Source of the DNA: Pigmentiphaga kullae
GTDB lineage: Bacteria; Pseudomonadota; Gammaproteobacteria; Burkholderiales; Burkholderiaceae_B
Length of the DNA stretch: 64,000 bases
Assembly (NCBI RefSeq): GCF_004216695.1
Contig: NZ_SGXC01000003.1
Location: 930,001 to 994,000 of the forward strand
Direction: 5' to 3'
The notes under the pieces: model-generated
Seen by the model: the letters and a program-made list of their open reading frames with translations, nothing else
Told to the model about the DNA's origin: nothing
Databases searched by the model: none
Program-made: the position numbers and the translations under genes
Part shown: piece after piece, positions 1 through 64,000 of the stretch
Layout of the letters: each line of letters starts with the position of its first letter
Numbering within the stretch: the first letter of the stretch is position 1

Positions 1-701
1 GGCAGGACGCGCCCTGGCGGGACACGCACATCAGCATCCGCGGTCCCGCCGTGCCCGACGTCGAGCGCGTGTTCCTGGAAGGCTGGCGCAGCCAGGGCGG
101 GCCGCCGCTGGGCGATATCGATTTTCTGCCGCAACAGCCCAAGCGCGGGCCGCACGTGGTGCGCATCCTGGTCAACCGCCCCGGTTCGACCGACAACCAT
201 GCCATCTACCTGACGCTGCTGTCGGCCATCAACAGCTCGCAGCGGTCGGTGCACATCACCATGGCCTACTTCGTGCCCGATCCGGGCTTCATCGCGGCAC
301 TGGCCGACGCCGCCCGCCGCGGGGTGGACGTGACGCTGCTGTTGCCGGGGTTCAGCGATTTCTCGATCGTGCTGCATGCCGGCCGTTCCCACTACGAGGA
401 ACTGCTCGAAGCCGGCGTGAAGATCTACGAACGCAAGGACGTGCTGCTGCACGCCAAGACCGCCGTGGTGGACGGCGTCTGGTCCACGGCCGGCTCCAGC
501 AATCTCGATTGGCGCAGCTTCACCTTGAACCACGAGATCAATGCCGTGATCCTGGGGGCCGATTTCGGTTCCCAGATGGAGGCCCTGTTCGAGCGCGACC
601 GGCAGGCGTCCGTCCCGGTCGCGCTCGAACAGTGGAAGAAGCGGCCGCTGTCGGACAGGCTAAAGGAATTCATGTCGCGCCTGCTGGAGCGCTGGCTGTA
701 G
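1..701 (+). CDS. Cardiolipin synthase / phospholipase D-family protein, 3' part
   Basis: The frame is open from the window edge: an in-frame WRDTHISIRGPAV precedes the first GTG (position 51), so the gene begins outside the window and about 232 C-terminal residues are seen. The remnant holds the second PLD half, with HAKTAVVDG and a following SSNLDW, the HKD-type phosphatidyl-transfer motif. The first HKD motif would lie upstream. Family members join phosphatidyl groups at the inner membrane to make cardiolipin, and the WRDTH/GPAV wording is typical of bacterial cardiolipin synthases rather than nucleases. The subclass (ClsA, B or C) cannot be decided from this part. Confidence 0.85.
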   Translation, partial: QDAPWRDTHISIRGPAVPDVERVFLEGWRSQGGPPLGDIDFLPQQPKRGPHVVRILVNRPGSTDNHAIYLTLLSAINSSQRSVHITMAYFVPDPGFIAALADAARRGVDVTLLLPGFSDFSIVLHAGRSHYEELLEAGVKIYERKDVLLHAKTAVVDGVWSTAGSSNLDWRSFTLNHEINAVILGADFGSQMEALFERDRQASVPVALEQWKKRPLSDRLKEFMSRLLERWL

Positions 702-714
702 CGGCGGCCGGACG

Positions 715-767
715 CTAGGGCCTGTTTCCGGCCTGTGCGAGCTCCTTTTAGCGCGAACAGGTCCTAG
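715..767. terminator. Inverted repeat between convergent genes, likely bidirectional terminator
   Basis: CTAGGGCCTGTT (715-726) pairs with AACAGGTCCTAG (756-767), a 12-bp stem with one G-U pair around a 29-nt loop. It sits between the phospholipase D stop and the stop codon of the convergent sigma-54 regulator and overlaps the latter stop. There is no long T tract, so termination is inferred from position and symmetry. Confidence 0.45.
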
Positions 768-1825
768 GCGTCGCCGCCGCCGTGCTTGTAGGCGTCCAGC
801 CGGTTGTAGAGCGTCTTCAGGCTGATGCCCAGCGTGCTGGCGGTCTGCCGCTTGTCGCCGCCGAAGTGCGACAGCGTCGCGAGGATGAGTTCGCGCTGGG
901 CGTCCGGCAGCGGGATGCCCACCGCCAGTTCCAGGCTGCCCTCGCGCCGGACCACCCGGCGGTTGCGCGGCGCGGGCTCGGGGCTCTGCACTTCGACCTC
1001 GTCGTCGGCCAGGATGAATGCCCGGTGCACGGCGTTCTTCAGTTCCCGCACGTTGCCCGGCCAGTGGTACTGTCGCAGGCCGTCCAGGGTGCCCCGCGCG
1101 AAGCGCTTGCGGGTCTTCTCGGTCGCGTTGAGCTGGTCCAGGAAACGCTGCGCCAGCAGATCGATGTCGGCGGGCCGTTCGCGCAGGGGCGGAACCCGGA
1201 GCGGGAACACCGCCAGCCGGTACAACAGGTCTTCCCGGAAGCGTCCTTCCTGGACCGCCATCTGGGGATCGCGGTTGGTCGCGGCAATGACCCGGACGTC
1301 GGTGGAGAGCTGTTCCGTCCCCCCGACGCGGTGGAAGGTGGAGGTCTCGAGCACGCGCAGCAGCTTGATCTGCATCTCCGGGGCCATTTCCGTGATCTCG
1401 TCCAGGAAAATGGTGCCGCCGGCGGCGCGCTCGAAATACCCCACGTGCTGTTGGATGGCGCCGGTGAAGCTGCCTTTTTCGTGCCCGAACAGTTCGCCCT
1501 CGATCAGCGTCCCGGGGATGGCGCCACAGTTGACCGGGATGAAGGGGCCGCCGCCGCGCGGGCTCTTCTCGTGCAGCGTGCGCGCGACCAGTTCCTTGCC
1601 GGTGCCGCTTTCGCCCACGATCAGCACCGTCAGCGCGGTGGGGGCCACCTTTTCGATCTGCTGGTACAACTCGCGCATGGGCCCGGAACTGCCATACAGC
1701 AGCCCGTAGTACTGGGGCGGGAGAGCCGGGCAAACGGGTTCGGCCGCGAGCGGCGCCGCGTGGCCGCCGGCCGTGTCGGGCGCATCGGTTTCCACTATCG
1801 GTGCCAAGGCTTCGTCAGGGCGCAT
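764..1825 (-). CDS. Sigma-54-dependent activator without receiver domain (NtrC/Fis family)
   Basis: Predicted 353-residue enhancer-binding protein. After about 40 low-complexity residues comes an AAA+ domain with Walker A GESGTGKE (71-78), the sigma-54 contact loop as GSFTGA (118-123, Ser for the usual Ala), Walker B GGTIFLDE, and a C-terminal Fis-type helix-turn-helix (GDKRQTASTLGISLKTLYNR). There is no receiver or sensory domain, so control must come from its level or a partner protein. The ATG at 1825 is chosen because AAGGA stands 7 nt upstream; ATGs at 1843 and further out are possible. It is closely similar to the response regulator at 2500-3885, so the two are probably paralogues. Confidence 0.85.
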   Translation of the reverse strand: MRPDEALAPIVETDAPDTAGGHAAPLAAEPVCPALPPQYYGLLYGSSGPMRELYQQIEKVAPTALTVLIVGESGTGKELVARTLHEKSPRGGGPFIPVNCGAIPGTLIEGELFGHEKGSFTGAIQQHVGYFERAAGGTIFLDEITEMAPEMQIKLLRVLETSTFHRVGGTEQLSTDVRVIAATNRDPQMAVQEGRFREDLLYRLAVFPLRVPPLRERPADIDLLAQRFLDQLNATEKTRKRFARGTLDGLRQYHWPGNVRELKNAVHRAFILADDEVEVQSPEPAPRNRRVVRREGSLELAVGIPLPDAQRELILATLSHFGGDKRQTASTLGISLKTLYNRLDAYKHGGGDA

Positions 1826-2063
1826 TGCCTGTTCCTTCCGCATGGATCTCCAGGGTGGGCCGAGGGCGGGAGTGCCCAAGGCGGGGCGGGAGCTTCATTC
1901 TAAGCAGGGTGCCCCGCATGCCGGAAGCCGGCCGCCGGGGGGATGGTAACGGGCTGTGGCAGGCCCCGCGCGCTGGTCAGGGGAATTTACAAGTTTTCAT
2001 GTAATTCTTACCTATTGCTTGCACTTGGGCCAGGGGGGAGGCAGTCTATACAAGGAGTAAGCA

Positions 2064-2159
2064 ATGTTGCGACTGCCGGCCATTTTCTTCGTAATTGCCT
2101 TGATCGGCACATCAACAAGGAGCAGCTATGGGCAAGCATCGGGTTGCGGGACTGCGTGA
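2064..2159 (+). pseudogene. Possible DUF1328 (YtjA-like) small membrane protein remnant, or leader peptide
   Basis: A 31-codon frame starts 6 nt after a perfect AAGGAG. Its first residues, MLRLPAIFFVIALIG, resemble the start of DUF1328 small membrane proteins (about 50-60 residues). After residue 15 the similarity stops and the frame runs through the Shine-Dalgarno and start of the DUF883 gene to a TGA. The simplest reading is a DUF1328 gene that lost its 3' part by deletion, leaving its start signals in front of the DUF883 gene. It may still act as a translated leader. The resemblance is judged from memory of the family. Confidence 0.4.
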
Positions 2160-2448
2160 CGTGGAAGGCGCCATCGGGCAGGTCCGGGGCCTGGTCGAGG
2201 ATGCCGAGGCGCTTCTGCGGAGCACGGCGGGCCAGGCGGGGCACGAACTGGACACGGCGCGGGCGCGGCTGCGCGACCAGCTGGATCGCGCCCAGGACCT
2301 GTACCACGACGTGCGCCGCGGCGCCGCCGAGTCCTACCGGCAGGCGTCGGCCCAGACCGATGCCTACGTGCACGACAATCCGTGGCGGGCGGTGGGCATC
2401 GCCATCGCGGTGGGCGTGGTCATCGGCCTGCTCGCGCCCAGACGCTAA
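2128..2448 (+). CDS. DUF883 (ElaB/YqjD-like) membrane-anchored protein
   Basis: 106 residues: a long charged helical region (1-80, spaced Ala/Arg/Glu/Gln, probable coiled coil), the conserved YVHDNPWRAVGIA segment, one C-terminal membrane segment (about 84-101) and a terminal PRR. This is the architecture of ElaB/YqjD proteins, tail-anchored inner-membrane proteins that bind ribosomes in stationary phase in E. coli. Start ATG follows AAGGAG with good spacing. It lies between two sigma-54 regulators, which suggests, but does not show, stress or growth-phase control. Confidence 0.85.
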   Translation: MGKHRVAGLRDVEGAIGQVRGLVEDAEALLRSTAGQAGHELDTARARLRDQLDRAQDLYHDVRRGAAESYRQASAQTDAYVHDNPWRAVGIAIAVGVVIGLLAPRR

Positions 2449-2499
2449 CCGCCTTCGTCCGGCCATTCCGATCATCATCGCATCGAGGAGCCACACTGC

Positions 2500-3885
2500 A
2501 TGCCGCATGTCCTGATCGTGGACGACGAGCCGAACACCCGGGCAGCCCTGGCGGAAATCGTCGGCGCCGAGGGGTTCACCACCGCCGTTGCGGGAGACCT
2601 CCGGGAGGCCCGCATTCAGATCGTGCGCCAGAGTCCCGACGTCGTCCTGACCGACCTGAAGCTGCCGGACGGCAGCGGCATGGACCTGTTCAAGGAACTG
2701 GATCCGTCCATCCCCGTCGAGGTCATCCTGATCACCGGGCACGCCAGCGTCGAAAGCGCGGTGGACGCCCTGCGCCTGGGCGCGGCCGACTATCTCATCA
2801 AGCCGATCAACATGCAGCGGCTCAAGGCCATCCTGGACCGCATCCCGCGGGCGGGCGACCTGAAGGCCGAAATCGGTTCGCTGCGCGGCGAACTGCGCCG
2901 CTTCGGCCGCTTCGGCCGCATGCTGGGCGGCTCGCCCGCCATGCAGGACCTGTACGACCAGATCGGCAAGGTCGCGCCCACCGAAGCCACCGTGCTGCTG
3001 ATCGGCGAAAGCGGCACCGGCAAGGAGCTGGCGGCGCAGACGCTGCACGACCTGAGCCTGAGGCGCAAGCGGCCCTTCCTGGCGGTGAACTGCGGCGCCA
3101 TTTCGCCGAACCTGATCGAAAGCGAGATGTTCGGGCACGAGCGCGGCAGCTTTACCGGCGCCGAGCGCCAGCACAAGGGCTATTTCGAGCGTTCGCACGG
3201 CGGCACGCTGTTCCTGGACGAGATCACCGAGATGCCGATCGAGCTCCAGGTCAAGCTGCTGCGCGTGCTCGAGACCGGCTTGTTCATGCGCGTCGGCACC
3301 AACCAGGAAACCGAGTGCGACGTCCGCATCATCGCCGCCACCAACCGCAATCCCCAGGAAGCGGTGGCCGAGGGCAAGCTGCGCGAGGATCTGTACCACC
3401 GCCTGAATGTCTTCCCCATCCATCTGCCGCCGCTGCGGGAGCGGTCCAAGGACGTCGAGCTCCTGGCCCAGAGCTTCCTCGACCTCTTGAACGAGACCCA
3501 CAAGTCGGCCAAGGCCTTCTCGCCCGCCATGCTGGCCGACATGGCCTCGCATGCCTGGCCCGGCAACGTGCGGGAACTGAAGAACTACGTGCACCGTGCC
3601 TTCATCATGACCGACGGCGGCCTGATCGACACGGTGGCGGCGCCCATCCAGCTGGCGCCGGCCGGCAAGGCGGAAAGCGAGCCCATCGTCACGATTCCCG
3701 TGGGTACGTCGCTTGCTGAGGCCGACAGGCGGCTGATCTTCGCCACCCTGCAGCACTGCGGGGGCGTCAAGAAGCACGCGGCCGAAGTGTTGGGCATCAG
3801 CCTGAAGACGCTCTACAACCGGCTGGAGGATTACGCCGCAGACAACGCCCGCGAGGCGGACATGCAGGACGTGCCGGTTTCCTGA
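2500..3885 (+). CDS. NtrC-family sigma-54 response regulator
   Basis: 461 residues with all three domains: receiver (acidic D8-D9, phosphoacceptor D52 in VLTDLKLPDG, Lys101 in YLIKPIN), AAA+ ATPase (Walker A GESGTGKE 169-176, sigma-54 loop GSFTGA, Walker B GGTLFLDE) and a Fis-type HTH (AAEVLGISLKTLYNR). It should activate sigma-54 promoters when phosphorylated. No histidine kinase gene is adjacent, so it is an orphan in this window. Start ATG follows GGAG by 9 nt. Its C-terminal HTH nearly matches that of the regulator at 764-1825, suggesting overlapping target sites. Confidence 0.92.
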   Translation: MPHVLIVDDEPNTRAALAEIVGAEGFTTAVAGDLREARIQIVRQSPDVVLTDLKLPDGSGMDLFKELDPSIPVEVILITGHASVESAVDALRLGAADYLIKPINMQRLKAILDRIPRAGDLKAEIGSLRGELRRFGRFGRMLGGSPAMQDLYDQIGKVAPTEATVLLIGESGTGKELAAQTLHDLSLRRKRPFLAVNCGAISPNLIESEMFGHERGSFTGAERQHKGYFERSHGGTLFLDEITEMPIELQVKLLRVLETGLFMRVGTNQETECDVRIIAATNRNPQEAVAEGKLREDLYHRLNVFPIHLPPLRERSKDVELLAQSFLDLLNETHKSAKAFSPAMLADMASHAWPGNVRELKNYVHRAFIMTDGGLIDTVAAPIQLAPAGKAESEPIVTIPVGTSLAEADRRLIFATLQHCGGVKKHAAEVLGISLKTLYNRLEDYAADNAREADMQDVPVS

Positions 3886-3934
3886 GCGCGCCTGCTGCTA
3901 TCGCGAAAGGCGCAAAATGCCATGGAGCCCTGAC

Positions 3935-4108
3935 ATGTCCCGGTTGTACGCGCACTCGGTTCCCCCCGATCCCCCCGTCAAGGACCCGCCGCCGGTGGGC
4001 GATCCGCCCAACCAGCCGGTGGGGGATCCGCCGGTCCCGCCGGCCCAGCAGCCCGATCCCATCGACCCGGAACTGCCGCCTCCGCCCCCCACGCCGCCGG
4101 GCGAGTGA
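3935..4108 (+). CDS. Small proline-rich protein of unknown function
   Basis: 57 residues, roughly half proline, built on loosely repeated PPV(G/K)DPP units and ending PPPPPTPPGE. The ATG at 3935 is preceded by GGAG at 7 nt; an upstream in-frame ATG (3917) lacks as good a site. No membrane segment or signal peptide. The composition would give an extended polyproline-II chain; no function is proposed. Coding status rests on the ribosome-binding site, the tight packing between genes and the amino-acid periodicity. Confidence 0.5.
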   Translation: MSRLYAHSVPPDPPVKDPPPVGDPPNQPVGDPPVPPAQQPDPIDPELPPPPPTPPGE

Positions 4109-4162
4109 GGCGCGGCACGCTACATGCTGGCAATACCTCGTTCGTGATTCGAGGAGATTGCC

Positions 4163-4780
4163 GTGTCGCTCATCGTCGCTGCCCGTTTCGACTCCTTTCC
4201 CGAGGCCGAGGAAGCCGGCCGCAAGCTGTTCGCCGCCGGCTTCGCCCAGGAGGACGTCTCCATCTTCTTCGTCAACCCCGCCGGCCAGCATGACCGCTAT
4301 CCCCTGGGCGGCGACCAGGCCGCCGACCCCGGGTCGCGCAAGACCAAGCACGGCGCGATAGCCGGTGCCGCCTTGCTGGGCCTGGCGGGAGCCGTGATCG
4401 GTTCCATCGTCTGGCTGTATGCCGCCGGATCCGTGCTGGCCCTGGTCATCGCGGTGGGTGTCGGCGCCTACATCGGTTCGCTGGGGGGCGCGCTGGTGGC
4501 CACCCGCAGCGCGACGCGCGCCTATCGGGCCGGCCACAGCACGGGGATGCGGCGGGCCGGCGTGCTGACCGCCGTCCACGTTACCGTCGCGACCGAATCC
4601 GCCGCAGCCCTGGTGCTCAGGGACTGCGGCGGCAAGGACGTGGAAAAGGCCGAGGGCCGGTGGCGCGAGGGCGACTGGGTGGATTTCGACCCCGTGGCGC
4701 CGCCTGTCCTGAGCGACAAGGTGCAAGCCCGGCCGTCGGATGCGATGGATGCGCGGGAGTCCCGCGCCATGCAGCACTGA
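4163..4780 (+). CDS. Hypothetical glycine-rich inner-membrane protein
   Basis: 205 residues, GTG start 6 nt after GAGGAG. Residues 1-60 form a soluble ferredoxin-like segment (SLIVAARFDSFPEAEEAGRK) like those of general-stress YflT/DUF1269-type proteins. A Gly/Ala-rich double membrane segment follows (about 66-112) with glycine-zipper spacing, then a soluble tail containing a second beta-alpha stretch (TAVHVTVATESAAALVLRDCG). Such proteins are usually stress-induced; this is inferred from layout only. Confidence 0.75.
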   Translation: MSLIVAARFDSFPEAEEAGRKLFAAGFAQEDVSIFFVNPAGQHDRYPLGGDQAADPGSRKTKHGAIAGAALLGLAGAVIGSIVWLYAAGSVLALVIAVGVGAYIGSLGGALVATRSATRAYRAGHSTGMRRAGVLTAVHVTVATESAAALVLRDCGGKDVEKAEGRWREGDWVDFDPVAPPVLSDKVQARPSDAMDARESRAMQH

Positions 4781-4802
4781 GCCGTCGCCGCACCCGGGCG
4801 AT

Positions 4803-5093
4803 TCAGCGGCGGGCGCGGGTGGCGTCGTCCTCGTCGTCGCCGGGGTGCGAGCGGGCCAGGCGTTCCTCGTCCACCACCTCGTCCGGCAGCACGTCGGCGC
4901 CGGTGCGTTCTTCCTCGTCGGGGTCGACGGAAAGCCGTTCTCCCGTCTTGCCCGAATCGGTGCCGGCTTCGTCCTCGGGCAGGCCGGCCAAGTCGCTGCC
5001 GGAATCCGAGGTATCGCTGGGTCCGAGCTTGCCGCTCTTGCCGCTGTCTTCAGGCAGGCTTTCGTCCGTGCCTGACAAGGTAATGTTGGACAT
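4803..5093 (-). CDS. Small acidic, disordered protein of unknown function
   Basis: 96 residues with an excellent AAGGAG 6 nt before ATG. The sequence is rich in Asp, Glu, Ser and Gly (SGKSGKLGPSDTSDSGSDLA, DEEERTGADVLPDEVVDEER) with almost no hydrophobic core, so it is probably intrinsically disordered. It has no membrane segment or signal peptide. It is convergent with the membrane protein at 4163-4780. I do not recognise a characterised family. Confidence 0.65.
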   Translation of the reverse strand: MSNITLSGTDESLPEDSGKSGKLGPSDTSDSGSDLAGLPEDEAGTDSGKTGERLSVDPDEEERTGADVLPDEVVDEERLARSHPGDDEDDATRARR

Positions 5094-5200
5094 GGCGTGC
5101 TCCTTTCACAAGCCTGGCAGGGGAATTGTCGCGCCGTGCGGCATCCCCGCTCAAGTCCGCAGCACGCAAACCGCGTACCCGGCGGCAGGTCCCGGCCGCG

Positions 5201-5842
5201 CTAGGCGGCGGCGGGCGTCTTGTCCTTGTACTCGCACAGGTCGGCGATGCCGCACTGCGGGCACTTGGGCTTGCGCGCCACGCAGATGTAGCGGCCATGC
5301 AGGATCAGCCAGTGGTGGGCGTCCAGCAGGAACTCCTTGGGCACGACCTTGAGCAGCTTGTCCTCGACCTGGCGGACGGTCTTGCCCGGCGCGATGCCGG
5401 TGCGGTTGGCGACGCGGAAGATGTGCGTGTCGACCGCCATGGCCACCTGCCGGAACGCGGTGTTGAGCACCACGTTGGCGGTCTTGCGGCCCACGCCCGG
5501 CAGGGCTTCCAGCGCCTCGCGGTCGGCCGGCACCTCGCCGCCGTACTGTTCCAGCAGGATGCGACAGGTGGCGATCGCGTTCTTGGCCTTGGTCTTGTAC
5601 AGGCCGATGGTGCGTATGTAGTGGCTGAGTCCTTCCTCGCCCAGTGCCAGCAGCCGCTCGGGCGTGCCGTGCTCGGGAAAGAAGCGGCGCGTGGCCAGGT
5701 TGACCGACTTGTCGGTGGCCTGCGCCGACAGCAGGACGGCGATCAGCAACTGGAAGGTCGACCCGTATTCGAGTTCGGTCTGGGGGGCGGGATTGGCGGC
5801 GCGCAGGCGCTCGAAGATCGCTAGTCGTTTGGCGGCGTTCAT
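5201..5842 (-). CDS. nth: Endonuclease III, base-excision-repair DNA glycosylase/AP lyase
   Basis: 213 residues, the usual size. The helix-hairpin-helix LPGVGRKTANVV carries the catalytic lysine, the catalytic aspartate is in AVDTHIFRV, and the C-terminal [4Fe-4S] loop shows the Cys-X6-Cys-X2-Cys-X5-Cys spacing (CVARKPKCPQCGIADLC). It removes oxidised pyrimidines and nicks the abasic site by beta-elimination. The ATG at 5842 (MNAAKRLAIFERL) is the family start; the longer open frame upstream is the shadow of the neighbouring ferredoxin gene. It lies just downstream of the RnfB-like gene, a pairing common in betaproteobacteria. Confidence 0.96.
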   Translation of the reverse strand: MNAAKRLAIFERLRAANPAPQTELEYGSTFQLLIAVLLSAQATDKSVNLATRRFFPEHGTPERLLALGEEGLSHYIRTIGLYKTKAKNAIATCRILLEQYGGEVPADREALEALPGVGRKTANVVLNTAFRQVAMAVDTHIFRVANRTGIAPGKTVRQVEDKLLKVVPKEFLLDAHHWLILHGRYICVARKPKCPQCGIADLCEYKDKTPAAA

Positions 5843-5883
5843 GCGGACACGGCTCGGGCCGTTGTTGTGATGACGGGACGGGG

Positions 5884-6534
5884 TCAGTGCGCGCGCCGCG
5901 AGCGAGCCCGGGCGAGGGCGGCCTCTAGTATGGCACGCTTGCGTTCGGCGGCATCGTCGGCGCCCGCGACCGTGGCCGTGGCCGGCAGCGCCGGGGAGTC
6001 CTGCTCCCGCACGGCCGATCGCGCGCGCAGGCGTTCCTGGTCCTCGCGGCTTTCGCGGGCCAGGCGCGTGGCGCGCCGCTGGTGGCGCGAGCGGGCCGCG
6101 GCGGCATCGTCGTCGGTCCAGGCGCGCGCCGGCTGGACGGGTTCCATGCTGATGCAATCGACGGGACAGGGCGCCACGCACAGGTCGCAGCCCGTGCACA
6201 GGGCCGCCAGCACGGTGTGCATGGCCTTGTTGGCGCCCACGATGGCATCCACGGGGCAGGCCTGGATGCACAGCGTGCAGCCTATGCAGTGCTGCTCGTC
6301 GATACGGGCCACGTGCAGGGGAACATGCAGGCCGCGTGTCTCGTCCAGGGGCAGGACGGGTTTGCCCAGCACCGTGGCCAGCCGGGCGATGCCGACGTCG
6401 CCGCCCGGGGGGCAGCGGTTGATCGGCACCTCGTCGTCGACCAGCGCCTGGGCGTAGGGCCGGCAGCCGTCATAGCCGCACTTGGTGCACTGGGTCTGCG
6501 GCAGTTGCGCATCGACCAGGTCGATCCGGTTCAC
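5884..6534 (-). CDS. RnfB-like iron-sulfur protein (soluble, stand-alone)
   Basis: 216 residues with a Fe-S (Fes/FeoA-like) module at the N-terminus ([19 protein letters not shown]) and two 4Fe-4S ferredoxin motifs ([32 protein letters not shown]), followed by an Arg/Ala-rich charged tail. This is the RnfB/RsxB core, but the N-terminal membrane anchor is missing and no rnfA, C, D, G or E is nearby. A role in electron transfer to Fe-S proteins such as the adjacent Nth is a guess. The start is GTG 6534 with a weak ribosome site, 13 nt after the phaZ stop, suggesting co-transcription. Confidence 0.85.
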
Positions 6535-6547
6535 GGCTGGCGTCCCG

Positions 6548-7801
6548 TCAAGCCGCGTCCTGGTGCTGGCGGATGAACTCGGCGATCTGGGGACAGATGA
6601 CCTCGCGCCAGCGCCGTCCCGAAAAAATGCCGTAGTGTCCGCAGCGCGGGGCGGTGAAATGGCGCTTGCGGTTCGCCGGGATGCCGCTGCACAGATCCTG
6701 CGCGGCTTCGGTCTGCCCCGAGCCCGAGATGTCGTCCAGCTCGCCTTCGATCGTGAACAGCGCCACCGACCGGATGTCCGCGGGCTTGACCAGTTGGCCG
6801 TTCACCTTCCAGACGCCGCGCGGCAGTTCGAAATCCTGGAACACCGTGCGTATGGTGTCCAGGTAGTATTCGGCGGGCATGTCCAGGACCGCGTTGTATT
6901 CGTCGTAGAAGCGGCGATGCGCCTCGGCATCGTCATCGTCGCCGCGCACCAGGTCCAGGTAGAAGTCGTAGTGCGACTTCAGGTGACGGTCGGGGTTCAT
7001 GCTGACGAAGCCGGCGTGCTGCAGGAAGCCGGGGTAGACCTTGCGGCCCGAGCCGGGGAAGCGCGGCGGCACGCGGTGGATCAGGGTGTTCTCGAACCAG
7101 GAGTAGGGTTTGGTCTTGGCCAGGTTGTTGACCTGCGTGGGTGATTTGCGCGGGTCGATGGGGCCGCCCATCATGATCATGCTGCGCGGCAGCTTGGGGT
7201 CGTTGTCCGAGGCCATCAGCGAGACCGCGGCCAGCACCGGCACCGTGGGCTGGCACACCGAGATCACGTGGACGTCAGGGCCCAGCTGGCGGATGAAGTC
7301 ACGGATGTAGTCGACGTAGTCGGCCAGGTGGAAGGGGCCGGCCGACTGCGGCACCATGCGGGCGTCGATCCAGTCGGTGACGTAGACGTCGTGCTCGGGC
7401 AGCAGCGCGCGCACGGTGTCGCGCAGCAGCGTGGCATGGTGGCCGGACAGCGGCGCCACCAGCAGCACGGTGGGGTCGGGCTTGCGGCGCGCCGCGGTCT
7501 TGCGCGGCGCCACCGGGGTGCGCACGAAATGCACCAGGTTACAGAAGGGCCGGGCGGCCGCGATCTGTTCCGTGACGGTGGCCTCGGCGCCGTCGAGCGT
7601 GGTGGTCGGCAGGTCCCAGGCCGGTTTTTCGTAGTCCTTGCCCAGCCGGTACAGCAGCTCGTAGCCGGCCGCCAGCCGCCGCGACAGCGGGGTGTAGGCA
7701 AGCGGGCTATAGGGGTTCGAGAACAGCTGCGCCGAGGCGTCGGCGAAGTGGGCAAAAGGCGTCAACAGGGCGCGCTGCCATTCATGCAGTTGATACAGCA
7801 T
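6548..7801 (-). CDS. phaZ: Intracellular polyhydroxyalkanoate (PHB) depolymerase
   Basis: 417 residues. With the start at 7801 ([13 protein letters not shown], preceded by GGAG) the nucleophile in [11 protein letters not shown] falls at Cys183, the position and residue known for the Ralstonia eutropha PhaZ1 depolymerase, where Cys replaces Ser of the lipase box. No signal peptide, as expected for an enzyme acting on cytoplasmic PHB granules. The acid and His are expected in the C-terminal part ([15 protein letters not shown] contains the likely His). It mobilises stored carbon to 3-hydroxybutyrate units. No phaC, phaA or phaB gene is in the window. Confidence 0.94.
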
Positions 7802-7897
7802 CCTTGCTCCAGACCACGGGTGGGCAATCGATTCACCAGTCAACCGATTATATTGCATTGCACAATCGGTGTGTCGCGCCGGCCGCGCAGCTCGGTG

Positions 7898-8707
7898 TCA
7901 CCAATAGTTTTCCACGGCCAGATTGCCTGGTTTACCCCGGCGGGAGGCCCCGAAACCGCGATCCGCCAGCAATTTGCGCAAATCAGACACCATTTCGGGG
8001 TTGCCGCATAACATGATGCGCGAACGCGACGGATCCAGCGTGACGCCGGCCCGGCGCTCCAGTTCGCCGCTGGCGATGAGCGTCGTGATGCGGGCATCCA
8101 GGGCGCCCTCGACCCGCTCGCGCGTGACCGAGGGCAGGTAGATCAGCTTGCCCGGCTGTTCCCGGCAGAATTCGCCGAAGACCTCGTGCTCGCGCAATCC
8201 TTCTATGGTGTCCCGGTAGACCAGTTCCTCGGCCGTGCGCACGCTGTGGACCACGATCAGGTGGTCGTAGGTCTCCCAGACCTCCAGGTCCTGCAGGACG
8301 GAGACGAACGGAGCGAGGCCGGTGCCCGAGGCCAGCATCCACAGATCCTTGCCGCTGGGGAAGGCGGCCGTGGTCAGGAAACCGAAATTGGTCTTGTCGA
8401 CATAGAGCTTGTCGCCCTCGCGCAGGTGCTCGAGCGCGCTGGTGAACTCGCCGTCGGGCACGACGATGGAGAAGAACTCCAGGAAATCGTCGTAGGGCGC
8501 CGACACGATCGAATACGCCCGCCAGACGATGCGGCGCCCCGACCCGTCCTCGGCATCCGGGTCCGGCCGCTCGACGCCCAGCCGCGCGAACTGCCCCGGC
8601 ACGAACCGAAAGCCGGGCGAACGCGTCGTGCGGAACGAGAAGAGCTTGTGCGGCACCCAGGTCTTGACCCAGGTAACCGTCTCGACGGTGTACTTCTTTT
8701 CAGACAT
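7898..8707 (-). CDS. fpr: Ferredoxin-NADP(+) reductase
   Basis: 269 residues. FAD-binding domain (GFRFVPGQFARLGV, RAYSIVSAPYDDFLEFF) followed by an NADP-binding domain (LWMLASGTGLAPFVSVLQD, and the C-terminal MLCGNPEMVSDLRKLLADRG), ending in Trp (NYW) like bacterial Fpr enzymes of subclass I. It exchanges electrons between NADPH and ferredoxin or flavodoxin and supports Fe-S repair and redox stress responses. The ATG at 8707 (MSEKKYTVETV) fits family starts. Downstream of and co-oriented with fdxA, from which it is separated by repeat copy A; FdxA is a plausible partner. Confidence 0.93.
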   Translation of the reverse strand: MSEKKYTVETVTWVKTWVPHKLFSFRTTRSPGFRFVPGQFARLGVERPDPDAEDGSGRRIVWRAYSIVSAPYDDFLEFFSIVVPDGEFTSALEHLREGDKLYVDKTNFGFLTTAAFPSGKDLWMLASGTGLAPFVSVLQDLEVWETYDHLIVVHSVRTAEELVYRDTIEGLREHEVFGEFCREQPGKLIYLPSVTRERVEGALDARITTLIASGELERRAGVTLDPSRSRIMLCGNPEMVSDLRKLLADRGFGASRRGKPGNLAVENYW

Positions 8708-8804
8708 CGATACATCAATTCCTGAGCGTCGGCTGGCAGGAGTACCCGCAACGGCTTGCGGACCACGGGCCAAAGAAACGCGGCGCTTCGCCAGCCTGGT
8801 TGTA

Positions 8805-8884
8805 CCCCAGGGCACAGCGGATCCGGCTTTGCCGGTCCGCCAGTGCCGCCCCCCTGGGGGGGCGCGCGTAGCGCGTAGGGGGGG
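8805..8884 (-). repeat. Structured intergenic repeat, copy A
   Basis: Read on the minus strand, directly after the fdxA stop: a C-rich start, CTACGCGCTACGCGCG stem-loop, a CCCCCC-A-GGGGGG stem, then a long hairpin with arms CACTGGCGGA and TCCGCTGTG around CCGGC-AAA-GCCGG. It lies between fdxA and fpr. It is one of eight copies in the window with compensating base changes. Confidence 0.85.
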
Positions 8885-9208
8885 TTACTTTTCCAGCAGA
8901 TCCAGCTTGCCTTCCTTGTCCTTCCACTCGTCGGCGTCGGGCAGGGGCGGCTTGGTGCGGGTGATGCTGGGCCAGCTTTGCGACAGGTCGGCGTTGATCT
9001 GGATGAAATGCATCTGGTTGGCGGGGACGTCTTCCTCGGCCAGGATGGCATTGGCCGGGCATTCGGGGATACAGACGGCGCAGTCGATGCACTCGTCAGG
9101 GTCGATCACCAGGAAATTCGGGCCTTCGCGAAAGCAGTCGACCGGGCAGACATCCACGCAATCGGTGTATTTGCACTTGATGCAGTTCTCGGTGACGACG
9201 TGAGTCAT
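8885..9208 (-). CDS. fdxA: 7Fe ferredoxin FdxA
   Basis: 107 residues. The N-terminal half carries the [3Fe-4S]/[4Fe-4S] pattern of the Azotobacter FdI type: [18 protein letters not shown] then [16 protein letters not shown]. The long C-terminal extension (about 55 residues, ending [10 protein letters not shown]) is typical of proteobacterial FdxA. It is a low-potential cytoplasmic electron carrier. ATG follows GGAG by 6 nt. The reductase gene fpr follows on the same strand beyond repeat copy A. Confidence 0.95.
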
Positions 9209-9397
9209 AGGCGGCTCCAGGACGATGCTGGATAAAAGTTCAGGTCAGCCTGTGATTTTACCGGACTCGCGCGGTTCGGCTGTCCATTCCCCTTGAAGGG
9301 CCATGGGAGTGGGCGGTAGGGCGGTCCTGGGCGGGGGCAAGTCCTCTCTTGTGCTATTTTCTTCGGTTACACAACAGGCATCCCTGGAGACCGTACG

Positions 9398-10249
9398 ATG
9401 CGATCCACCCTGAACGTCCTGCGCAAGAAGCTTGCCGCGGGGCGGAAGATTTCCATGCTGACGTGCTACGACGCCGGTTTCGCCAAGGTCATGGAGGATG
9501 CGCAGGTCGATTGCATTCTGGTGGGCGATACGCTGGGCATGCTCGTGCAGGGCAGGGATTCGACGCTGCCCGTGCTGTTGCAGGACATCGCCTACCACGT
9601 CTCCTGCGTGGCGCGCGGCACCCGCCGCCCCTTCCTGTTGGCCGACATGCCCTTCGGCACTTACCAGGAAAGTCCCCAGCAGGCCCTGCGCAACGCCGTG
9701 ACGCTGATGCAGGCGGGCGCGCAGATGGTCAAGATCGAGGGCGGGGCCGAGCTGGCGCCCACCATCGAACTGCTGACCCGCAGCGGCATTCCCGTCTGCG
9801 GCCACATCGGTCTGCTGCCGTCCCACGTGCATGCGCTGGGCGGCTATCGCGTGCAGGGCAAGGAAGACGCCGAGGCGCGCCGCATCGTGGCCGATGCCCG
9901 CGCGGTCGAGGCGGCCGGCGCCGCCATGATGGTGATCGAGGCCGTTCCCGATCCCGTCGCCCGCCAGGTGTGCGAAGCGGTGCAACTGATCACCATCGGC
10001 ATCGGCGCCTCGGTGGCGTGCTCGGGCCAGGTGCTGGTCCTGCACGACATGCTGGGCCTGACGGCCACGCCCGCCAAGTTCGTCAAGAACTACATGGTCG
10101 GGGCGCCCGCCGGCGGCGATGCGGTCCTGCAGGCCTTCCGGCGCTATGCCCAGGAAGTCGAGACCGGCGCCTTCCCCGGCGTGGAGCACGTCTACGGCAT
10201 GGCCGCCGGCAACATCGGCACCCCCTACGGCAACCAGAGCGGTTCGTAG
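9398..10249 (+). CDS. panB: 3-methyl-2-oxobutanoate hydroxymethyltransferase
   Basis: 283 residues, a (beta/alpha)8 enzyme. Visible motifs: [27 protein letters not shown] (Mg-binding Asp), ADMPFGTY, and KIEGGAE with the substrate-contacting Glu. It transfers a hydroxymethyl group from methylene-THF to alpha-ketoisovalerate to give ketopantoate for pantothenate and CoA. GGAG stands 8 nt before the ATG. Only 2 nt separate it from pncB, so two cofactor genes (CoA and NAD) appear co-transcribed. No panC or panD is adjacent. Confidence 0.96.
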
Positions 10250-10251
10250 CC

Positions 10252-11451
10252 ATGATCATCACGTCTTTGCTGGATACCGACCTCTACAAGTTCACGATGA
10301 TGCAGGTCGTCCTGCATCAGTTCCCGGCGGCGCAGGTCGAGTACAAGTACAAGTGCCGGACCCCGGGGATAGACTTGCATCCCTATGTGGACGAGATCCG
10401 CGAAGAAATCGATGCGCTGTGCGAATTGCGCTTCACCCAGGAGGAACTGGACTACCTCGGCGGCCTGCGCTTCATCAAGAGCGACTTCGTCGACTTCCTG
10501 CGGCTGTTCCATCTGCCCAGGCGCTGCATCTCGGTGTCCAAGTCGCAGTCCCCCGGAGAACTCGACATCACGGTGCAGGGGCCCTGGCTCCACACCATCC
10601 TGTTCGAGATCCCCGTGCTGGCCATCGTCAACGAGGTCTATTTCCGCAACAACCACCTGGTGCCGGCCTATGCCGAGGGCCGCCAGCGTTTGATGAGCAA
10701 GGTGGAACTGGTGCGCGGCGATCCCGCCCTGCGCGACTTCCACATCGCCGACTATGGCACCCGCCGCCGTTTCTCCAAGGCCTGGCACGAGGAAGTCATC
10801 ATCACGCTGAAAGACCAGATGCGGGAGAACTTCTCGGGCACCAGCAACGTGTACTTCGCGATGAAGCACGGGCTGACGCCGCTGGGCACCATGGCGCACG
10901 AATACCTGCAGGCCTGCCAGGGCCTGGGGCCGCGCCTGCGCGACTCGCAGATCTATGGCTTCGAGGTCTGGGCGCGCGAATACCGCGGCGACCTGGGCAT
11001 CGCGCTGTCCGACGTCTACGGCATGAGCGCCTTCCTGCGCGACTTCGATATGTATTTCTGCAAGCTGTTCGACGGCGCGCGGCACGATTCGGGCGATCCC
11101 TTCACCTGGGGCGAGCGCCTGCTGGAGCACTACAAGCAGAACCGGGTGGACCCGCGCACCAAGATACTGGTGTTCTCGGACGGCCTGACCTTTCCGCTGG
11201 CGATCAGCCTGGCCAAGCATTTCGCGGGGCGCTGTATCACCGCCTTCGGCATCGGCACCAACCTGACCAACGACCTGAGCTACCAGCCCTTGCAGGTGGT
11301 CATGAAGATGGTCAAGTGCAACGGCCAGCCGGTGGCCAAGGTGTCCGACACGCCCGAGAAGACCATGTGCGAGGACAAGGCCTACCTGGCGTATTTGCGG
11401 CAGGTGTTCGAGATCCCGCCCGAGCAGGTGGGCGAGACCGCCGACGACTGA
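10252..11451 (+). CDS. pncB: Nicotinate phosphoribosyltransferase
   Basis: 399 residues, full length. Typical elements: [14 protein letters not shown] at the N-terminus, FGTRRR-type segment ([15 protein letters not shown]) with the phosphorylated-His region, [11 protein letters not shown] and [10 protein letters not shown]. It condenses nicotinate and PRPP, driven by ATP hydrolysis, to nicotinate mononucleotide in NAD salvage. The ATG lies 2 nt after the panB stop. It is convergent with the liv genes, with 4 nt between stop codons. Confidence 0.95.
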
Positions 11452-11455
11452 GGGC

Positions 11456-12166
11456 CTAGACCCCCAGGTAGCGGCTGAGCGCCTCGGGCCGGTGGGCGAG
11501 ATCCCCGGCCTGGCCTTCCAGCACCATGCGGCCTTTCTCCATCACGACCAGCCGGTCGGAATTGGCCATGACCATCCGGTAGTTGCGGTCCACCACCAGG
11601 GTGGCCAGGCCGCTGCGCCGGATGTCGCCGATCACCCGCCAGATCTCCGCCACGATCAGCGGCGCCAGGCCTTCGGTGGCTTCATCCAGGATGACGGCGC
11701 TGGGGTTGGTCATCAGCGCGCGGCCGATGGACAGCATCTGCTGTTCGCCGCCCGAGAGCTGCCAGCCCAGGTTGCCCATGCGTTCGGTCAGCCGGGGAAA
11801 GGTGGCCAGCACGCGTTCCAGTGTCCAGTCGGACTGGCCGTCGATGCCGCGCCGCGCCGCCATCACCAGGTTTTCCTTCACGGTCAGGTTGGGGAAGATG
11901 CCCCGGCCCTCGGGCACGTAGGCGATGCCGGCCTTGGCGGCTTCGTAGGGTTTGCCGCGCGACAGGTCGCGCCCGCCTATCGAGATGCGTCCGTCGCGTT
12001 GTCTGACGTGGCCCAGCAGGGTGCGGATCAGGGTGGATTTCCCCATGCCGTTGCGTCCCAGCAGTCCGACGGTTTCCCCGCGTCCCAGGCGGAAATCCAC
12101 CCCGTGCAGGATATGGCTGCTGCCGTACCAGGCGTGCACCTGGCTGGCGTCGATGAGCGCTTCCAT
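11456..12166 (-). CDS. livF: Branched-chain/aromatic-acid-type ABC transporter ATPase (LivF)
   Basis: 236 residues. Walker A GRNGMGKST, signature LSGGEQQ, Walker B VILDEATEGLAP: the short LivF-type ATPase. It pairs with LivG to power import through LivH/LivM at the inner membrane. AAGGAAG precedes the ATG. It is the last gene of the leftward operon that begins with the benzoate genes, so the most likely cargo is benzoate or a related aromatic acid rather than leucine. Confidence 0.92.
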   Translation of the reverse strand: MEALIDASQVHAWYGSSHILHGVDFRLGRGETVGLLGRNGMGKSTLIRTLLGHVRQRDGRISIGGRDLSRGKPYEAAKAGIAYVPEGRGIFPNLTVKENLVMAARRGIDGQSDWTLERVLATFPRLTERMGNLGWQLSGGEQQMLSIGRALMTNPSAVILDEATEGLAPLIVAEIWRVIGDIRRSGLATLVVDRNYRMVMANSDRLVVMEKGRMVLEGQAGDLAHRPEALSRYLGV

Positions 12167-12194
12167 CTATCTTCCTTTTCTCCGGGCGCCGGGG

Positions 12195-12941
12195 TCAGTG
12201 GGCCGAGCCCAGGTAGGCTTCCTGGACGTCCGGGTTGTTGCGCACGTCGGCCGGCAGGCCGCTGGCGATGGGACTGCCGTTGACCATCACGGTGATGTCG
12301 TCCGCCACCGCGAACACCGCGTCCATGTCGTGTTCGACCAGCAGGATGGCATGGCCCTGCCGCAGCCGGCGCAGCAGTTCCAGCATGCGTTCGGATTCCT
12401 CCGCGCCCATGCCGGCCAGCGGTTCGTCCAGCAGCAGCACGGTGGGCGAGGTCGCCAGGCACATCGCCACTTCCAGCTGGCGCTTCTGGCCGTGCGACAG
12501 GCTGGCGGCGGTCATGTCCGCCACCGCGGTCAGGCCCGCCCGTTCCATGACTTCGTCGGCGCGTTCGCCGCTGGCGCGGCAACCCTGGGCGGATTGCCAG
12601 AACTGCCAGGGGCGCTGTGTGCGCGCCTGCGCGGCCAGCCGGCAGTTCTCGCGCACCGTCAGCGGCAGGAAGATGGTGTTGCGCTGGTAGCTGCGGCCTA
12701 TGCCGGCCTGCGCGCGGCGGGGCTGCGACCAGCCGGTGATGTCGCGGCCATGCAGGCGGACGTGGCCGGCCGTGGGCGGCAGTTCGCCGGACAGCAGGTG
12801 GATGAGGGTCGACTTGCCCGCGCCGTTGGTGCCGATCACGGCATGGATGCGGTCGGGGGCGAGCGACAGCGAAACGTTGTCGATGGCCCTGAGCGCGCCG
12901 AAGTGGCGGCTCAGGCCCTGGGCTTGGAGCACTGCCGTCAT
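12195..12941 (-). CDS. livG: Liv-type ABC transporter ATPase (LivG)
   Basis: 248 residues. Walker A GTNGAGKST, signature LSHGQKRQ, Walker B VLLLDEPLAGM, and a C-terminal DVQEAYLG tail, all typical of LivG. The ATG at 12941 overlaps the livM stop (ATGA), so translation is coupled. It forms the ATPase heterodimer with LivF, 28 nt downstream. Confidence 0.93.
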   Translation of the reverse strand: MTAVLQAQGLSRHFGALRAIDNVSLSLAPDRIHAVIGTNGAGKSTLIHLLSGELPPTAGHVRLHGRDITGWSQPRRAQAGIGRSYQRNTIFLPLTVRENCRLAAQARTQRPWQFWQSAQGCRASGERADEVMERAGLTAVADMTAASLSHGQKRQLEVAMCLATSPTVLLLDEPLAGMGAEESERMLELLRRLRQGHAILLVEHDMDAVFAVADDITVMVNGSPIASGLPADVRNNPDVQEAYLGSAH

Positions 12942-13984
12942 GTCGTCTGTTCCGTGGCCGGGGAGGGAGTGGGGGAGGTGTCGTCGCGGGCGGCCGTGGC
13001 CGGCGGCGTCAGTGGCCGCGGGCGGCCGCGGCGCGGCAGGCGCAGGCGCGAGAAGCCGCCCGCCAGGCCCTGCGGCATCCAGGCGACGGCCAGGATGATG
13101 AAGCCGCCCATCAGCAACTGCCAGTGCTTGGTCAGATCCTGGAACCACTCGGCCAGCAGGACGAAGGCGAAGGCGCCGACCACCGCGCCCGCCAGGCTGC
13201 CCAGCCCGCCCAGGATGATCATCAGCAGCGCGTTGCCGGACTGGTGCCAGGACACCAGCTCCGGATTGACGTAGCCGTGCTGCGTGGCATAGAGGAAGCC
13301 CGCCAGTCCCGCCAGCGCGCCGCCCAGGGTGAAGCTGGCCAGCTTGTAGGCAAGGGTGTTGTAGCCGGCCGCCCGCATGCGCGGTTCGTTGTGCTTGATG
13401 CCCACCAGCGCGTGGCCCAGGCGCGAACGCAGCACCAGGCCCAGCATGGCCAGCGTCAGCGCCAGCCCCGCCAGCGTGAACCAGTAGAACTGCGGCGCCT
13501 GGTCCAGGTCGACCAGGCTGCGGCCGGCCAGTGTGAAGGCCGGCTTGTTGTAGATGTAGGTTCCGTCGCTGCCGCCGAAGGCCTCGACGTCGTGGAACAC
13601 GAAGTACACCAGTTGGCCGAAGGCCAGCGTGACCATGATGAAATAGATGCCGCGCGTGCGCATCACCAGGAGGCCGATCGCCAGTGCCAGCAAGGCCGCG
13701 CAGCCCACCGCCGCCACCAGCAGCAGCCAGCCGTTGCCGGCCTCGTAGCGCGGCGTGAACATCGCCACCGCGTACGCCGCCGCGCCGAAATAGGCCGCGT
13801 GCCCCAGGCTGACCAGCCCCGTGTAGCCCACCAGCAACTGCAGGCTCAGCGCGAAGATCGCCATGATCAGCACCTTGGCGCCAAGCTCGACGTGGAACGG
13901 CGTGCCGATCGGCTCGGGCAGCACCGGCAGCAAGGCCAGCACCGCCAGCGCCACGATCCAAGCAATAAGGGAAGAAGCTTTCAT
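12938..13984 (-). CDS. livM: Liv-type ABC transporter permease (LivM)
   Basis: 348 residues with about ten hydrophobic segments. Diagnostic stretches are GYTGLVSLGHAAYFGAAAY near the N-terminus and the cytoplasmic loop GIKHNEPRMRAAGYNT. The C-terminus is a basic, then polar tail (RLRLPRRGRPRPL onward). The ATG at 13984 has GGAA 6 nt upstream; a TTG four codons earlier (13996) is an alternative. It pairs with LivH 21 nt upstream. Confidence 0.92.
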   Translation of the reverse strand: MKASSLIAWIVALAVLALLPVLPEPIGTPFHVELGAKVLIMAIFALSLQLLVGYTGLVSLGHAAYFGAAAYAVAMFTPRYEAGNGWLLLVAAVGCAALLALAIGLLVMRTRGIYFIMVTLAFGQLVYFVFHDVEAFGGSDGTYIYNKPAFTLAGRSLVDLDQAPQFYWFTLAGLALTLAMLGLVLRSRLGHALVGIKHNEPRMRAAGYNTLAYKLASFTLGGALAGLAGFLYATQHGYVNPELVSWHQSGNALLMIILGGLGSLAGAVVGAFAFVLLAEWFQDLTKHWQLLMGGFIILAVAWMPQGLAGGFSRLRLPRRGRPRPLTPPATAARDDTSPTPSPATEQTT

Positions 13985-14005
13985 TCCACGTTCCAATAGG
14001 GGGAA

Positions 14006-14875
14006 TCAAGTGCCCTGTTTGAAGAGGCCTTCGGGCTTCCACAGCAGGATGGCGGCCATCAGCACGTAGATCAGCGCGCCGGCGGCCTGTTGCCAGAACA
14101 CCTTGCCGAAGGTGTCGACGAAGCCGATCAGCAGCGAGGCGACCAGCGCGCCCTTGATCGAGCCGATGCCGCCGATGACCACCACCACGAAACAGATGAT
14201 CAGCACCGATCCGCCCATGCCCGGATACACCGAGGACACCGGCGCCGCGATCATGCCGGCCAGCACCGCGATGGCCACGCCCACGGCGAAGACGATGCGA
14301 TACAGCAGCGAGATGTTGATGCCCAGCGACTGCACCATCTCGCGGTTGGTCGCCCCGGCGCGCACCATCATGCCGAGCCGGGTCTTCTTGAGCGCGACGT
14401 ACATCGCCACGGCCAGCAGCACGCACACGCCCGAGATGAACAGCCGGTAGACCGGATAGGTCATGTCGTTGCCGATGGCGATGCCGCCTTCCAGCCAGGC
14501 CGGCACCGGCACCCCATGGACGTCGTCGCCCACCAGGATGCTGCGCATTTCCTCGAACACCAGGATCAGCCCGTAGGTCATCAATACCTGCTGCAGGTGT
14601 TCCCGTTCATACAGGAAACTGAAGAAACACCACTCCAGCACATACCCGAACGCCACCGCCAGCACCACGCCCAGTACCAGCGCCAGCACGAAATTGCCGG
14701 TCAGCGACGACAGCGAGAACGCCATGTAGGCGCCGATCATGTAGAAACTGCCATGCGCCAGGTTGATCACGCCCATGATCCCGAAGATCAGCGTCAGCCC
14801 GCTGGCGATCAGGAACAGCAGCAACCCATACTGCACGCTGTTCAGGCACTGAATAAGAAACGTCGTCAAATCCAT
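14006..14875 (-). CDS. livH: Liv-type ABC transporter permease (LivH)
   Basis: 289 residues, strongly hydrophobic with about eight membrane segments. FGIMGVINLAHGSFYMIGAY is the LivH N-terminal signature, and GATNREMVQSLGIN the coupling-helix region. The start is ATG 14875 (MDLTTFLIQCLNSVQYG). The gene is separated from the binding-protein gene by 267 nt holding two copies of the structured repeat in inverted orientation. Confidence 0.93.
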   Translation of the reverse strand: MDLTTFLIQCLNSVQYGLLLFLIASGLTLIFGIMGVINLAHGSFYMIGAYMAFSLSSLTGNFVLALVLGVVLAVAFGYVLEWCFFSFLYEREHLQQVLMTYGLILVFEEMRSILVGDDVHGVPVPAWLEGGIAIGNDMTYPVYRLFISGVCVLLAVAMYVALKKTRLGMMVRAGATNREMVQSLGINISLLYRIVFAVGVAIAVLAGMIAAPVSSVYPGMGGSVLIICFVVVVIGGIGSIKGALVASLLIGFVDTFGKVFWQQAAGALIYVLMAAILLWKPEGLFKQGT

Positions 14876-14892
14876 CCCACACTCCGTATAGA

Positions 14893-14976
14893 ACCCACCC
14901 CCTACGCCCTTCGGGCGCCCCCTCAAGGGGGCGAAACTGGCGGACTGGCAAAGCCAGATCCGCGGTTTCCTGGGTC
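14893..14976 (+). repeat. Structured intergenic repeat, copy B1
   Basis: Plus-strand orientation. Stem 1 is CGCCC-TTC-GGGCG, stem 2 CCCCCTCAAGGGGG, and stem 3 has outer arms AAACTGGCGGA/TCCGCGGTTT around CTGGC-AAA-GCCAG. Both stems 1 and 3 show compensated changes relative to copy A. This is the only copy not placed after a same-strand stop codon; it faces copy B2. Confidence 0.8.
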
Positions 14977-15061
14977 TAGCAAAAGTATCTTGGTTGCTGT
15001 GCTGATGCTACCGCTGGCAGCCAGCGAAGCACCAGCGCCACAACCCAAGACAGCGGTACTA

Positions 15062-15142
15062 GACCCAGGATGCGGTGGATCCGGCTTTGCCGGTCCACCC
15101 GCATCGCCCCCTGGGGGGCGCGCGTCAGCGCGTAGGGGGGGG
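15062..15142 (-). repeat. Structured intergenic repeat, copy B2
   Basis: Minus-strand orientation, touching the stop codon of the binding-protein gene. The outer arms of stem 3 are GATGCGGGTGGA and TCCACCGCATC, a compensated change from the CACTGGCGGA form. TGGGTCTAG (14971-14979) in copy B1 and CTAGACCCA (15059-15067) here make the two copies an inverted pair around a 79-nt spacer. Confidence 0.8.
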
Positions 15143-16324
15143 CTACATCCTGCAGCCCCGGGCGGGATCGGCCAGTGCCTTCACCGCCACGCTCACTAGT
15201 TGGTTGGTCTTGTTCTCGACCTTGCGCAGGTAGATGTCCTGAATCGGGTTGTGGGCCTTGGACATCGTGAACGGGCCGCGCGGGCTGTCGATCTTGGCCT
15301 GTTCCATGCCCTTGACGACGGCGTCGCGCTTGCTGATGTCGCCGCCCGCGGCCTTCAGGCCGGCAGCCAGCAGCTGGGCGGCGTCATAGCCCTGTACGGC
15401 ATAGACGTCGGGCTGCAGCTTGTAGGTCTTGGCGTAGTCGGCGCGGAAGGCCTTGTCCTTGGGCAGGGTCAGGCCGTCGGCGTAGTGCAGCGTGGTCAGC
15501 AGGCCGTCGGCCGCGGCGCCCTGCGCCTCCAGCGTGCCGTCGGTCAGGAAGCCGGCGCCGTACAGCGGAATCTTGTCTTTCAAGCCCGCCGCCGCGTAGT
15601 CCTTGACGAACTTGACCGCGCCGCCGCCCGCGAAGAACACATAGACCGCGTCCGGCTTGAGTGCGGCGATCTCGGTCAGCAGCGCCTGGAACTCGACGTT
15701 GGGGAAGGGCAGGTTCAATTGCTTGACGACCTTGCCGCCCTTGGATTCGAAGCCTTCCTTGAAGCCGTTGGTGGACTCGTCGCCCGCCGCGTACTTCCAG
15801 CTCAGGGTGACGGCGGTCTTGTGCTTGAGCTGGGTGGCGGCGACCAGCCCCATGGCGTAGGCCGGCTGCCAGTTGCTGAACGACGAGCGGAAGATGTTGG
15901 GCGCGCACAGCGGCCCCGTGACGTCGTCGGCGCCGGCATTGGGGATGATGAGCAGCGTCTTGTTGTCCTTGGCGACCTTGGCCATGGCCATCGCGACGCC
16001 GGAATGTACGGTGCCCACCAGCACGTCGACCTGGTCGCGCTTGACCAGCTTGTTGGCGTTGTCCGAGCCCTTGGCCGGGTCGGATTCGTCGTCCACCTTG
16101 AAGTACTCGATCTCGCGTCCGGCCAGCTTGCCGCCCTGTTCCTGCACGTACAGCCGGAAGCCGTTCTCGATGGCGGTGCCCAGGGCCGAGTAGGTCCCGG
16201 TGTAGGGCAGCATCAGGCCGACCTTGACCTTGGCGGGAGCCTGGGCGCCGGCGGGCACCGTCAGGCACGACGCGGCCATCAAGGCAGCGGCGAGGACGGT
16301 GAATTTGCGTTTGGAAGCGTTCAT
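15143..16324 (-). CDS. ABC transporter substrate-binding protein (LivK-like, likely aromatic acid)
   Basis: 393 residues: Sec signal (MNASKRKFTVLAAALMAASC to about residue 28) and a type I periplasmic binding fold (KVGLMLPYTGTYSALG, VDVLVGTVHSGVAMAMAKV, YAVQGYDAAQLLAAGLKAAGG). The Cys in the signal (AASCLTV) could be read as a lipobox but lacks the usual -3 Leu. It delivers substrate to LivHMGF. Its position after benzoate-CoA ligase and boxD suggests benzoate or a similar aromatic carboxylate. The start is ATG 16324. Confidence 0.88.
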   Translation of the reverse strand: MNASKRKFTVLAAALMAASCLTVPAGAQAPAKVKVGLMLPYTGTYSALGTAIENGFRLYVQEQGGKLAGREIEYFKVDDESDPAKGSDNANKLVKRDQVDVLVGTVHSGVAMAMAKVAKDNKTLLIIPNAGADDVTGPLCAPNIFRSSFSNWQPAYAMGLVAATQLKHKTAVTLSWKYAAGDESTNGFKEGFESKGGKVVKQLNLPFPNVEFQALLTEIAALKPDAVYVFFAGGGAVKFVKDYAAAGLKDKIPLYGAGFLTDGTLEAQGAAADGLLTTLHYADGLTLPKDKAFRADYAKTYKLQPDVYAVQGYDAAQLLAAGLKAAGGDISKRDAVVKGMEQAKIDSPRGPFTMSKAHNPIQDIYLRKVENKTNQLVSVAVKALADPARGCRM

Positions 16325-16442
16325 CGCGAGTCTCCTGGTGGGCGGCCATGCTGCGGGGTCGGCGGCCCTGTTCTTGGTGGAAAAATCCGATGCGCCATGC
16401 GGATGCGCATCGTCGTGGGCGTCCGGCAAGCCGGACAGGGTG

Positions 16443-17290
16443 CTACGTGCGGTGGCGCCGCATGAACGCCACGCTTGCCTCGATCAGCCGGGCCGGTTGG
16501 TCGCGATGCGGCGAGTGGCCGCAGTCGTCCAGCTTGAGCAGCTCGGCTTGGGGAACCTCCTGGGCGATGCCGTCTATCTGCGCCATGGAGCCGTACTCGT
16601 CGTCGTGGCCCTGCACCGCCAGTACCGGACAGCGTATGGCGGACAGCAGCGCCTGGATGTTCCAGTGCTTGAATTCCGGGTTCAGCCAGACGTCGTTCCA
16701 GCCCCAGAAGGCCGAATCCGGGTCGGCGTGGTAGCGCGCCAGTTTGCTGCGCAGGTCGGTCGTGACGTAGCCGTCGCGCGCCTGCTGGATGCTGGCCAGC
16801 GTGACGGGCTCGACGAACAGGTGGGGCGCGGCCACGATCAGCCCGCCCACGCGGCCGGGGCAGGCCGCCGCGTGCAGCAGCGCGATCGACCCGCCGTCGC
16901 TGTGGCCGTACAGCCAGGGCGGATCGGCCCGGGTGTCGTGGCCGATCGCCTCGAAGAAGGCCGGCAGGAAATCGCGCGCCTGGCGGTGCATGAAGTCGAC
17001 CGGCCATTTCTCGTGTCCGGGGCGGGGGCTGGACTGGCCATAGCCCCAGCGCGACAGGACCAGGCCGCGGCAGCCGGCGGCTTCGCACAGCGCGTAGGGG
17101 AAGTCCTTCCACATCGTGACCGATCCCAGGCCTTCGTGCAGGAACACGAGCAGGGGCTGCCGGGTGCGCTGGGGAGCAACGAGCACGTACTCGATGTCGT
17201 GCCGCATGCTGTCCCACGAGACGTCGGCGAAGCGCACGGGCAGTCCCTCGGCCATGCCGGGTGGGGCGGTATTCAGGGGCGCGCGCGAAT

Positions 17291-17294
<4 letters not shown>
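16443..17294 (-). CDS. Alpha/beta hydrolase of the box cluster
   Basis: 283 residues. Oxyanion region FLHEGLGSVTMWKDFP, nucleophile elbow LYGHSDGGSIALL (Ser), a likely acid in VQGHDDEYG and His in DDCGHSPHRDQP. The ATG overlaps the ligase stop (ATGA), so it is coupled to benzoate-CoA ligase. Hydrolases of this kind often sit in box clusters; they may hydrolyse a stalled CoA thioester or an ester feeding benzoate. Neither role can be read from the sequence. Confidence 0.82.
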
Positions 17295-18880
<1,586 letters not shown>

Positions 18881-18959
18881 GATGGTCTCCTCGTTCATGC
18901 GGTAAGGCGCGAAACCGCCGGCGGCCTCTGGTCGGGCCTGGCGCCGGCGGTGTCCTGTG

Positions 18960-20540
18960 TCAATGTCCCGGGGCGCTCCGCTGCGGCGCGGCGCCGTCCA
19001 GGCTATCCGTCACGGCGCCGGCGGCCTGGATGGCCGCACGGCGATGGTAGAAGCCCAGCGCCCGCAGGCCGCCCAGTTCCTCGCCCCCGCCGGCCCTGCC
19101 CGGGCCGCCGTGCAGCGACATGGGCATGACGTTGCCGTGGCCCGTATGGACGGCGGCGGTTTCGGGCGTGACGACGTGCAGGCGTCCGTGGCTGTCGGCC
19201 AGCGCCAGGGCGGCATCGGCGGCCAGCGCGGCGTCGGCGGTGTAGAGCGAGGCCACCAGCGATCCCTGTCCCAGGCGTATCTGGTCCAGCGCGTCGGGCA
19301 GGCCTTCATAGGGCAGCAGCGTGGCCACCGGACCGAATACCTCGGTGTCGTGCACGATGCAGGCGGCCTCGCGGCGGGCGGCACCCAGCAGCGTGGGGCC
19401 GATACAGGCCGCCACGGACGGATCGGCATCCACCAGCGGGACCGCCGAGCCGTCGTGCAGCACGTCGGCGTGGCGGCGCAGGGCAGCGGTGCCGGCCTGC
19501 ACGCTTTCCCATTGCTGGCGGCTGGCCAGCGCGCCCATGCGGACCGTTTCGTTGCGCGGATTGCCCACGGTGATGCGGGACAGCTTCGCGGCGATGGCCT
19601 CGCCGGCCGCCGCGTAGCAGGACGCGGGCACGAATATGCGCCGGATGGCCGTGCATTTCTGCCCCGACTTGACCGTCATTTCGCGCACCACTTCGCGCAC
19701 CAGCAGGTCGAAGGCTTCGGAGCCGGGCTGCGCATCGGGCAGTAGCAGGGCGCTGTTGAGGCTGTCGGCCTCGATATTGACGCGCACCGAGCGGCGCACG
19801 ACGGCGTCGTGCGAGCGGATGGCCGCGGCGGTATCGGCCGAGCCGGTGAACGACACCACGTCGAAGGGCCGCAGGGGCGACAACAATCCTTGCGCGCTGC
19901 CGCAGACGACGGACAGGGCGCCTGCCGGCAGGATGCCCGCGGCGATCACGTCGGCGACCATCGCCAGCGTCAGCCACGCGGTGGCGGTGGCCGGCTTGGC
20001 CACCACCGGGACGCCCGAGAGCAGCGCGGGGGCGGCTTTTTCCCACAATCCCCAGGCGGGGAAATTGAAGGCGTTGATGAACAGGGCAAGGCCGCGCGTC
20101 GGTACCTGCACGTGGCGGCTGAGGAATGCGCCGTCCTTGGCCAGGGGGACGGTTTCGCCGTCCGGCAGCCAGCGCGCGGCGCCCAGCGACGCGCCCCAGC
20201 GGGCGTACTGGCCCAGCGTGAAGATGGCGCCGTCGATGTCGACCGCGGAGTCCTGCTTCGTGGTGCCGGAGTTGGCCAGCGCGATGTCGAAATAGCGGTC
20301 GCGGTTGGCCTTGAGCACGTCCACGATCGCCGACAGCAGGCCGGCGCGCTGCGCGTAGGTCAGCGCGCGCAGCGCCGGGCCGCCTTCGTCGCGGGCATAG
20401 GCATAGCCAGCCTCCAGGTCCAGCCCCGCGTTCGATACGCGGACCAGCTCCGTGCCCAGCACGGGATCGAGGAGCGGCGTGCCGGGGCCGCCGCCGGTTT
20501 GCCAGCGGCCCGCCAGATGGTTGGGGAGCAGTTCGGTCAT
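18960..20540 (-). CDS. boxD: 3,4-dehydroadipyl-CoA semialdehyde dehydrogenase
   Basis: 526 residues of the aldehyde dehydrogenase fold, PaaZ-N-like. The NADP-binding region FNFPAWGLWEKAAPALLSG, SFTGSADTAAAIR, the glutamate in NIEADSLNSALL and the catalytic Cys in KSGQKCTAIRRIF are visible. It oxidises the ring-opened semialdehyde made by BoxC to the 3,4-dehydroadipyl-CoA acid. The start is ATG 20540, overlapping the stop of the DUF4863 gene (ATGA). The assignment rests on the family wording and the complete surrounding box pathway. Confidence 0.93.
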   Translation of the reverse strand: MTELLPNHLAGRWQTGGGPGTPLLDPVLGTELVRVSNAGLDLEAGYAYARDEGGPALRALTYAQRAGLLSAIVDVLKANRDRYFDIALANSGTTKQDSAVDIDGAIFTLGQYARWGASLGAARWLPDGETVPLAKDGAFLSRHVQVPTRGLALFINAFNFPAWGLWEKAAPALLSGVPVVAKPATATAWLTLAMVADVIAAGILPAGALSVVCGSAQGLLSPLRPFDVVSFTGSADTAAAIRSHDAVVRRSVRVNIEADSLNSALLLPDAQPGSEAFDLLVREVVREMTVKSGQKCTAIRRIFVPASCYAAAGEAIAAKLSRITVGNPRNETVRMGALASRQQWESVQAGTAALRRHADVLHDGSAVPLVDADPSVAACIGPTLLGAARREAACIVHDTEVFGPVATLLPYEGLPDALDQIRLGQGSLVASLYTADAALAADAALALADSHGRLHVVTPETAAVHTGHGNVMPMSLHGGPGRAGGGEELGGLRALGFYHRRAAIQAAGAVTDSLDGAAPQRSAPGH

Positions 20541-21001
20541 GGTTTGGTGAACTCGATGGCGCCGTCGGGCAGCAGGTACAGGACCAGCGCGCGGCCGCCC
20601 GCGACGGTGGGGCGATGGGCGCTTCGGGGCGGGTAGACCTTCCAGCCCGCCGGCGTGCCGTCGAAGCGGGCGCCGGCCGTCCGGGGCATGACCATGTCGA
20701 TTTCGCCGTTGGGATGGACGTGGTGCGGGCCGGCCAGGTCGGTCATGTCGACCACGTCCACCGAGAAGCCGGCGGAGTCGGGGCCGGGCTTGACCACGCG
20801 TCCGTAGCGCACGCCGCCGGCTTCGCGGTTGCACAGCCAGCCCTCGTCCACGCCGGCTTCACAGGCGCGGGTCATGTCGCGGAACCAGTCCGAATCCGGG
20901 CCGTGGCGGCGGTTGAGGTAGTCCTCGAGCGCGGCGTCCACGGGGCGTCCGGCTATGGACTGCGTTATCGTCTTTACCAGGGATTCAAATGAATCGCGCA
21001 T
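20537..21001 (-). CDS. DUF4863 family protein (4-hydroxylaminobenzoate lyase-like) in box operon
   Basis: 154 residues. A helical N-terminus precedes a small cupin-like domain with conserved RRHGPDSDWFRDM, GGVRYGRVVKPG, GPHHVHPNGEIDMVMP and a C-terminal YLLPDGAIEF. The HHVHPNGE stretch looks like a metal site. The family includes PnbB, which deaminates 4-hydroxylaminobenzoate to protocatechuate, yet here it is the first gene of a benzoate operon and no nitroreductase is present. Its role in benzoate metabolism is unknown. Translation is coupled to boxD by a 4-nt overlap. Confidence 0.8.
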   Translation of the reverse strand: MRDSFESLVKTITQSIAGRPVDAALEDYLNRRHGPDSDWFRDMTRACEAGVDEGWLCNREAGGVRYGRVVKPGPDSAGFSVDVVDMTDLAGPHHVHPNGEIDMVMPRTAGARFDGTPAGWKVYPPRSAHRPTVAGGRALVLYLLPDGAIEFTKP

Positions 21002-21062
21002 GAACTCGTCTCCTCAGGCATACTGGGCTTCATGTCGCCACACGCTTGATCATGAAGTATCG

Positions 21063-21123
21063 TGCATGTCTGTGTGTCGAGACAATACGCGGCCTGCTTG
21101 GGTCGTGTCAAAAAGAATCTGCA
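21063..21123 (-). promoter_or_regulatory. Promoter of the leftward box/liv operon with TGCA motifs
   Basis: On the minus strand a perfect -35 TTGACA (21106-21111) and a -10 TATTGT (21082-21087) are 18 nt apart. TGCA words lie just downstream of the likely start site (21063-21066) and upstream of the -35 (21120-21123). TGCA is the core of BzdR/BoxR operators, so repression by the divergent BoxR gene is likely. Confidence 0.65.
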
Positions 21124-21172
21124 TCCTGCGGGTAAATCCCAGGGGTGCGCACCATCTTGCGGGTGAGGTCCG

Positions 21173-22102
21173 ATGAAAGAAGAGGCGGTTTCCGAAGCGG
21201 GGCAGGCCGCGGCCAACGACGCGCCGGCCAAGGAACCTTTTCTGGTGACGCTGGGGGAACGAATACGGACGTTGCGGGCCCGCCGGGGCTTGACCCGCAA
21301 GGCCACGGCCTCGGCCGCCGGAATTTCGGAGCGGCATCTTGCCAACCTGGAGCTGGGGACGGGCAATGCCTCCATCCTGATCCTGCTGCAGGTTTCCCAG
21401 GCGCTGCAGTGCTCGCTGGCCGAGATCCTGGGCGACGTCACCACCACCAGTCCGGAATGGCTGCTGATCCGCGAGCTGCTCGAAGGGCGGTCCGAGGCCG
21501 ATCTGCATCGCGCCCGCAATACGTTGACGGAAATGTTCGGCTCGCGCGAGAACAATCATTCCCGCCTGTCCCGCATCGCCCTGGTCGGGCTGCGGGGGGC
21601 GGGCAAGTCCACGCTGGGCCGGATGCTGGCCGATGACCTGGGCTATACCTTCATCGAACTGAGTCGGGAAATCGAAAAGGTGGCCGGCTGCAGCATCGTC
21701 GAGATCCATTCCCTGTACGGCGCCAACGCTTACCGCCGCTACGAGCGGCGGGCGCTGGAGGAAACGGTGCAGATCCATCCCGAGGTCGTCATCGCCACGC
21801 CGGGCGGCCTGGTGTCGGACGTCTCGACCTTCAACCTGCTGTTGTCGCATTGCTATACGGTCTGGCTGCAGGCCGACCCCGAAGATCACATGCGCCGGGT
21901 CGTGGCCCAGGGCGACTTCCGCCCCATGTCGGGCAGCCGCGAGGCCATGGACGATCTCAAGCGCATCCTGGCTGGCCGGGCCGCGTTCTATGCCAAGGCC
22001 GACGCCCGCTACAACACCAGCGGGCATTCGCTGGAAGAGGCGTTCGCCGGCCTGCGTTCGCTGGTGCGCAACGCGGCCGGGATGGTGGACTGGAGTATGT
22101 AG
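21173..22102 (+). CDS. boxR: BoxR/BzdR-family regulator: XRE-type HTH fused to shikimate-kinase-like domain
   Basis: 309 residues. HTH domain (about 27-82: LGERIRTLRARRGLTRKATA, ISERHLANLELGTGNASI), linker, then a shikimate-kinase-like domain from 133 with Walker A GLRGAGKS (139-146) and RYERRALEETV. In BzdR and BoxR the kinase-like domain senses benzoyl-CoA, the HTH represses box genes, and the effector releases DNA. The gene is divergent from the leftward operon and faces the boxC promoter. GAGG stands 4 nt before the ATG. Confidence 0.94.
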   Translation: MKEEAVSEAGQAAANDAPAKEPFLVTLGERIRTLRARRGLTRKATASAAGISERHLANLELGTGNASILILLQVSQALQCSLAEILGDVTTTSPEWLLIRELLEGRSEADLHRARNTLTEMFGSRENNHSRLSRIALVGLRGAGKSTLGRMLADDLGYTFIELSREIEKVAGCSIVEIHSLYGANAYRRYERRALEETVQIHPEVVIATPGGLVSDVSTFNLLLSHCYTVWLQADPEDHMRRVVAQGDFRPMSGSREAMDDLKRILAGRAAFYAKADARYNTSGHSLEEAFAGLRSLVRNAAGMVDWSM

Positions 22103-22103
22103 G

Positions 22104-22266
22104 AGGGCCCCCCTACGCGCTGACGCGCGCCCGGCGTGGTGAGCCCCCAGCCGCTACGCGGCAGCCCCCCGAGGGGGCCGGGGCCCGCCTTGGGGCGGCC
22201 CGGCGCCGGGCCCCGTAGGGGCGAAACCGGCGGACCGGCGGAGCCGGATCCGCGGTTTCCTGGGGC
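22104..22266 (+). repeat. Structured intergenic repeat, copy C (expanded)
   Basis: Follows the boxR stop within 2 nt, plus orientation. It starts with the CTACGCGCTGACGCGCG stem-loop and ends with stem 3, outer arms AAACCGGCGGA/TCCGCGGTTT around CCGGC-GGA-GCCGG. Between them are roughly 90 extra G/C-rich bases including another inverted repeat (GGGGCCCG ... CGGGCCCC), so this copy is about twice the usual length. Confidence 0.75.
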
Positions 22267-22330
22267 CGGGGGCTGGATTTTGGGAGGTTTGGGTTCTGAT
22301 TCGTCAGGGTTGATCCTAGTTGGCGGAGGC

Positions 22331-22392
22331 TTGACGCGCTTGGGTGCATGAACTATCTTTCATTCAACTGCTAGTTGATGCACTAAGATGCA
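22331..22392 (+). promoter_or_regulatory. boxC promoter with TGCA-N6-TGCA operator
   Basis: -35 TTGACG (22331-22336), 17-nt spacer, -10 TATCTT (22354-22359). A TGCA lies inside the spacer (22345-22348) and a direct repeat TGCA-CTAAGA-TGCA (22379-22382 and 22389-22392) lies just downstream of the expected start site. TGCA-N6-TGCA is the arrangement known for the BzdR repressor, so binding by BoxR at this position would block transcription. Confidence 0.75.
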
Positions 22393-22411
22393 TAAACGTC
22401 GAGGAGATGTC

Positions 22412-24091
22412 ATGAGCAATGTCGTTCAGGCCGATCAGGCTCCCGGAAAGGTGGACTACCGTACGGATCCGTCCCGATACCGGCATTGGAAGCTGAGTTT
22501 CGAGGGGCCGGTGGCGACGCTGGGTCTGGATATCGCCGAGGATGGCGGGCTGCGGCCGGGGTATCGGCTCAAGCTCAATTCCTATGACCTGGGCGTGGAC
22601 ATCGAACTGCACGATGCCCTGAACCGCATCCGCTTCGAGCATCCCGAAGTGCGCACGGTGGTGGTCACCAGCCTGAAGGACCGGATCTTCTGTTCCGGCG
22701 CCAACATCTTCATGCTGGGGCTGTCGACCCATGCCTGGAAGGTGAATTTCTGCAAGTTCACCAACGAGACCCGCAACGGCATCGAGGACTCCAGCCGCCA
22801 TTCCGGGCTGAAGTTCCTGGCCGCCATCAATGGCGCCTGCGCCGGCGGCGGCTATGAACTGGCGCTGGCCTGCGACGATCTGGTGCTGATCGACGACAAG
22901 TCCTCGTCGGTGTCGCTGCCCGAGGTGCCGCTGCTGGGTGTGCTGCCCGGCACTGGCGGCCTGACCCGCGTTACCGACAAGCGCCACGTGCGCCATGATC
23001 TGGCGGACATTTTCTGCACGACCAGCGAAGGCGTGCGCGGCCAGCGCGCGGTGGACTGGCGGCTGGTCGACTGTGCGCCCAAGCCCTCGCAGTTCGCCCA
23101 AGTGGTGCAGGAGCGCGCGCAGCGCCTGGCCGAGGCGAGCGACCGGCCGGCCGGCGCCCAGGGCGTGGCCCTGGTCCGCGTCGAGCGCGCCGAAGAGGCC
23201 GACGCGCTGCGCTACCGCTACGTGGACGTGCGGATCGATCGCGCCAACCGCAGCGCCGTGTTCACCGTGAAGGCGCCGGATACCGCGCAGCCCGAGGACG
23301 TGGACGGCATCGTGGCGGCCGGCACGGCATGGTGGCCGATGGCGATGGCGCGCGAACTGGATGACGCCATCCTGCATATGCGCACCAACGAACTGGACAT
23401 CGGCACCTGGCTGCTCAAGACCCAGGGCGATGCCGCCGGGGTGCTGGCCTGCGATGCCACCCTGCGGCGCCACGCCGGCCACTGGTTCGTGCGCGAGGTC
23501 ACGGGCCTTCTGCGCCGCACGCTGGCGCGGCTGGACGTCTCGTCGCGTTCGCTGTTCGCGCTGATCGAGCCGGACTCGTGCTTTGCCGGCACGCTGGCCG
23601 AACTGGCCTTCGCCGCCGACCGCGCCTACATGCTGGCGCTGCCCGACGAGCCCGGACGCGCGCCGAAGCTGACGCTGTCGGAACTGAATTTCGGTACTTA
23701 CCCGATGGTCAACGGCCAGTCGCGCCTGGCCCGCCGGTTCTACGAAGAGGCCGAACCGCTCGCCGCCGCGCGTGCCCGGATCGGCCAGGCGCTGGACGCG
23801 GACGCCGCCCATGCCCTGGGCCTGGTGACCGCGGCGCCGGACGACATCGACTGGGCCGACGAGATCCGCATCGCCATCGAAGAGCGCGCCGCCATGTCGC
23901 CGGACGCGCTGACCGGGCTGGAGGCCAACCTGCGCTTCGCCAGCCAGGAAACCATGGAAACCCGGATCTTCGGCCGCCTGAGCGCATGGCAGAACTGGAT
24001 CTTCAACCGGCCGAACGCGGTGGGGGAAAAGGGTGCCCTGAAGGTGTACGGCAAGGGCGAGAAAGCGGCCTTCGATCTGAACCGAGTGTAA
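22412..24091 (+). CDS. boxC: 2,3-epoxybenzoyl-CoA dihydrolase (ring-cleaving)
   Basis: 559 residues, a double-length crotonase. The first half has the oxyanion-hole segment (FCSGANIFMLGL) and INGACAGGGYELALACDD; the second half is a degenerate crotonase repeat (ALIEPDSCFAGTLAELAFAA). It hydrolytically opens 2,3-epoxybenzoyl-CoA to 3,4-dehydroadipyl-CoA semialdehyde and formate. ATG 22412 has GAGGAG 5 nt upstream and is preferred to ATG 22388, which lies inside the operator. It is the first gene of the boxC-boxB-boxA operon. Confidence 0.96.
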   Translation: MSNVVQADQAPGKVDYRTDPSRYRHWKLSFEGPVATLGLDIAEDGGLRPGYRLKLNSYDLGVDIELHDALNRIRFEHPEVRTVVVTSLKDRIFCSGANIFMLGLSTHAWKVNFCKFTNETRNGIEDSSRHSGLKFLAAINGACAGGGYELALACDDLVLIDDKSSSVSLPEVPLLGVLPGTGGLTRVTDKRHVRHDLADIFCTTSEGVRGQRAVDWRLVDCAPKPSQFAQVVQERAQRLAEASDRPAGAQGVALVRVERAEEADALRYRYVDVRIDRANRSAVFTVKAPDTAQPEDVDGIVAAGTAWWPMAMARELDDAILHMRTNELDIGTWLLKTQGDAAGVLACDATLRRHAGHWFVREVTGLLRRTLARLDVSSRSLFALIEPDSCFAGTLAELAFAADRAYMLALPDEPGRAPKLTLSELNFGTYPMVNGQSRLARRFYEEAEPLAAARARIGQALDADAAHALGLVTAAPDDIDWADEIRIAIEERAAMSPDALTGLEANLRFASQETMETRIFGRLSAWQNWIFNRPNAVGEKGALKVYGKGEKAAFDLNRV

Positions 24092-24124
24092 CCATCCCGC
24101 AGTCCGGACCAACGGAGTCGAGAC

Positions 24125-25552
<1,428 letters not shown>

Positions 25553-25565
25553 GCAAGCCCTCATC

Positions 25566-26840
25566 ATGGATACGCCAGTCCAGACGGTCGTCATCAAGCA
25601 GCACCTGATCGACCCGGAAATCTGCATACGCTGCAACACCTGCGAAGCGACGTGCCCCGTCGACGCCATCACGCACGACGACAACAACTACGTCGTGCGG
25701 GCCGACGTGTGCAACGGTTGCATGGCCTGTGTGCCGCCTTGCCCCACGGGGGCGATCGACAACTGGCGTTCCGTTCCCAAATCCGCCGCCTACAGCATCG
25801 AGGACCAGTTCACCTGGGATGAGCTTCCCGGGGAACTGACCCCCGACCAGTTGGCGGCGGCGGGCGCCGAAGCGGTCGAGGAAGAGGCCGTCCAGGACGC
25901 GGCGCCGCAGCCGGCCGCCTCCGGCGCCGACGAGGCGGCGTTCAATTCGGGCGCCTATGGCGCCACCACGCCGCCGTGGTCGGCCGCCCATGCCTATACC
26001 AACCTGTATGGCCCGCGCAATCCGATCGCGGCTACCGTGGTCGGCAACGTGCGCGTCAACGAGCCGGGCACGCAGAACGAGACCCATCACATCGTGCTGG
26101 ATTTCGGCTCGCTGCCATTTCCGGTGCTGGAAGGCCAGTCCATCGGCATCGTGCCGCCCGGGGCCGATGCCCAGGGCAAGGCCCACCATGCGCGCCAGTA
26201 CTCCATCGCCAGCCCCCGCAACGGCGAGCGGCCCGGCTACAACAACGTCTCGTTGACGGTCAAGCGCGTGACGGCGGACCACCAGGGCAATCCGGTGCAG
26301 GGCCTCTGTTCGAACTATGTGTGCGACCTGAAGGTCGGAGACAAGGTCCAGGTCATCGGGCCCTTCGGCGCCTCGTTCCTGATGCCCAATCATCCGCGCT
26401 CGCACATCGTCATGATCTGTACCGGAACGGGCAGCGCGCCCATGCGGGCGATGACCGAATGGCGGCGCCGGCTGCGCGGCAAGGGGCGGTTCGAAAGCGG
26501 CAAGCTGATGCTGTTCTTCGGCGCCCGCACCAAGGAAGAGCTGCCTTACTTCGGTCCCCTGATGAGCCTTCCCAAGGACTTCATCGACATCAATCTGGCG
26601 TTCTCGCGCGCGCCGGGCGCGCCCAAGCGCTATGTCCAGGACCTGATGCGCGAGCGCGCCGCCGACCTGGCCGGGTTGTTGCAGGATGCCAATACGCACT
26701 TCTATGTCTGCGGGCTCAAGAGCATGGAAGAGGGCGTGGTCATCGCCTTGCGCGACGTGGCCTTGCAGGCCGGACTGAACTGGGAGGCCATCTCGGGCTC
26801 GCTCAAGCGCGAAGGCCGCCTGCACCTGGAAACCTATTGA
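25566..26840 (+). CDS. boxA: Benzoyl-CoA 2,3-epoxidase, reductase component
   Basis: 424 residues. Two N-terminal [4Fe-4S] motifs ([32 protein letters not shown]), an Ala/Glu linker (about 95-125), and a ferredoxin-NADP-reductase module ([34 protein letters not shown]-terminal HLETY). It passes electrons from NADPH through FAD and Fe-S centres to BoxB. The TGA stop overlaps the next gene's ATG. Confidence 0.96.
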
Positions 26841-27634
26841 TGGCCGCTATGGAAACATTGCGTATAACCAGAACCGAATCGGGCGTGGTCGACGTGCGCA
26901 TGGCGCGGCCCGAGGTCTTCAACGCCTTCGACGAACGGATGATCGAAGAACTGGCCACGGTCTTCGCCGAGTTGGGCCGGGACGAGGCCGCGCGGGTGAT
27001 CGTGCTTTCGGGGGAGGGCAAGGCCTTCAGCGCGGGCGCGGACCTGCAATGGATGCAGCGCGCCAGCCAGGCCAGCGTGGAATGGAACCTGGAGGACGCG
27101 CGGCGTTTCGCCGCCATGCTCGATGCCATCGCGTCCTGTCCCAAACCGACGATCGCCCGCGTCCACGGCGTGGCGCTGGGCGGCGGGGTGGGGCTGGCCT
27201 GCGCGTGCGACATGGCCGTGGCCAGCAGCGATGCCCGGTTCGCCGCCAGCGAGGCCCGCTTCGGCATCCTGCCCGCCGTCATCAGTCCCTATCTGGTCAA
27301 TGCCGTGGGCAAGCGCCATGCGCTGCGCCTGGCGCTGACCGCCTCGCGCATCGATGCGCAGGCGGCGCTGCAGATGGGTATGGTGCAGCAGGTGGTCGAC
27401 GTCGCCGACCTGGATGCCGCGGTCGAGGCGATCGCGGCCGAATTGCTGGCCAACGGTCCGCAGGCGCTGGCCGAGATCAAGGCCCTGTTCGGGCTGCTGG
27501 AAGCCGGCCCCGTCACTGCCGAAGTGCGCGAGTTGACCGCCCGCACGATCAGCCGTGTGCGCGGCACCGACGAGGCGCGCGAGGGCTTCGCCGCCTTTCT
27601 GGCCAAGCGGCCCGCGGCCTGGATCCGTCAATAG
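26840..27634 (+). CDS. Enoyl-CoA hydratase/isomerase in the box operon
   Basis: 264 residues of the crotonase family: [10 protein letters not shown] (first oxyanion segment) and [19 protein letters not shown] with the following [15 protein letters not shown], where Glu is one catalytic residue; the wording resembles methylglutaconyl-CoA hydratases. It overlaps the boxA stop (TGATG), so translation is coupled. After BoxD the product 3,4-dehydroadipyl-CoA needs hydration or isomerisation before beta-oxidation, and this enzyme is a candidate. Confidence 0.86.
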
Positions 27635-27654
27635 TCCTGCGCAGGAGAGCCGCG

Positions 27655-28455
27655 ATGACTCGTTCCCTACCGGTGGATACCCGGGATTTCCGCGTCGACC
27701 TCGGCGACGATGGCGTGGCCGAACTCGTGCTGGGTCCGGCGGGCGGCATGCCGGCGCTGGGCGCCGACGGCCATGCCGAACTCGCCGTCATCTGGCCGCG
27801 CCTGGCGCGCGAACCGGGCGTGCGCTGTGTCCTGGTGCGCAGCGAGGGCAAGGGCTTCTGCGCCGGCGGCCACATGGACCTGGTGCAGGGCATGCTGGAG
27901 CGCGAGGGCGACCGGCTGCGCGTCATGCGCGAAGCGCGCGACATCGTCCAGGGCATGATCGACTGCGACCTGCCGGTGGTGTCCGCCATCAATGGCGCGG
28001 CGGTGGGGGCGGGCGCGGTGCTGGCCCTGCTGGCCGACGTGTCGGTCGCGGCCAGGAAGGCCAAGCTGATCGATGGCCATACCAAGCTGGGCGTGGCCGC
28101 GGGCGACCATGCGGCCATCGTCTGGCCGCTGCTTTGCGGCATGGCCAAGGCCAAGTACCATCTGCTGACCTGCGCGCCCCTGGACGGCGAGGCGGCCGAG
28201 CGCATCGGGCTGGTCAGCCTGTGCGTGGACGATGCCGAACTGCTGCCCACGGCGCGGGGCATCGCCGGGCAGCTCGCGGCGGGCAGCCCGACCGCGCTGG
28301 CCTGGACCAAGCGCAGCCTGAACCACTGGCTGCGCGCCGCCTGGCCGGCCTTCGAGCATTCCCTGGCGATGGAGATCATGGGGTTCGCGGGGGCCGATGC
28401 GCGCGAAGGGTTGGCGGCCTTGGCCGAGAAGCGTCCGCCGCGTTTCGGCGCATGA
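27655..28455 (+). CDS. Second enoyl-CoA hydratase/isomerase in the box operon
   Basis: 266 residues. [13 protein letters not shown] and [20 protein letters not shown] give the crotonase oxyanion hole, and [18 protein letters not shown] marks the active-site helix; an Asp stands where hydratases usually have the second Glu, as in several CoA isomerases. GGAG precedes the ATG by 7 nt. Probable role: double-bond isomerisation or hydration of the adipyl-CoA intermediates next to its paralogue at 26840. Confidence 0.83.
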
Positions 28456-28498
28456 GCGGCGGCTGGAGCAGGGCGTCAACAACAAGGAGAACGACGCA

Positions 28499-28951
28499 AT
28501 GAGGTTTGCCGATTTCCACCCGGGCATGATCATCGAGGCCGGCCCCCGGCGGATCGAAGAAGCGGAGATGCTGGCCTTCGCGCGCAGCTACGATCCGCAG
28601 TGGTTCCACGTGGACGGCAAGGCCGCGGGCCAGGGGCGGTTCGGCGCGCTGATCGCCAGTGGATGGCAGACCTGCGGCATCGCGATGGAACTGGCCGTCA
28701 GGGCGGTGCTGCACGACTCCGAGTCGTTCGCGTCGCCAGGCGTGGAGCAGGTGCGCTGGCCCCATCCGGTCATGTCGGGAGACGAATTGCGTTTGCGCGC
28801 CGAGGTGCTGGAGGTACGGACCTCGCGTAGCCGGCCCGAGCTGGGCGTGCTGCGCTGGCGCTGGCACCTGCTGAACCAGGACGGGAAAGAGGTCCTGGAA
28901 TTGACGGCCACGAGCCTGTTCGACCTGACGCCCGAGGCCGCGCGGAGCTGA
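28499..28951 (+). CDS. MaoC-like hot-dog hydratase
   Basis: 150 residues, single hot-dog domain. A hydratase-2-like motif (YDPQWFHVDGKAAGQGRFGALIASGW) includes the Asp/His pair of R-specific hydratases; the rest is a beta-sheet typical of MaoC (VEQVRWPHPVMSGDELRLRAEVLEV). The ATG at 28499 follows AAGGAG. Last gene of the box operon, convergent with the DUF6587 gene 20 nt away. It may hydrate an enoyl-CoA of the pathway; this is inferred from position. Confidence 0.83.
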   Translation: MRFADFHPGMIIEAGPRRIEEAEMLAFARSYDPQWFHVDGKAAGQGRFGALIASGWQTCGIAMELAVRAVLHDSESFASPGVEQVRWPHPVMSGDELRLRAEVLEVRTSRSRPELGVLRWRWHLLNQDGKEVLELTATSLFDLTPEAARS

Positions 28952-28971
28952 CGGCCAGCCCCGTTGCCGTT

Positions 28972-29250
28972 CTATTTTCTTGCGTGGACCTGGACGGTCT
29001 TGGTTTCGCCGGGACCGCAGGTTCCGCACGTCCCGCAGCCGCTGCCGCATCCCGCGTCGGGCGCGGCGGCGCCCAGTTTCCTGCCCAGCGTTCGCAGCCA
29101 GGCGGCCTGGCCCGGGCGATCCATGCGGCGCGCCAGCCAGGATTGCATGCGCATGCGGGTCTTGGGCGCGAACCGGCCGAAGGCCCGGATGGCGCAGGCG
29201 GCCACGATCAGGGCCACCAGGGTGAACTCGAACAGGGAATAGGCGCTCAT
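28972..29250 (-). CDS. DUF6587-type small Cys-rich membrane protein, downstream of feoB
   Basis: 92 residues: one N-terminal membrane segment (FEFTLVALIVAACAIRAFG), an Arg-rich region (RMRMQSWLARRMDRPG), and a C-terminal Cys-X3-Cys-X2-Cys-X2-Cys motif (CGSGCGTCGTC) suited to a metal or Fe-S site. It follows feoB by 16 nt in the place where enterobacteria have feoC, whose product also carries a four-Cys site. A functional parallel with FeoC is my inference. Confidence 0.8.
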   Translation of the reverse strand: MSAYSLFEFTLVALIVAACAIRAFGRFAPKTRMRMQSWLARRMDRPGQAAWLRTLGRKLGAAAPDAGCGSGCGTCGTCGPGETKTVQVHARK

Positions 29251-29266
29251 GCAAGCCTCCCGGGTG

Positions 29267-31114
29267 TCAGGTCAGCATCCTCGTCACCTGGTAGGTGATG
29301 AAGGATGCGATGTAAGCCAGCCCGAACAGGTAGCCCGCGGTCAGCGCGACCACCTTCCAGGAATTCGTTTCGCGCCGGATCACGGCCAGCGTCGACAGGC
29401 ACTGCGGCGCGAAGATGAACCAGGCCAGCAGCGAGAACGCGGTCGCCAGCGGCCATTGGGCGGCGATCAGCGGCGTCAGCATGGTCGAGGCCGCCTCGTC
29501 GTCGGCGGCCGACAGCGCGTACACCGTGGCCAGCGCGCCCACTGCGACTTCGCGCGCGGCCAGGCCGGGGATCAGCGCGATGGAGATCTGCCAGTTGAAG
29601 CCGATGGGGGCGAACACGGTCTGCAGGGCTTCCCCGATGCGGCCGGCGAAGCTGTACTCGATGGCCGGCCCGGTGGCCCCCTCGGGCGGGCCGGGGAAGC
29701 TGGACAGGAACCAGATCAGCACGGTCAGCGCCATGATGATGCCGCCCACGCGCGCCAGGAAGATGCGTGCCCGCTCGACCAGGCCGGTGGCCACGTCGCG
29801 CAGGTTGGGGATGCGGTAGGAGGGCAGTTCCAGCAGCAGCGAATGTTCGGTCGTATCCCGGCGCAGCAGCTTCATGACCCAGGATACCGCCAGCGCGCTG
29901 ACGATCCCGGCCACGTACAGCGCGAACAGCGTGACGCCCTGCAGGTTGAAGATGCCCAGCACCGTCCGGCTGGGAATGAAGGCGCCGATCAGCAGCGTGT
30001 AGACGGGCAGGCGCGCCGAGCAGGTCATCAGCGGCGCGACCAGGATGGTGGCCAGCCGGTCGCGCGGATCCTGGATGGTACGCGTGGCCATGATGCCGGG
30101 AATCGCGCAGGCGAAGCTCGACAGCAGCGGGATGAACGAGCGCCCGGTCAGGCCGGCGCCCACCATCATGCGGTCCAGCAGGAAGGCGGCGCGCGGCAGG
30201 TAGCCCGATTCTTCCAGCAGCAGGATGAAGAAGAACAGGAACAGGATCTGCGGCAGGAACACCAGCACGCTGCCGGCGCCGGCGATGATGCCGTCGACCA
30301 GCAGGCTGTTGAGCATGCCTTCGGGCAGCGTTGCGCCCACCCAGGCGCCCAGGGACGAGACCGAGGTCTCGATCAGGTCCATGAGCGGCTCGGCCCACGA
30401 GAACACGGCCTGGAACATCAGGAACATGACGACGGCCAGCGTGACGAGTCCCAGCACGGGGTGCAGGACCCAGCGGTCGATGGCGTCGTCGATGGCGGCG
30501 GTGCGCCGCGGCATGGACACGGCCTCGCGCAGCAGCCCGTTGACCGCCTGGTGCAGGTCGGCATCGGCCGGCAGCGCCGGCGGCGCGGCGGGCATGTCGC
30601 CGTCGATGCGCGCCAGGAGCTGCGCCGCGCCGTCGCGCTTGATCGCGACGGTTTCCACGATGGGAATGCCCAGCGCCTGCTGGAGCTTGTCGCGATCGAT
30701 CCGGATGCCGCGCCTGGCGGCGGCGTCCACCATGTTGAGCGCCAGGACCATGGGCAGCCCCAGCCGCTGCAGTTCCAGCACGAAGTGCAGGTGCAGGCGC
30801 AGGTTGGTCGCGTCCACCACGGCCACCAGCAGGTCCGGCCGGCGTTCGCCGGCGAAGTTGCCCATGCAGACGTCGCGGGTGATGGCTTCGTCCGGGCTCG
30901 TGGCGTGCAGGCTGTAGGCGCCGGGAAGGTCCAGCACGCTGACCTGCAGGCCCGAGGGCGTGACCAGCCGGCCCTCCTTGCGCTCGACGGTGACGCCGGC
31001 ATAGTTGGCCACCTTCTGGCGGCTGCCCGTCAGCAGGTTGAACAGGGCGGTCTTTCCGCAGTTCGGGTTGCCCACCAGGGCAACGCGCAGATTGGACAAG
31101 GTAGTGGTGGACAT
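29267..31114 (-). CDS. feoB: Ferrous iron transporter FeoB
   Basis: 615 residues. N-terminal GTPase: G1 GNPNCGKT (15-22), G3 DLPGAYS, G4 ALNMVDAAA; then a helical spacer and a polytopic membrane domain with Gate-type repeats (VLVFLPQILFLFFFILLLEE, SFIPLLSSFACAIPGIMATR). It imports Fe(II) across the inner membrane. It is shorter than the E. coli protein (773 aa), mainly at the C-terminus, as in other Bordetella-type FeoBs. It begins 6 nt after the feoA stop. Confidence 0.95.
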   Translation of the reverse strand: MSTTTLSNLRVALVGNPNCGKTALFNLLTGSRQKVANYAGVTVERKEGRLVTPSGLQVSVLDLPGAYSLHATSPDEAITRDVCMGNFAGERRPDLLVAVVDATNLRLHLHFVLELQRLGLPMVLALNMVDAAARRGIRIDRDKLQQALGIPIVETVAIKRDGAAQLLARIDGDMPAAPPALPADADLHQAVNGLLREAVSMPRRTAAIDDAIDRWVLHPVLGLVTLAVVMFLMFQAVFSWAEPLMDLIETSVSSLGAWVGATLPEGMLNSLLVDGIIAGAGSVLVFLPQILFLFFFILLLEESGYLPRAAFLLDRMMVGAGLTGRSFIPLLSSFACAIPGIMATRTIQDPRDRLATILVAPLMTCSARLPVYTLLIGAFIPSRTVLGIFNLQGVTLFALYVAGIVSALAVSWVMKLLRRDTTEHSLLLELPSYRIPNLRDVATGLVERARIFLARVGGIIMALTVLIWFLSSFPGPPEGATGPAIEYSFAGRIGEALQTVFAPIGFNWQISIALIPGLAAREVAVGALATVYALSAADDEAASTMLTPLIAAQWPLATAFSLLAWFIFAPQCLSTLAVIRRETNSWKVVALTAGYLFGLAYIASFITYQVTRMLT

Positions 31115-31120
31115 CGGGAT

Positions 31121-31369
31121 TCAGGTAGCGAGCGGTTCGACCAGGACCCGCGCGGCTTCGGAGCGGCGCAGGGCGAAGCGGGTGAAACCGATCTGTATCA
31201 GCAGGGGGTCGGCTCCGATGGGGCCGCGCGCCACGATGCGCACGTGTTCGCCCGCCACGAATCCGAGGTCGCGCAGGCGGACGGCGATGGGGTCCGCCGG
31301 GGCGGCGTCTTCGACGGCGTTGACGGCGGCGTCATGGCCGTAAGGTAGCTCGGAGAGGCGGATAGCCAT
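31121..31369 (-). CDS. feoA: Ferrous iron transport accessory protein FeoA
   Basis: 82 residues, SH3-like FeoA domain with RLRDLGFVAGEHVRIVARGPIGADPLLIQIG and a C-terminal FALRRSEAARVLVEP. The start is ATG 31369 (MAIRLSELPYG); longer frames have no ribosome site. It binds FeoB in the membrane complex. First gene of the feoA-feoB-DUF6587 operon. Confidence 0.93.
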   Translation of the reverse strand: MAIRLSELPYGHDAAVNAVEDAAPADPIAVRLRDLGFVAGEHVRIVARGPIGADPLLIQIGFTRFALRRSEAARVLVEPLAT

Positions 31370-31391
31370 GGGCTCGTTCGGTAGAAGAAAA

Positions 31392-31412
31392 TGAAAACGA
31401 TTACTAATTATA
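31392..31412 (-). promoter_or_regulatory. feoA promoter -10 and putative Fur box
   Basis: On the minus strand a perfect TATAAT (31407-31412) is followed at once by TAGTAATCGTTTTCA (31392-31406), which matches 11 of 15 positions of the 7-1-7 Fur motif TGATAATCATTATCA. Binding there would block the promoter when iron is plentiful. No clear -35 is seen. Confidence 0.6.
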
Positions 31413-31549
31413 AAAGTTTTGCACCGATGCGGGGCGAATAGCCGCCATATCGACAAGGGCAGTGCCAGAGGTAAGGAATTGCTAGCCGCTCCACCGTGGG
31501 GGCCGGGCATCGGTTATCTTGATGCCGTCACATCACCGAAGGGGGAGAT

Positions 31550-31768
31550 ATGAAGGCATCCGTCATCGTCGGCCTGCTGCTGATCGTGCTGGGCGCGGTC
31601 GCGCTGGGATACAAGAGTTTTTCGTATACGTCCGAGGAAACGCTGCTCAAGGTCGGGCCGGTCGAAGCCACGGCCGATACGCGCAAGACCGTTCCCATTC
31701 CCACCTGGGCCGGCGTGGCCGCCATCGTGGTCGGCGCCGCGGTGATCGTGCTGGGACGCCGGCGCTGA
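31550..31768 (+). CDS. DUF3185 family small membrane protein
   Basis: 72 residues: two membrane segments (SVIVGLLLIVLGAVALGY and AGVAAIVVGAAVIVLG) around a short loop with SYTSEETLLKVGPVEATADT, the DUF3185 pattern, and an RRR end. Its function is unknown; relatives are often stress-induced. A G-rich ribosome site (AGGGGG) stands 4 nt before the ATG. Confidence 0.82.
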   Translation: MKASVIVGLLLIVLGAVALGYKSFSYTSEETLLKVGPVEATADTRKTVPIPTWAGVAAIVVGAAVIVLGRRR

Positions 31769-31787
31769 TCCTCCCGCCCCGGGCGGA

Positions 31788-32675
31788 TCAGACGTCGGCC
31801 GTTTCGGTCCGCGAGCTTTCGCGGGCCGGCTGGGGGGCCGGCCGGGGCGCCAGCGCCGAGGGCAGGGCGGGCAGTTCCAGCGGCCGGCGCCGCTTGGACT
31901 TGACCGCCGCCGGTTCGCCCGCGTCGGTCAGGTGGGTCCAGTACACCAGTTGCAACTGCCCATGCTCGTCCTCGACCAGGGCCGACAGGCTTTCCACCCA
32001 GTCCCCGTCATTGCAATACAACACCCCATCCACGTGCCGGATTTCCGGCTTGTGGATGTGGCCGCACACGACGCCGTCGTAACCCTGGCGCCTGGCCTCG
32101 TTGACCAGCACTTCCTCGAAGTTGGTGATGAAGGACACCGCGTTCTTCACCTTGTGCTTCAGGTACTGCGACAGCGACCAGTAATGCAGCCCCATGCGGC
32201 GGCGTATCCGGTTGAAGTGCAGGTTCAGCCAGAGCGCGAAGGTGTACAGCGTATCGCCCAGGTGGGCCAGCCACTTGCTGTGCTGGATCACGCCGTCGAA
32301 CTGGTCGCCGTGGGTGACCCACAGGCGCTTGCCGTCGGCCGTGACGTGGACCGCGTCTTCCTGGACCTGGATGTCGCCGAAGGCGTAGCCGATGAACTGG
32401 CGGGCGAACTCATCGTGGTTGCCCGGAATGAAGACGACGCGCGTGCCCTTGCGCGCCTTGCGCAACACCTTCTGCACCACGTCGTTGTGGGCCTGGGGCC
32501 AGGTCCAGCTCTTGCGTAGTTGCCAGCCGTCGATGATGTCGCCGACGAGGTAAAGGGTCTCGGCCTCGTTGTGCTTGAGGAAGTCCAGCAGGTGGCTGGC
32601 GTTGCAGCCAGAGGTTCCCAGATGCAGATCCGAGATCCAGATGGTGCGCCATTGAGTGGGGAGCGATGTCGTCAC
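31788..32675 (-). CDS. Metallophosphoesterase, LpxH-like (UDP-2,3-diacylglucosamine hydrolase family)
   Basis: 295 residues with the five-block calcineurin-like metal site: SDLHLG, GDIIDG, GNHDE, THGDQFDG and GHIHKP, plus CNDGDWV. Members close to this wording (ISDLHLGTSGC, KHNEAETLYLVGDIIDGW) are the LpxH2-like group; a lipid A or UDP-sugar pyrophosphatase role is likely but unproven. The Pro/Arg-rich tail is variable. GTG 32675 (MTTSLPTQWRT) is the first plausible start; ribosome site weak. Confidence 0.82.
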   Translation of the reverse strand: MTTSLPTQWRTIWISDLHLGTSGCNASHLLDFLKHNEAETLYLVGDIIDGWQLRKSWTWPQAHNDVVQKVLRKARKGTRVVFIPGNHDEFARQFIGYAFGDIQVQEDAVHVTADGKRLWVTHGDQFDGVIQHSKWLAHLGDTLYTFALWLNLHFNRIRRRMGLHYWSLSQYLKHKVKNAVSFITNFEEVLVNEARRQGYDGVVCGHIHKPEIRHVDGVLYCNDGDWVESLSALVEDEHGQLQLVYWTHLTDAGEPAAVKSKRRRPLELPALPSALAPRPAPQPARESSRTETADV

Positions 32676-32752
32676 GCTGGCCGGGAGGATGTTTCCATGG
32701 AATGAATGGAAACATGGCGCGATGACGTGTTTGTGACGGTGCCGGACCGTTG

Positions 32753-33676
32753 TCAGGCCGCGTCGCTTTCCACCGCTTCCGGGGCGTGCAGGGCCGCCAG
32801 GCGTTCTTCGATGAAGGCCCGCACGCCGGCGTCGTGCGCCAGGGCCATGTGCCCCACGCGGGCGACCACGAGGCTGGCCGCGGCGCCCGGCAGCAGGGCG
32901 CGATCGACGGGGCAGACGATGTTGTCGTGGTGCGAGGCGATGCAGATGCACCGGCTGGCCACGGCCGGGGTCTCGGCGGTCTGCAAGTCGCACAGCCAGG
33001 GGCTGTCGGGCAGCATCTGGGCCGCGCATTCCCCACGGCCGAAGCGCGCGTGCCAGGTGCCCCGGTGCGGCGTGCCCAGCGTGATGACGTGGCCGATGGG
33101 CGCCCCGGGCGCCATGCGCAGCGCGGCCCGCGTCGCCAGGCCGCCCATGCTGTGGGCGATCACGGTCACGCGCGGGTGGCCCGTGCGCAGCGCCAGGGCG
33201 GCGGCCTCGGCGGCCACCTGCGCGCCGAACCCGTCTATGTCGGCCCGAGGGGGCTCCAGATCCAGCGCGGCGACGATCCAGCCCCGCGCGGCCAGCCAGG
33301 TGTCGAAGTCGCGCCAGATGCCACGGTTGCAGCCGTAGCCGTGCACCAGCAGCACGGCGCCCCGCGCGCGGGCCGGCATGCGTATGGGCCAGCGGTGCCG
33401 CCACGGGATGTCGAGGTACATGTTGCGCAGGGAAAGGTAGATTTCCTTGGGCATGGCGGCCAGCCAGCCGGGCGGGCCGGCGGGGCCGCCGCGGTCGGTC
33501 AGCAGCCTGGCCAGCGCGAAGCCCAGGGCGACGACCGCCGCGTGGATGACGACGGCCAGCAAGAGCGCTGCCAGCAATGCGCCGGGCCAGGGCAGCCAGG
33601 CCGACAGGGCCCAGGAGGTCAGCGCCACCAGGAGCGCCACGCCGAGCGTGAACCCGCGCATGGCCCAAGCCATCAT
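32753..33676 (-). CDS. Membrane-anchored alpha/beta hydrolase (lipase/permease-like)
   Basis: 307 residues. Two N-terminal membrane segments (residues about 5-55), then a lipase-like domain: oxyanion VLLVHGYGCNRGIW, nucleophile IAHSMGGLATRAAL (Ser), TLGTPHRGTWHARFG, and a C-terminal GHMALAHD with the likely His. The active site probably faces the cytoplasm or membrane surface. It overlaps the Sel1 gene stop by 4 nt (ATGA), so the two are co-expressed, downstream of the siderophore receptor. Substrate unknown. Confidence 0.82.
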   Translation of the reverse strand: MMAWAMRGFTLGVALLVALTSWALSAWLPWPGALLAALLLAVVIHAAVVALGFALARLLTDRGGPAGPPGWLAAMPKEIYLSLRNMYLDIPWRHRWPIRMPARARGAVLLVHGYGCNRGIWRDFDTWLAARGWIVAALDLEPPRADIDGFGAQVAAEAAALALRTGHPRVTVIAHSMGGLATRAALRMAPGAPIGHVITLGTPHRGTWHARFGRGECAAQMLPDSPWLCDLQTAETPAVASRCICIASHHDNIVCPVDRALLPGAAASLVVARVGHMALAHDAGVRAFIEERLAALHAPEAVESDAA

Positions 33677-34461
33677 GCGGCGGGACCTCGCGTGGCGGGG
33701 GGTGCGGCCAGTTCGGCGGCCTTGGCGCGCACGCGCGCATCGGCTGCCTGTTCCAGGAAGGCCCGGGCCTTGGCCAGGAAGGCCGGGGTGGCGGTCTCGG
33801 GCAGGCGGTCGAGCCAGGGCAGCGCGGCATCGACGTCGCCGCGCTCGATCAAGAGGCGCGCATAGTTGAACTGCCCGCGGAAGTCGCCGCCCTGGGCCGC
33901 GCGGCGGTAGTGTTCGAAGGCCTGCTGTTTGTCGACCGGGACTTCCCAGCCGTCCTCATGGAAGCCGCCGATGATGTTGATCGATTTCGCATGGCCCAGG
34001 GCCGCGGCCTTTTCGAACCAGGCCAGCGCCTGCGGCCGGTCGGCGGCGACGCCTTCGCCCAGGGCCAGGGCGGTGGCGTAGTTGTACATGCCCCAGTCCA
34101 GCCCCTGTTGCGCGGCCAGCCGGTACCAGTAGGTCGCCAGCACGAGGTTGGCCGGCACGCCCCAGCCGTGGTGGTGGCATTGGCCGAGCATGTTCATGGC
34201 CATGGCGTGGTTGGCGTCGGCGGCGCGCTTGAACCAGTACACGGCCTGTTCCCGGTCGACGGGCAGGCCCTGGCCGTCCAGCAGCATCTGTCCGAACACT
34301 GCCTGGGCCTCGACGACGCCCCCCTCGGCCGCGGCCCGTACCCACGCCGCGGCGCGCTCGCGCGGGCCGCGCAGGATCTCGGCCAGGTCGTCGGCGGTGG
34401 CGGCGTTCAATTGCTGTCGGGAGATGGGCTCCATGGTTTTTAGGGTGTTGATGGGACTCAT
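33673..34461 (-). CDS. Sel1-repeat (TPR-like) protein
   Basis: About 262 residues with at least four Sel1 repeats (AQAVFGQMLLDGQGLPVDRE, AMAMNMLGQCHHHGWGVP, ALALGEGVAADRPQALAWF, GGFHEDGWEVPVDKQQAFEH), a protein-protein scaffold. The start is unclear: ATG 34461 (MSPINTLK) or ATG 34434 (MEPISRQQ); neither has a good ribosome site. A Sel1 gene beside a catecholate-type receptor recalls the piuA-PA4516-piuC locus of Pseudomonas, but no piuC-like oxygenase is present here. Confidence 0.82.
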   Translation of the reverse strand: MSPINTLKTMEPISRQQLNAATADDLAEILRGPRERAAAWVRAAAEGGVVEAQAVFGQMLLDGQGLPVDREQAVYWFKRAADANHAMAMNMLGQCHHHGWGVPANLVLATYWYRLAAQQGLDWGMYNYATALALGEGVAADRPQALAWFEKAAALGHAKSINIIGGFHEDGWEVPVDKQQAFEHYRRAAQGGDFRGQFNYARLLIERGDVDAALPWLDRLPETATPAFLAKARAFLEQAADARVRAKAAELAAPPATRGPAA

Positions 34462-34560
34462 GGAATTGTGCATCAAGAACTTGGGTTCTAAACACGGCCG
34501 CGTCCCGGGGGCACGGCCTGCGGCATCGCGAAGCGTGGCCCGCATGGAGCGGGGTAGGGC

Positions 34561-34599
34561 GGAAAAGAAAAGAGGCGCCTTGCTTACGCAAGGCACCTC
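34561..34599 (-). terminator. Rho-independent terminator after the siderophore receptor gene
   Basis: On the minus strand a 12-bp stem (GAGGTGCCTTGC with GCAAGGCGCCTC, 34599-34588 and 34583-34572) has a 4-nt loop and a following T-rich run TTTTCTTTT. It lies about 140 nt past the receptor stop, after repeat copy D, and would separate the receptor transcript from the Sel1 operon. Confidence 0.75.
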
Positions 34600-34651
34600 C
34601 CACAGGCCAACCAGGACACGCAGAATCGCCGCCCCCCGCCAGTCCGGTAGT

Positions 34652-34732
34652 CCCCCAGGGCACAGCGGATCCGGCTTTGCCGGTCCGCCAGTGCCGCCCC
34701 CTTGAGGGGGCGCGCGAAGCGCGTAGGGGGGG
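34652..34732 (-). repeat. Structured intergenic repeat, copy D
   Basis: Minus orientation, 7 nt after the receptor stop codon. Stem 1 GCGC-TTC-GCGC, stem 2 CCCCCTCAAGGGGG and stem 3 with arms CACTGGCGGA/TCCGCTGTG around CCGGC-AAA-GCCGG. It differs from copy A mainly in the loops of stems 1 and 2. Confidence 0.85.
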
Positions 34733-34739
34733 CTTCCCT

Positions 34740-36992
34740 TCAATACTTCAGATTGAGGTTCAGGATCGCGGCGCGGCCGGCGCCGACCGACGCGTAGTGC
34801 GTCGAGTAGGTCGTGGTGAAGTAGCGCTTGTCGGTCAGGTTCATCAGGTTCAACTGCAGGCTGACGTTGCGGTTGATCCGATAGGCCGCCATCGCGTCGA
34901 AGCGGGTGTAGCCGGGGATGTAACGGCGCACCGCCGCGTTCGAACCGTACTGCTTGCTGGAGATGAACACGCCGCCGCCGATCGAGAAGTCGCTGTTGAT
35001 GGCATACGTGGTCCACAGCGTGGCCGTGTGCTTGGGCGTGTTGGGGAACGCCTGGCCGCTGGCGGCCGCGGTGTCACGGCCCAGGTCGCGGACTTCGCTG
35101 TCCAGGAACGTGTAGCCGCCGAACACTTGCCAGGCCTTGGTGATGCTGCCCGAGGCGCCGACTTCGAAGCCGTTGATGCGGCGGTTGCCGGCCATGGCGT
35201 AGGTGCCGTCGGGCTGGGTTACGCGGGCGTTCGTGGTGTCGATACGGAAGATCGCCCCGGACAGCGCCAGGCGGTTGTCCAGCACGTTCCACTTGGTGCC
35301 GACTTCCAGCGAACGGTTCTTTTCCGGAGCCATGTCCTTGGCGTTGACGCCCACGCCGCCACGCCCCGGGACGATGCCCTGGGATTCCGAGCCCTGGCCC
35401 AGGGTGGAGTTCGCAGGCGTCGACGACGTGCCGTACGACACGTAGACGCTGCCGTTCCTGGCCGGCTTGTAGATCAGGCCGAGCTGGTAGTTGAACAGCG
35501 TGTCGCTGCGGCCCACGTCGGCGGTCGGGCTGACCAGGCCGGTCTTGTAGTTGTCCACGCGCGCGCCGAGGTTGGTCAGCCACTTCTCGCTCAGCTTGAT
35601 GGTGTCGAAGCCGTAGACCGAGAAGGTGGTGGCCTTGAAGTGGTTGTTGCGCTCGCCTTCGACCGTCGAGCCGTTCCACGGATCGTTGGGATTGGGGTTG
35701 TAGAGGTCGGTGCAGTTGTAGCCGGACGGCGCGCCGACGCCTGCCGCGCAAGTCGTGGCGCCGGTGCCGCCGGGCAGCGTGCGTGCCACGGTGTACGAAC
35801 CGGTATCCGATTTCTCGCGCGAGATCTCGATGCCGGTGTTGAAGCTGTGCTCGTAGCCGCCCAGGTTGGCCTTGCCGAACAGTTCGGTCTGGTTGGCGAT
35901 GGTGTGCACGCCTCCGGTGCGGGATTTCGCGTTGCGCCAGACGCGGCCGTCGTTCACGTTGCCCTGGCTGTCATCGGGGTTGGTCCACACATAGCGCTGG
36001 TCCACGGACGTGTAGCGCAGCGTATTGCGCACCGTGAGGTTGCTGCTGATGTCGTGCTCGACGCGGGCGGTGGCGACGTCCGAGCGGGTCTTGTAGAAGT
36101 CGCTTTTCAGGCCGTAGAAATTGTCCATGTTGACGGTGACGGGGCGGATCGCCGTCACGCCGGCCGGAACCTTGTTGCCGTACATGAACGGGATGCCGGA
36201 GTCCGGCGTATCGTCGGTCTGGATGTGCGAATAGCTGAGGGTGACGCGGGTGGGCGTATTCAGGCCCCAGGTGAACGAGGGGGCGATACCCCAGCGGGAC
36301 ACGTCCACGCCGTTGCGGCCCGCCACGTCGGCATCGTGCGCCATCGCGTTCAGGCGGAAGGCCATGTTGTCGCCCAGCAGCCAGTTGCCGTCGACCGTGG
36401 CGCGCTTGTAGTTGTCCGTGCCCAGGCCCAGCGTCGCATTGGTGAACTTCTCGGCCTTGGGCGTCTTGGTGATCAGGTTGATGCTGCCGCCCGCGCCGCC
36501 GCGGCCGCCGTAGGCGCCGTCCGGGCCCTTGATGACTTCGATCTGTTCGAGGTTGAAGACTTCACGCGTCACGGCGCCGATATCGCGCATGCCGTCGACG
36601 TACGTGCTCGATTGCGCGTCGTAGCCACGGATGAAAGGCCGGTCGCCCAGCGGGTTGCCGCCTTCGCCGGCCCCGAACGATATGCCGGGTGTCAGGCGCA
36701 GCGCTTCGGTCAGGGTGGTGGACGCCGTGTTCTCGATGATTTCCTGGGGGATGACGGTGACGCTCTTGGGCGTGTCCAGCAGCGGCGCGGTGAATTTCTG
36801 CGAGGCCGATTGGTCGGCCTTGTACGCCGATTCGGCTTCGCCGCGCACCGTGATGGGCGCGAGCTGGCCGCTGGTGCGGGGCGCGTCGGCCGAGGTGGTG
36901 TTCTGCGTCTGGGCCTGGACGGCCGGCACGAACGTGAGCGCGCTGATGGCGGCCGCCAAGGTATTGAATCTGAACTGGTTCGTAGGTGTCAC
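34740..36992 (-). CDS. TonB-dependent siderophore receptor (catecholate Fiu/PiuA-like)
   Basis: 750 residues from GTG 36992, which has GGGGGA 7 nt upstream. Signal peptide to about residue 28 (...VPAVQAQ), a TonB-box-like ITVRG, plug domain (TPKSVTVIPQEIIENTASTT, RPFIRGYDAQSSTYVDGMRD, EVIKGPDGAYGGRGGAGGSI) and a 22-strand barrel ending LNLNLKY with the terminal aromatic. The plug wording fits catecholate or xenosiderophore receptors of the Fiu/PiuA/BfrD type. A strong Fur box lies upstream, and the Sel1 gene follows. Confidence 0.9.
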   Translation of the reverse strand: MTPTNQFRFNTLAAAISALTFVPAVQAQTQNTTSADAPRTSGQLAPITVRGEAESAYKADQSASQKFTAPLLDTPKSVTVIPQEIIENTASTTLTEALRLTPGISFGAGEGGNPLGDRPFIRGYDAQSSTYVDGMRDIGAVTREVFNLEQIEVIKGPDGAYGGRGGAGGSINLITKTPKAEKFTNATLGLGTDNYKRATVDGNWLLGDNMAFRLNAMAHDADVAGRNGVDVSRWGIAPSFTWGLNTPTRVTLSYSHIQTDDTPDSGIPFMYGNKVPAGVTAIRPVTVNMDNFYGLKSDFYKTRSDVATARVEHDISSNLTVRNTLRYTSVDQRYVWTNPDDSQGNVNDGRVWRNAKSRTGGVHTIANQTELFGKANLGGYEHSFNTGIEISREKSDTGSYTVARTLPGGTGATTCAAGVGAPSGYNCTDLYNPNPNDPWNGSTVEGERNNHFKATTFSVYGFDTIKLSEKWLTNLGARVDNYKTGLVSPTADVGRSDTLFNYQLGLIYKPARNGSVYVSYGTSSTPANSTLGQGSESQGIVPGRGGVGVNAKDMAPEKNRSLEVGTKWNVLDNRLALSGAIFRIDTTNARVTQPDGTYAMAGNRRINGFEVGASGSITKAWQVFGGYTFLDSEVRDLGRDTAAASGQAFPNTPKHTATLWTTYAINSDFSIGGGVFISSKQYGSNAAVRRYIPGYTRFDAMAAYRINRNVSLQLNLMNLTDKRYFTTTYSTHYASVGAGRAAILNLNLKY

Positions 36993-37085
36993 CGTGAAAT
37001 CCCCCAAAGCTGGGCGCGAGGCCCGTAATGAATGCGGGGCGGGGTGCCTGGCCCCCACCCTCGATGAAATGAGATGAAACTCTAA

Positions 37086-37108
37086 CGAAGAATGATTCGC
37101 ATTCTTCG
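37086..37108 (-). promoter_or_regulatory. Putative Fur box upstream of the siderophore receptor
   Basis: GAAGAATG (37087-37094) and CATTCTTC (37100-37107) form a perfect inverted repeat around ATTCG, extended by a C/G pair outside. The AATGATTCGCATT core is the common betaproteobacterial Fur site. It lies about 95 nt upstream of the receptor start, so iron repression is expected. Confidence 0.7.
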
Positions 37109-37228
37109 ATGACCAGGGAAGATAGGCGTCGTCGGCTTACAGAAAGCTGAACATCGACTGGCCGGCAGGGGATTTCGGGAAAAATGCAACATCAGGCGCC
37201 GGATTTGCGGCGCCTGGTGAGGGATGGG

Positions 37229-37666
37229 TCAACGGGTGGAGACGAGGCGGGTGCCGACGATGCGGTCGTGCGGGAACTGGCGGTCGCGGTCGAAGAAGGT
37301 CCAGACGAAACCCAGCCCGGTCAGCGTGAAGGGCCAGGCAAGGACGTAGCGCAGCACGGCCTTCCAGACCGGCGGGCGGCCGCCGTCGGCGTCGATCAGG
37401 CGGATGTGCCAGGTCTTCATCGGCAGGGTCTGTCCGCCCAGCCGCCAGCAGAGCACGAAATAGACGCCGATGACGCAGAACAGCCACGCCTGGCGCTCGT
37501 GCCGCAGCATGAGCGCGTGCCGGCTCTGGGTCAGGGTGTCGAACAGGTAGTCGGCCACGAACACCACCCCGAACAGCAGGATGGCTTCGTACATCATGCA
37601 GGCGAACCGGCGCCAGCGGCCCGGCGCGGCCTGGGGGGCGGGGGAGGCGGAAGGGGTGTCGTTCAT
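37229..37666 (-). CDS. RDD family membrane protein
   Basis: 145 residues. The RDD pattern is present: WRRFACMMYEAILLFGVVF with the Arg of the first segment, WRLGGQTLPMKTWHIRLIDADGG, and FDRDRQFPHDRIVGTRLV at the end. Three to four membrane segments. RDD proteins are implicated in envelope stress or Na+ transport in some bacteria; no function is assigned here. Confidence 0.9.
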   Translation of the reverse strand: MNDTPSASPAPQAAPGRWRRFACMMYEAILLFGVVFVADYLFDTLTQSRHALMLRHERQAWLFCVIGVYFVLCWRLGGQTLPMKTWHIRLIDADGGRPPVWKAVLRYVLAWPFTLTGLGFVWTFFDRDRQFPHDRIVGTRLVSTR

Positions 37667-37751
37667 GGGGCGCTACGATAACCCGAGCGCGGCCGGCTTC
37701 GCCCGCCCGCGGCGGCGACCCGGGGGAAAGTCCCAGTCGCTGCGGTGAGCC

Positions 37752-37855
37752 TTGACCGCACCGCAACATTCCTGATAGCCTAGCGGGCTCGCCGAAAGCG
37801 TTACAAAAGCCAACGGCAGAGAGCTTCATCTGGCGCCAGGCACCCCTGCGCGCCA
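37752..37855 (+). promoter_or_regulatory. Likely ilv operon promoter
   Basis: TTGACC (37752-37757) and TAGCCT (37776-37781) with an 18-nt spacer stand about 330 nt before ilvI. The 440-nt gap between the RDD gene and ilvI has no other good promoter in the sense direction. A long leader would result. Further down, ACGGTTC-CGT-GAACCGT (38006-38022) makes a strong hairpin. Confidence 0.4.
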
Positions 37856-38109
37856 TGCAGTGCAGTCAACCAAGCCTGGCCCGCGCCAAAAGCGTCGTGG
37901 CGGCCTTTGCTTCAGGGCGAAGGCAGTCCGGTCCCGGCCTTCCGTTTCAACCTTCAGTGCTCGTTCCGGTGAACGTGCGCGAGGTCGGCAAGGTGGGCGA
38001 GTGGAACGGTTCCGTGAACCGTGAAGCGTCGCCGCATGTTGCCGGTGCCCGCGCAGGTTTGGTTTCCCTGCCGATGGCAGTACCGCCCGGGGCGTCAGCG
38101 CGAACTTGA
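37855..38109 (+). CDS. Possible leader ORF of the ilv operon (84 codons, Val-rich)
   Basis: An 84-codon frame starts at ATG 37855 and its TGA (38107-38109) directly abuts the ilvI ATG, an arrangement suited to translational coupling or leader control. It is rich in valine (about 12, including SVLVPVNVREVGKVGEW), one of the regulatory end products of the pathway. No good ribosome site is seen, and the frame could be chance in GC-rich DNA. Listed as a candidate only. Confidence 0.25.
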   Translation: MQCSQPSLARAKSVVAAFASGRRQSGPGLPFQPSVLVPVNVREVGKVGEWNGSVNREASPHVAGARAGLVSLPMAVPPGASART

Positions 38110-39846
38110 ATGGACGAAAATCCAATGGAACTCACAGGCGCAGAGATCGTCGTGCGCGCCCTGGCCGACGAAGGGGTCGAACATGTGTTCGGCTATCCGG
38201 GCGGCTCGGTCTTGTACATCTACGACGAGATCTTCAAGCAAGACAGATTCAAGCACATCCTGGTGCGTCACGAGCAGGCAGCCGTGCACGCCGCGGACGC
38301 GTATTCGCGCGTCTCCAACCGCGTCGGCGTGGCGCTGGTCACCAGCGGTCCCGGCGTGACCAACGCGGTCACCGGCATCGCCACTGCCTACATGGACTCG
38401 ATTCCCATGGTGGTGCTGACCGGCCAGGTGCCCACCTCGGCCATCGGCCAGGATGCCTTCCAGGAAGCCGACACGGTCGGCATCACCCGGCCGTGCGTCA
38501 AGCACAACTTCCTGGTCAAGGACGTCAAGGACCTCGCGGACGTCATCCGCAAGGCCTTCTACATCGCCCGCACCGGCCGTCCCGGCCCCGTGCTGGTCGA
38601 CATTCCCAAGGACATCACGATCGCTCGCGGGAAATACACCCCGCCCACGGGCGAGATCAAGATGCGTTCCTACTCGCCCGTCGTGAAGGGACACCAGGGC
38701 CAGATCAAGAAGGCGGTCCAGCTGCTGCTGCAGGCCGAGCGCCCCATGATCTACACCGGCGGCGGCGTGATCCTGTCCGACGCCGCGCCCGAGCTGACCA
38801 AGCTCGTGCAGATGCTGGACATGCCCTGCACCAACACGCTGATGGGCCTGGGCGCGTTCCCGGCGGACGACCGCCGCTTCGTGGGCATGCCCGGCATGCA
38901 CGGCACCTACGAAGCCAACATGGCGATGCAGCACTGCGACGTGCTGGTGGCCATCGGCGCCCGCTTCGACGACCGCGTCATCGGCAATCCCAAGCATTTC
39001 GCGCAGAACGCCCGCAAGATCGTCCACATCGACATCGATCCGTCTTCGATCTCCAAGCGCGTGAAGGTCGACGTGCCCATCGTTGGCGACGTCAAGGACG
39101 TGCTGCTGGACTTCCTGGCGCAGGTCGAGGCCTCGCTCAAGGAAACCAGGCGCAATCCCGAGCAGATCGCCGGATGGTGGAAGCAGATCGGCGCCTGGCG
39201 CGAGCGCGAGTGCCTGAAGTACAAGTCCTCCAGCGAAGTCATCAAGCCGCAGTTCGTGATCGAGAAGCTGTGCGAGATCACCCGCGGCGAAGCCTTCGTG
39301 ACCTCGGACGTGGGCCAGCACCAGATGTGGGCCGCGCAGTACTACCGCTTCAACAAGCCGCGCCGCTGGGTCAATTCCGGTGGCCTGGGCACGATGGGCG
39401 TGGGCCTGCCGTACGCCATGGGCGTGCAGATGCTGCATCCGGATGCCGACATCGCCGTCATCACCGGCGAAGGCTCGATCCAGATGAACATCCAGGAGCT
39501 GTCGACCTGCCAGCAGTACCATCTCAGCCCCAAGATCCTGTGCCTGAACAACCGGTACCTGGGCATGGTGCGCCAGTGGCAGCAGATCGACTACGGTTCG
39601 CGCTATGCCGAGTCGTACATGGACTCGCTGCCTGACTTCGTCAAGCTGGTCGAGGCCTACGGCCACGTCGGCATGCGCATCGAAAGCCCGCGCGACGTCG
39701 AGGGCGCGCTGCGCGAAGCCTTCACCACGCACAAGAAACGCCTGGTGTTCCTGGACATCATCACGGACCGCACGGAAAACGTGTGGCCCATGGTGAAGGC
39801 CGGCAAGGGCCTGACCGAGATGCTGCTCGGTTCCGAAGACCTTTAA
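38110..39846 (+). CDS. ilvI: Acetolactate synthase large subunit
   Basis: 578 residues. FGYPGGSVLYIYDEIF and HEQAAVHAADAYSRVSN with the catalytic Glu of TPP enzymes; FAD region; TPP-binding GEGSIQMNIQELST with the following LNNRYLGMVRQW. It makes acetolactate or acetohydroxybutyrate for valine, leucine and isoleucine. ATG 38110 or the in-frame ATG 38125 (MELTGAEIVVRAL) could be the start; family members usually begin near the second. Confidence 0.95.
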   Translation: MDENPMELTGAEIVVRALADEGVEHVFGYPGGSVLYIYDEIFKQDRFKHILVRHEQAAVHAADAYSRVSNRVGVALVTSGPGVTNAVTGIATAYMDSIPMVVLTGQVPTSAIGQDAFQEADTVGITRPCVKHNFLVKDVKDLADVIRKAFYIARTGRPGPVLVDIPKDITIARGKYTPPTGEIKMRSYSPVVKGHQGQIKKAVQLLLQAERPMIYTGGGVILSDAAPELTKLVQMLDMPCTNTLMGLGAFPADDRRFVGMPGMHGTYEANMAMQHCDVLVAIGARFDDRVIGNPKHFAQNARKIVHIDIDPSSISKRVKVDVPIVGDVKDVLLDFLAQVEASLKETRRNPEQIAGWWKQIGAWRERECLKYKSSSEVIKPQFVIEKLCEITRGEAFVTSDVGQHQMWAAQYYRFNKPRRWVNSGGLGTMGVGLPYAMGVQMLHPDADIAVITGEGSIQMNIQELSTCQQYHLSPKILCLNNRYLGMVRQWQQIDYGSRYAESYMDSLPDFVKLVEAYGHVGMRIESPRDVEGALREAFTTHKKRLVFLDIITDRTENVWPMVKAGKGLTEMLLGSEDL

Positions 39847-39855
39847 GGAGCGCAC

Positions 39856-40347
39856 ATGAGACATGCCATATCCGTGCTCCTGGAGAACGAAGCCGGCGCA
39901 CTTTCCCGGGTGGTCGGACTTTTCTCGGCCCGCGGCTACAACATCGAGACCCTGACCGTCGCCCCCACCGAGGATGCCACGCTTTCGCGCATGACCATCG
40001 TCACCTCGGGCTCCGACGACGTCATCGAGCAGATCACCAAGCACCTGAACCGCCTGGTCGAGGTGGTCAAGGTGGTGGACCTGACCGAGGCGCCGCACAT
40101 CGAACGCGAACTGATGCTGATCAAGGTTCGCGCGGTGGGCAAGGAACGCGAGGAAATGAAGCGGATGGTCGATATTTTCCGCGGCCATATCGTCGACGTG
40201 ACCGACAAGAGCTACACCGTCGAATTGACCGGCGACAAGGGAAAGCTGGACGCCTTCATCGAGGCGCTGGATCGTGCCAGCATTCTTGAAACGGTGCGCA
40301 CCGGCAGCTGCGGCGTGGGCCGTGGCGAGCGGGTATTGAAGATTTAA
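39856..40347 (+). CDS. ilvH: Acetolactate synthase regulatory subunit
   Basis: 163 residues: an N-terminal ACT domain (RHAISVLLENEAGALSRVVG, SARGYNIETLTVAPTED) that binds valine, and the C-terminal ALS_ss domain (FRGHIVDVTDKSYTVELTG). It binds and activates IlvI and confers feedback inhibition. AAGGAG precedes the ATG 9 nt after the ilvI stop. Confidence 0.96.
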   Translation: MRHAISVLLENEAGALSRVVGLFSARGYNIETLTVAPTEDATLSRMTIVTSGSDDVIEQITKHLNRLVEVVKVVDLTEAPHIERELMLIKVRAVGKEREEMKRMVDIFRGHIVDVTDKSYTVELTGDKGKLDAFIEALDRASILETVRTGSCGVGRGERVLKI

Positions 40348-40363
40348 CCCCCTGATTTGTAGT

Positions 40364-40440
40364 CCCCCCCTACGCGCTGACGCGCGCCCCCCAGGGGGCG
40401 GCACTGGCGGACCGGCAGAGCCGGATCCGCTGTGCCCTTG
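40364..40440 (+). repeat. Structured intergenic repeat, copy E
   Basis: Plus orientation, 17 nt after the ilvH stop. Stem 1 GCGC-TGAC-GCGC, stem 2 CCCCCCAGGGGG, stem 3 arms CACTGGCGGA/TCCGCTGTG around CCGGC-AGA-GCCGG. It lies between ilvH and ilvC, so it is part of an operon and not only at its end. Confidence 0.85.
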
Positions 40441-40511
40441 GTCTCTCGGGGGCACCCGAGGGGCTGAGGTGGGGGTGGTAAGTGTTTTGATTGAATTTGA
40501 ACTGATTCTGA

Positions 40512-41549
<1,038 letters not shown>

Positions 41550-41551
41550 AA

Positions 41552-41630
41552 CCCCCCCTACGCGCTGACGCGCGCCCCCCAGGGGGCGGCACTGGTGGAC
41601 CGGCGGAGCCGGATCCACTGTGCCCTGGGT
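41552..41630 (+). repeat. Structured intergenic repeat, copy F
   Basis: Plus orientation, 2 nt after the ilvC stop. Stem 3 has arms CACTGGTGGA and TCCACTGTG around CCGGC-GGA-GCCGG, so the GGTGGA/TCCACT pairing replaces GGCGGA/TCCGCT of other copies with pairing kept. A terminator follows at once. Confidence 0.85.
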
Positions 41631-41634
41631 TTGG

Positions 41635-41665
41635 AGCCTCCACGGATGTTCGTGGGGGCTTTTTC
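41635..41665 (+). terminator. Rho-independent terminator of ilvC
   Basis: AGCCTCCACG (41635-41644) pairs with CGTGGGGGCT (41651-41660) around a 6-nt loop, followed by TTTTTCTTTT. It is directly after repeat copy F, so the repeat is transcribed within the ilvC 3' end. Confidence 0.85.
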
Positions 41666-41688
41666 TTTTGGGGCGTTCAGTTTGCCGG

Positions 41689-42597
41689 TCAGGGGAGCAG
41701 TTGGCCGCCTTTGTCGGTGGCTAGTTCGCGCATCAGGTCGACCAGCAGGTCGTGCATGTGGCGGGCGGCGGGGGAGAGGCTTTGGCCGGGGCGGGTGACC
41801 AGGCCGACGGTGCGGGCGATGACCGGGCGGTGCAGGCGGACGAAGGCCAGTTTGTGGCGGCGTGCCGGGCGGGCAAGGGTGGGGAGGATGGTGATGCCCA
41901 GGCCCGAGCGGACGCTGGCGATGAGCGAGGTCCGGTTGGTGACGGTCATGTCGGGCGCGGCTACCCAGGGCGGGATGTCGGGGTGGCGCAGGGCTTCGAA
42001 GGTGGCGTTGGCGATCAGGCGTTCGCCCTGGAGTTCGTTCCAGTCCACGGGCTTGCGCCGTCCGGCCAGGCGATGCGAAGGCGGGCAGATGATGCCGAAT
42101 TCATCGCGCGCGATGGGCAGGAAATCCAGCCGGGGTTCGTCGGCCAGGAGGCCGGCGATGCCGATGTCGACTTCGCCACTCAGGACCAGTTGGCGCACGG
42201 CCTGCGAGGGCATGTCGATGGCGCGCAGCCGGACCTGGGGGAACTGGCGGGTATAGCGGTCCAGGATGTCGGGCAGCCATTCGTCCGCCAGCGAGGGCAT
42301 GACCGCCAGCGACACCGAGCCGTGGCGCGCCTGAGCCAGTTCGTTGGCTTCCAGCCGGACGCGGTCGTGTATCGCCAGCAGTTCGCGGAACAGGGGCAGC
42401 AGGCTCCAGCCGAGCGGCGTGGGGCGGGCCCGCTTGCCCGGTTCGAACAGGGGAGCGCCCACCTGGCGCTGGAGATCGTCCATGGCGGCGGAGACAGCGG
42501 CCTGGGAGCGGAAGGTGGCCTGGGCCGCCGCCAGGAAACTGCCGCTGTCGATCGCGGCCACGAACTGCCGCAGGTGCTGGATTTTGAAGGGGTCCAC
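41689..42597 (-). CDS. LysR-family transcriptional regulator
   Basis: 302 residues. N-terminal HTH (IQHLRQFVAAIDSGSFLAAA, FRSQAAVSAAMDDLQRQVGA, LFEPGKRARPTPLG) and a periplasmic-binding-like effector domain (LVLSGEVDIGIAGLLADEPR, TSLIASVRSGLGITILPTLA). The GTG start at 42597 has GGGA 6 nt upstream and gives the usual LysR length. It is divergent from the DUF1185-hydrolase-Bug cluster and probably controls it. Confidence 0.92.
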   Translation of the reverse strand: MDPFKIQHLRQFVAAIDSGSFLAAAQATFRSQAAVSAAMDDLQRQVGAPLFEPGKRARPTPLGWSLLPLFRELLAIHDRVRLEANELAQARHGSVSLAVMPSLADEWLPDILDRYTRQFPQVRLRAIDMPSQAVRQLVLSGEVDIGIAGLLADEPRLDFLPIARDEFGIICPPSHRLAGRRKPVDWNELQGERLIANATFEALRHPDIPPWVAAPDMTVTNRTSLIASVRSGLGITILPTLARPARRHKLAFVRLHRPVIARTVGLVTRPGQSLSPAARHMHDLLVDLMRELATDKGGQLLP

Positions 42598-42606
42598 GCC
42601 GGGTCC

Positions 42607-42625
42607 CGGAAATTTAGGTTTTCCG
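42607..42625. promoter_or_regulatory. Inverted repeat in the LysR divergent promoter region
   Basis: CGGAAA (42607-42612) and TTTCCG (42620-42625) are a 6-bp inverted repeat with 7 nt between, in an AT-rich patch otherwise unusual for this DNA. It begins 10 nt from the LysR start and about 80 nt from the divergent gene, a typical place for a LysR autoregulatory site. Confidence 0.35.
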
Positions 42626-42703
42626 AATTTTATTTCCACAAATTTGGCTTGGCAAAATCTGGAGCCGTGGCGACCATGTCCCCCAGGACAAGAAGGAGGT
42701 CGC

Positions 42704-43306
42704 ATGACGCTGGAAGTGCGCAAGGTCGTTTCGTACGTCGAGGAAACGCGGGTGGAAGGGGGCAGGCAGGCCGGACGGCCCCTGCTGATGGTGCTGAGCG
42801 CCGCGGTCCTGAAGAATCCGTGGGCGGGAGAGCCATTCACCGAGGACCTGCGGCCGGAGATCCTGCGCATCGCGCCTCCGCTGGGCGATCTGCTGGTCGG
42901 GGAAATCCTGAAGCACACGGGATCCGGCGATCGCGTGGAAGGCTATGGCAAGGCCGCCGTGGTCGGCGCCGATGGCGAGGTCGAGCACGCCTCGGCGCTG
43001 ATCCATACGCTGCGGTTCGGGAACAAGTACCGGAACGCGGTGGGCGGCACGAGTTACCTGAGCTTCACCAACTCGCGCGGCGCGATGGGGTGTCCCATCG
43101 TCGTGCCGATGATGCACAAGAACGATGAGGGGATGCGGTCTCATTACCTGACGGTACAGGCGACCATCGCCGACGCGCCGGCGGCGGACGAGGTCGTCGT
43201 CGCGCTGGGCGCCAGCGTGGGTGGCCGGCCGCATCACCGGATCGGCGACCGTTACCAGGACATGCGCGAGATGGGGCTGGATGCGGCCGGGAAGGAGGCT
43301 TCGTGA
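42704..43306 (+). CDS. Amino acid synthesis (DUF1185) family protein
   Basis: 200 residues. VRKVVSYVEETRVEGGR at the start and an HHRIGDRYQDM near the end are typical of the 'amino acid synthesis' family PF06684. SALIHTLRFGNKYRNAVGGT and GAMGCPIVVPMMHKNDEGMR mark the core. The fold is related to amidases and hydrolases, but no activity is established. GGAGG stands 5 nt before the ATG. It shares a GTGA overlap with the hydrolase gene, so they are coupled. Confidence 0.85.
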   Translation: MTLEVRKVVSYVEETRVEGGRQAGRPLLMVLSAAVLKNPWAGEPFTEDLRPEILRIAPPLGDLLVGEILKHTGSGDRVEGYGKAAVVGADGEVEHASALIHTLRFGNKYRNAVGGTSYLSFTNSRGAMGCPIVVPMMHKNDEGMRSHYLTVQATIADAPAADEVVVALGASVGGRPHHRIGDRYQDMREMGLDAAGKEAS

Positions 43307-44094
43307 CCTGGCCGGCCCGCGTGGTCCGCAGCGGTTCGGGCGCGTCCGTCGTGCTGATCCACGGCGTGGGCCTGGACCTGGGCATGTGGGATGAGCTGGT
43401 CCAGGCGCTGGGCGGCGAGTTCGAGCTGATCCGCTATGACATGCTGGGGCACGGCGACACGCCTTTGCTGGCCGGCGAGATCGATCTGGACCGGTACGTG
43501 GCGCAATTAGGCGAGGTGTTGCGCGCGGAGGGCTTGCGCCGGCCCTGCGTGGTGGGATATTCGATGGGCGGGCTGGTGGCGGGACGTTTCGCCGCCCGCC
43601 ATCCCGGCGACGTGGGGAAGCTGGTGCTGATGAGCACCGTGTTTCGCCGCACCGAGGCCGAGCGCCACGCGGTGCGGACGCGGTTGGCGCAGGCCGAAGG
43701 CGGGGACGCGCTGGCGGGCGCGCAGGCATCCGTCGAACGCTGGTTCTCGCGTGCCTTCATCGAGGCGGAGCCGAATCGTGTCGACGCGATCCGGCGGCGT
43801 CTGCTGGCCAACCGGCGCGAGGATTTCCTGGCGGCGTATCGCATCTTCGCCGGCGTGGATGGCGTTCTGCCCGAGGCGGCGCCGCAGATCCGCTGTCCGG
43901 TCCTGGTATTGACGGGTGACCAGGACACCGGGTCCACGCCCCGCATGGCCGAGGAATTGGCACGGTCCATTCCACATGCCGCGCTGCGGATCGTGCCGGG
44001 ACAGAAGCACATGTTGCCCGTCGAGGGCGTGACGGCTGCCGCGGCGGCGCTCAGGGACTTCCTGGGGCCCGGCGGTACGCGCCGGGCTGCCTGA
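43303..44094 (+). CDS. Alpha/beta hydrolase (3-oxoadipate enol-lactonase-like)
   Basis: 263 residues. Oxyanion VVLIHGVGLDLGMWDELVQ, nucleophile VGYSMGGLVAGRF (Ser), acid in VLTGDQDTGSTP, and His in VPGQKHMLPVE: the PcaD-type layout. The GTG at 43303 overlaps the preceding stop. Together with the DUF1185 and Bug genes it looks like a small catabolic operon; substrate unknown. Confidence 0.88.
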   Translation: MTWPARVVRSGSGASVVLIHGVGLDLGMWDELVQALGGEFELIRYDMLGHGDTPLLAGEIDLDRYVAQLGEVLRAEGLRRPCVVGYSMGGLVAGRFAARHPGDVGKLVLMSTVFRRTEAERHAVRTRLAQAEGGDALAGAQASVERWFSRAFIEAEPNRVDAIRRRLLANRREDFLAAYRIFAGVDGVLPEAAPQIRCPVLVLTGDQDTGSTPRMAEELARSIPHAALRIVPGQKHMLPVEGVTAAAAALRDFLGPGGTRRAA

Positions 44095-44128
44095 GCGGCC
44101 CGCACCATACCAAGCAAGGAGACAAGAC

Positions 44129-45103
44129 ATGCAACGCAGACACATGCTGGGCGCGATGGCCGCGCTGGCGTCCTCGGCCTACCTGGGGAAGGGGCACGCG
44201 CAAGGCGCGGGCGGCAACGTCCCGCTGCACGTGGTGGTGCCGTTCCCGCCCGGAGGCGGCACGGACGTGCTAGGGCGGGCCATCGGCTACCGGCTGGAAA
44301 AACTGCTGGGGCGCCCGGTCGTGGTCGAGAACAAGCCCGGGGCCAGTGGCATCGTCGGCGCCGAGTACGTGGCCAAGTCCGACCGCGACGGCAATACGCT
44401 GCTGTTCTCGGGGCTGGTGCCGTCCGTGCGCTACTACAGCCGCCCACTGTCGCAGATCGGCGCGGAGCTCTCGCCGGTGTGCATGATCGCGCGTTCGCCT
44501 TATCTCGTCGCGGTCAATCCCGGCGTGCCGGCGAAGACGCTGGGCGAGTTCGTGCAGTTGGCCAAGAGCAGGCCCGGCACGCTGACCTTCGGTTCGCCCG
44601 GCAACGCCACGCCGCAGCACCTGGCGACGGAGCGTTTCCGTTCCCAGGCCGGCATCGACATCCTGCACGTGCCGTATCGCGGCACGGGGCCCATGATGAC
44701 CGACCTGCTGGGCGGCCAGATCCAGCTGGTGTTCGCGACGGTGGCGGCGGCCGAGCAGCACGTGAAGTCCGGCCGCCTGCGCGCGCTGGCGGTGACCAGC
44801 GCCGACCGGATGGATCGCCTGCCCGACGTGCCTACCGTGGCCGAGGCGGGTATCCCGGACTTCGTGGCCGAGATCGCCTTCGGCACGTATGTCGCGGCGG
44901 GTACCGCGGCGGCGGCGATAGGCGGCCTGAACCGGGCGATCAACCAAGCGCTGACCGATGCGGAGGTACGCGGCAAACTGATCGAGCAGGGTTTCATTCC
45001 CGTGGGCGGCGCGCCCGCGGACCTTGAAAAAAGCCTGCTGGCCGAGGTCAAGGCTGTGTCCGAGCTCGTGCGGTCGGGCAAGGTGCGCATCGACGCCGCC
45101 TGA
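44129..45103 (+). CDS. Bug/TctC-family periplasmic substrate-binding protein
   Basis: 324 residues with a signal peptide including an Arg-Arg start (MQRRHMLGAMAALASSAYLG), so Tat export is possible. Mature part: VVVPFPPGGGTDVLGRAIGY, ENKPGASGIVGAEYVA, FGSPGNATPQHLA and VPTVAEAGIPDFVAE, all Bug signatures. Such proteins bind carboxylates and are very numerous in Bordetella; TctAB partners are not in the window. Confidence 0.92.
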   Translation: MQRRHMLGAMAALASSAYLGKGHAQGAGGNVPLHVVVPFPPGGGTDVLGRAIGYRLEKLLGRPVVVENKPGASGIVGAEYVAKSDRDGNTLLFSGLVPSVRYYSRPLSQIGAELSPVCMIARSPYLVAVNPGVPAKTLGEFVQLAKSRPGTLTFGSPGNATPQHLATERFRSQAGIDILHVPYRGTGPMMTDLLGGQIQLVFATVAAAEQHVKSGRLRALAVTSADRMDRLPDVPTVAEAGIPDFVAEIAFGTYVAAGTAAAAIGGLNRAINQALTDAEVRGKLIEQGFIPVGGAPADLEKSLLAEVKAVSELVRSGKVRIDAA

Positions 45104-45120
45104 GCTCCGGTCGGGCCGGC

Positions 45121-45159
45121 TACCGTAAGAAATACGGTAGAATGCCGTACAAATTACGG
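45121..45159. promoter_or_regulatory. Tandem CCGTA-N5-TACGG operator at the fusion-regulator start
   Basis: Two identical inverted repeats CCGTA-N5-TACGG occupy 45123-45137 and 45145-45159, with centres 22 bp apart (about two helical turns), so they lie on the same DNA face. The first is extended by TA/TA. The second overlaps the Shine-Dalgarno GGAGG of the downstream gene. This is a classic autoregulation layout for a ribbon-helix-helix dimer pair. Confidence 0.65.
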
Positions 45160-45170
45160 AGGTAGTCGGC

Positions 45171-46385
45171 ATGGCCAAGACCGAACGATTCGAAATGCGC
45201 CTGGACGAGTCGTCCGAGGCCGCCATCGACGCCTGGCGCGACGCGCACATGGCGGGCGCATCGCGGGCGCAGGCGGTCCGGGCGCTGATCGAGCGCGGCC
45301 TGGCGGGCGCGTCTGCCGGCGGTCCCCGTTTCAGCGACGGCGAGAAGACCCTGATGGCCTTCATGGGCGACCTGTTCCGCCACCTGGGTGCGCCGGCGGA
45401 GCGGGTGGATGCCGTATGCCGGGGGTTCGCCACCGGCAACCACTGGGCCGCTGATCTGGAGATGGGCGGGCTGTACAGTCCGGTGTCCTCGTCGGCATCG
45501 CCGGACGATGCCCGTTTCGTACTATCGGTGCTCGAAATGTGGGAAGTGTTCGAGTCCGCATTCGAGGATTTTTCCGAGGCCCAGCGGGCACGGGTGCTGG
45601 GCGGCGAAGGCGCGCAGCGGCGCGGGCGGGGAGCGCGCAGGGCCGCGGAGCTGCGGTTTGCCGGTTTCGACGCGGTCCATGAGCCCGAGTTGCTGCGGAT
45701 CGCGGAATTCCTGGTGCGCGAGATGCGGCGCTTCGGGCGTTTCGCCGGGCGCAGCCTGGTGGCGGCTCAGGGTGGGGCGCGCCGGGATCATGCGGTCCGC
45801 CTGCGTTATTACGAAAGGCTGCTGCCCACGCTGGCGGGGCGTCGGCCGACCCCCGACGAGGTGCGCGAGTTCCTGTGGCTGCGCGCCGAGGCGTCCGGAG
45901 CTGAGCCGGCGACCGGCGGCCGCGGCGTGTCCCATCTCAAGGAGTTTTCGTTCCATCGCTTCGGTCTGCTGGCGCCGCGCGTCAATGCGCTCAGCCGGGT
46001 GCTGACCCGCAGCGCGGTGCAGTTCGCCAAGGCGGAGTACGGGCTTTCGCAGGTCGAATGGCTGGCGGTCACGCTGCTGGGGGCGTTCGAGCCGGTCTCC
46101 ATTGGCGAGCTGGCCTACCACGCGATGCTGGATGCCGGGCAGATGAGCCGGACGGTGTCCGGGTTGGTCGAGCGCGGATTCGTCGAACGCCGGCGCAGCG
46201 AGGAAGACAGCCGAGAGACCGTGCTGACGCTGACCGGGGAAGGCGAGGAGATGCGCCGGCGCCTGGCGGACGCGGCGGCGGCCCGCAATCGGCATGTGGT
46301 CGGGGACTTGCCGGAAAGCGAGCTTGCCGTCGTCTATGCCCGCCTGGATGGCTTCATTGCCCGGGCCCGACAGCTGGTGGACTAG
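45171..46385 (+). CDS. RHH-YfbU-MarR fusion transcription regulator
   Basis: 404 residues in a single frame with three domains: a ribbon-helix-helix-like N-terminus (1-45, ERFEMRLDESSEAAIDAWRD), a YfbU domain (about 54-240: FSDGEKTLMAFMGDLFRHLG, DDARFVLSVLEMWEVFESA, RYYERLLPTLAGRRPTPDEV), and a complete winged-helix MarR domain (about 253-404: GLSQVEWLAVTLLGAFEPVS, AGQMSRTVSGLVERGFVERR). An in-frame GTG at 45927 sits at the MarR boundary and could mark an old or an internal start. It would carry two DNA-binding domains. It follows a Bug gene and precedes an AT-rich gap. Confidence 0.85.
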   Translation: MAKTERFEMRLDESSEAAIDAWRDAHMAGASRAQAVRALIERGLAGASAGGPRFSDGEKTLMAFMGDLFRHLGAPAERVDAVCRGFATGNHWAADLEMGGLYSPVSSSASPDDARFVLSVLEMWEVFESAFEDFSEAQRARVLGGEGAQRRGRGARRAAELRFAGFDAVHEPELLRIAEFLVREMRRFGRFAGRSLVAAQGGARRDHAVRLRYYERLLPTLAGRRPTPDEVREFLWLRAEASGAEPATGGRGVSHLKEFSFHRFGLLAPRVNALSRVLTRSAVQFAKAEYGLSQVEWLAVTLLGAFEPVSIGELAYHAMLDAGQMSRTVSGLVERGFVERRRSEEDSRETVLTLTGEGEEMRRRLADAAAARNRHVVGDLPESELAVVYARLDGFIARARQLVD

Positions 46386-46605
46386 CGGTTCATCCCTTGA
46401 AGTGTGACTTATTCATTTAATTGTGGGGGGGCTTAAGGGTTTGCTGTGTTTCGTAAAGTCCTTGATTTAAAGGGAAATAACGGAATTCATAGGGCTGGCC
46501 GCAGGTGCTGTTAGGGAAAACTCCAGCGCTTTTATGTTTGACTATATCAAATAAAAAATCGCAGAATGCCTCCTGTTGCGTTCCATTCGATCCAGGAGCC
46601 CTGCG
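46386..46605. promoter_or_regulatory. AT-rich intergenic region with TTTGA-N5-TCAAA palindrome
   Basis: 220 nt with clearly lower GC than the surroundings and no gene. Near its end is TTTGA-CTATA-TCAAA (46537-46551), an inverted repeat about 55 nt before the ATG of the binding protein at 46606 and overlapping a possible TTGACT -35. It is the probable promoter/operator of the importer cluster; the regulator is unknown, though the preceding fusion regulator is a candidate. Confidence 0.35.
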
Positions 46606-47655
46606 ATGCCGGCTTTATCCCTTGGTGCTTTTCCTTTATCGATCACCGCCGCGCGAGGAGCGTTGATCCTGGCGCTGTCGGCCGGTGCGTTGCCCGCGCT
46701 CGCCGCCGAAGGCGACGCCTGCGCGGCGGTGGACCTGTCCGTGGCCAAGTCCTCGCCGGTCGCCATCCGCTACGGCACGACCGGCGGCGGCGAGGAGCCG
46801 TTGGCGCTGCTGTGGGCGGACCAGGCCAGTTATCCCGGCAACGGCAAGTTCTACACCATGCAGGTCACGGAGTTCACGTCCACGGACCGCATGACGGCCT
46901 TCCAGGCCGGTCAGATCGACGCCGGCACGATCAGCTTTCCCTCGCTGGTGACGGCGGTGCACGTGGGCATCGACGCGCGGGCGGTCGCCTCGCTGGTCCA
47001 GGTCAACGAGGCCGACAACGAAGGCGCGTTCGCATCGCTGTCCAGCGGCGGCATCCGCGACATCAAGGATTTCAAGGGCAAGAAGGTCGGCTACTACGGG
47101 CCGAATACCATCAGTGAATACTGGGTCAAGAGCGCGCTGCGGCGCGCCGGCATGAAGCCGAATGACGTCTCGTTCGTGTCGCTGCCGCCGCCCGCGCAGG
47201 AGCAGGCCCTGCGCAACGGCCAGATCGACGTGGCCTGGCTGGCCCGCCAGTTCCTGTTCAAGGCGAAGTCCACGGGCGGCGTGGAAACCATCATGACGCC
47301 GTTCCAGGCCACCGGCGGCGCCAGCCAGCCCAGCCTGCTGATCTTCTTCTCGCCCAAGTTCATCAAGGCTCATCCCCAGGCCTATTGCGCATGGCGCAAG
47401 GATTACCAGCAGGCCCTGGCCAACTGGTCGGCCAACCCGGACGCGGCCTATCCGAAGCTGATCGCCGCCAAGTACGTGACGCCGTTTTCGGCCAAGGCCG
47501 GTGCCGACGGCGGACGCAGTCCCGACGGCTCGGTTTCGCTGGCCGAGTTCGACGCCACGATGAAGGACATGGCGACCTCCCGCTTCCTGCCGCCGGCCAT
47601 GGTTCAGCCCGCCGCCAAGTTGGTGATGCCGGGTTATTCATTGATGAAGCAATAG
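46606..47655 (+). CDS. ABC transporter substrate-binding protein (NMT1/SsuA-like)
   Basis: 349 residues, Sec signal (ITAARGALILALSAGALPAL, cleavage after about residue 34 near ALAAEG). The periplasmic binding fold shows TEFTSTDRMTAFQAGQIDAG, DIKDFKGKKVGYYGPNTISE and QEQALRNGQIDVAWLARQFL, as in SsuA/NMT1 proteins. ATG 46606 has CAGGAG 7 nt upstream, preferred to ATG 46576. First gene of the importer cluster (ATPase and two permeases follow). Confidence 0.88.
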   Translation: MPALSLGAFPLSITAARGALILALSAGALPALAAEGDACAAVDLSVAKSSPVAIRYGTTGGGEEPLALLWADQASYPGNGKFYTMQVTEFTSTDRMTAFQAGQIDAGTISFPSLVTAVHVGIDARAVASLVQVNEADNEGAFASLSSGGIRDIKDFKGKKVGYYGPNTISEYWVKSALRRAGMKPNDVSFVSLPPPAQEQALRNGQIDVAWLARQFLFKAKSTGGVETIMTPFQATGGASQPSLLIFFSPKFIKAHPQAYCAWRKDYQQALANWSANPDAAYPKLIAAKYVTPFSAKAGADGGRSPDGSVSLAEFDATMKDMATSRFLPPAMVQPAAKLVMPGYSLMKQ

Positions 47656-47668
47656 GCCCCCAGGTAGA

Positions 47669-47750
47669 CCCACCCCCTACCCGCTGCGCGGGCCCCCTCG
47701 AAGGGGGCGGCACTGGCGGACTGGCAAAGCCAGATCCGCTGTGCCCTGGG
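47669..47750 (+). repeat. Structured intergenic repeat, copy G
   Basis: Plus orientation, 13 nt after the binding-protein stop. Stem 1 CCCGC-TGC-GCGGG, stem 2 CCCCCTCGAAGGGGG, stem 3 arms CACTGGCGGA/TCCGCTGTG around CTGGC-AAA-GCCAG. Stems 1 and 3 carry compensated changes relative to copies A and E. Confidence 0.85.
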
Positions 47751-47794
47751 TCGGATTCGGGGGCATGCGGGGGTTTTCGTGTCGAGGAGTTCTC

Positions 47795-48583
47795 TTGTTA
47801 GAAGTCAAAAGGGTGACGAAGACGTTTCGTCGCGGCAAGCACGTCGTCAACGCGCTGAGCGCGGTGGACCTGGCCGTCCGCAAGGGCGAGTTCCTGACCA
47901 TATTGGGCCCCAGCGGCTGCGGCAAGACGACCTTGCTGCACATGCTGGGGGGCTTCGAGTTTCCGACCGAGGGCAGCGTCGAGATCGAGGGCCGGCCCAT
48001 TACCGGTCCTGGCCGTGATCGCGGCATGGTCTTCCAGGAGGCCATGCTGTTCCCGTGGCGCACGGTGCGGGCCAACGTGGCCTGGCCGCTGCTGGTGGCC
48101 GGCACGCCCAGGCGCCAGGCGCATGCGCGGGCCGACGAACTGTTGGCCAGGGTCGGCCTGGCGCGCTTCGGCAACGCCTATCCCGGCGAACTGTCCGGGG
48201 GCATGCGCCAGCGCGCGGCGCTGGCCCGGACGCTGGCGATGGAGCCCAGCGTGCTGCTGATGGACGAACCTTTCGGCGCGCTCGACGCGCAGACGCGCGA
48301 GGTCATGCAGGAAGAGCTGACCCGGCTGTGGCAGGCTTCGGGCCTGACGGTGGTCTTCATCACGCACGACATCAACGAGGCCATTTTCCTGGGCGACCGG
48401 GTGGTCGTGATGGGAGCCTCGCCCGGCCGCGTGGTCGAGGACCGCGCCATCGAGCTGGAGCGCCCGCGTTCGTCGGAAACCAAGTCCGATCCGCGCATCC
48501 TCGAATACCGCTCGCATCTGTGGGATGTGCTGCGCCGCGAGTCGGCCAGGAGTGCGCCCGCGATGGCGGAGGCCGGACGATGA
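47795..48583 (+). CDS. ABC transporter ATPase (SsuB/TauB-like)
   Basis: 262 residues. Walker A GPSGCGKTT, Q-loop VFQEAMLFPWRTV, signature LSGGMRQRAAL, Walker B VLLMDEPFGALDAQTRE, and switch His in VFITHDINEA. The TTG at 47795 is chosen because GAGGAG stands 5 nt upstream and the frame upstream is the repeat; it is a rare start codon. It powers the two permeases that follow, with a 4-nt stop/start overlap. Confidence 0.9.
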   Translation: MLEVKRVTKTFRRGKHVVNALSAVDLAVRKGEFLTILGPSGCGKTTLLHMLGGFEFPTEGSVEIEGRPITGPGRDRGMVFQEAMLFPWRTVRANVAWPLLVAGTPRRQAHARADELLARVGLARFGNAYPGELSGGMRQRAALARTLAMEPSVLLMDEPFGALDAQTREVMQEELTRLWQASGLTVVFITHDINEAIFLGDRVVVMGASPGRVVEDRAIELERPRSSETKSDPRILEYRSHLWDVLRRESARSAPAMAEAGR

Positions 48584-49407
48584 GCACGTCGGGCAGCATG
48601 GCCGCGCAGTTGATGCGCAGGCAATCCGTCCTGGGGGGCTCGCGCGAACAGACCTGGCTGATATCGAGCCTGTTCACGGTATTCGTCCTGGCTGCGTGGG
48701 AAGCGCTGGCGATGGCGGGCGTCCTGCCCGCGTACATCTACGGGCCTATCGAGATCGCCAAGGCGTTCTTCGAACTGGCCCGCAGCGGCGACCTTGCCGC
48801 GCAGACCGGGCCGAGCCTCTACCGCGCCCTGAGCGGTTTTTTCATCGGCAGCGCCATCGGCGTCATGCTTGGCCTGCTGGCCGGCGTCTCGCGGGTGTTC
48901 CGCGATCTGTTCGACCTCACCCAGTCGTTCACCCATCCCATTCCCAAGATCGCGCTGTTTCCGGCCATCGCGGTGCTGCTGGGTTTTACCGACACGTCGC
49001 GCATCCTCGTGATCGCCATCAGCGCCTTCTATCCGTCCTACCTGAACGCGATGAACGGCGCGCTGGGCATCAACGCCCGGCTGCTCTGGGTGGCGCGCAA
49101 CGTCGGCGCCTCGAAGCTGCGCACCTTCTTCCAGGTGGTGGTGCCCGCGGCCATGCCGCGCGCGCTGGTGGGCGTGCGCATCAGCCTGATGATCTCCTTC
49201 GTCCTGATGGTCGCCACCGAGGTGGTCGGGCATTCCAACGGCCTGGGCGCGGGCCTGATGGCGGCGTACCGCGACGGCGAGTACGGCGCCATGTATGCGG
49301 GCATCGTCGCGGTCGCGCTGTGCGGCGTGGCCTCGAACGCCGTGCTGCAACTGGTGGCGCGTGCCCTGGGCGGTGGCCGCCATGCGGGAGGGGGCGGCCA
49401 TGGCTGA
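48580..49407 (+). CDS. ABC transporter permease (SsuC/TauC-like), first
   Basis: 275 residues, about six membrane segments. The inner-membrane coupling motif ARNVGASKLRTFFQVVVPAA and TEVVGHSNGLGAGLMAAYRD are typical of the nitrate/sulfonate/taurine permease group. The ATG overlaps the ATPase stop (ATGA). It overlaps the second permease gene by 8 nt. Confidence 0.9.
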   Translation: MSTSGSMAAQLMRRQSVLGGSREQTWLISSLFTVFVLAAWEALAMAGVLPAYIYGPIEIAKAFFELARSGDLAAQTGPSLYRALSGFFIGSAIGVMLGLLAGVSRVFRDLFDLTQSFTHPIPKIALFPAIAVLLGFTDTSRILVIAISAFYPSYLNAMNGALGINARLLWVARNVGASKLRTFFQVVVPAAMPRALVGVRISLMISFVLMVATEVVGHSNGLGAGLMAAYRDGEYGAMYAGIVAVALCGVASNAVLQLVARALGGGRHAGGGGHG

Positions 49408-50233
49408 TATCGACATCCGCGCGGCACGCCCGGCTGCCGGAGCCGTACCGGGGGCGTTTGCAAGCCGCGTGTCGGCGATCCTGCTCTCGAGTCCCGTGCT
49501 CAAGGTGCTGGGCCTGGCCGCGGTGCTGGGCGCCTGGCAGCTCTACGCGACGATCAACGGCACGCGCCTGACGCCGGGCCTGGAGGTCATCGGCCAGAGT
49601 TTCATGCAGCTACTGGAGGACGGCGAACTGCTTGAGCACGCCGCCATCACGCTGACGCGCGGCTTCGCCGGGCTGGCGATCTCGTTCCTGGTGGCCGGCC
49701 TGCTGGGCTTCGTGGCCGCGCGCAGCTGGGTGGTGGATGCCGCGCTGGGGCCGTTCGTCACCTTCGGCTACCCGGTGCCCAAGCTGGCGCTGTACCCGGT
49801 CATCATCCTGCTGCTGGGACTGGGCGCGGGCTCGCGCATCGCCCAGGTGGCGCTGGAGTGCTTCTTTCCGATCTTCGTGCACTGCTACGCCGGCGCCCGC
49901 GCCGTCGCGCCGAAGATGGAGTGGCTGGCGCGCAATACCGGCGCCGGTCGCTGGCGGCTGCTGGCCGACGTGATCGTGCCCAGCGCGCTGCCCTTCGTGT
50001 TCACCGGCCTGCGCGTGGCGGTGCCGATCATGCTGATCGTGATGACGGTGACCGAGTTCATCGGCGATTCGCAGGGGCTGGGCTACCTGATCGCGCGCTC
50101 GGCCTCGTATTTCGATACCGCGTCGGCGTTCGCGGTGGTCGCCACGCTGGGCGCGATCGGATTCGTCAGCGACCGGATCATCGTCAAGCTGCGCGGCCGC
50201 GTGGTGTTCTGGGAGAAGGGCGCCTCTCTCTGA
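49400..50233 (+). CDS. ABC transporter permease (SsuC/TauC-like), second
   Basis: 277 residues, six membrane segments. ARNTGAGRWRLLADVIVPSA coupling motif and TEFIGDSQGLGYLIARSASY. Together with the first permease it forms a heterodimer, where most systems of this family use one permease twice. GGAGG precedes the ATG within the first permease gene. Confidence 0.9.
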   Translation: MADIDIRAARPAAGAVPGAFASRVSAILLSSPVLKVLGLAAVLGAWQLYATINGTRLTPGLEVIGQSFMQLLEDGELLEHAAITLTRGFAGLAISFLVAGLLGFVAARSWVVDAALGPFVTFGYPVPKLALYPVIILLLGLGAGSRIAQVALECFFPIFVHCYAGARAVAPKMEWLARNTGAGRWRLLADVIVPSALPFVFTGLRVAVPIMLIVMTVTEFIGDSQGLGYLIARSASYFDTASAFAVVATLGAIGFVSDRIIVKLRGRVVFWEKGASL

Positions 50234-50278
50234 TCGTCACCATTTTCTTCACGTCCCATCCTTTCAAAAGAGTCCATC

Positions 50279-51814
50279 GTGAGTACAGAACACATCGACG
50301 TCGTGATCGTCGGCGCCGGCCTGGCCGGTCTCTCCAGCGCGGTCTTCCTCGGCATGAACGGCGTCAAGGCGCTGGTGGTCGAGCGCCGCGAAGGAACTTC
50401 CGTCCTGCCGAAGGCGCGCGGCGCCAACCCGGTCACCATGGAGGCGCTGCGTACGGCCGGGCTGGCCGAGGCCATCCACAAGGCCATGCCGCCGGGCAAG
50501 CCGGCGATCACCTCGGTGGTGTCGGAAAGCCTGACCGGCAAGGTGCTCTACGACCACGTCGCGCATCGTCCCGACTTCTCCATGTTTTCGCCTGAACGCC
50601 CGGGCATGGCCAGCCAGGCGCGCGCCGAAGAGGCGCTGCTGCGCCGCGCGCTGGAACTGGGGGCGCAGGTGCGCTTCAAGACCCGCTGCGAATCGCTGGC
50701 CCAGGACGGCGAGGGCGTGGAGCTGGCGCTGTGCGATCTCGATGCCGAACGGACCTATGCGGTGCGCGCCAGGTACGTGATCGCCTCGGACGGCATACGC
50801 GGCAGCATCGCCGGCTGGCTGGGCATAGGCACGCACGGCCTGGGCGCCATCAAGTCGGTCACCGCCGTGCGCTTCAAGGCCGACCTGGCCCAGTGGGCCG
50901 GCGACAACGCCATGGTTATCCACTATCTGCAAAATCCCGCGCTGCCCGATGGCGCCGGCGTGCTGGTCAGCACCGACTACAAGGACGAATGGGTCGCCAA
51001 CATGTCCGCGGATCCCGGGCGCGACGAGGCCGGCATGCGCGAGATCATCAAGATCATGACCGGCCTTCCCGATCTGGATTTCGAGATCATCGGCACCGTC
51101 AGCTACGACTACGGCCACCGCATCGCCGACCGCTTCCGCGCCGGCCGCGTGCTGCTGACCGGCGATGCCGCGCACGTGATGCCGCCCACCGGCGGGCAGG
51201 GCGGCAACACCGCCGTGCAGGACGGTTACTACCTGGGCTGGAAGCTGGCCGCGGTCATCCAGGGCAAGGCCGGCCCCGCGTTGCTGGACAGCTACGAGAT
51301 CGAACGCCAGCCCTACGCGGAAGAGGTCTGCAACTGGCAGGTCGCCAACCTGGCCGAGCGCCGCCGCATCGATACGCTGGCCGAACGCATCGGCGCGCCG
51401 CTGGACCATGCCACGCTGTTGTTCGGCTACGTCTGCCCGCCCAACGGCGCGCTGGTACCCGAACCGGGGGCGGAGGACCAGCGCTTCGAGCATCCCGCGC
51501 AGGCTTCGGGGCGTCCGGGCGCGCGCGTTCCTTATGTCGAACTGGAGGGCGTTGACGGCGGGAAGGTCTCTCCGCGTCATTTACTGGGACCGTGGTTCAT
51601 GGTCTTCACGGCCGTGCAGGGAGGAGCCGAGGCGGCCCGGGCGGCAGCTGGCGAACTGGGCATCGAACTGAAGGCCTATCCGGTCAAGTCCACCGTGCCG
51701 CTGCATGCGGGCGAGCGACAGACCGTACTGGTGCGTCCGGACGGCGTCGTGGCCTGGCGCGGCGCGGACAACGCGGGCATCGGCCGCGCGCTGCGTACCG
51801 TCCTGTGCCGCTGA
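50279..51814 (+). CDS. FAD-dependent aromatic monooxygenase (phenol hydroxylase/TfdB-like)
   Basis: 511 residues. Dinucleotide fold VVIVGAGLAGLSSAVFLG, DG motif YVIASDGIRG, GD motif RVLLTGDAAHVMPPTGGQGG, and a C-terminal thioredoxin-like domain (LVRPDGVVAWRG). Class A flavin hydroxylases with this layout act on phenolic or substituted aromatic acids with NADPH. The GTG start at 50279 lies 45 nt after the second permease. Together with the importer it suggests uptake and hydroxylation of an aromatic. Confidence 0.9.
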   Translation: MSTEHIDVVIVGAGLAGLSSAVFLGMNGVKALVVERREGTSVLPKARGANPVTMEALRTAGLAEAIHKAMPPGKPAITSVVSESLTGKVLYDHVAHRPDFSMFSPERPGMASQARAEEALLRRALELGAQVRFKTRCESLAQDGEGVELALCDLDAERTYAVRARYVIASDGIRGSIAGWLGIGTHGLGAIKSVTAVRFKADLAQWAGDNAMVIHYLQNPALPDGAGVLVSTDYKDEWVANMSADPGRDEAGMREIIKIMTGLPDLDFEIIGTVSYDYGHRIADRFRAGRVLLTGDAAHVMPPTGGQGGNTAVQDGYYLGWKLAAVIQGKAGPALLDSYEIERQPYAEEVCNWQVANLAERRRIDTLAERIGAPLDHATLLFGYVCPPNGALVPEPGAEDQRFEHPAQASGRPGARVPYVELEGVDGGKVSPRHLLGPWFMVFTAVQGGAEAARAAAGELGIELKAYPVKSTVPLHAGERQTVLVRPDGVVAWRGADNAGIGRALRTVLCR

Positions 51815-51821
51815 GCGCGCC

Positions 51822-52655
51822 ATGATCCTGGTAACCGGCGCGACCGGCAACGTCGGCGCGTGCGTGGTGCGACGCCTGGTCCAGGCCGGCGAGCGCGTGC
51901 GCGCCCTGGCGCGGGATCCCTCGGTCGCTGGGTTTCCCGCCGGTGTGGAAATCTGCGCGGGCGACCTGTCCGCGCCCGAAGGGCTGGAGCAGGCGTTCAA
52001 GGGCGTGGACCGCCTGTTCCTGTTCACGCCTGCCTCCGGCACCCGGTCGGTCGCGCGAGTGGCCCGCGAGGCCGGGGTGCGGCGGGTCGTGCTGCTGTCC
52101 TCGGCCGCCACCCAGAAGGCCGACCCGCGCATCAATCCGATCGCGGCGCGCCATGCCGCCGCCGAGGCTGCGGTGCGCGAGGCGAGCCTGCGGTGGACCT
52201 TCCTGCGGCCGGACAGCTTCGCTGCCAATGCCTGCGCCTGGGCCGGGTCCATCCGCCGCGAAGGCGTCGTGCGAGCGGCGTATCCCGACGCGCAGCGCAA
52301 CCCCATCCACGAGGACGACGTGGCCGCGGTGGCGGTGGCGGCGTTGCTCGATGCTGCCCACGAGGGCCATGCCTATGCGCTGACGGGCCCCGCCGTGATC
52401 ACCCAGGCGGGTCAGGTCCAGGCGATTGCCGACGCCATCGGCAAGCCGCTGCGCTTCGAGGCCCTGACGCGCGAACAGGCGCTGGCCGCGCGGCCGCCCG
52501 GCACGCCGGTCGAGGTCGCCGAGCGCCTGTTGGACTATGCGCTGAAGTCGGTGGCGACCGCGCCCGCGGTCACCGATGCGGTCGAACGGGTGACGGGCCG
52601 GCCGGCCCGCTCGTTCGCGCAGTGGGCGCGCGACCACGCGGCGGCGTTCACCTAG
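51822..52655 (+). CDS. NmrA-like NAD(P)-binding protein
   Basis: 277 residues, a short-chain-dehydrogenase-like Rossmann fold beginning MILVTGATGNVGACVVRRLV, with RALARDPS and FLRPDSFAANACAWAGS. No catalytic Tyr-X3-Lys is clear, as expected for NmrA-like sensors or QorB-type quinone oxidoreductases. The ATG is 7 nt after the monooxygenase stop, so it is in the same operon; a quinone reductase acting on the hydroxylase product is possible. Confidence 0.85.
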   Translation: MILVTGATGNVGACVVRRLVQAGERVRALARDPSVAGFPAGVEICAGDLSAPEGLEQAFKGVDRLFLFTPASGTRSVARVAREAGVRRVVLLSSAATQKADPRINPIAARHAAAEAAVREASLRWTFLRPDSFAANACAWAGSIRREGVVRAAYPDAQRNPIHEDDVAAVAVAALLDAAHEGHAYALTGPAVITQAGQVQAIADAIGKPLRFEALTREQALAARPPGTPVEVAERLLDYALKSVATAPAVTDAVERVTGRPARSFAQWARDHAAAFT

Positions 52656-52670
52656 CCCCGAGCCGCGCCG

Positions 52671-53639
52671 TCAATCGATCCGTATCTCCAGGCCGCGGAT
52701 GACGTCGCCCCACATGGTGTTCTCCTGCGCCATGTATTGCGCCAATTCCTCCGGCGTGGACACCGCGACGTCCACGCCCGCGCCGGCCAGGGCTTCGCGC
52801 GCCTCGGGCTTGGACAGTCCGGCGCGCACCGCCTCGTTCAGGCGCGAGACGATGTTCCTGGGCATCCCCGCCGGCCCCAGCAGCGCCAGCCATACCACCG
52901 CGTCGTAGTCCGGGACGCCAGCCTCCGCCAGGCTGGGCACGTCCGGCAACTGGGCGTTGCGGCGCGTGCTGGTGACGCCCAGCGCTTTGATCTTGCCGCT
53001 CTTGACGTGCGGCAGCCCGTTGGACACGGCGGCGAAGCTGGTTTCCACGAAACCCGCCGCCAGGTCCTTCATGGCGCCGCCGCTGCCGCGATAGGGAACG
53101 TGTTCGAGCCTGGCCCCGGACTTGGCCAGGAACAGCGCCCCCATCAGGTGCTGCGTACTGCCGTTGCCGGATGAGGCGTATCGGATGTGGGCACCGTTCG
53201 ACCTGGACAGCGCGATGAGTTCCTGCACCGATTGGACAGGCAGCTTGGTATTGACGAAAAGCACGTACGGGCTGTCGGCCAGCTTGGCGATCGGCGTGAA
53301 GCTCTTGATCGGGTCGTAATCCAGGTTCTTGTACAGCCGGTGGCTGGTGACGTGGTTGGTCGAAACGATCTCGAGGGTGTAGCCGTCGGGAGCCGCCTTG
53401 GCCACGAAGTCCGTGCCTATGGTCGACCCCGCGCCGGGCTTGTTCTCGACGATGAAGGACTGGCCCAGCGCGCTGCTGAGCTGTTGAGTGACGACGCGCG
53501 CCACGACATCGGTGAAACCGCCGGGCTCGAAGGGAACGATGACCTTGACCGGACGTTCCGGGTAGGTCTCGGCGGCCCCTGCGTGCAGCGAAAATGCGAG
53601 CAGCGGCGCTGCCCATGCCATGCCGTGGATGCGCTTCAT
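52671..53639 (-). CDS. Bug/TctC-family periplasmic substrate-binding protein
   Basis: 322 residues, signal peptide MKRIHGMAWAAPLLAFSLHAGA. KVIVPFEPGGFTDVVARVVT, ENKPGAGSTIGTDFVAKAAP, YASSGNGSTQHLMGALF, VPSLAEAGVPDYDAVVW: typical Bug. It lies 4 nt after the alpha/beta hydrolase gene on the same strand, so the two are co-transcribed. Presumably binds an aromatic or ester-derived carboxylate; not determinable here. Confidence 0.92.
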   Translation of the reverse strand: MKRIHGMAWAAPLLAFSLHAGAAETYPERPVKVIVPFEPGGFTDVVARVVTQQLSSALGQSFIVENKPGAGSTIGTDFVAKAAPDGYTLEIVSTNHVTSHRLYKNLDYDPIKSFTPIAKLADSPYVLFVNTKLPVQSVQELIALSRSNGAHIRYASSGNGSTQHLMGALFLAKSGARLEHVPYRGSGGAMKDLAAGFVETSFAAVSNGLPHVKSGKIKALGVTSTRRNAQLPDVPSLAEAGVPDYDAVVWLALLGPAGMPRNIVSRLNEAVRAGLSKPEAREALAGAGVDVAVSTPEELAQYMAQENTMWGDVIRGLEIRID

Positions 53640-53643
53640 GGAG

Positions 53644-54558
53644 TCAACCTCCGTATCGGGCTTCAGGGAGCGTGAGGAAAGCGTGCAGGATGTGATAGAC
53701 GCGCAGGTAGTTCTTCTGCTGGAAGCTGGCGTGGGAGATGCCCGACATGACGGTGAACTGCTTGTCCATGTTGGGCAACTGTTCGAAGAAGCGCATCAGG
53801 TCGTCGAAGCTGGCGATGCCGTCGTACTCGCCGCGCATGACCAGGGTCGGTACCCGCAGGCGCCGCGGGTCGATCAGCGGCAGTTTCGAGCACATGTCCA
53901 CGTAGGTGCCCGTGGGCATGGAGTCGTCCAGGGTCAGGATGGCGTCGGCGAAGGCCTCGACGGTGGCGTCGTCGGCGGTGCCTGGGTGGTCGCGGTTGAA
54001 GATGCTGTGGACGAAGGCGCGATCGATGGGGCGGCGCGTCCTGGCCAGGAACTCGGGCAGCTTCTTGGCGCGCTCCTTAAGCGTGGGGCTGCCTTCGCCG
54101 GTCCAGACGAAGGCATCGAGCGCGATGCGGGCGACGCGTTCGGGATGCCGCTGCGCGAACAGCGCCGCCTTCAGCGCGCCCGACGAGATGCCGTACACGA
54201 ACAGCGGCCTGCCGCCGTTGTGCGCCAGGATGTATTGCGATCCCGCGGCGAGGTCGTCGGCGCCGTTGGCGATGTCGAAATTGATCGGGCGGTGCTTGTC
54301 GGAACGGCCGTAGCCTTCGTTGTCCATGCACCAGGTGTCGAAGCCCCGCCGGGCGAACCAGTCCATGACGGAGGAGTCCGGCCTGCCGGGAACCGACAGG
54401 TCGAAGGTGGGCTGCGAAGCCATGGACGAACCGTGTACGAAAAGGATGGTGCCGGCGAACGGCACGTCCGTGGCGGCCGGTTTCTGCCAGAGGAACAGGC
54501 GGATGTCGCCCTTGGTGGTCCAGTGCTCGGTACCGCCTTGCCATTCGACGTGGGGCAT
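53644..54558 (-). CDS. Alpha/beta hydrolase
   Basis: 304 residues. GTILFVHGSSMASQPTFDLS (oxyanion), a YGISSGALKAALFAQRHPER nucleophile elbow (Ser), likely acid in VMRGEYDGIASF and His in MSGISHASFQQK. It is transcribed leftward with a Bug gene behind a GTAC-containing inverted repeat. Convergent with the NmrA gene across the Bug gene. Substrate unknown; probably an ester or amide of an aromatic. Confidence 0.85.
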   Translation of the reverse strand: MPHVEWQGGTEHWTTKGDIRLFLWQKPAATDVPFAGTILFVHGSSMASQPTFDLSVPGRPDSSVMDWFARRGFDTWCMDNEGYGRSDKHRPINFDIANGADDLAAGSQYILAHNGGRPLFVYGISSGALKAALFAQRHPERVARIALDAFVWTGEGSPTLKERAKKLPEFLARTRRPIDRAFVHSIFNRDHPGTADDATVEAFADAILTLDDSMPTGTYVDMCSKLPLIDPRRLRVPTLVMRGEYDGIASFDDLMRFFEQLPNMDKQFTVMSGISHASFQQKNYLRVYHILHAFLTLPEARYGG

Positions 54559-54568
54559 GCTGTCTCCA

Positions 54569-54603
54569 ATTGGTACATTTATGGTTTTGATTTTTGTACC
54601 AAT
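54569..54603. promoter_or_regulatory. ATTGGTAC/GTACCAAT inverted repeat upstream of the hydrolase gene
   Basis: ATTGGTAC (54569-54576) and GTACCAAT (54596-54603) form a perfect 8-bp inverted repeat separated by 19 nt, 11 nt before the hydrolase start. A further GTACCA lies at 54721-54726 in the same 353-nt gap. Likely an operator of the hydrolase-Bug operon. The rest of the gap to pssA has no gene. Confidence 0.45.
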
Positions 54604-54911
54604 CTAGCAGCGCGGCGTTTTGCAAGTCAATAGAAAGGGAATCGGAAAATGGCCTGAAGAATCAGGGATATCCAGGATTAAACGGAGTTTCAATGTGTCT
54701 ATGAAATGAGCGATGAAAATGTACCATTTGGGCTTTTTCGTCGAAATTGGTCTTGGCACACGCTTCCGGCGGCGGCTCCGGGAAATTGGCCTGCCGGCAC
54801 GGCATCGGTTAACCTTCACCTCATGCTCAAAACCACTCTTTCTCCTTATCCCATGGGGGGCATTGCAACGTGGGTGCACCTCGACCATCTCTCTTCCGGC
54901 GGAGCCCAGTC

Positions 54912-55655
54912 GTGAAAGATCTGGAGCATCGCCACCGCGGCATCTACCTGCTGCCCAACGCATTCACGACGGCGGCCCTGTTCGCCGGCTTCTACGCCAT
55001 CGTGCAGGCCATGAACGACCGCTTCGAGGCGGCGGCCATCGCCATCTTCGTCGCGATGGTGCTCGACGGCATGGACGGTCGCGTCGCGCGCCTGACCAAT
55101 ACCCAATCGGCGTTCGGCGAACAGTACGACTCGCTGTCCGACATGACCTCGTTCGGCGTCGCGCCGGCCCTGGTCATGTATGAATGGATCCTGACCGGCC
55201 TGGGGCGGTGGGGCTGGCTGGCGGCCTTCATCTACGTGGCCGGCGCGGCATTGCGGCTGGCCCGTTTCAACATCAACGTCGGCGTGGTGGACAAGCGCTT
55301 CTTCCAGGGGCTCCCCAGCCCCGCGGCCGCCGCGCTGGTGGCGGGATTCGTCTGGCTGGCGGTCGACAACAAGCTGCCCATCCGCGAACTGTGGATGCCC
55401 TGGGTGGCCTTCGGCCTGACCGTCTATGCGGGCGTCAGCATGGTGTCGAACGCGCCGTTCTTCAGCGGCAAGTCCTTCGCGCTGGGGCGCAGCGTGCCGT
55501 TCTGGACCATCCTGCTGGTCGTGCTGGCTTTCGTCTTCATCTCCAGCGACCCTCCCATCGTGCTGTTCGCGCTGTTCGTGATCTACGGCCTGTCCGGCTA
55601 CGTGCTGTGGGGCATGAAATGGAAAAAGAGCAGAAGGCCTTCCTCCATGTCCTGA
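54912..55655 (+). CDS. pssA: Phosphatidylserine synthase
   Basis: 247 residues, integral membrane protein. The CDP-alcohol phosphotransferase motif is complete: DGMDGRVARLTNTQSAFGEQ followed by YDSLSD, with the first catalytic Asp and the last Asp at the expected spacing. YLLPNAFTTAALFAGFYAIV is typical of bacterial type II PssA. It uses CDP-diacylglycerol and serine. The GTG at 54912 (GGAG 7 nt upstream) is preferred; GTG 54870 is an alternative. Confidence 0.93.
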   Translation: MKDLEHRHRGIYLLPNAFTTAALFAGFYAIVQAMNDRFEAAAIAIFVAMVLDGMDGRVARLTNTQSAFGEQYDSLSDMTSFGVAPALVMYEWILTGLGRWGWLAAFIYVAGAALRLARFNINVGVVDKRFFQGLPSPAAAALVAGFVWLAVDNKLPIRELWMPWVAFGLTVYAGVSMVSNAPFFSGKSFALGRSVPFWTILLVVLAFVFISSDPPIVLFALFVIYGLSGYVLWGMKWKKSRRPSSMS

Positions 55656-55686
55656 CAGGCGTTCCCGAGGAAAAAAGCGGAAAAAG

Positions 55687-55719
55687 GCGGCCCGGCTTGA
55701 GAAGCAGGGCCGCTTTTTT
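55687..55719 (+). terminator. Rho-independent terminator after pssA
   Basis: GCGGCCC (55687-55693) pairs with GGGCCGC (55707-55713) around a 13-nt loop and is followed by TTTTTT. It stands 31 nt past the pssA stop and 40 nt before leuA, separating the two transcripts at least partly. Confidence 0.85.
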
Positions 55720-55758
55720 GTGGGGGGGTAAAATCCCCTCTTGGAAGGAGAGATAGTC

Positions 55759-57300
55759 ATGAGCGACAAACTGATCGTTTTCGATACCACGCTGCGCGAC
55801 GGCGAGCAGAGTCCCGGCGCCTCGATGACGCACGAGGAAAAGGTCCGCATCGCCAAGCAGCTCGAGAAGCTGCGCGTGGACATCATCGAGGCGGGGTTCG
55901 CCGCGGCCAGCAATGGCGATTTCGAATCGGTCCGCGCCATCGCGCTGGCCATCAAGGATTCCACCGTCTGTTCGCTGGCGCGCGCCAACGACCGCGACAT
56001 CTCGCGGGCGGGCGAGGCGCTGCGCGGCGCCAACAGCGCGCGCATCCACACCTTCATCGCGACCAGCGCGCTCCACATGGAGAAGAAGCTGCGCATGACG
56101 CCCGACCAGGTCTTCGAGCAGGCCCGGCTGGCGGTGCGCTTCGCGCGCCAGTACACGGACAACATCGAGTTCTCGCCCGAGGACGGCAGCCGCTCGGATC
56201 CGGATTTCCTGTGCCGGGTGCTGGAGGCGGTGATCGCCGAAGGCGCCACCACCATCAACGTCGCCGACACCGTCGGCTACGCGGTGCCCGAGCAATATGG
56301 CGAATTCATCCGTAACCTGCGCGAGCGCATTCCCAATTCCGACAAGGCGGTCTGGTCGGTCCACTGCCACGACGACCTGGGCCTGGCCGTGGCCAACTCG
56401 CTGGCCGGCATCAAGATAGGCGGCGCCCGCCAGGTGGAGTGCACCATCAACGCCCTGGGCGAGCGTGCCGGCAACTGTTCGCTGGAAGAAGTGGTGATGG
56501 CGGTGAAGACCCGCAAGGACTACTTCGGCCTGGACGTGGGCATCGACACGACGCAGATCATGCCGGCCTCGCGGCTGGTGTCGGGCATCACGGGCTTCGT
56601 CGTGCAGCCGAACAAGGCCATCGTCGGCGCCAATGCCTTCGCGCACGCCTCGGGCATCCACCAGGACGGCGTGCTCAAGGCGCGCCAGACCTACGAGATC
56701 ATGCGCGCCGAGGACGTCGGCTGGGCGGCCAACAAGATCGTGCTGGGCAAGCTGTCGGGACGCAACGCGTTCAAGCAGCGCTTGCAGGAACTCGGCATCG
56801 AGCTCGATTCCGAGCAGGCGGTGAACGAGGCCTTCGCGCGCTTCAAGGACCTGGCCGACCGCAAGTCCGAGATCTTCGACGAAGACATCCACGCGCTGGT
56901 CTCGGGCGAGCAGGGCGAGGCCGGCGAGGGCGCGTACCGGTTCGTCGCGCTGGCGCAGCGCTCCGAGACGGGCGAACGGCCGCACGCCCGCGTGGTGTTT
57001 TCGGAGAACGGCAAGGAGGTGGTGGCCGAGGGGCAGGGCAACGGGCCCGTGGATGCCACGGTGCACGCCATCGAAAGCCATGTCCGCAGCGATGCCGAGC
57101 TGCTGCTGTTTTCGGTCAACGCCATCACCACCGGCACCGAGTCGCAGGGCGAAGTCACCATGCGGCTGTCCCGCTCCGGCCGCATCGTCAATGGCGTGGG
57201 CACCGATCCCGACATCGTCGTGGCGGCGGCCAAGGCCTATCTGTCGGCGCTGAACAAGCTGCAATCGCCTGTGGAGAAGGTGCACGCGCAGGGGATCTGA
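55759..57300 (+). CDS. leuA: 2-isopropylmalate synthase
   Basis: 513 residues, full-length type. [19 protein letters not shown], the metal site [33 protein letters not shown], and a C-terminal LeuA dimer/regulatory domain ([20 protein letters not shown]) that binds leucine. First committed step of leucine synthesis. AAGGAG precedes the ATG at 55759 ([11 protein letters not shown]). leuBCD are not adjacent. It overlaps the next gene. Confidence 0.97.
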
Positions 57301-57830
57301 TGCCAGTCTCTCCCCGTTTGCCGGCCGGCTTCGCCGTGGAGGCGATGCAGCCGGCCGACGTCGATGCCGTGCTGGTGGTGCAGGCCCAGGCCTATGCCGG
57401 CCTCGATCTGCTCGAGGATGCGGGCTTTTTCCTGAACCGCATCGAACTGTCGCCGCGCACCTGCTGGATCGCGCGCGGCGACGGCGGGCTGCTGGGCTAC
57501 CTGGTGTCCTATCCCTGGACGCTGGGCGAGCCGCCGCAGCTCAATGTCCCGCTGCGGGCCCTGCCCGCGGGGGCGCATAGCTGGTTCGTGCACGATTGCG
57601 CGGTGGCGCCCGCCGCCGCCGGCCAGGGCGTGGGCCGTGCCCTGGTCAGCGCCGGCCTGCGTTGTGCGCGGACGTCCGGTCTGGCCTGCGCGACGCTGGT
57701 ATCGCTGGGGCCGGCCAGGTCCTACTGGGTCGCGCTGGGGTTCGAGCCGGTAGCGACGGATGCCGGCCTGCTCGACGGTTATGGCTCCGATGCCTGCTAC
57801 ATGCGCCGCCTGCTGAGCGCGGAACGCTGA
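57300..57830 (+). CDS. GNAT family N-acetyltransferase
   Basis: 176 residues. The GNAT core VHDCAVAPAAAGQGVGRALV holds the acetyl-CoA pyrophosphate loop (Q/R-x-x-G-x-G/A variant QGVGRA), preceded by an extended first half with a hydrophobic acceptor part, and an ARSYWVALGFEPV end. The ATG overlaps the leuA stop (TGATG), so it is translated with LeuA. Acceptor substrate unknown. Confidence 0.88.
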   Translation: MPVSPRLPAGFAVEAMQPADVDAVLVVQAQAYAGLDLLEDAGFFLNRIELSPRTCWIARGDGGLLGYLVSYPWTLGEPPQLNVPLRALPAGAHSWFVHDCAVAPAAAGQGVGRALVSAGLRCARTSGLACATLVSLGPARSYWVALGFEPVATDAGLLDGYGSDACYMRRLLSAER

Positions 57831-57953
57831 TCTTTCGCTCCCCCTGCGCCGCGTGAATTTTTTGTGACAACCGGTGGTTTTGCCGGCCGATTTCCGTCTT
57901 GATGCAAGGAACGGAACGACCGACATCTTCCGGCAATCACCCAGAGGCACTTT

Positions 57954-58187
57954 GTGCGGCTGACTTTTCAACGACGGGGGCGCGTGGGCATGGCGGCTCG
58001 CCATCGCGCGGCATCCTTGGCGGCATGCACCGCGCTGGTCTCGGGGGTCAAGCCGGGAACCAGCGGCAGCGCGGTGCTGCGCGGCGACGGTGTTTCCTTT
58101 TCCCAGAGTGATCTGCCGCAGCCTGCTCCGAACCAGTCGCCGGCCGTCCGTGCCGCTACGCTGGCCGTCGGGATCCTGTGCGGCTGA
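57954..58187 (+). CDS. Doubtful small ORF upstream of the signalling locus
   Basis: The 390-nt gap between the GNAT gene and the TonB_C-like gene is mostly empty. The one candidate is a 77-codon frame from GTG 57954 (GAGG 6 nt upstream) containing an Ala-rich stretch (AARHRAASLAACTALVSGV) that weakly resembles a signal peptide, followed by a polar tail. No family recognised; may not be a gene. Confidence 0.25.
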   Translation: MRLTFQRRGRVGMAARHRAASLAACTALVSGVKPGTSGSAVLRGDGVSFSQSDLPQPAPNQSPAVRAATLAVGILCG

Positions 58188-58220
58188 TGCCGCTTCTTCA
58201 TCTTTCCGCGATGTTCAACC

Positions 58221-58721
58221 ATGGCACAGACTTCATCCTCGACCCGATCCACCCAGCCCCAGCGCGACGGCCCGTTCACCCGCGCATGGCAGCGCATCGT
58301 CCGCGCCGCCGGCGCCCTGGGTGTGGGGTTGTCCACGGCGGCGGGCAATCCCGCCGCCGCCCAGGTTCCCGCGCAGCCCGTGCCGCAGCATTGGATCAGC
58401 TACGTGCAGATGACCGGCAACCAGTTCCAGGCCTGGCTGAGCGATCCCGACAGCGAGACGGTCCAGCGGCTGCATGCCTGGATGCAGGAACGCATGCTGC
58501 AGGAAGGACCAGTCGCGCCGCCACCGCCGCTCATCGTGCGCGTCTGGGTGGATGGCGCAGGCAAGGTCGAACGGCTCGAGTTCGCATCGCTCGGTCAACC
58601 CCAGGCGGATGAGGACCTGCGCGCGTTGCTGACCGCGCAGCCGTTGTCCGAGCCGCCTCCGCAGGACATGCGCCAGCCCATGGTGCTGCAACTGGAACTG
58701 GGCTTTGTGGCCAAGAGCTAG
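58221..58721 (+). CDS. Probable secreted TonB_C-like domain protein
   Basis: 166 residues. An N-terminal positive then hydrophobic region (RIVRAAGALGVGLSTAAGNP, cleavage probably after AAAQ near 48), then a TonB C-terminal-like fold (LIVRVWVDGAGKVERLEFAS, ADEDLRALLTAQPLSEPPPQ). No TonB membrane anchor or proline-rich spacer of usual length, so it is probably periplasmic. First gene of the signalling locus, overlapping the next frame. Confidence 0.65.
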   Translation: MAQTSSSTRSTQPQRDGPFTRAWQRIVRAAGALGVGLSTAAGNPAAAQVPAQPVPQHWISYVQMTGNQFQAWLSDPDSETVQRLHAWMQERMLQEGPVAPPPPLIVRVWVDGAGKVERLEFASLGQPQADEDLRALLTAQPLSEPPPQDMRQPMVLQLELGFVAKS

Positions 58722-58968
58722 CCTGCGGGACGGCCTTCGCCTTGCCGGACCGCTGCTGGCCGCCGTCCTGGCGCTGTCGGCGTGTGCCGGCATGCCGACA
58801 GCGACCTGGCTGCCAGCCGCCGATTTCTCTGCGCTGGTCAAGACCTATGGCCCGGCAGTGGCCGAAGCGGTGACGGACGCGGACGGGGCGGCCAGCGCTG
58901 CTGGTGCAGCGCAGGGGAGCGAGGATATTCGTGGCGCTGGAGCTGCCGGCGCGGTGAAACGGATGTAA
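58705..58968 (+). CDS. Possible small lipoprotein
   Basis: 87 residues from GTG 58705, overlapping the previous gene by 17 nt. A hydrophobic segment ends in LSACAGMP, a lipobox with Cys about 27 residues in, suggesting outer-membrane lipidation. The rest is Ala-rich and ends GAVKRM. There is no recognised domain. Position between two TonB_C-like genes suggests it belongs to the locus, but the start is uncertain. Confidence 0.45.
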   Translation: MWPRASLRDGLRLAGPLLAAVLALSACAGMPTATWLPAADFSALVKTYGPAVAEAVTDADGAASAAGAAQGSEDIRGAGAAGAVKRM

Positions 58969-59119
58969 TCCCGTTGTCACGCCTGCCGGCTACGATGCGG
59001 CGGCCTTGCCGCATGTCCGGTCCAGCCGTGCGGCCCCTGAAGAACTTCCGCGTTTGGGGTGGAATGTCCTGCCAGCCGTTGCCTGCCTGTCAGCCCGTCG
59101 CCTGCACGTCCGTGTGCGC

Positions 59120-59764
59120 ATGATGTTGCTTGCCTGGATCCTGGGGCCGTTCTGCTGCGGCTTCGTCAATCCCGCCGCTGCGGCGCCGACAGCCGGACGA
59201 GACGCCAGCACGTTCGTCATCGACAGCCAGCCTTTGCACGATGCGTTGCAGGCCTATAGCCGGGCGTCCGGGCGGTCGGTGCTTTACGATGCCGGCCAGG
59301 TTGCGCACTTGCGGTCGACGGCCATCGATGGAAGCCTGGATCCCGACGCCGCCTTGACCGCCTTGTTGCAGGGAACCGGGATGCAGGCCAGGTTCGCCTC
59401 GACCGGGGCGTTCGTGATCGTGCCGGTCGAGCCACCGACGTCAACCGAGGCGAGGGGGAGAGATGGGGCCGCGCTTCATGCCGCTTTCTACGGCCGGGTG
59501 CAGCGCGTGGCCACCAGCATTCTTTGCGCCGACGCCGGCCTGTCGATCGGCCGGTACCGGTTGGCCATCAGTGCCTACGTCAGCGGCTCCGGCGAACTGC
59601 GGCGGGTCAAGGCCGCGGCCCAGGGGCATGCCGAACTCGAGCCCCGCATCGAAGCCAGCCTGGAAGGGGCGCGGCTGGAAATCGAGCCGCCGCCGGCGCT
59701 GGACCAGCCGATCGTGCTGCTGGTGACGCAGCAGGCCGGTCGCCTGAAGGCCTGCGCATCATGA
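59120..59764 (+). CDS. STN-domain signalling protein without beta-barrel (VreA-like)
   Basis: 214 residues. Signal peptide (MMLLAWILGPFCCGFVNPAA), an STN domain (about 30-100: FVIDSQPLHDALQAYSRASG, AALTALLQGTGMQARF) as found at the N-terminus of transducing TonB receptors and secretins, and a second TonB_C-like part (GSGELRRVKAAAQGHAELEP). A signalling domain without the receptor barrel is the arrangement of VreA from the PUMA3 system of Pseudomonas aeruginosa. ATG 59120 or 59123. It overlaps the sigma gene by 4 nt. Confidence 0.75.
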   Translation: MMLLAWILGPFCCGFVNPAAAAPTAGRDASTFVIDSQPLHDALQAYSRASGRSVLYDAGQVAHLRSTAIDGSLDPDAALTALLQGTGMQARFASTGAFVIVPVEPPTSTEARGRDGAALHAAFYGRVQRVATSILCADAGLSIGRYRLAISAYVSGSGELRRVKAAAQGHAELEPRIEASLEGARLEIEPPPALDQPIVLLVTQQAGRLKACAS

Positions 59765-60369
59765 CCAGCGGCGGCCTGGCCGAACTGAAGCGGCTTTTTG
59801 CCGAACGCTACGAAACGCTCAAGGCGCAGCTGGTCAGGCGCCTGGGGTCGGCGGAGCTGGCGAGCGATGCGCTGCACGATGCCTATGTACAACTGGCGGA
59901 TCGGGAGGGTTTGAACGAGGTCAGGCATCCCCAGGCCTACCTGCTGCATACCGCCGTCAATGCCGCGATCGACAAGCTGCGCGGCACGCAGCGTTACCTG
60001 AGCGCCGACGAAGTGGCCGACCTGTACGAACTGGCGGACCCCGCGCCCGGTCCGCCGCGCGTGGCGCAGGCCCGCTTCGATCTGGGGCGCGCGGCCGATG
60101 CGCTGGCCGCCTTGCCGGCCAGGCAGCGCGACATACTGTACGCCGCGCGGATCGATGGCCTGACGCTGAAGGAGCTGGCCCAGCGCTGGGGGGTATCTAC
60201 GCGGCTGATCAGCCGGGAGCTGCAGGCGGCGCACGAATTCTGCGCGCGACATATGGAGGCGGCGGAGGAAAAGGTGGGGGCTGCTTCGGGCCGTTGCGGC
60301 AGAGATGGCAACAAATTGTCAGATCTCGCAGAAAAGCGTGCGCATATCCGTGTCTCCAAACGTCTATAA
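59761..60369 (+). CDS. ECF sigma factor (FecI-like)
   Basis: 202 residues. Region 2 is AELASDALHDAYVQLADREG with RHPQAYLLHTAVNAAIDKLR; region 4 is LPARQRDILYAARIDGLTLK with ELAQRWGVSTRLISRELQAA. No extra domains. It should direct RNA polymerase to promoters of the surface-signalling regulon. The ATG overlaps the STN gene stop (ATGA). The FecR gene follows by 18 nt. Confidence 0.88.
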   Translation: MTSGGLAELKRLFAERYETLKAQLVRRLGSAELASDALHDAYVQLADREGLNEVRHPQAYLLHTAVNAAIDKLRGTQRYLSADEVADLYELADPAPGPPRVAQARFDLGRAADALAALPARQRDILYAARIDGLTLKELAQRWGVSTRLISRELQAAHEFCARHMEAAEEKVGAASGRCGRDGNKLSDLAEKRAHIRVSKRL

Positions 60370-60387
60370 GAAGAAGGAAAAACGAAC

Positions 60388-61383
60388 ATGGACACCAGGC
60401 TCCACGGCATGACGGCAGGAGGCCCTATGAACGATCCCGGCGCGGACGGCGTCGACGTCGTGTTGCAGCAGGCGCGTGCCTGGGCGCGGCGGCTGGCCGT
60501 CGGCCGTCCGACCACCGCCGATGCCGAGGCCCTGCGCCGCTGGTGCGCGCAAAGCGCCATGCATGCGCAGATGTGGCGGCGGGCGAGTGCGGAATGGCGC
60601 GAAATGGGCGACGTCCTGCAGACGGTCCGGTGCCGGATCCCGGCGGCGCGGATCGCGCGGCCAGCCTCGCCGGGCCGCCGATGGTTCGTCGGCGCCACAG
60701 TCGCCGCGGCCGCGGGCGTGGTGGGCATGGTGAATCCCCCTCTGGGCCTGTGGCCTTCGTGGTCCGAGATGGGGGCGGACTATCGCACGGCCGTGGGCGA
60801 GCAGCGCAGCGTGGCCCTGAGCGCGCACATACAGCTGCTGTTGAATACCCAGACCAGCGTCTCGGTGCGGCAGGCCGATCCCCTGCGGGTCGAGCTGATC
60901 GCCGGCGAAGCCGAGATCCGCAGCGATGGCCAGGCCGCGCTCGAGATCCAGGCCGGCTCGGGCCGTATCCAGCTCGCGGCGGGATGCGTGGAGGTCAGGC
61001 ATCTGGCCCATGAGGAAACCCGGGTGTTGTGCACCGAGGGCCGGGCCGAGGTGCGCCACGCCCACGGCGTCCTGACCCTGAACGCTGGCGAGTCGGCTTC
61101 GTACGGTGCCGGCCGGACGCTTGCCGCCATGGACGGCGGGCAGGCCGTGCCGTCGGGATGGCGCCAGGGATACATCGTCTTCCACGATACGCCGCTGACC
61201 GATGCGGTGGCCGAGATCAATCGCTATCGCAGTGGCCGCGTGATCCTGATGAGCGACGAACTGGCCCGCCAGCGCATCAGCGGCCGCTTCACCATCCAGG
61301 ATACCGACCAGGCCATCGCCCTCATCCAGCAGCTCTATGCCGCCCACGTCCGCCGCGTGGCGAATGTCGTGATGCTGGGGTGA
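60388..61383 (+). CDS. FecR-like anti-sigma/transmembrane regulator
   Basis: 331 residues: a cytoplasmic N-terminal sigma-binding part with the DUF4880-type core (ARRLAVGRPTTADAEALRRW), one membrane segment (RRWFVGATVAAAAGVVGMVN), a periplasmic FecR domain (RTAVGEQRSVALSAHIQLLL, SGRIQLAAGCVEVRHLAHEE) and a C-terminal STN-like end (FHDTPLTDAVAEINRYRSGR). It relays a periplasmic signal to the sigma factor. ATG 60388 or the in-frame ATG 60427 with GGAGG. Confidence 0.87.
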   Translation: MDTRLHGMTAGGPMNDPGADGVDVVLQQARAWARRLAVGRPTTADAEALRRWCAQSAMHAQMWRRASAEWREMGDVLQTVRCRIPAARIARPASPGRRWFVGATVAAAAGVVGMVNPPLGLWPSWSEMGADYRTAVGEQRSVALSAHIQLLLNTQTSVSVRQADPLRVELIAGEAEIRSDGQAALEIQAGSGRIQLAAGCVEVRHLAHEETRVLCTEGRAEVRHAHGVLTLNAGESASYGAGRTLAAMDGGQAVPSGWRQGYIVFHDTPLTDAVAEINRYRSGRVILMSDELARQRISGRFTIQDTDQAIALIQQLYAAHVRRVANVVMLG

Positions 61384-61384
61384 C

Positions 61385-61402
61385 CTGTCACTAAAAATTC
61401 AT
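61385..61402 (+). promoter_or_regulatory. Weak Pho-box-like sequence before the exoprotein gene
   Basis: CTGTCAC-TAAA-AATTCAT (61385-61402) matches 10 of 14 positions of the PhoB site (CTGTCAT-N4-CTGTCAT): the first half 6 of 7, the second half 4 of 7. It lies just past the fecR-like stop in the 122-nt gap before the exoprotein. Low-confidence site, noted because PUMA3 of Pseudomonas is PhoB-controlled. Confidence 0.25.
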
Positions 61403-61505
61403 GCGGGTTTCTGTTCCATCTTTTTTTCGGGTGGCGTCTATACGGACATAGGGGTGCGCGGCTTGCGCGCCCGAGCTGATTCATCTGTCTAGGATCCGAC
61501 CCGAT

Positions 61506-64000
61506 ATGTCCGTGCCCGTCCAGCCTGTCGCTTCGTCCCGTGTGACGTTCTCAATCCGATCCGCGCGTTGTGCCGCATGGCGGCGTACGCCGATGGCGGC
61601 GGCGATCGCGGCGCTGGCACTGACGGGAGCATTCGCCGATCCGGCGCATGCGCAGCATGCGTTCAGTCCGGCATGGTTCGCAGCCAAGGGAGCGGCGCAG
61701 GGCACGGCGGCGGCGACGGGGCGCTTGCCCAATGGCTTGCCGGCCTCGTCGCTGACGGCTCCCGAGCAGCAGTCGGCGGCGGCGCGGCAGAAGCTGCAGA
61801 CCTCGATCAACAACCTGAACCTGGCGGCGCAGGCGATCGCGGCGCAGCAGGCGCTGCAGAAGGCGGCGCGGGAGGCGGCGCAGGCGAGTGGGTCGTCGGT
61901 ACCCGATGGTTTGGGCGAGGGCGGCCTGAAGGTCGATGCCAACAGCCTGACGGCGGGCTGGCTCAATGCGAAGGATCCGGTGCAGACGGTGTCGGGCGGC
62001 CAGACCAAGGTCACGATCGAACAGACGGCGGACAAGGCGATCCTGAACTGGGAGACGTTCAACGTCGGCAAGAACACGACGGTGGCGTTCGACCAGCAGG
62101 CGAGCTGGTCGGTGTTGAACCGGGTGAACGATCCGCAGGCGCGTCCGAGCCAGATCCAGGGGCGGATCGAAGCGCCCGGAACGGTGATGATCGTGAACCG
62201 CAACGGGATCGTGTTCAGCGGGTCGAGCCAGGTGAACGTGCGCAACCTGGCGGCGGCCGCGGCGGGGATGACCGACAGCCAGTTCAAGAAGGGGCTGTAC
62301 AGCGAGGCGCAGGGCAGCGGGTACATCCCGAGCTTCGCCAATGACCTGGAAACGACGGCTAGCGGCAACAGCCATGGGGCGGCGACGGGGCAGGTGGTGG
62401 TGGAGCGGGGGGCGCGGATCGCCACGCACGTTCCGCAGACGGTGACCGAGGGCGGCGGCTATGTGCTGCTTCTGGGCGGCGAGGTGCACAACGCGGGCCA
62501 GATCACGACCGATGGCGGCCAGGTGGTTCTATCGGCCGGCGATGCCTTCGTGATCAGGAAGGGCATGGGCACCGATGCGAACCAGAACTCGACCACGCGC
62601 GGCAACGTGGTCGGCACGCGGCACCTGGACGGTGGCGCCAGCGGCCTGGCGAGCAACACCGGCCTGATCCAGGCATCCACCGGCGACATCACGCTGGCCG
62701 GCCACGACGTGCGCCAGGGTGGCGTCGCGGTGGCGACGACCTCGGTGCACACGCGCGGCACCATCCACCTGACGGCGAGCGGAGGCGACACCGCGCAGGT
62801 CGGGCTGGAAGAGGGTGGCGTTACCGCCATCGTGCTCGATGCAAGCGCTTCGACGGCGCTGGACGTGCAGCGCGAGACCTTGGTCCAGGACAGCGACAAG
62901 GCGGGCGACGGCATCGCCCACCGGCGCGACCAGTCGCTGGTGCAGGTCGCCAGCAGCGGCGACGTACGCTTCGAAGGCGATAGCCTGACCCTGGCCACCA
63001 GCGGCCAGGTCTACGTCGATGCCGCGGGCACCAGCGAGGTCAAGGACGGCGCCGCGATCGACGTCTCCGGTTACGTCGGCGTGCGCATCGCGATGGAGGC
63101 GAACAATGTCCTGGTCAACGTGCAGGGCTTCGAGCAGCGCGACGCCTCGGTCAACCGCGACGGCGACAAGCTGCGCAACAGCGATATCTGGCTCGATCGC
63201 CGCGACCTGGTCCTGGTGCCGGCCGGCACCAACGGCTACGAAACGGACCGTTGGTACACGGCGGGGGGCCTGCTGGAGGTCGGCGGCTATCTTGGCATCA
63301 CCGGCCACGGCATAGGCGAATGGTCGGCGCAGGGCGGCACCGTGCAATTCAGTGGCGGCAATCTGCTGACGCGCCAGGGTTCGCTGATCAATCTGTCGGG
63401 CGGCGCGCTGGACGTGCAGACAGGCTATGTGGCCCAGACCTGGCTCAAGGGTTCGGACGGCAGCCTGTACAACGCCTCGACGGCGCCGGGAGACCTGTTG
63501 TATGCCGGCTTGTACCGGGGTTTCGAGACCGATGCCTCGCGTTGGGGCGATACGGCGAAAGAGAGTTTCTACAACCCGATCATCGCGCCGCTGAGGCGTC
63601 TGGAGAATGGCTATACGGTGGGCCGCGACGGCGGCCGACTGGTGGTGGCGACGGCTGCGGCGACGCTACAGGGCGACGTCGAAACCAGCACTTATCAAGG
63701 CGAGCGGCAGCAACGCGCGCGCGAGGCGGGCCTGGACGGCTACCGGCAGGCGCAGACGGCCGCCGCGCGCAACGGCGAGCTGGTCATCGGTACCTGGACG
63801 CCAGTCTACGACGCCGGCAGCGGCGACCTGCGCCACAGTCCGGGCGCGGTGGTCGACTCGGTCAAGATAGGCGGCACGGGCGGCGACATCGCGCTAGAGG
63901 CGGCCTGGCTCAACGCGCTGGAACTGGGCGGACTGCGGGTCTACGCCAAGGGCGGCATCGAGGTGGGCGCATCGGTGGCGATCGCGCCGGGCGGAGAAAT
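61506..64000 (+). CDS. Haemagglutinin-type two-partner-secretion exoprotein (N-terminal part)
   Basis: The frame stays open for 831 codons to the window edge, so the 3' end is missing. Start ATG 61506; a long signal peptide follows (cleavage about residue 50, DPAHAQ). The TPS domain (about 140-290) has NWETFNVGKNTTVAFDQ, WSVLNRVNDPQARPSQIQG and VMIVNRNGIVFSGSSQVNV, as in FhaB-type proteins. From residue 330 on, beta-helix-type repeats run to the end. A helical Ala/Gln-rich insert (QKLQTSINNLNLAAQAIAAQ) precedes the TPS domain. Export would need a TpsB pore protein outside the window. Confidence 0.92.
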   Translation, partial: MSVPVQPVASSRVTFSIRSARCAAWRRTPMAAAIAALALTGAFADPAHAQHAFSPAWFAAKGAAQGTAAATGRLPNGLPASSLTAPEQQSAAARQKLQTSINNLNLAAQAIAAQQALQKAAREAAQASGSSVPDGLGEGGLKVDANSLTAGWLNAKDPVQTVSGGQTKVTIEQTADKAILNWETFNVGKNTTVAFDQQASWSVLNRVNDPQARPSQIQGRIEAPGTVMIVNRNGIVFSGSSQVNVRNLAAAAAGMTDSQFKKGLYSEAQGSGYIPSFANDLETTASGNSHGAATGQVVVERGARIATHVPQTVTEGGGYVLLLGGEVHNAGQITTDGGQVVLSAGDAFVIRKGMGTDANQNSTTRGNVVGTRHLDGGASGLASNTGLIQASTGDITLAGHDVRQGGVAVATTSVHTRGTIHLTASGGDTAQVGLEEGGVTAIVLDASASTALDVQRETLVQDSDKAGDGIAHRRDQSLVQVASSGDVRFEGDSLTLATSGQVYVDAAGTSEVKDGAAIDVSGYVGVRIAMEANNVLVNVQGFEQRDASVNRDGDKLRNSDIWLDRRDLVLVPAGTNGYETDRWYTAGGLLEVGGYLGITGHGIGEWSAQGGTVQFSGGNLLTRQGSLINLSGGALDVQTGYVAQTWLKGSDGSLYNASTAPGDLLYAGLYRGFETDASRWGDTAKESFYNPIIAPLRRLENGYTVGRDGGRLVVATAAATLQGDVETSTYQGERQQRAREAGLDGYRQAQTAAARNGELVIGTWTPVYDAGSGDLRHSPGAVVDSVKIGGTGGDIALEAAWLNALELGGLRVYAKGGIEVGASVAIAPGGE

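Follow-up and report, generated by a model that had tools for sequence, protein, structure and literature searches.

What is an element of about 80 nt doing just past the stop codons of so many genes? In the window, by which we mean the whole 64-kb stretch of Pigmentiphaga kullae DNA analysed here, it recurs eight times, and nearly every copy begins where a gene ends. Does it act there, on the mRNA of the gene that it follows, or does it multiply as DNA and come to rest at such places? Our best reading, to which we give a probability of about 0.45, is a dispersed palindromic repeat of the Burkholderiales, similar to REP/BIME elements, which is probably the published BRE or a close sister and possibly acts on mRNA. 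The parts of this reading differ in strength: the identity and position of the repeat are very likely as described, and its action at the mRNA level is tentative.

Eight copies and their fold

All eight copies were verified at the positions given by a sequence-only reading of the window. Three are on the minus strand: copy A (8805–8884) begins 0 nt past the TAA of a gene for a 4Fe-4S/DUF3470 protein (8885–9208, minus strand), copy B2 (15062–15142) 0 nt past the TAG of a Peripla_BP_6 gene (15143–16324, minus strand), and copy D (34652–34732) 7 nt past the TGA of a TonB-dependent receptor gene (34740–36959, minus strand). The remaining five are on the plus strand. Copy C (22104–22266), 1 nt past the TAG of a gene for an SKI/HTH_3 protein (21173–22102), is a long variant: between hairpins 1 and 2 it holds a block of about 81 nt (22129–22209, plus strand; limits by eye from the alignment), which is missing in the G007 ortholog and resembles the blocks of other long variants. 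Copy E (40364–40440) starts 16 nt past the TAA of the acetolactate synthase small subunit gene, with the ketol-acid reductoisomerase gene next, and copy F (41552–41630) starts 2 nt past the TAG of the ketol-acid reductoisomerase gene. An intrinsic-terminator-like hairpin with a T-run (41633–41668, plus strand) directly follows F, as had been proposed. Copy G (47669–47750) lies 13 nt past the TAG of an NMT1-type binding-protein gene and ahead of an ABC ATPase gene; E and G, described earlier as inside operons, each lie between two genes. All these gene identities are Pfam matches.

Copy B1 (14893–14976) had been singled out as the exception, and there is indeed no stop codon ahead of it. The reason is that B1 and B2 together form a single tail-to-tail doublet, an arrangement that was overlooked at first and that recurs in contig C3. 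B1 is the left arm, of the GAAAC type, B2 the right arm, of the GATGC type, and the palindromic spacer between them (14977–15061, no strand) belongs to a class of 83–85 nt. The claim that seven of the eight copies stand after a stop codon and read in the same direction as its gene holds, whereas the spacing is 0–16 nt and not 1–17 nt.

The repeat unit is a core of 80–86 nt. Behind its C-rich head come hairpin 1, the C/G hairpin 2, and hairpin 3, which is long and has a one-base bulge; a T-run is absent from the core. Seven of the eight window copies have better folds than their dinucleotide shuffles (z −3.3 to −5.5), with 1 of 200 shuffles folding equally well for copies E and F, while copy C, folded over 22104–22251 only, does no better than its shuffles (z −0.56). 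On covariance-model alignments the three hairpins and the compensatory arm types are borne out, with both-sided changes at 13 of 24 pairs. The covariation score was matched by none of 500 shuffles in two alignments, both of them fitted to the model, which supports all three hairpins, both among the copies of this genome and between genera. The view that structure rather than sequence is conserved is half true: the pairing is compensatory, but the copies are very alike within the genus, where the arm types GATGC, GGCAC, GGCGC, and GAAAC are used as blocks. The loop of hairpin 3 differs among copies (AAA, GGA, AGA, GAA).

Position relative to genes

Is the position of the window copies a rule? 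The repeat is dispersed in the genome, with 66 covariance-model matches of at least 40 bits in 1.12 Mb, and 65 of these 66 are intergenic according to the approximate gene calls of this analysis. The placement counts refer to these 65 copies, the 5 of 71 matches below 40 bits and the one copy inside a called gene being left out. The head-side neighbour is a sense stop in 54 of them, and in 38 the head lies between −22 and +17 nt from it, against a mean of 9.7 and a maximum of 18 in 1000 random placements; the tail is that close to an antisense stop in none (random mean 9.8). Sense orientation and proximity to stop codons are thus far above chance. Eight further copies are listed at 77–88 nt from the stop, and seven of them are long or split variants with a head of their own at the stop.

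The distance from the stop codon to hairpin 1 was measured in 37 cases: it is 9–15 nt in 22, 16–19 nt in 7, and 24–28 nt in 3, and the stop codon falls inside the hairpin in the other 5. For 26 of the 65 intergenic copies, a stop before the element is joined by a same-strand gene start after it. With a home-made detector, a terminator-like site was found no more than 150 nt after the element at 18 of 51 element-bearing 3' ends, and within 180 nt of 20 of 135 control stops.

The same position is found in relatives. Within the family to which the window belongs, 74 of 268 genomes, its own among them, carry the repeat, as do named Comamonadaceae records (Variovorax, Acidovorax, Diaphorobacter). 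Among the 67 intergenic copies of other genomes, other genera included, 52 obey the stop-codon rule. For this count, 66 of 72 loci were used and two were added later; four (L210, L220, L249, L253) were omitted as further units of arrays already counted, and one copy inside a called gene was left out. At loci L252 and L257, no stop was found within 30 nt. As for plasmid records, eight (H1–H8) of ten matches were examined, and four of the five copies with a gene table at the site follow the rule.

TAG is enriched at the element-bearing stops of the window's contig (17 of 33, vs 224 of 973 other genes; Fisher p 0.0006). The stops in other genomes (12 TAG, 13 TAA, 27 TGA) have no such enrichment, so that a swap of the stop codon was rejected as a general mark of insertion and TAG is not a rule of the family.

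Turnover of sites and competing explanations

How does the repeat come to these places? Contig C3 has 16 tail-to-tail doublets in three spacer classes, the 83–85 nt class accounting for 8; neighbours within 260 nt of each other never stand head to head there. Of 21 doublets, 18 could be parsed, and every one of these has unlike outer arms (6 of 89 copies were left out because no arm was parsed in them). The 18 are not independent events, because doublets multiply as units. Since the outer arms are unlike, local hairpins are what is kept, and the pairing of doublet arms into a long palindrome was rejected. A second head type is nested in older copies, and gapless tandem arrays of 86-nt units, unusual in the P. 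kullae genome, occur in G015 (L098, L109). Eight of 14 relatives lack the element at the sites of copies E and F. The ketol-acid reductoisomerase gene stops with TGA at all eight empty sites vs TAG or TAA at all seven filled ones, the window's own among them. To judge from its empty sites, its nested copies, and its tandem arrays, the repeat family seems to spread. Another site, g851, was rejected as a clean empty site because C3 retains a head-like remnant there, and it is probably a deletion. Two further observations go against a reading at the mRNA level: the outer arm type differs at 6 of 12 orthologous stops in G007, and the element at site g805 is reversed in direction between relatives.

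The proposed role in a transcribed 3'-UTR is plausible as far as position goes, given the counts of terminator-like sites; a constraint on the sense-strand RNA finds no support in G–U counts or folding. In stems 1 and 3, G–U and A–C departures number 14 vs 13 as crude events and 16 vs 25 as cells. Stem 2, whose runs of C and G cannot be placed in register with certainty, was for that reason omitted from this main test; with it, the cells are 38 vs 31, and in stem 2 alone 22 vs 6. Folding without an alignment was done on 160 copies (of 173, 13 were partial and were excluded from both the G–U counts and the strand folding); it gave 156 G–U pairs on the sense strand vs 268 on the antisense strand, and mean fold energies of −48.9 vs −51.1 kcal/mol, the sense strand being lower in 30 of the 160. 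An RNA function is what we infer, and neither test supports it; because the antisense strand folds more stably in most copies, our confidence in an action on mRNA, already below even odds, was lowered slightly, and maintenance of the repeat as DNA is a rival to be taken seriously.

In its plainest form that rival holds that the repeat is selfish DNA, or DNA spread by conversion, and nothing else, its palindromes being needed for copying and its copies idle in the mRNA. The DNA hairpins would be read by a recombinase, or the arms equalised by template switching, and insertion would prefer stop codons or 3' ends and in this way fix the orientation. Empty and filled sites among relatives, doublets with three spacer classes, nested heads, and tandem arrays all speak for this explanation, as do the equal G–U and A–C departures in stems 1 and 3, the better folding of the antisense strand, and the stop codons of the ketol-acid reductoisomerase gene. 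It must account, however, for the lack of a target duplication by eye in the few empty and filled site pairs aligned, for a genome without a match to the Y1 transposase family of RAYTs or to reverse transcriptase, and for a fixed direction relative to the gene without a known insertion mechanism. We consider it a strong contender, if somewhat short of an even chance. Two other explanations seem far less probable. A trans-acting or protein-binding regulatory RNA, that is, the attenuator or protein target also proposed in the sequence-only reading, would agree with the covarying three-hairpin fold and with the change of the BRE-overlapping transcript bprJ in an RNase III mutant of Bordetella pertussis (available part of PMC8386462); the variable loop of hairpin 3, the absence of an Rfam family over an element, the different Pfam families of the genes upstream of the window copies, and the lack of a G–U preference in stems 1 and 3 make it improbable. 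That the copies are ordinary terminators which happen to be repeated is more improbable still: they lie 3' of genes, and some doublet spacers and tails hold a hairpin with a T-run, but the core itself has none, no terminator-like site was found in the 150 nt past the core at 33 of 51 element-bearing 3' ends, and a same-strand gene start follows many copies.

How, then, might a repeat that is probably BRE or its close sister act on mRNA? In our reading it spreads as DNA, whether singly, in tandem arrays, or in the form of tail-to-tail doublets with unlike arms. The repeat, its pairing, its position and orientation, and its presence or absence among relatives are what the analysis shows: the head of most copies adjoins a stop codon, and these copies read the same way as the gene that ends there. 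Transcribed within the 3'-UTR, the first hairpin would mostly stand 9–19 nt past the stop, as in the stop-proximal REPs of E. coli, where it may hinder the terminating ribosome, block 3' exonucleases, or both. The output of the upstream cistron could in this way be set relative to that of the next. The placement suggests such a role at mRNA ends without proving it. A wider claim, which we think unlikely, is that of an order-wide class of stop-codon-fixed 3'-UTR elements, a portable device moved from gene to gene that would target either the ribosome at termination or the 3' end of the mRNA, its run of C serving as a spacer that places the first hairpin just outside the terminating ribosome.

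If the placement reflects function, many genes in a genome like this one have, at the stop codon, a ready-made structure that could determine how much protein is made or how long the mRNA lasts. The idea behind stop-proximal REPs would then become testable in another system, one remote from E. coli. If the placement is instead a product of insertion, it indicates a process able to recognise gene ends. Either way, a precise placement rule takes the place of a "repeat of unknown function".

Comparison with known repeats

Which known system is this? Rfam gave no match in the window at the gathering score and, at E up to 5, four matches in ten related loci, none over an element, so that identity with an Rfam family was rejected. 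Literature searches found no published statement of a stop-codon rule for this repeat family. MITEs and other palindromic mobile elements are dispersed and are known for palindromic doublets and empty sites. The repeat shares these three features; it differs in showing no target duplication by eye in the few site pairs aligned and no partner transposase via PF01797 or PF00078. A retro-element was likewise rejected, the genome having no match to reverse transcriptase (PF00078).

BIMEs are inverted doublets of unlike REP types, and the palindromic, extragenic repeat described here, with its own inverted doublets of unlike types, resembles them. It differs in its 80-nt, three-hairpin unit (vs 20–40 bp) and in its asymmetry, only one of its two ends being turned toward the stop. 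The REP tag rule places GTAG or CGTC at the foot of a single hairpin (in part after PMC3733652); heads in this genus have CTAC, which is GTAG on the other strand, beside hairpin 1, and Comamonadaceae copies are without it. A RAYT-driven REP was rejected because the genome has no match to the RAYT Y1 transposase (PF01797) at E 0.001 or better. For E. coli, stop-proximal REPs are defined by a distance below 16 nt from the stop (cited in PMC12306157), and the majority of the copies measured here (22 of 37, at 9–15 nt) fall within it. In the available part of that paper, 446 of 4,072 predicted REPs lie within 15 nt of a stop codon, as do 260 of 496 in an earlier study cited there.

Closer at hand are the repeats of Bordetella. 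Bor and Bor-1 are likewise structured and intergenic, as compared by description rather than by consensus letters. Bor is only 26–30 bp in the 2006 paper, which discusses the clustering of stem-loops at 3' ends (available part of PMC1590033), and Bor-1 has entries of 93 and 117 nt, comprising 128 and 196 members (available part of PMC2267715).

The closest resemblance is to BRE, the Beta-proteobacterial repeat element (Hot et al. 2011, PMC3110155). According to the available part of that report, BRE is a G+C-rich unit of about 75–91 bp in Bordetella, usually intergenic, present in full or partial copies at 1–29 per genome at the published thresholds, and found in Bordetella, Polaromonas, Delftia, Acidovorax, and Rhodoferax; tandem copies are separated by no or few bases, and one BRE lies, by its coordinates, 4 nt from the stop-side end of BP3396. 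The same part gives no stop-codon rule and no covariation; these and the published counts are points of difference, and the comparison is one of description, not of sequence. The bprJ transcript of B. pertussis, differentially expressed in the RNase III mutant mentioned above, overlaps a BRE and is antisense to the gene whose stop that BRE adjoins, an observation against a reading at the mRNA level. The lexA locus is published as BRE-bearing in three Bordetella; our repeat model had no match at 3-kb loci around lexA in ten genomes, which were not tied to those Bordetella, and one match each in two further genomes. Here, the unit has 80–86 nt, 65 of 66 copies are intergenic, tandem arrays without a gap occur in G015, and the hosts span Alcaligenaceae and Comamonadaceae. 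On the strength of the overlapping host families, the gapless arrays, and the published copy 4 nt from the stop-side end of BP3396, the repeat is unlikely to be a new one; its resemblance is to the published BRE, and it is probably BRE itself or a close sister of it.

Position and direction at stop codons

All eight copies of the element that the sequence-only reading had placed in the window were found at those positions. Seven of them start at a stop codon and run in the sense direction of the gene just ended, B1 being the exception; only the distance had to be corrected, from 1-17 to 0-16 nt.

The same arrangement is found along the window's contig (C3), for which approximate gene calls were made for this analysis. 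The head, the C-rich side carrying hairpin 1, has a sense stop as its neighbor in 54 of 65 intergenic copies, and 38 of the 65 lie within -22 to +17 nt of that stop. When each copy was re-placed in random orientation within its own intergenic region (1000 runs), the mean was 9.7 and the highest value 18, so that placement and sense orientation relative to stops are non-random, as had been claimed. The tail, on the side of hairpin 3, is never equally near an antisense stop (0/65; random mean 9.8). With regard to context, 28 copies lie between convergent genes, 3 between divergent ones and 34 between genes on the same strand, where 26 are in sense. Eight further copies are listed 77-88 nt from a stop, seven of which are long or split variants with their own head at the stop. 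In three copies the head is within -22 to +17 nt of an antisense gene start, and such starts may be miscalled.

From the stop to the first base of hairpin 1, 22 of 37 copies measure 9-15 nt and 10 measure 16-28 nt; the 9-nt lower bound follows from the fixed length of the head and is by itself no evidence for a ribosome footprint. In the other five the stop falls inside hairpin 1, and the reading frame therefore passes through the head. Called stops of this kind are at C3 302956, 456996, 470150, 701774 and 867527, and that at 409051 ends one base earlier.

Among the best-scoring loci of 18 other genomes and two more loci, 67 of 68 copies are intergenic, a sense stop is the head-side neighbor in 59 and lies within -25 to +30 nt in 52; of the 65 intergenic copies from the 18 genomes, 4 have the tail equally close to an antisense stop. 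Deposited plasmid annotation agrees with the stop rule in four of the five records that have a gene table at the copy; three more records have none there. On the plasmid of Methylibium petroleiphilum PM1 (L279 1501-1562), the copy is located within, and antisense to, a CDS with a transposase annotation and an HTH_Tnp_1 domain.

Paired stems and the two strands

The stems keep pairing through sequence changes, as the sequence-only reading had proposed. An alignment of 55 distinct sequences drawn from several genera has 95.7% of its cells paired; in 13 of 24 pairs both partners have changed, and covariation scores 0.256, compared with a shuffle mean of 0.119 (0 of 500 shuffles as high) and at most 0.084 with the partners slid. 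The C3 copies alone give 97.3%, again 13 of 24 pairs, and 0.243; having been made by fitting to the model, the two alignments are biased in its favor. Hairpin 3 has an outer arm that varies in blocks, mainly GATGC, GGCAC, GGCGC and GAAAC, with perfect complementarity in 76 of 83 parsed copies.

Seven window copies form more stable folds than their dinucleotide-shuffled versions (z between -3.3 and -5.5). The exception is copy C, for which just 22104-22251 was folded (z -0.56); it holds an additional block of ~81 nt, a second repeat of ~80 nt at 22129-22209 between hairpins 1 and 2, absent from the ortholog in G007, the genome of a relative. Long variants with such an inner repeat follow genes at C3 529071, 603665, 637089, 697521 and 1041414.

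Does selection act on the sense RNA? Purifying selection at the RNA level is expected to favor G-U over A-C departures. In 160 distinct copies, stems 1 and 3 hold 16 G-U versus 25 A-C cells, or 14 versus 13 crude distinct events. Adding stem 2, in which the C and G runs are difficult to align in register, gives 38 versus 31 (22 versus 6 in stem 2 alone). Alignment-free folding of both strands gives 156 G-U pairs in sense versus 268 in antisense and mean energies of -48.9 versus -51.1 kcal/mol, and the sense fold is the lower in only 30 of 160 copies. Neither test supports the idea that individual copies are constrained as sense RNA, and the folding result points away from it; a function needing just stable hairpins may be compatible with both.

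Abundance, doublets and spread

BLAST with copy E gave at least 48 matches in the own genome (40 of 235 candidates scored). R1, a covariance model made from 36 copies, was run over C3 1-1,120,000 and gave 71 matches with E of 1 or less, 66 of them of at least 40 bits; if C3 is typical, this extrapolates to roughly 370 copies per 6.2 Mb genome. One window protein has its nearest named records in Burkholderiales bacterium 67-32, Alcaligenaceae bacterium SAGV5 and Pigmentiphaga humi, so the genome can be described as Pigmentiphaga-like. With R1 or a second model, R2, and some candidates per genome scored, the element is present, own genome counted, in at least 14 of 61 genomes picked as relatives, at least 14 of 399 sampled from the order, and at least 74 of 268 in the family (7 of 43 genera). 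Among the scored candidates of G010, a 6.2 Mb genome placed in the same genus, neither model matched. Comamonadaceae plasmid records match too (Variovorax, Diaphorobacter, Acidovorax and one unclassified strain), as does the Methylibium plasmid; the phage collection searched gave no match.

All 16 inverted pairs on C3 are tail-to-tail, with inner gaps of 38-41 nt (5), 83-85 nt (8) or 106-112 nt (3). Spacers of 83-85 nt form a palindrome of their own, and long spacers can include a terminator-like hairpin. A GATGC-type arm faces another type in all 18 parsed doublets of 21 from C3 and G007, against ~5.8 like-arm pairs expected if these arms were combined at random, though the doublets are related and do not amount to 18 independent trials.

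The family multiplies, apparently by more than one route: sites are empty or filled between relatives, some doublets look flipped, copies are nested and tandem arrays occur. Two sites flanking the ketol-acid reductoisomerase gene carry the element in 6 of 14 relatives and none in 8; the gene ends in TGA wherever they are empty (8/8) and in TAG or TAA wherever they are filled (7/7, window counted). In G007, whose compared gene ends average 97% amino-acid identity, 12 of 15 orthologous stops are filled by pattern and 14 on inspection, the fifteenth having a copy in the opposite direction. The outer arm differs in 6 of 12 comparable C3/G007 pairs and is the same in 6 (shuffling expects 3.8; P 0.13), and some doublets appear flipped. 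At site g946, G007 carries an element whose tail comes right behind a TAG, and C3 has none. Inspection by eye shows a second head type (AAGGGAAGCCCACCCCC) nested inside older copies. Tandem arrays have 86-nt units in G015 and 124-nt units in G268 (L199, from 1501 on), where every unit joins the element to part of the 3' end of the gene upstream. A short tandem array built from the element tail stands behind a copy in L111 (G001), after 1583. PF01797 (RAYT) and PF00078 (reverse transcriptase) searches of the own genome gave no match.

A bare head-like remnant (TTCCCCCTAT) follows the TGA of gene 14006-14836 (-), just below window 14006; G007 has a full element there, and the remnant is probably a deletion product. 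A single open frame of 4486 aa starts at window 61593 and runs past the window's end.

Possible action on mRNA and probable known relatives

Pairing, position, direction and presence or absence between relatives are direct observations, and we infer that the element is transcribed within the 3' UTR. A terminator-like site follows 18 of 51 element-bearing 3' ends versus 20 of 135 control stops.

In E. coli, the REP between malE and malF lifts the binding protein above its partners through 3' protection. Doublet B1/B2 has a periplasmic binding-protein gene on one side and a permease gene on the other, and copy G is flanked by genes for a binding protein and an ABC ATPase; both settings recall this arrangement. 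As cited in PMC12306157, E. coli REPs less than 16 nt from a stop codon reduce translation; that paper counts only 446 of 4,072 predicted REPs so close. We therefore favor, at a probability of about 0.45, a combined reading: palindromic DNA would spread, and copies would be retained where stop-proximal mRNA structure results. Nearly as likely is an element that is selfish only and inserts preferentially at gene ends. Because the antisense strand folds better, the combined reading as a whole was rated lower; so were action on the mRNA, which is a tentative proposal, and an order-wide class of stop-fixed structured 3' UTR elements acting on the terminating ribosome or the mRNA 3' end, which is unlikely.

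As for known systems, Rfam has no family matching any element in the window or in ten related loci; near one element, L205 1372-1434 (+) matches RF02278, Betaproteobacteria toxic small RNA (51.1 bits). No paper stating the stop-codon rule for this repeat family was found in the literature searched. The repeat itself is likely related to the published BRE, the Beta-proteobacterial repeat element (PMC3110155). That paper gives a BRE copy at 3605317-3605401 in the intergenic region 3605200-3605405, which leaves 4 nt between the copy and the stop side of BP3396, and the transcript it reports there is antisense to BP3396. Bor-1 (PMC2267715) may be identical with this family or related to it. Compared by published description rather than by sequence letters, BRE differs in its low counts and its antisense transcript, but resembles the element in unit length, overlapping host families, tandem habit and the stop-side position of the copy at BP3396.
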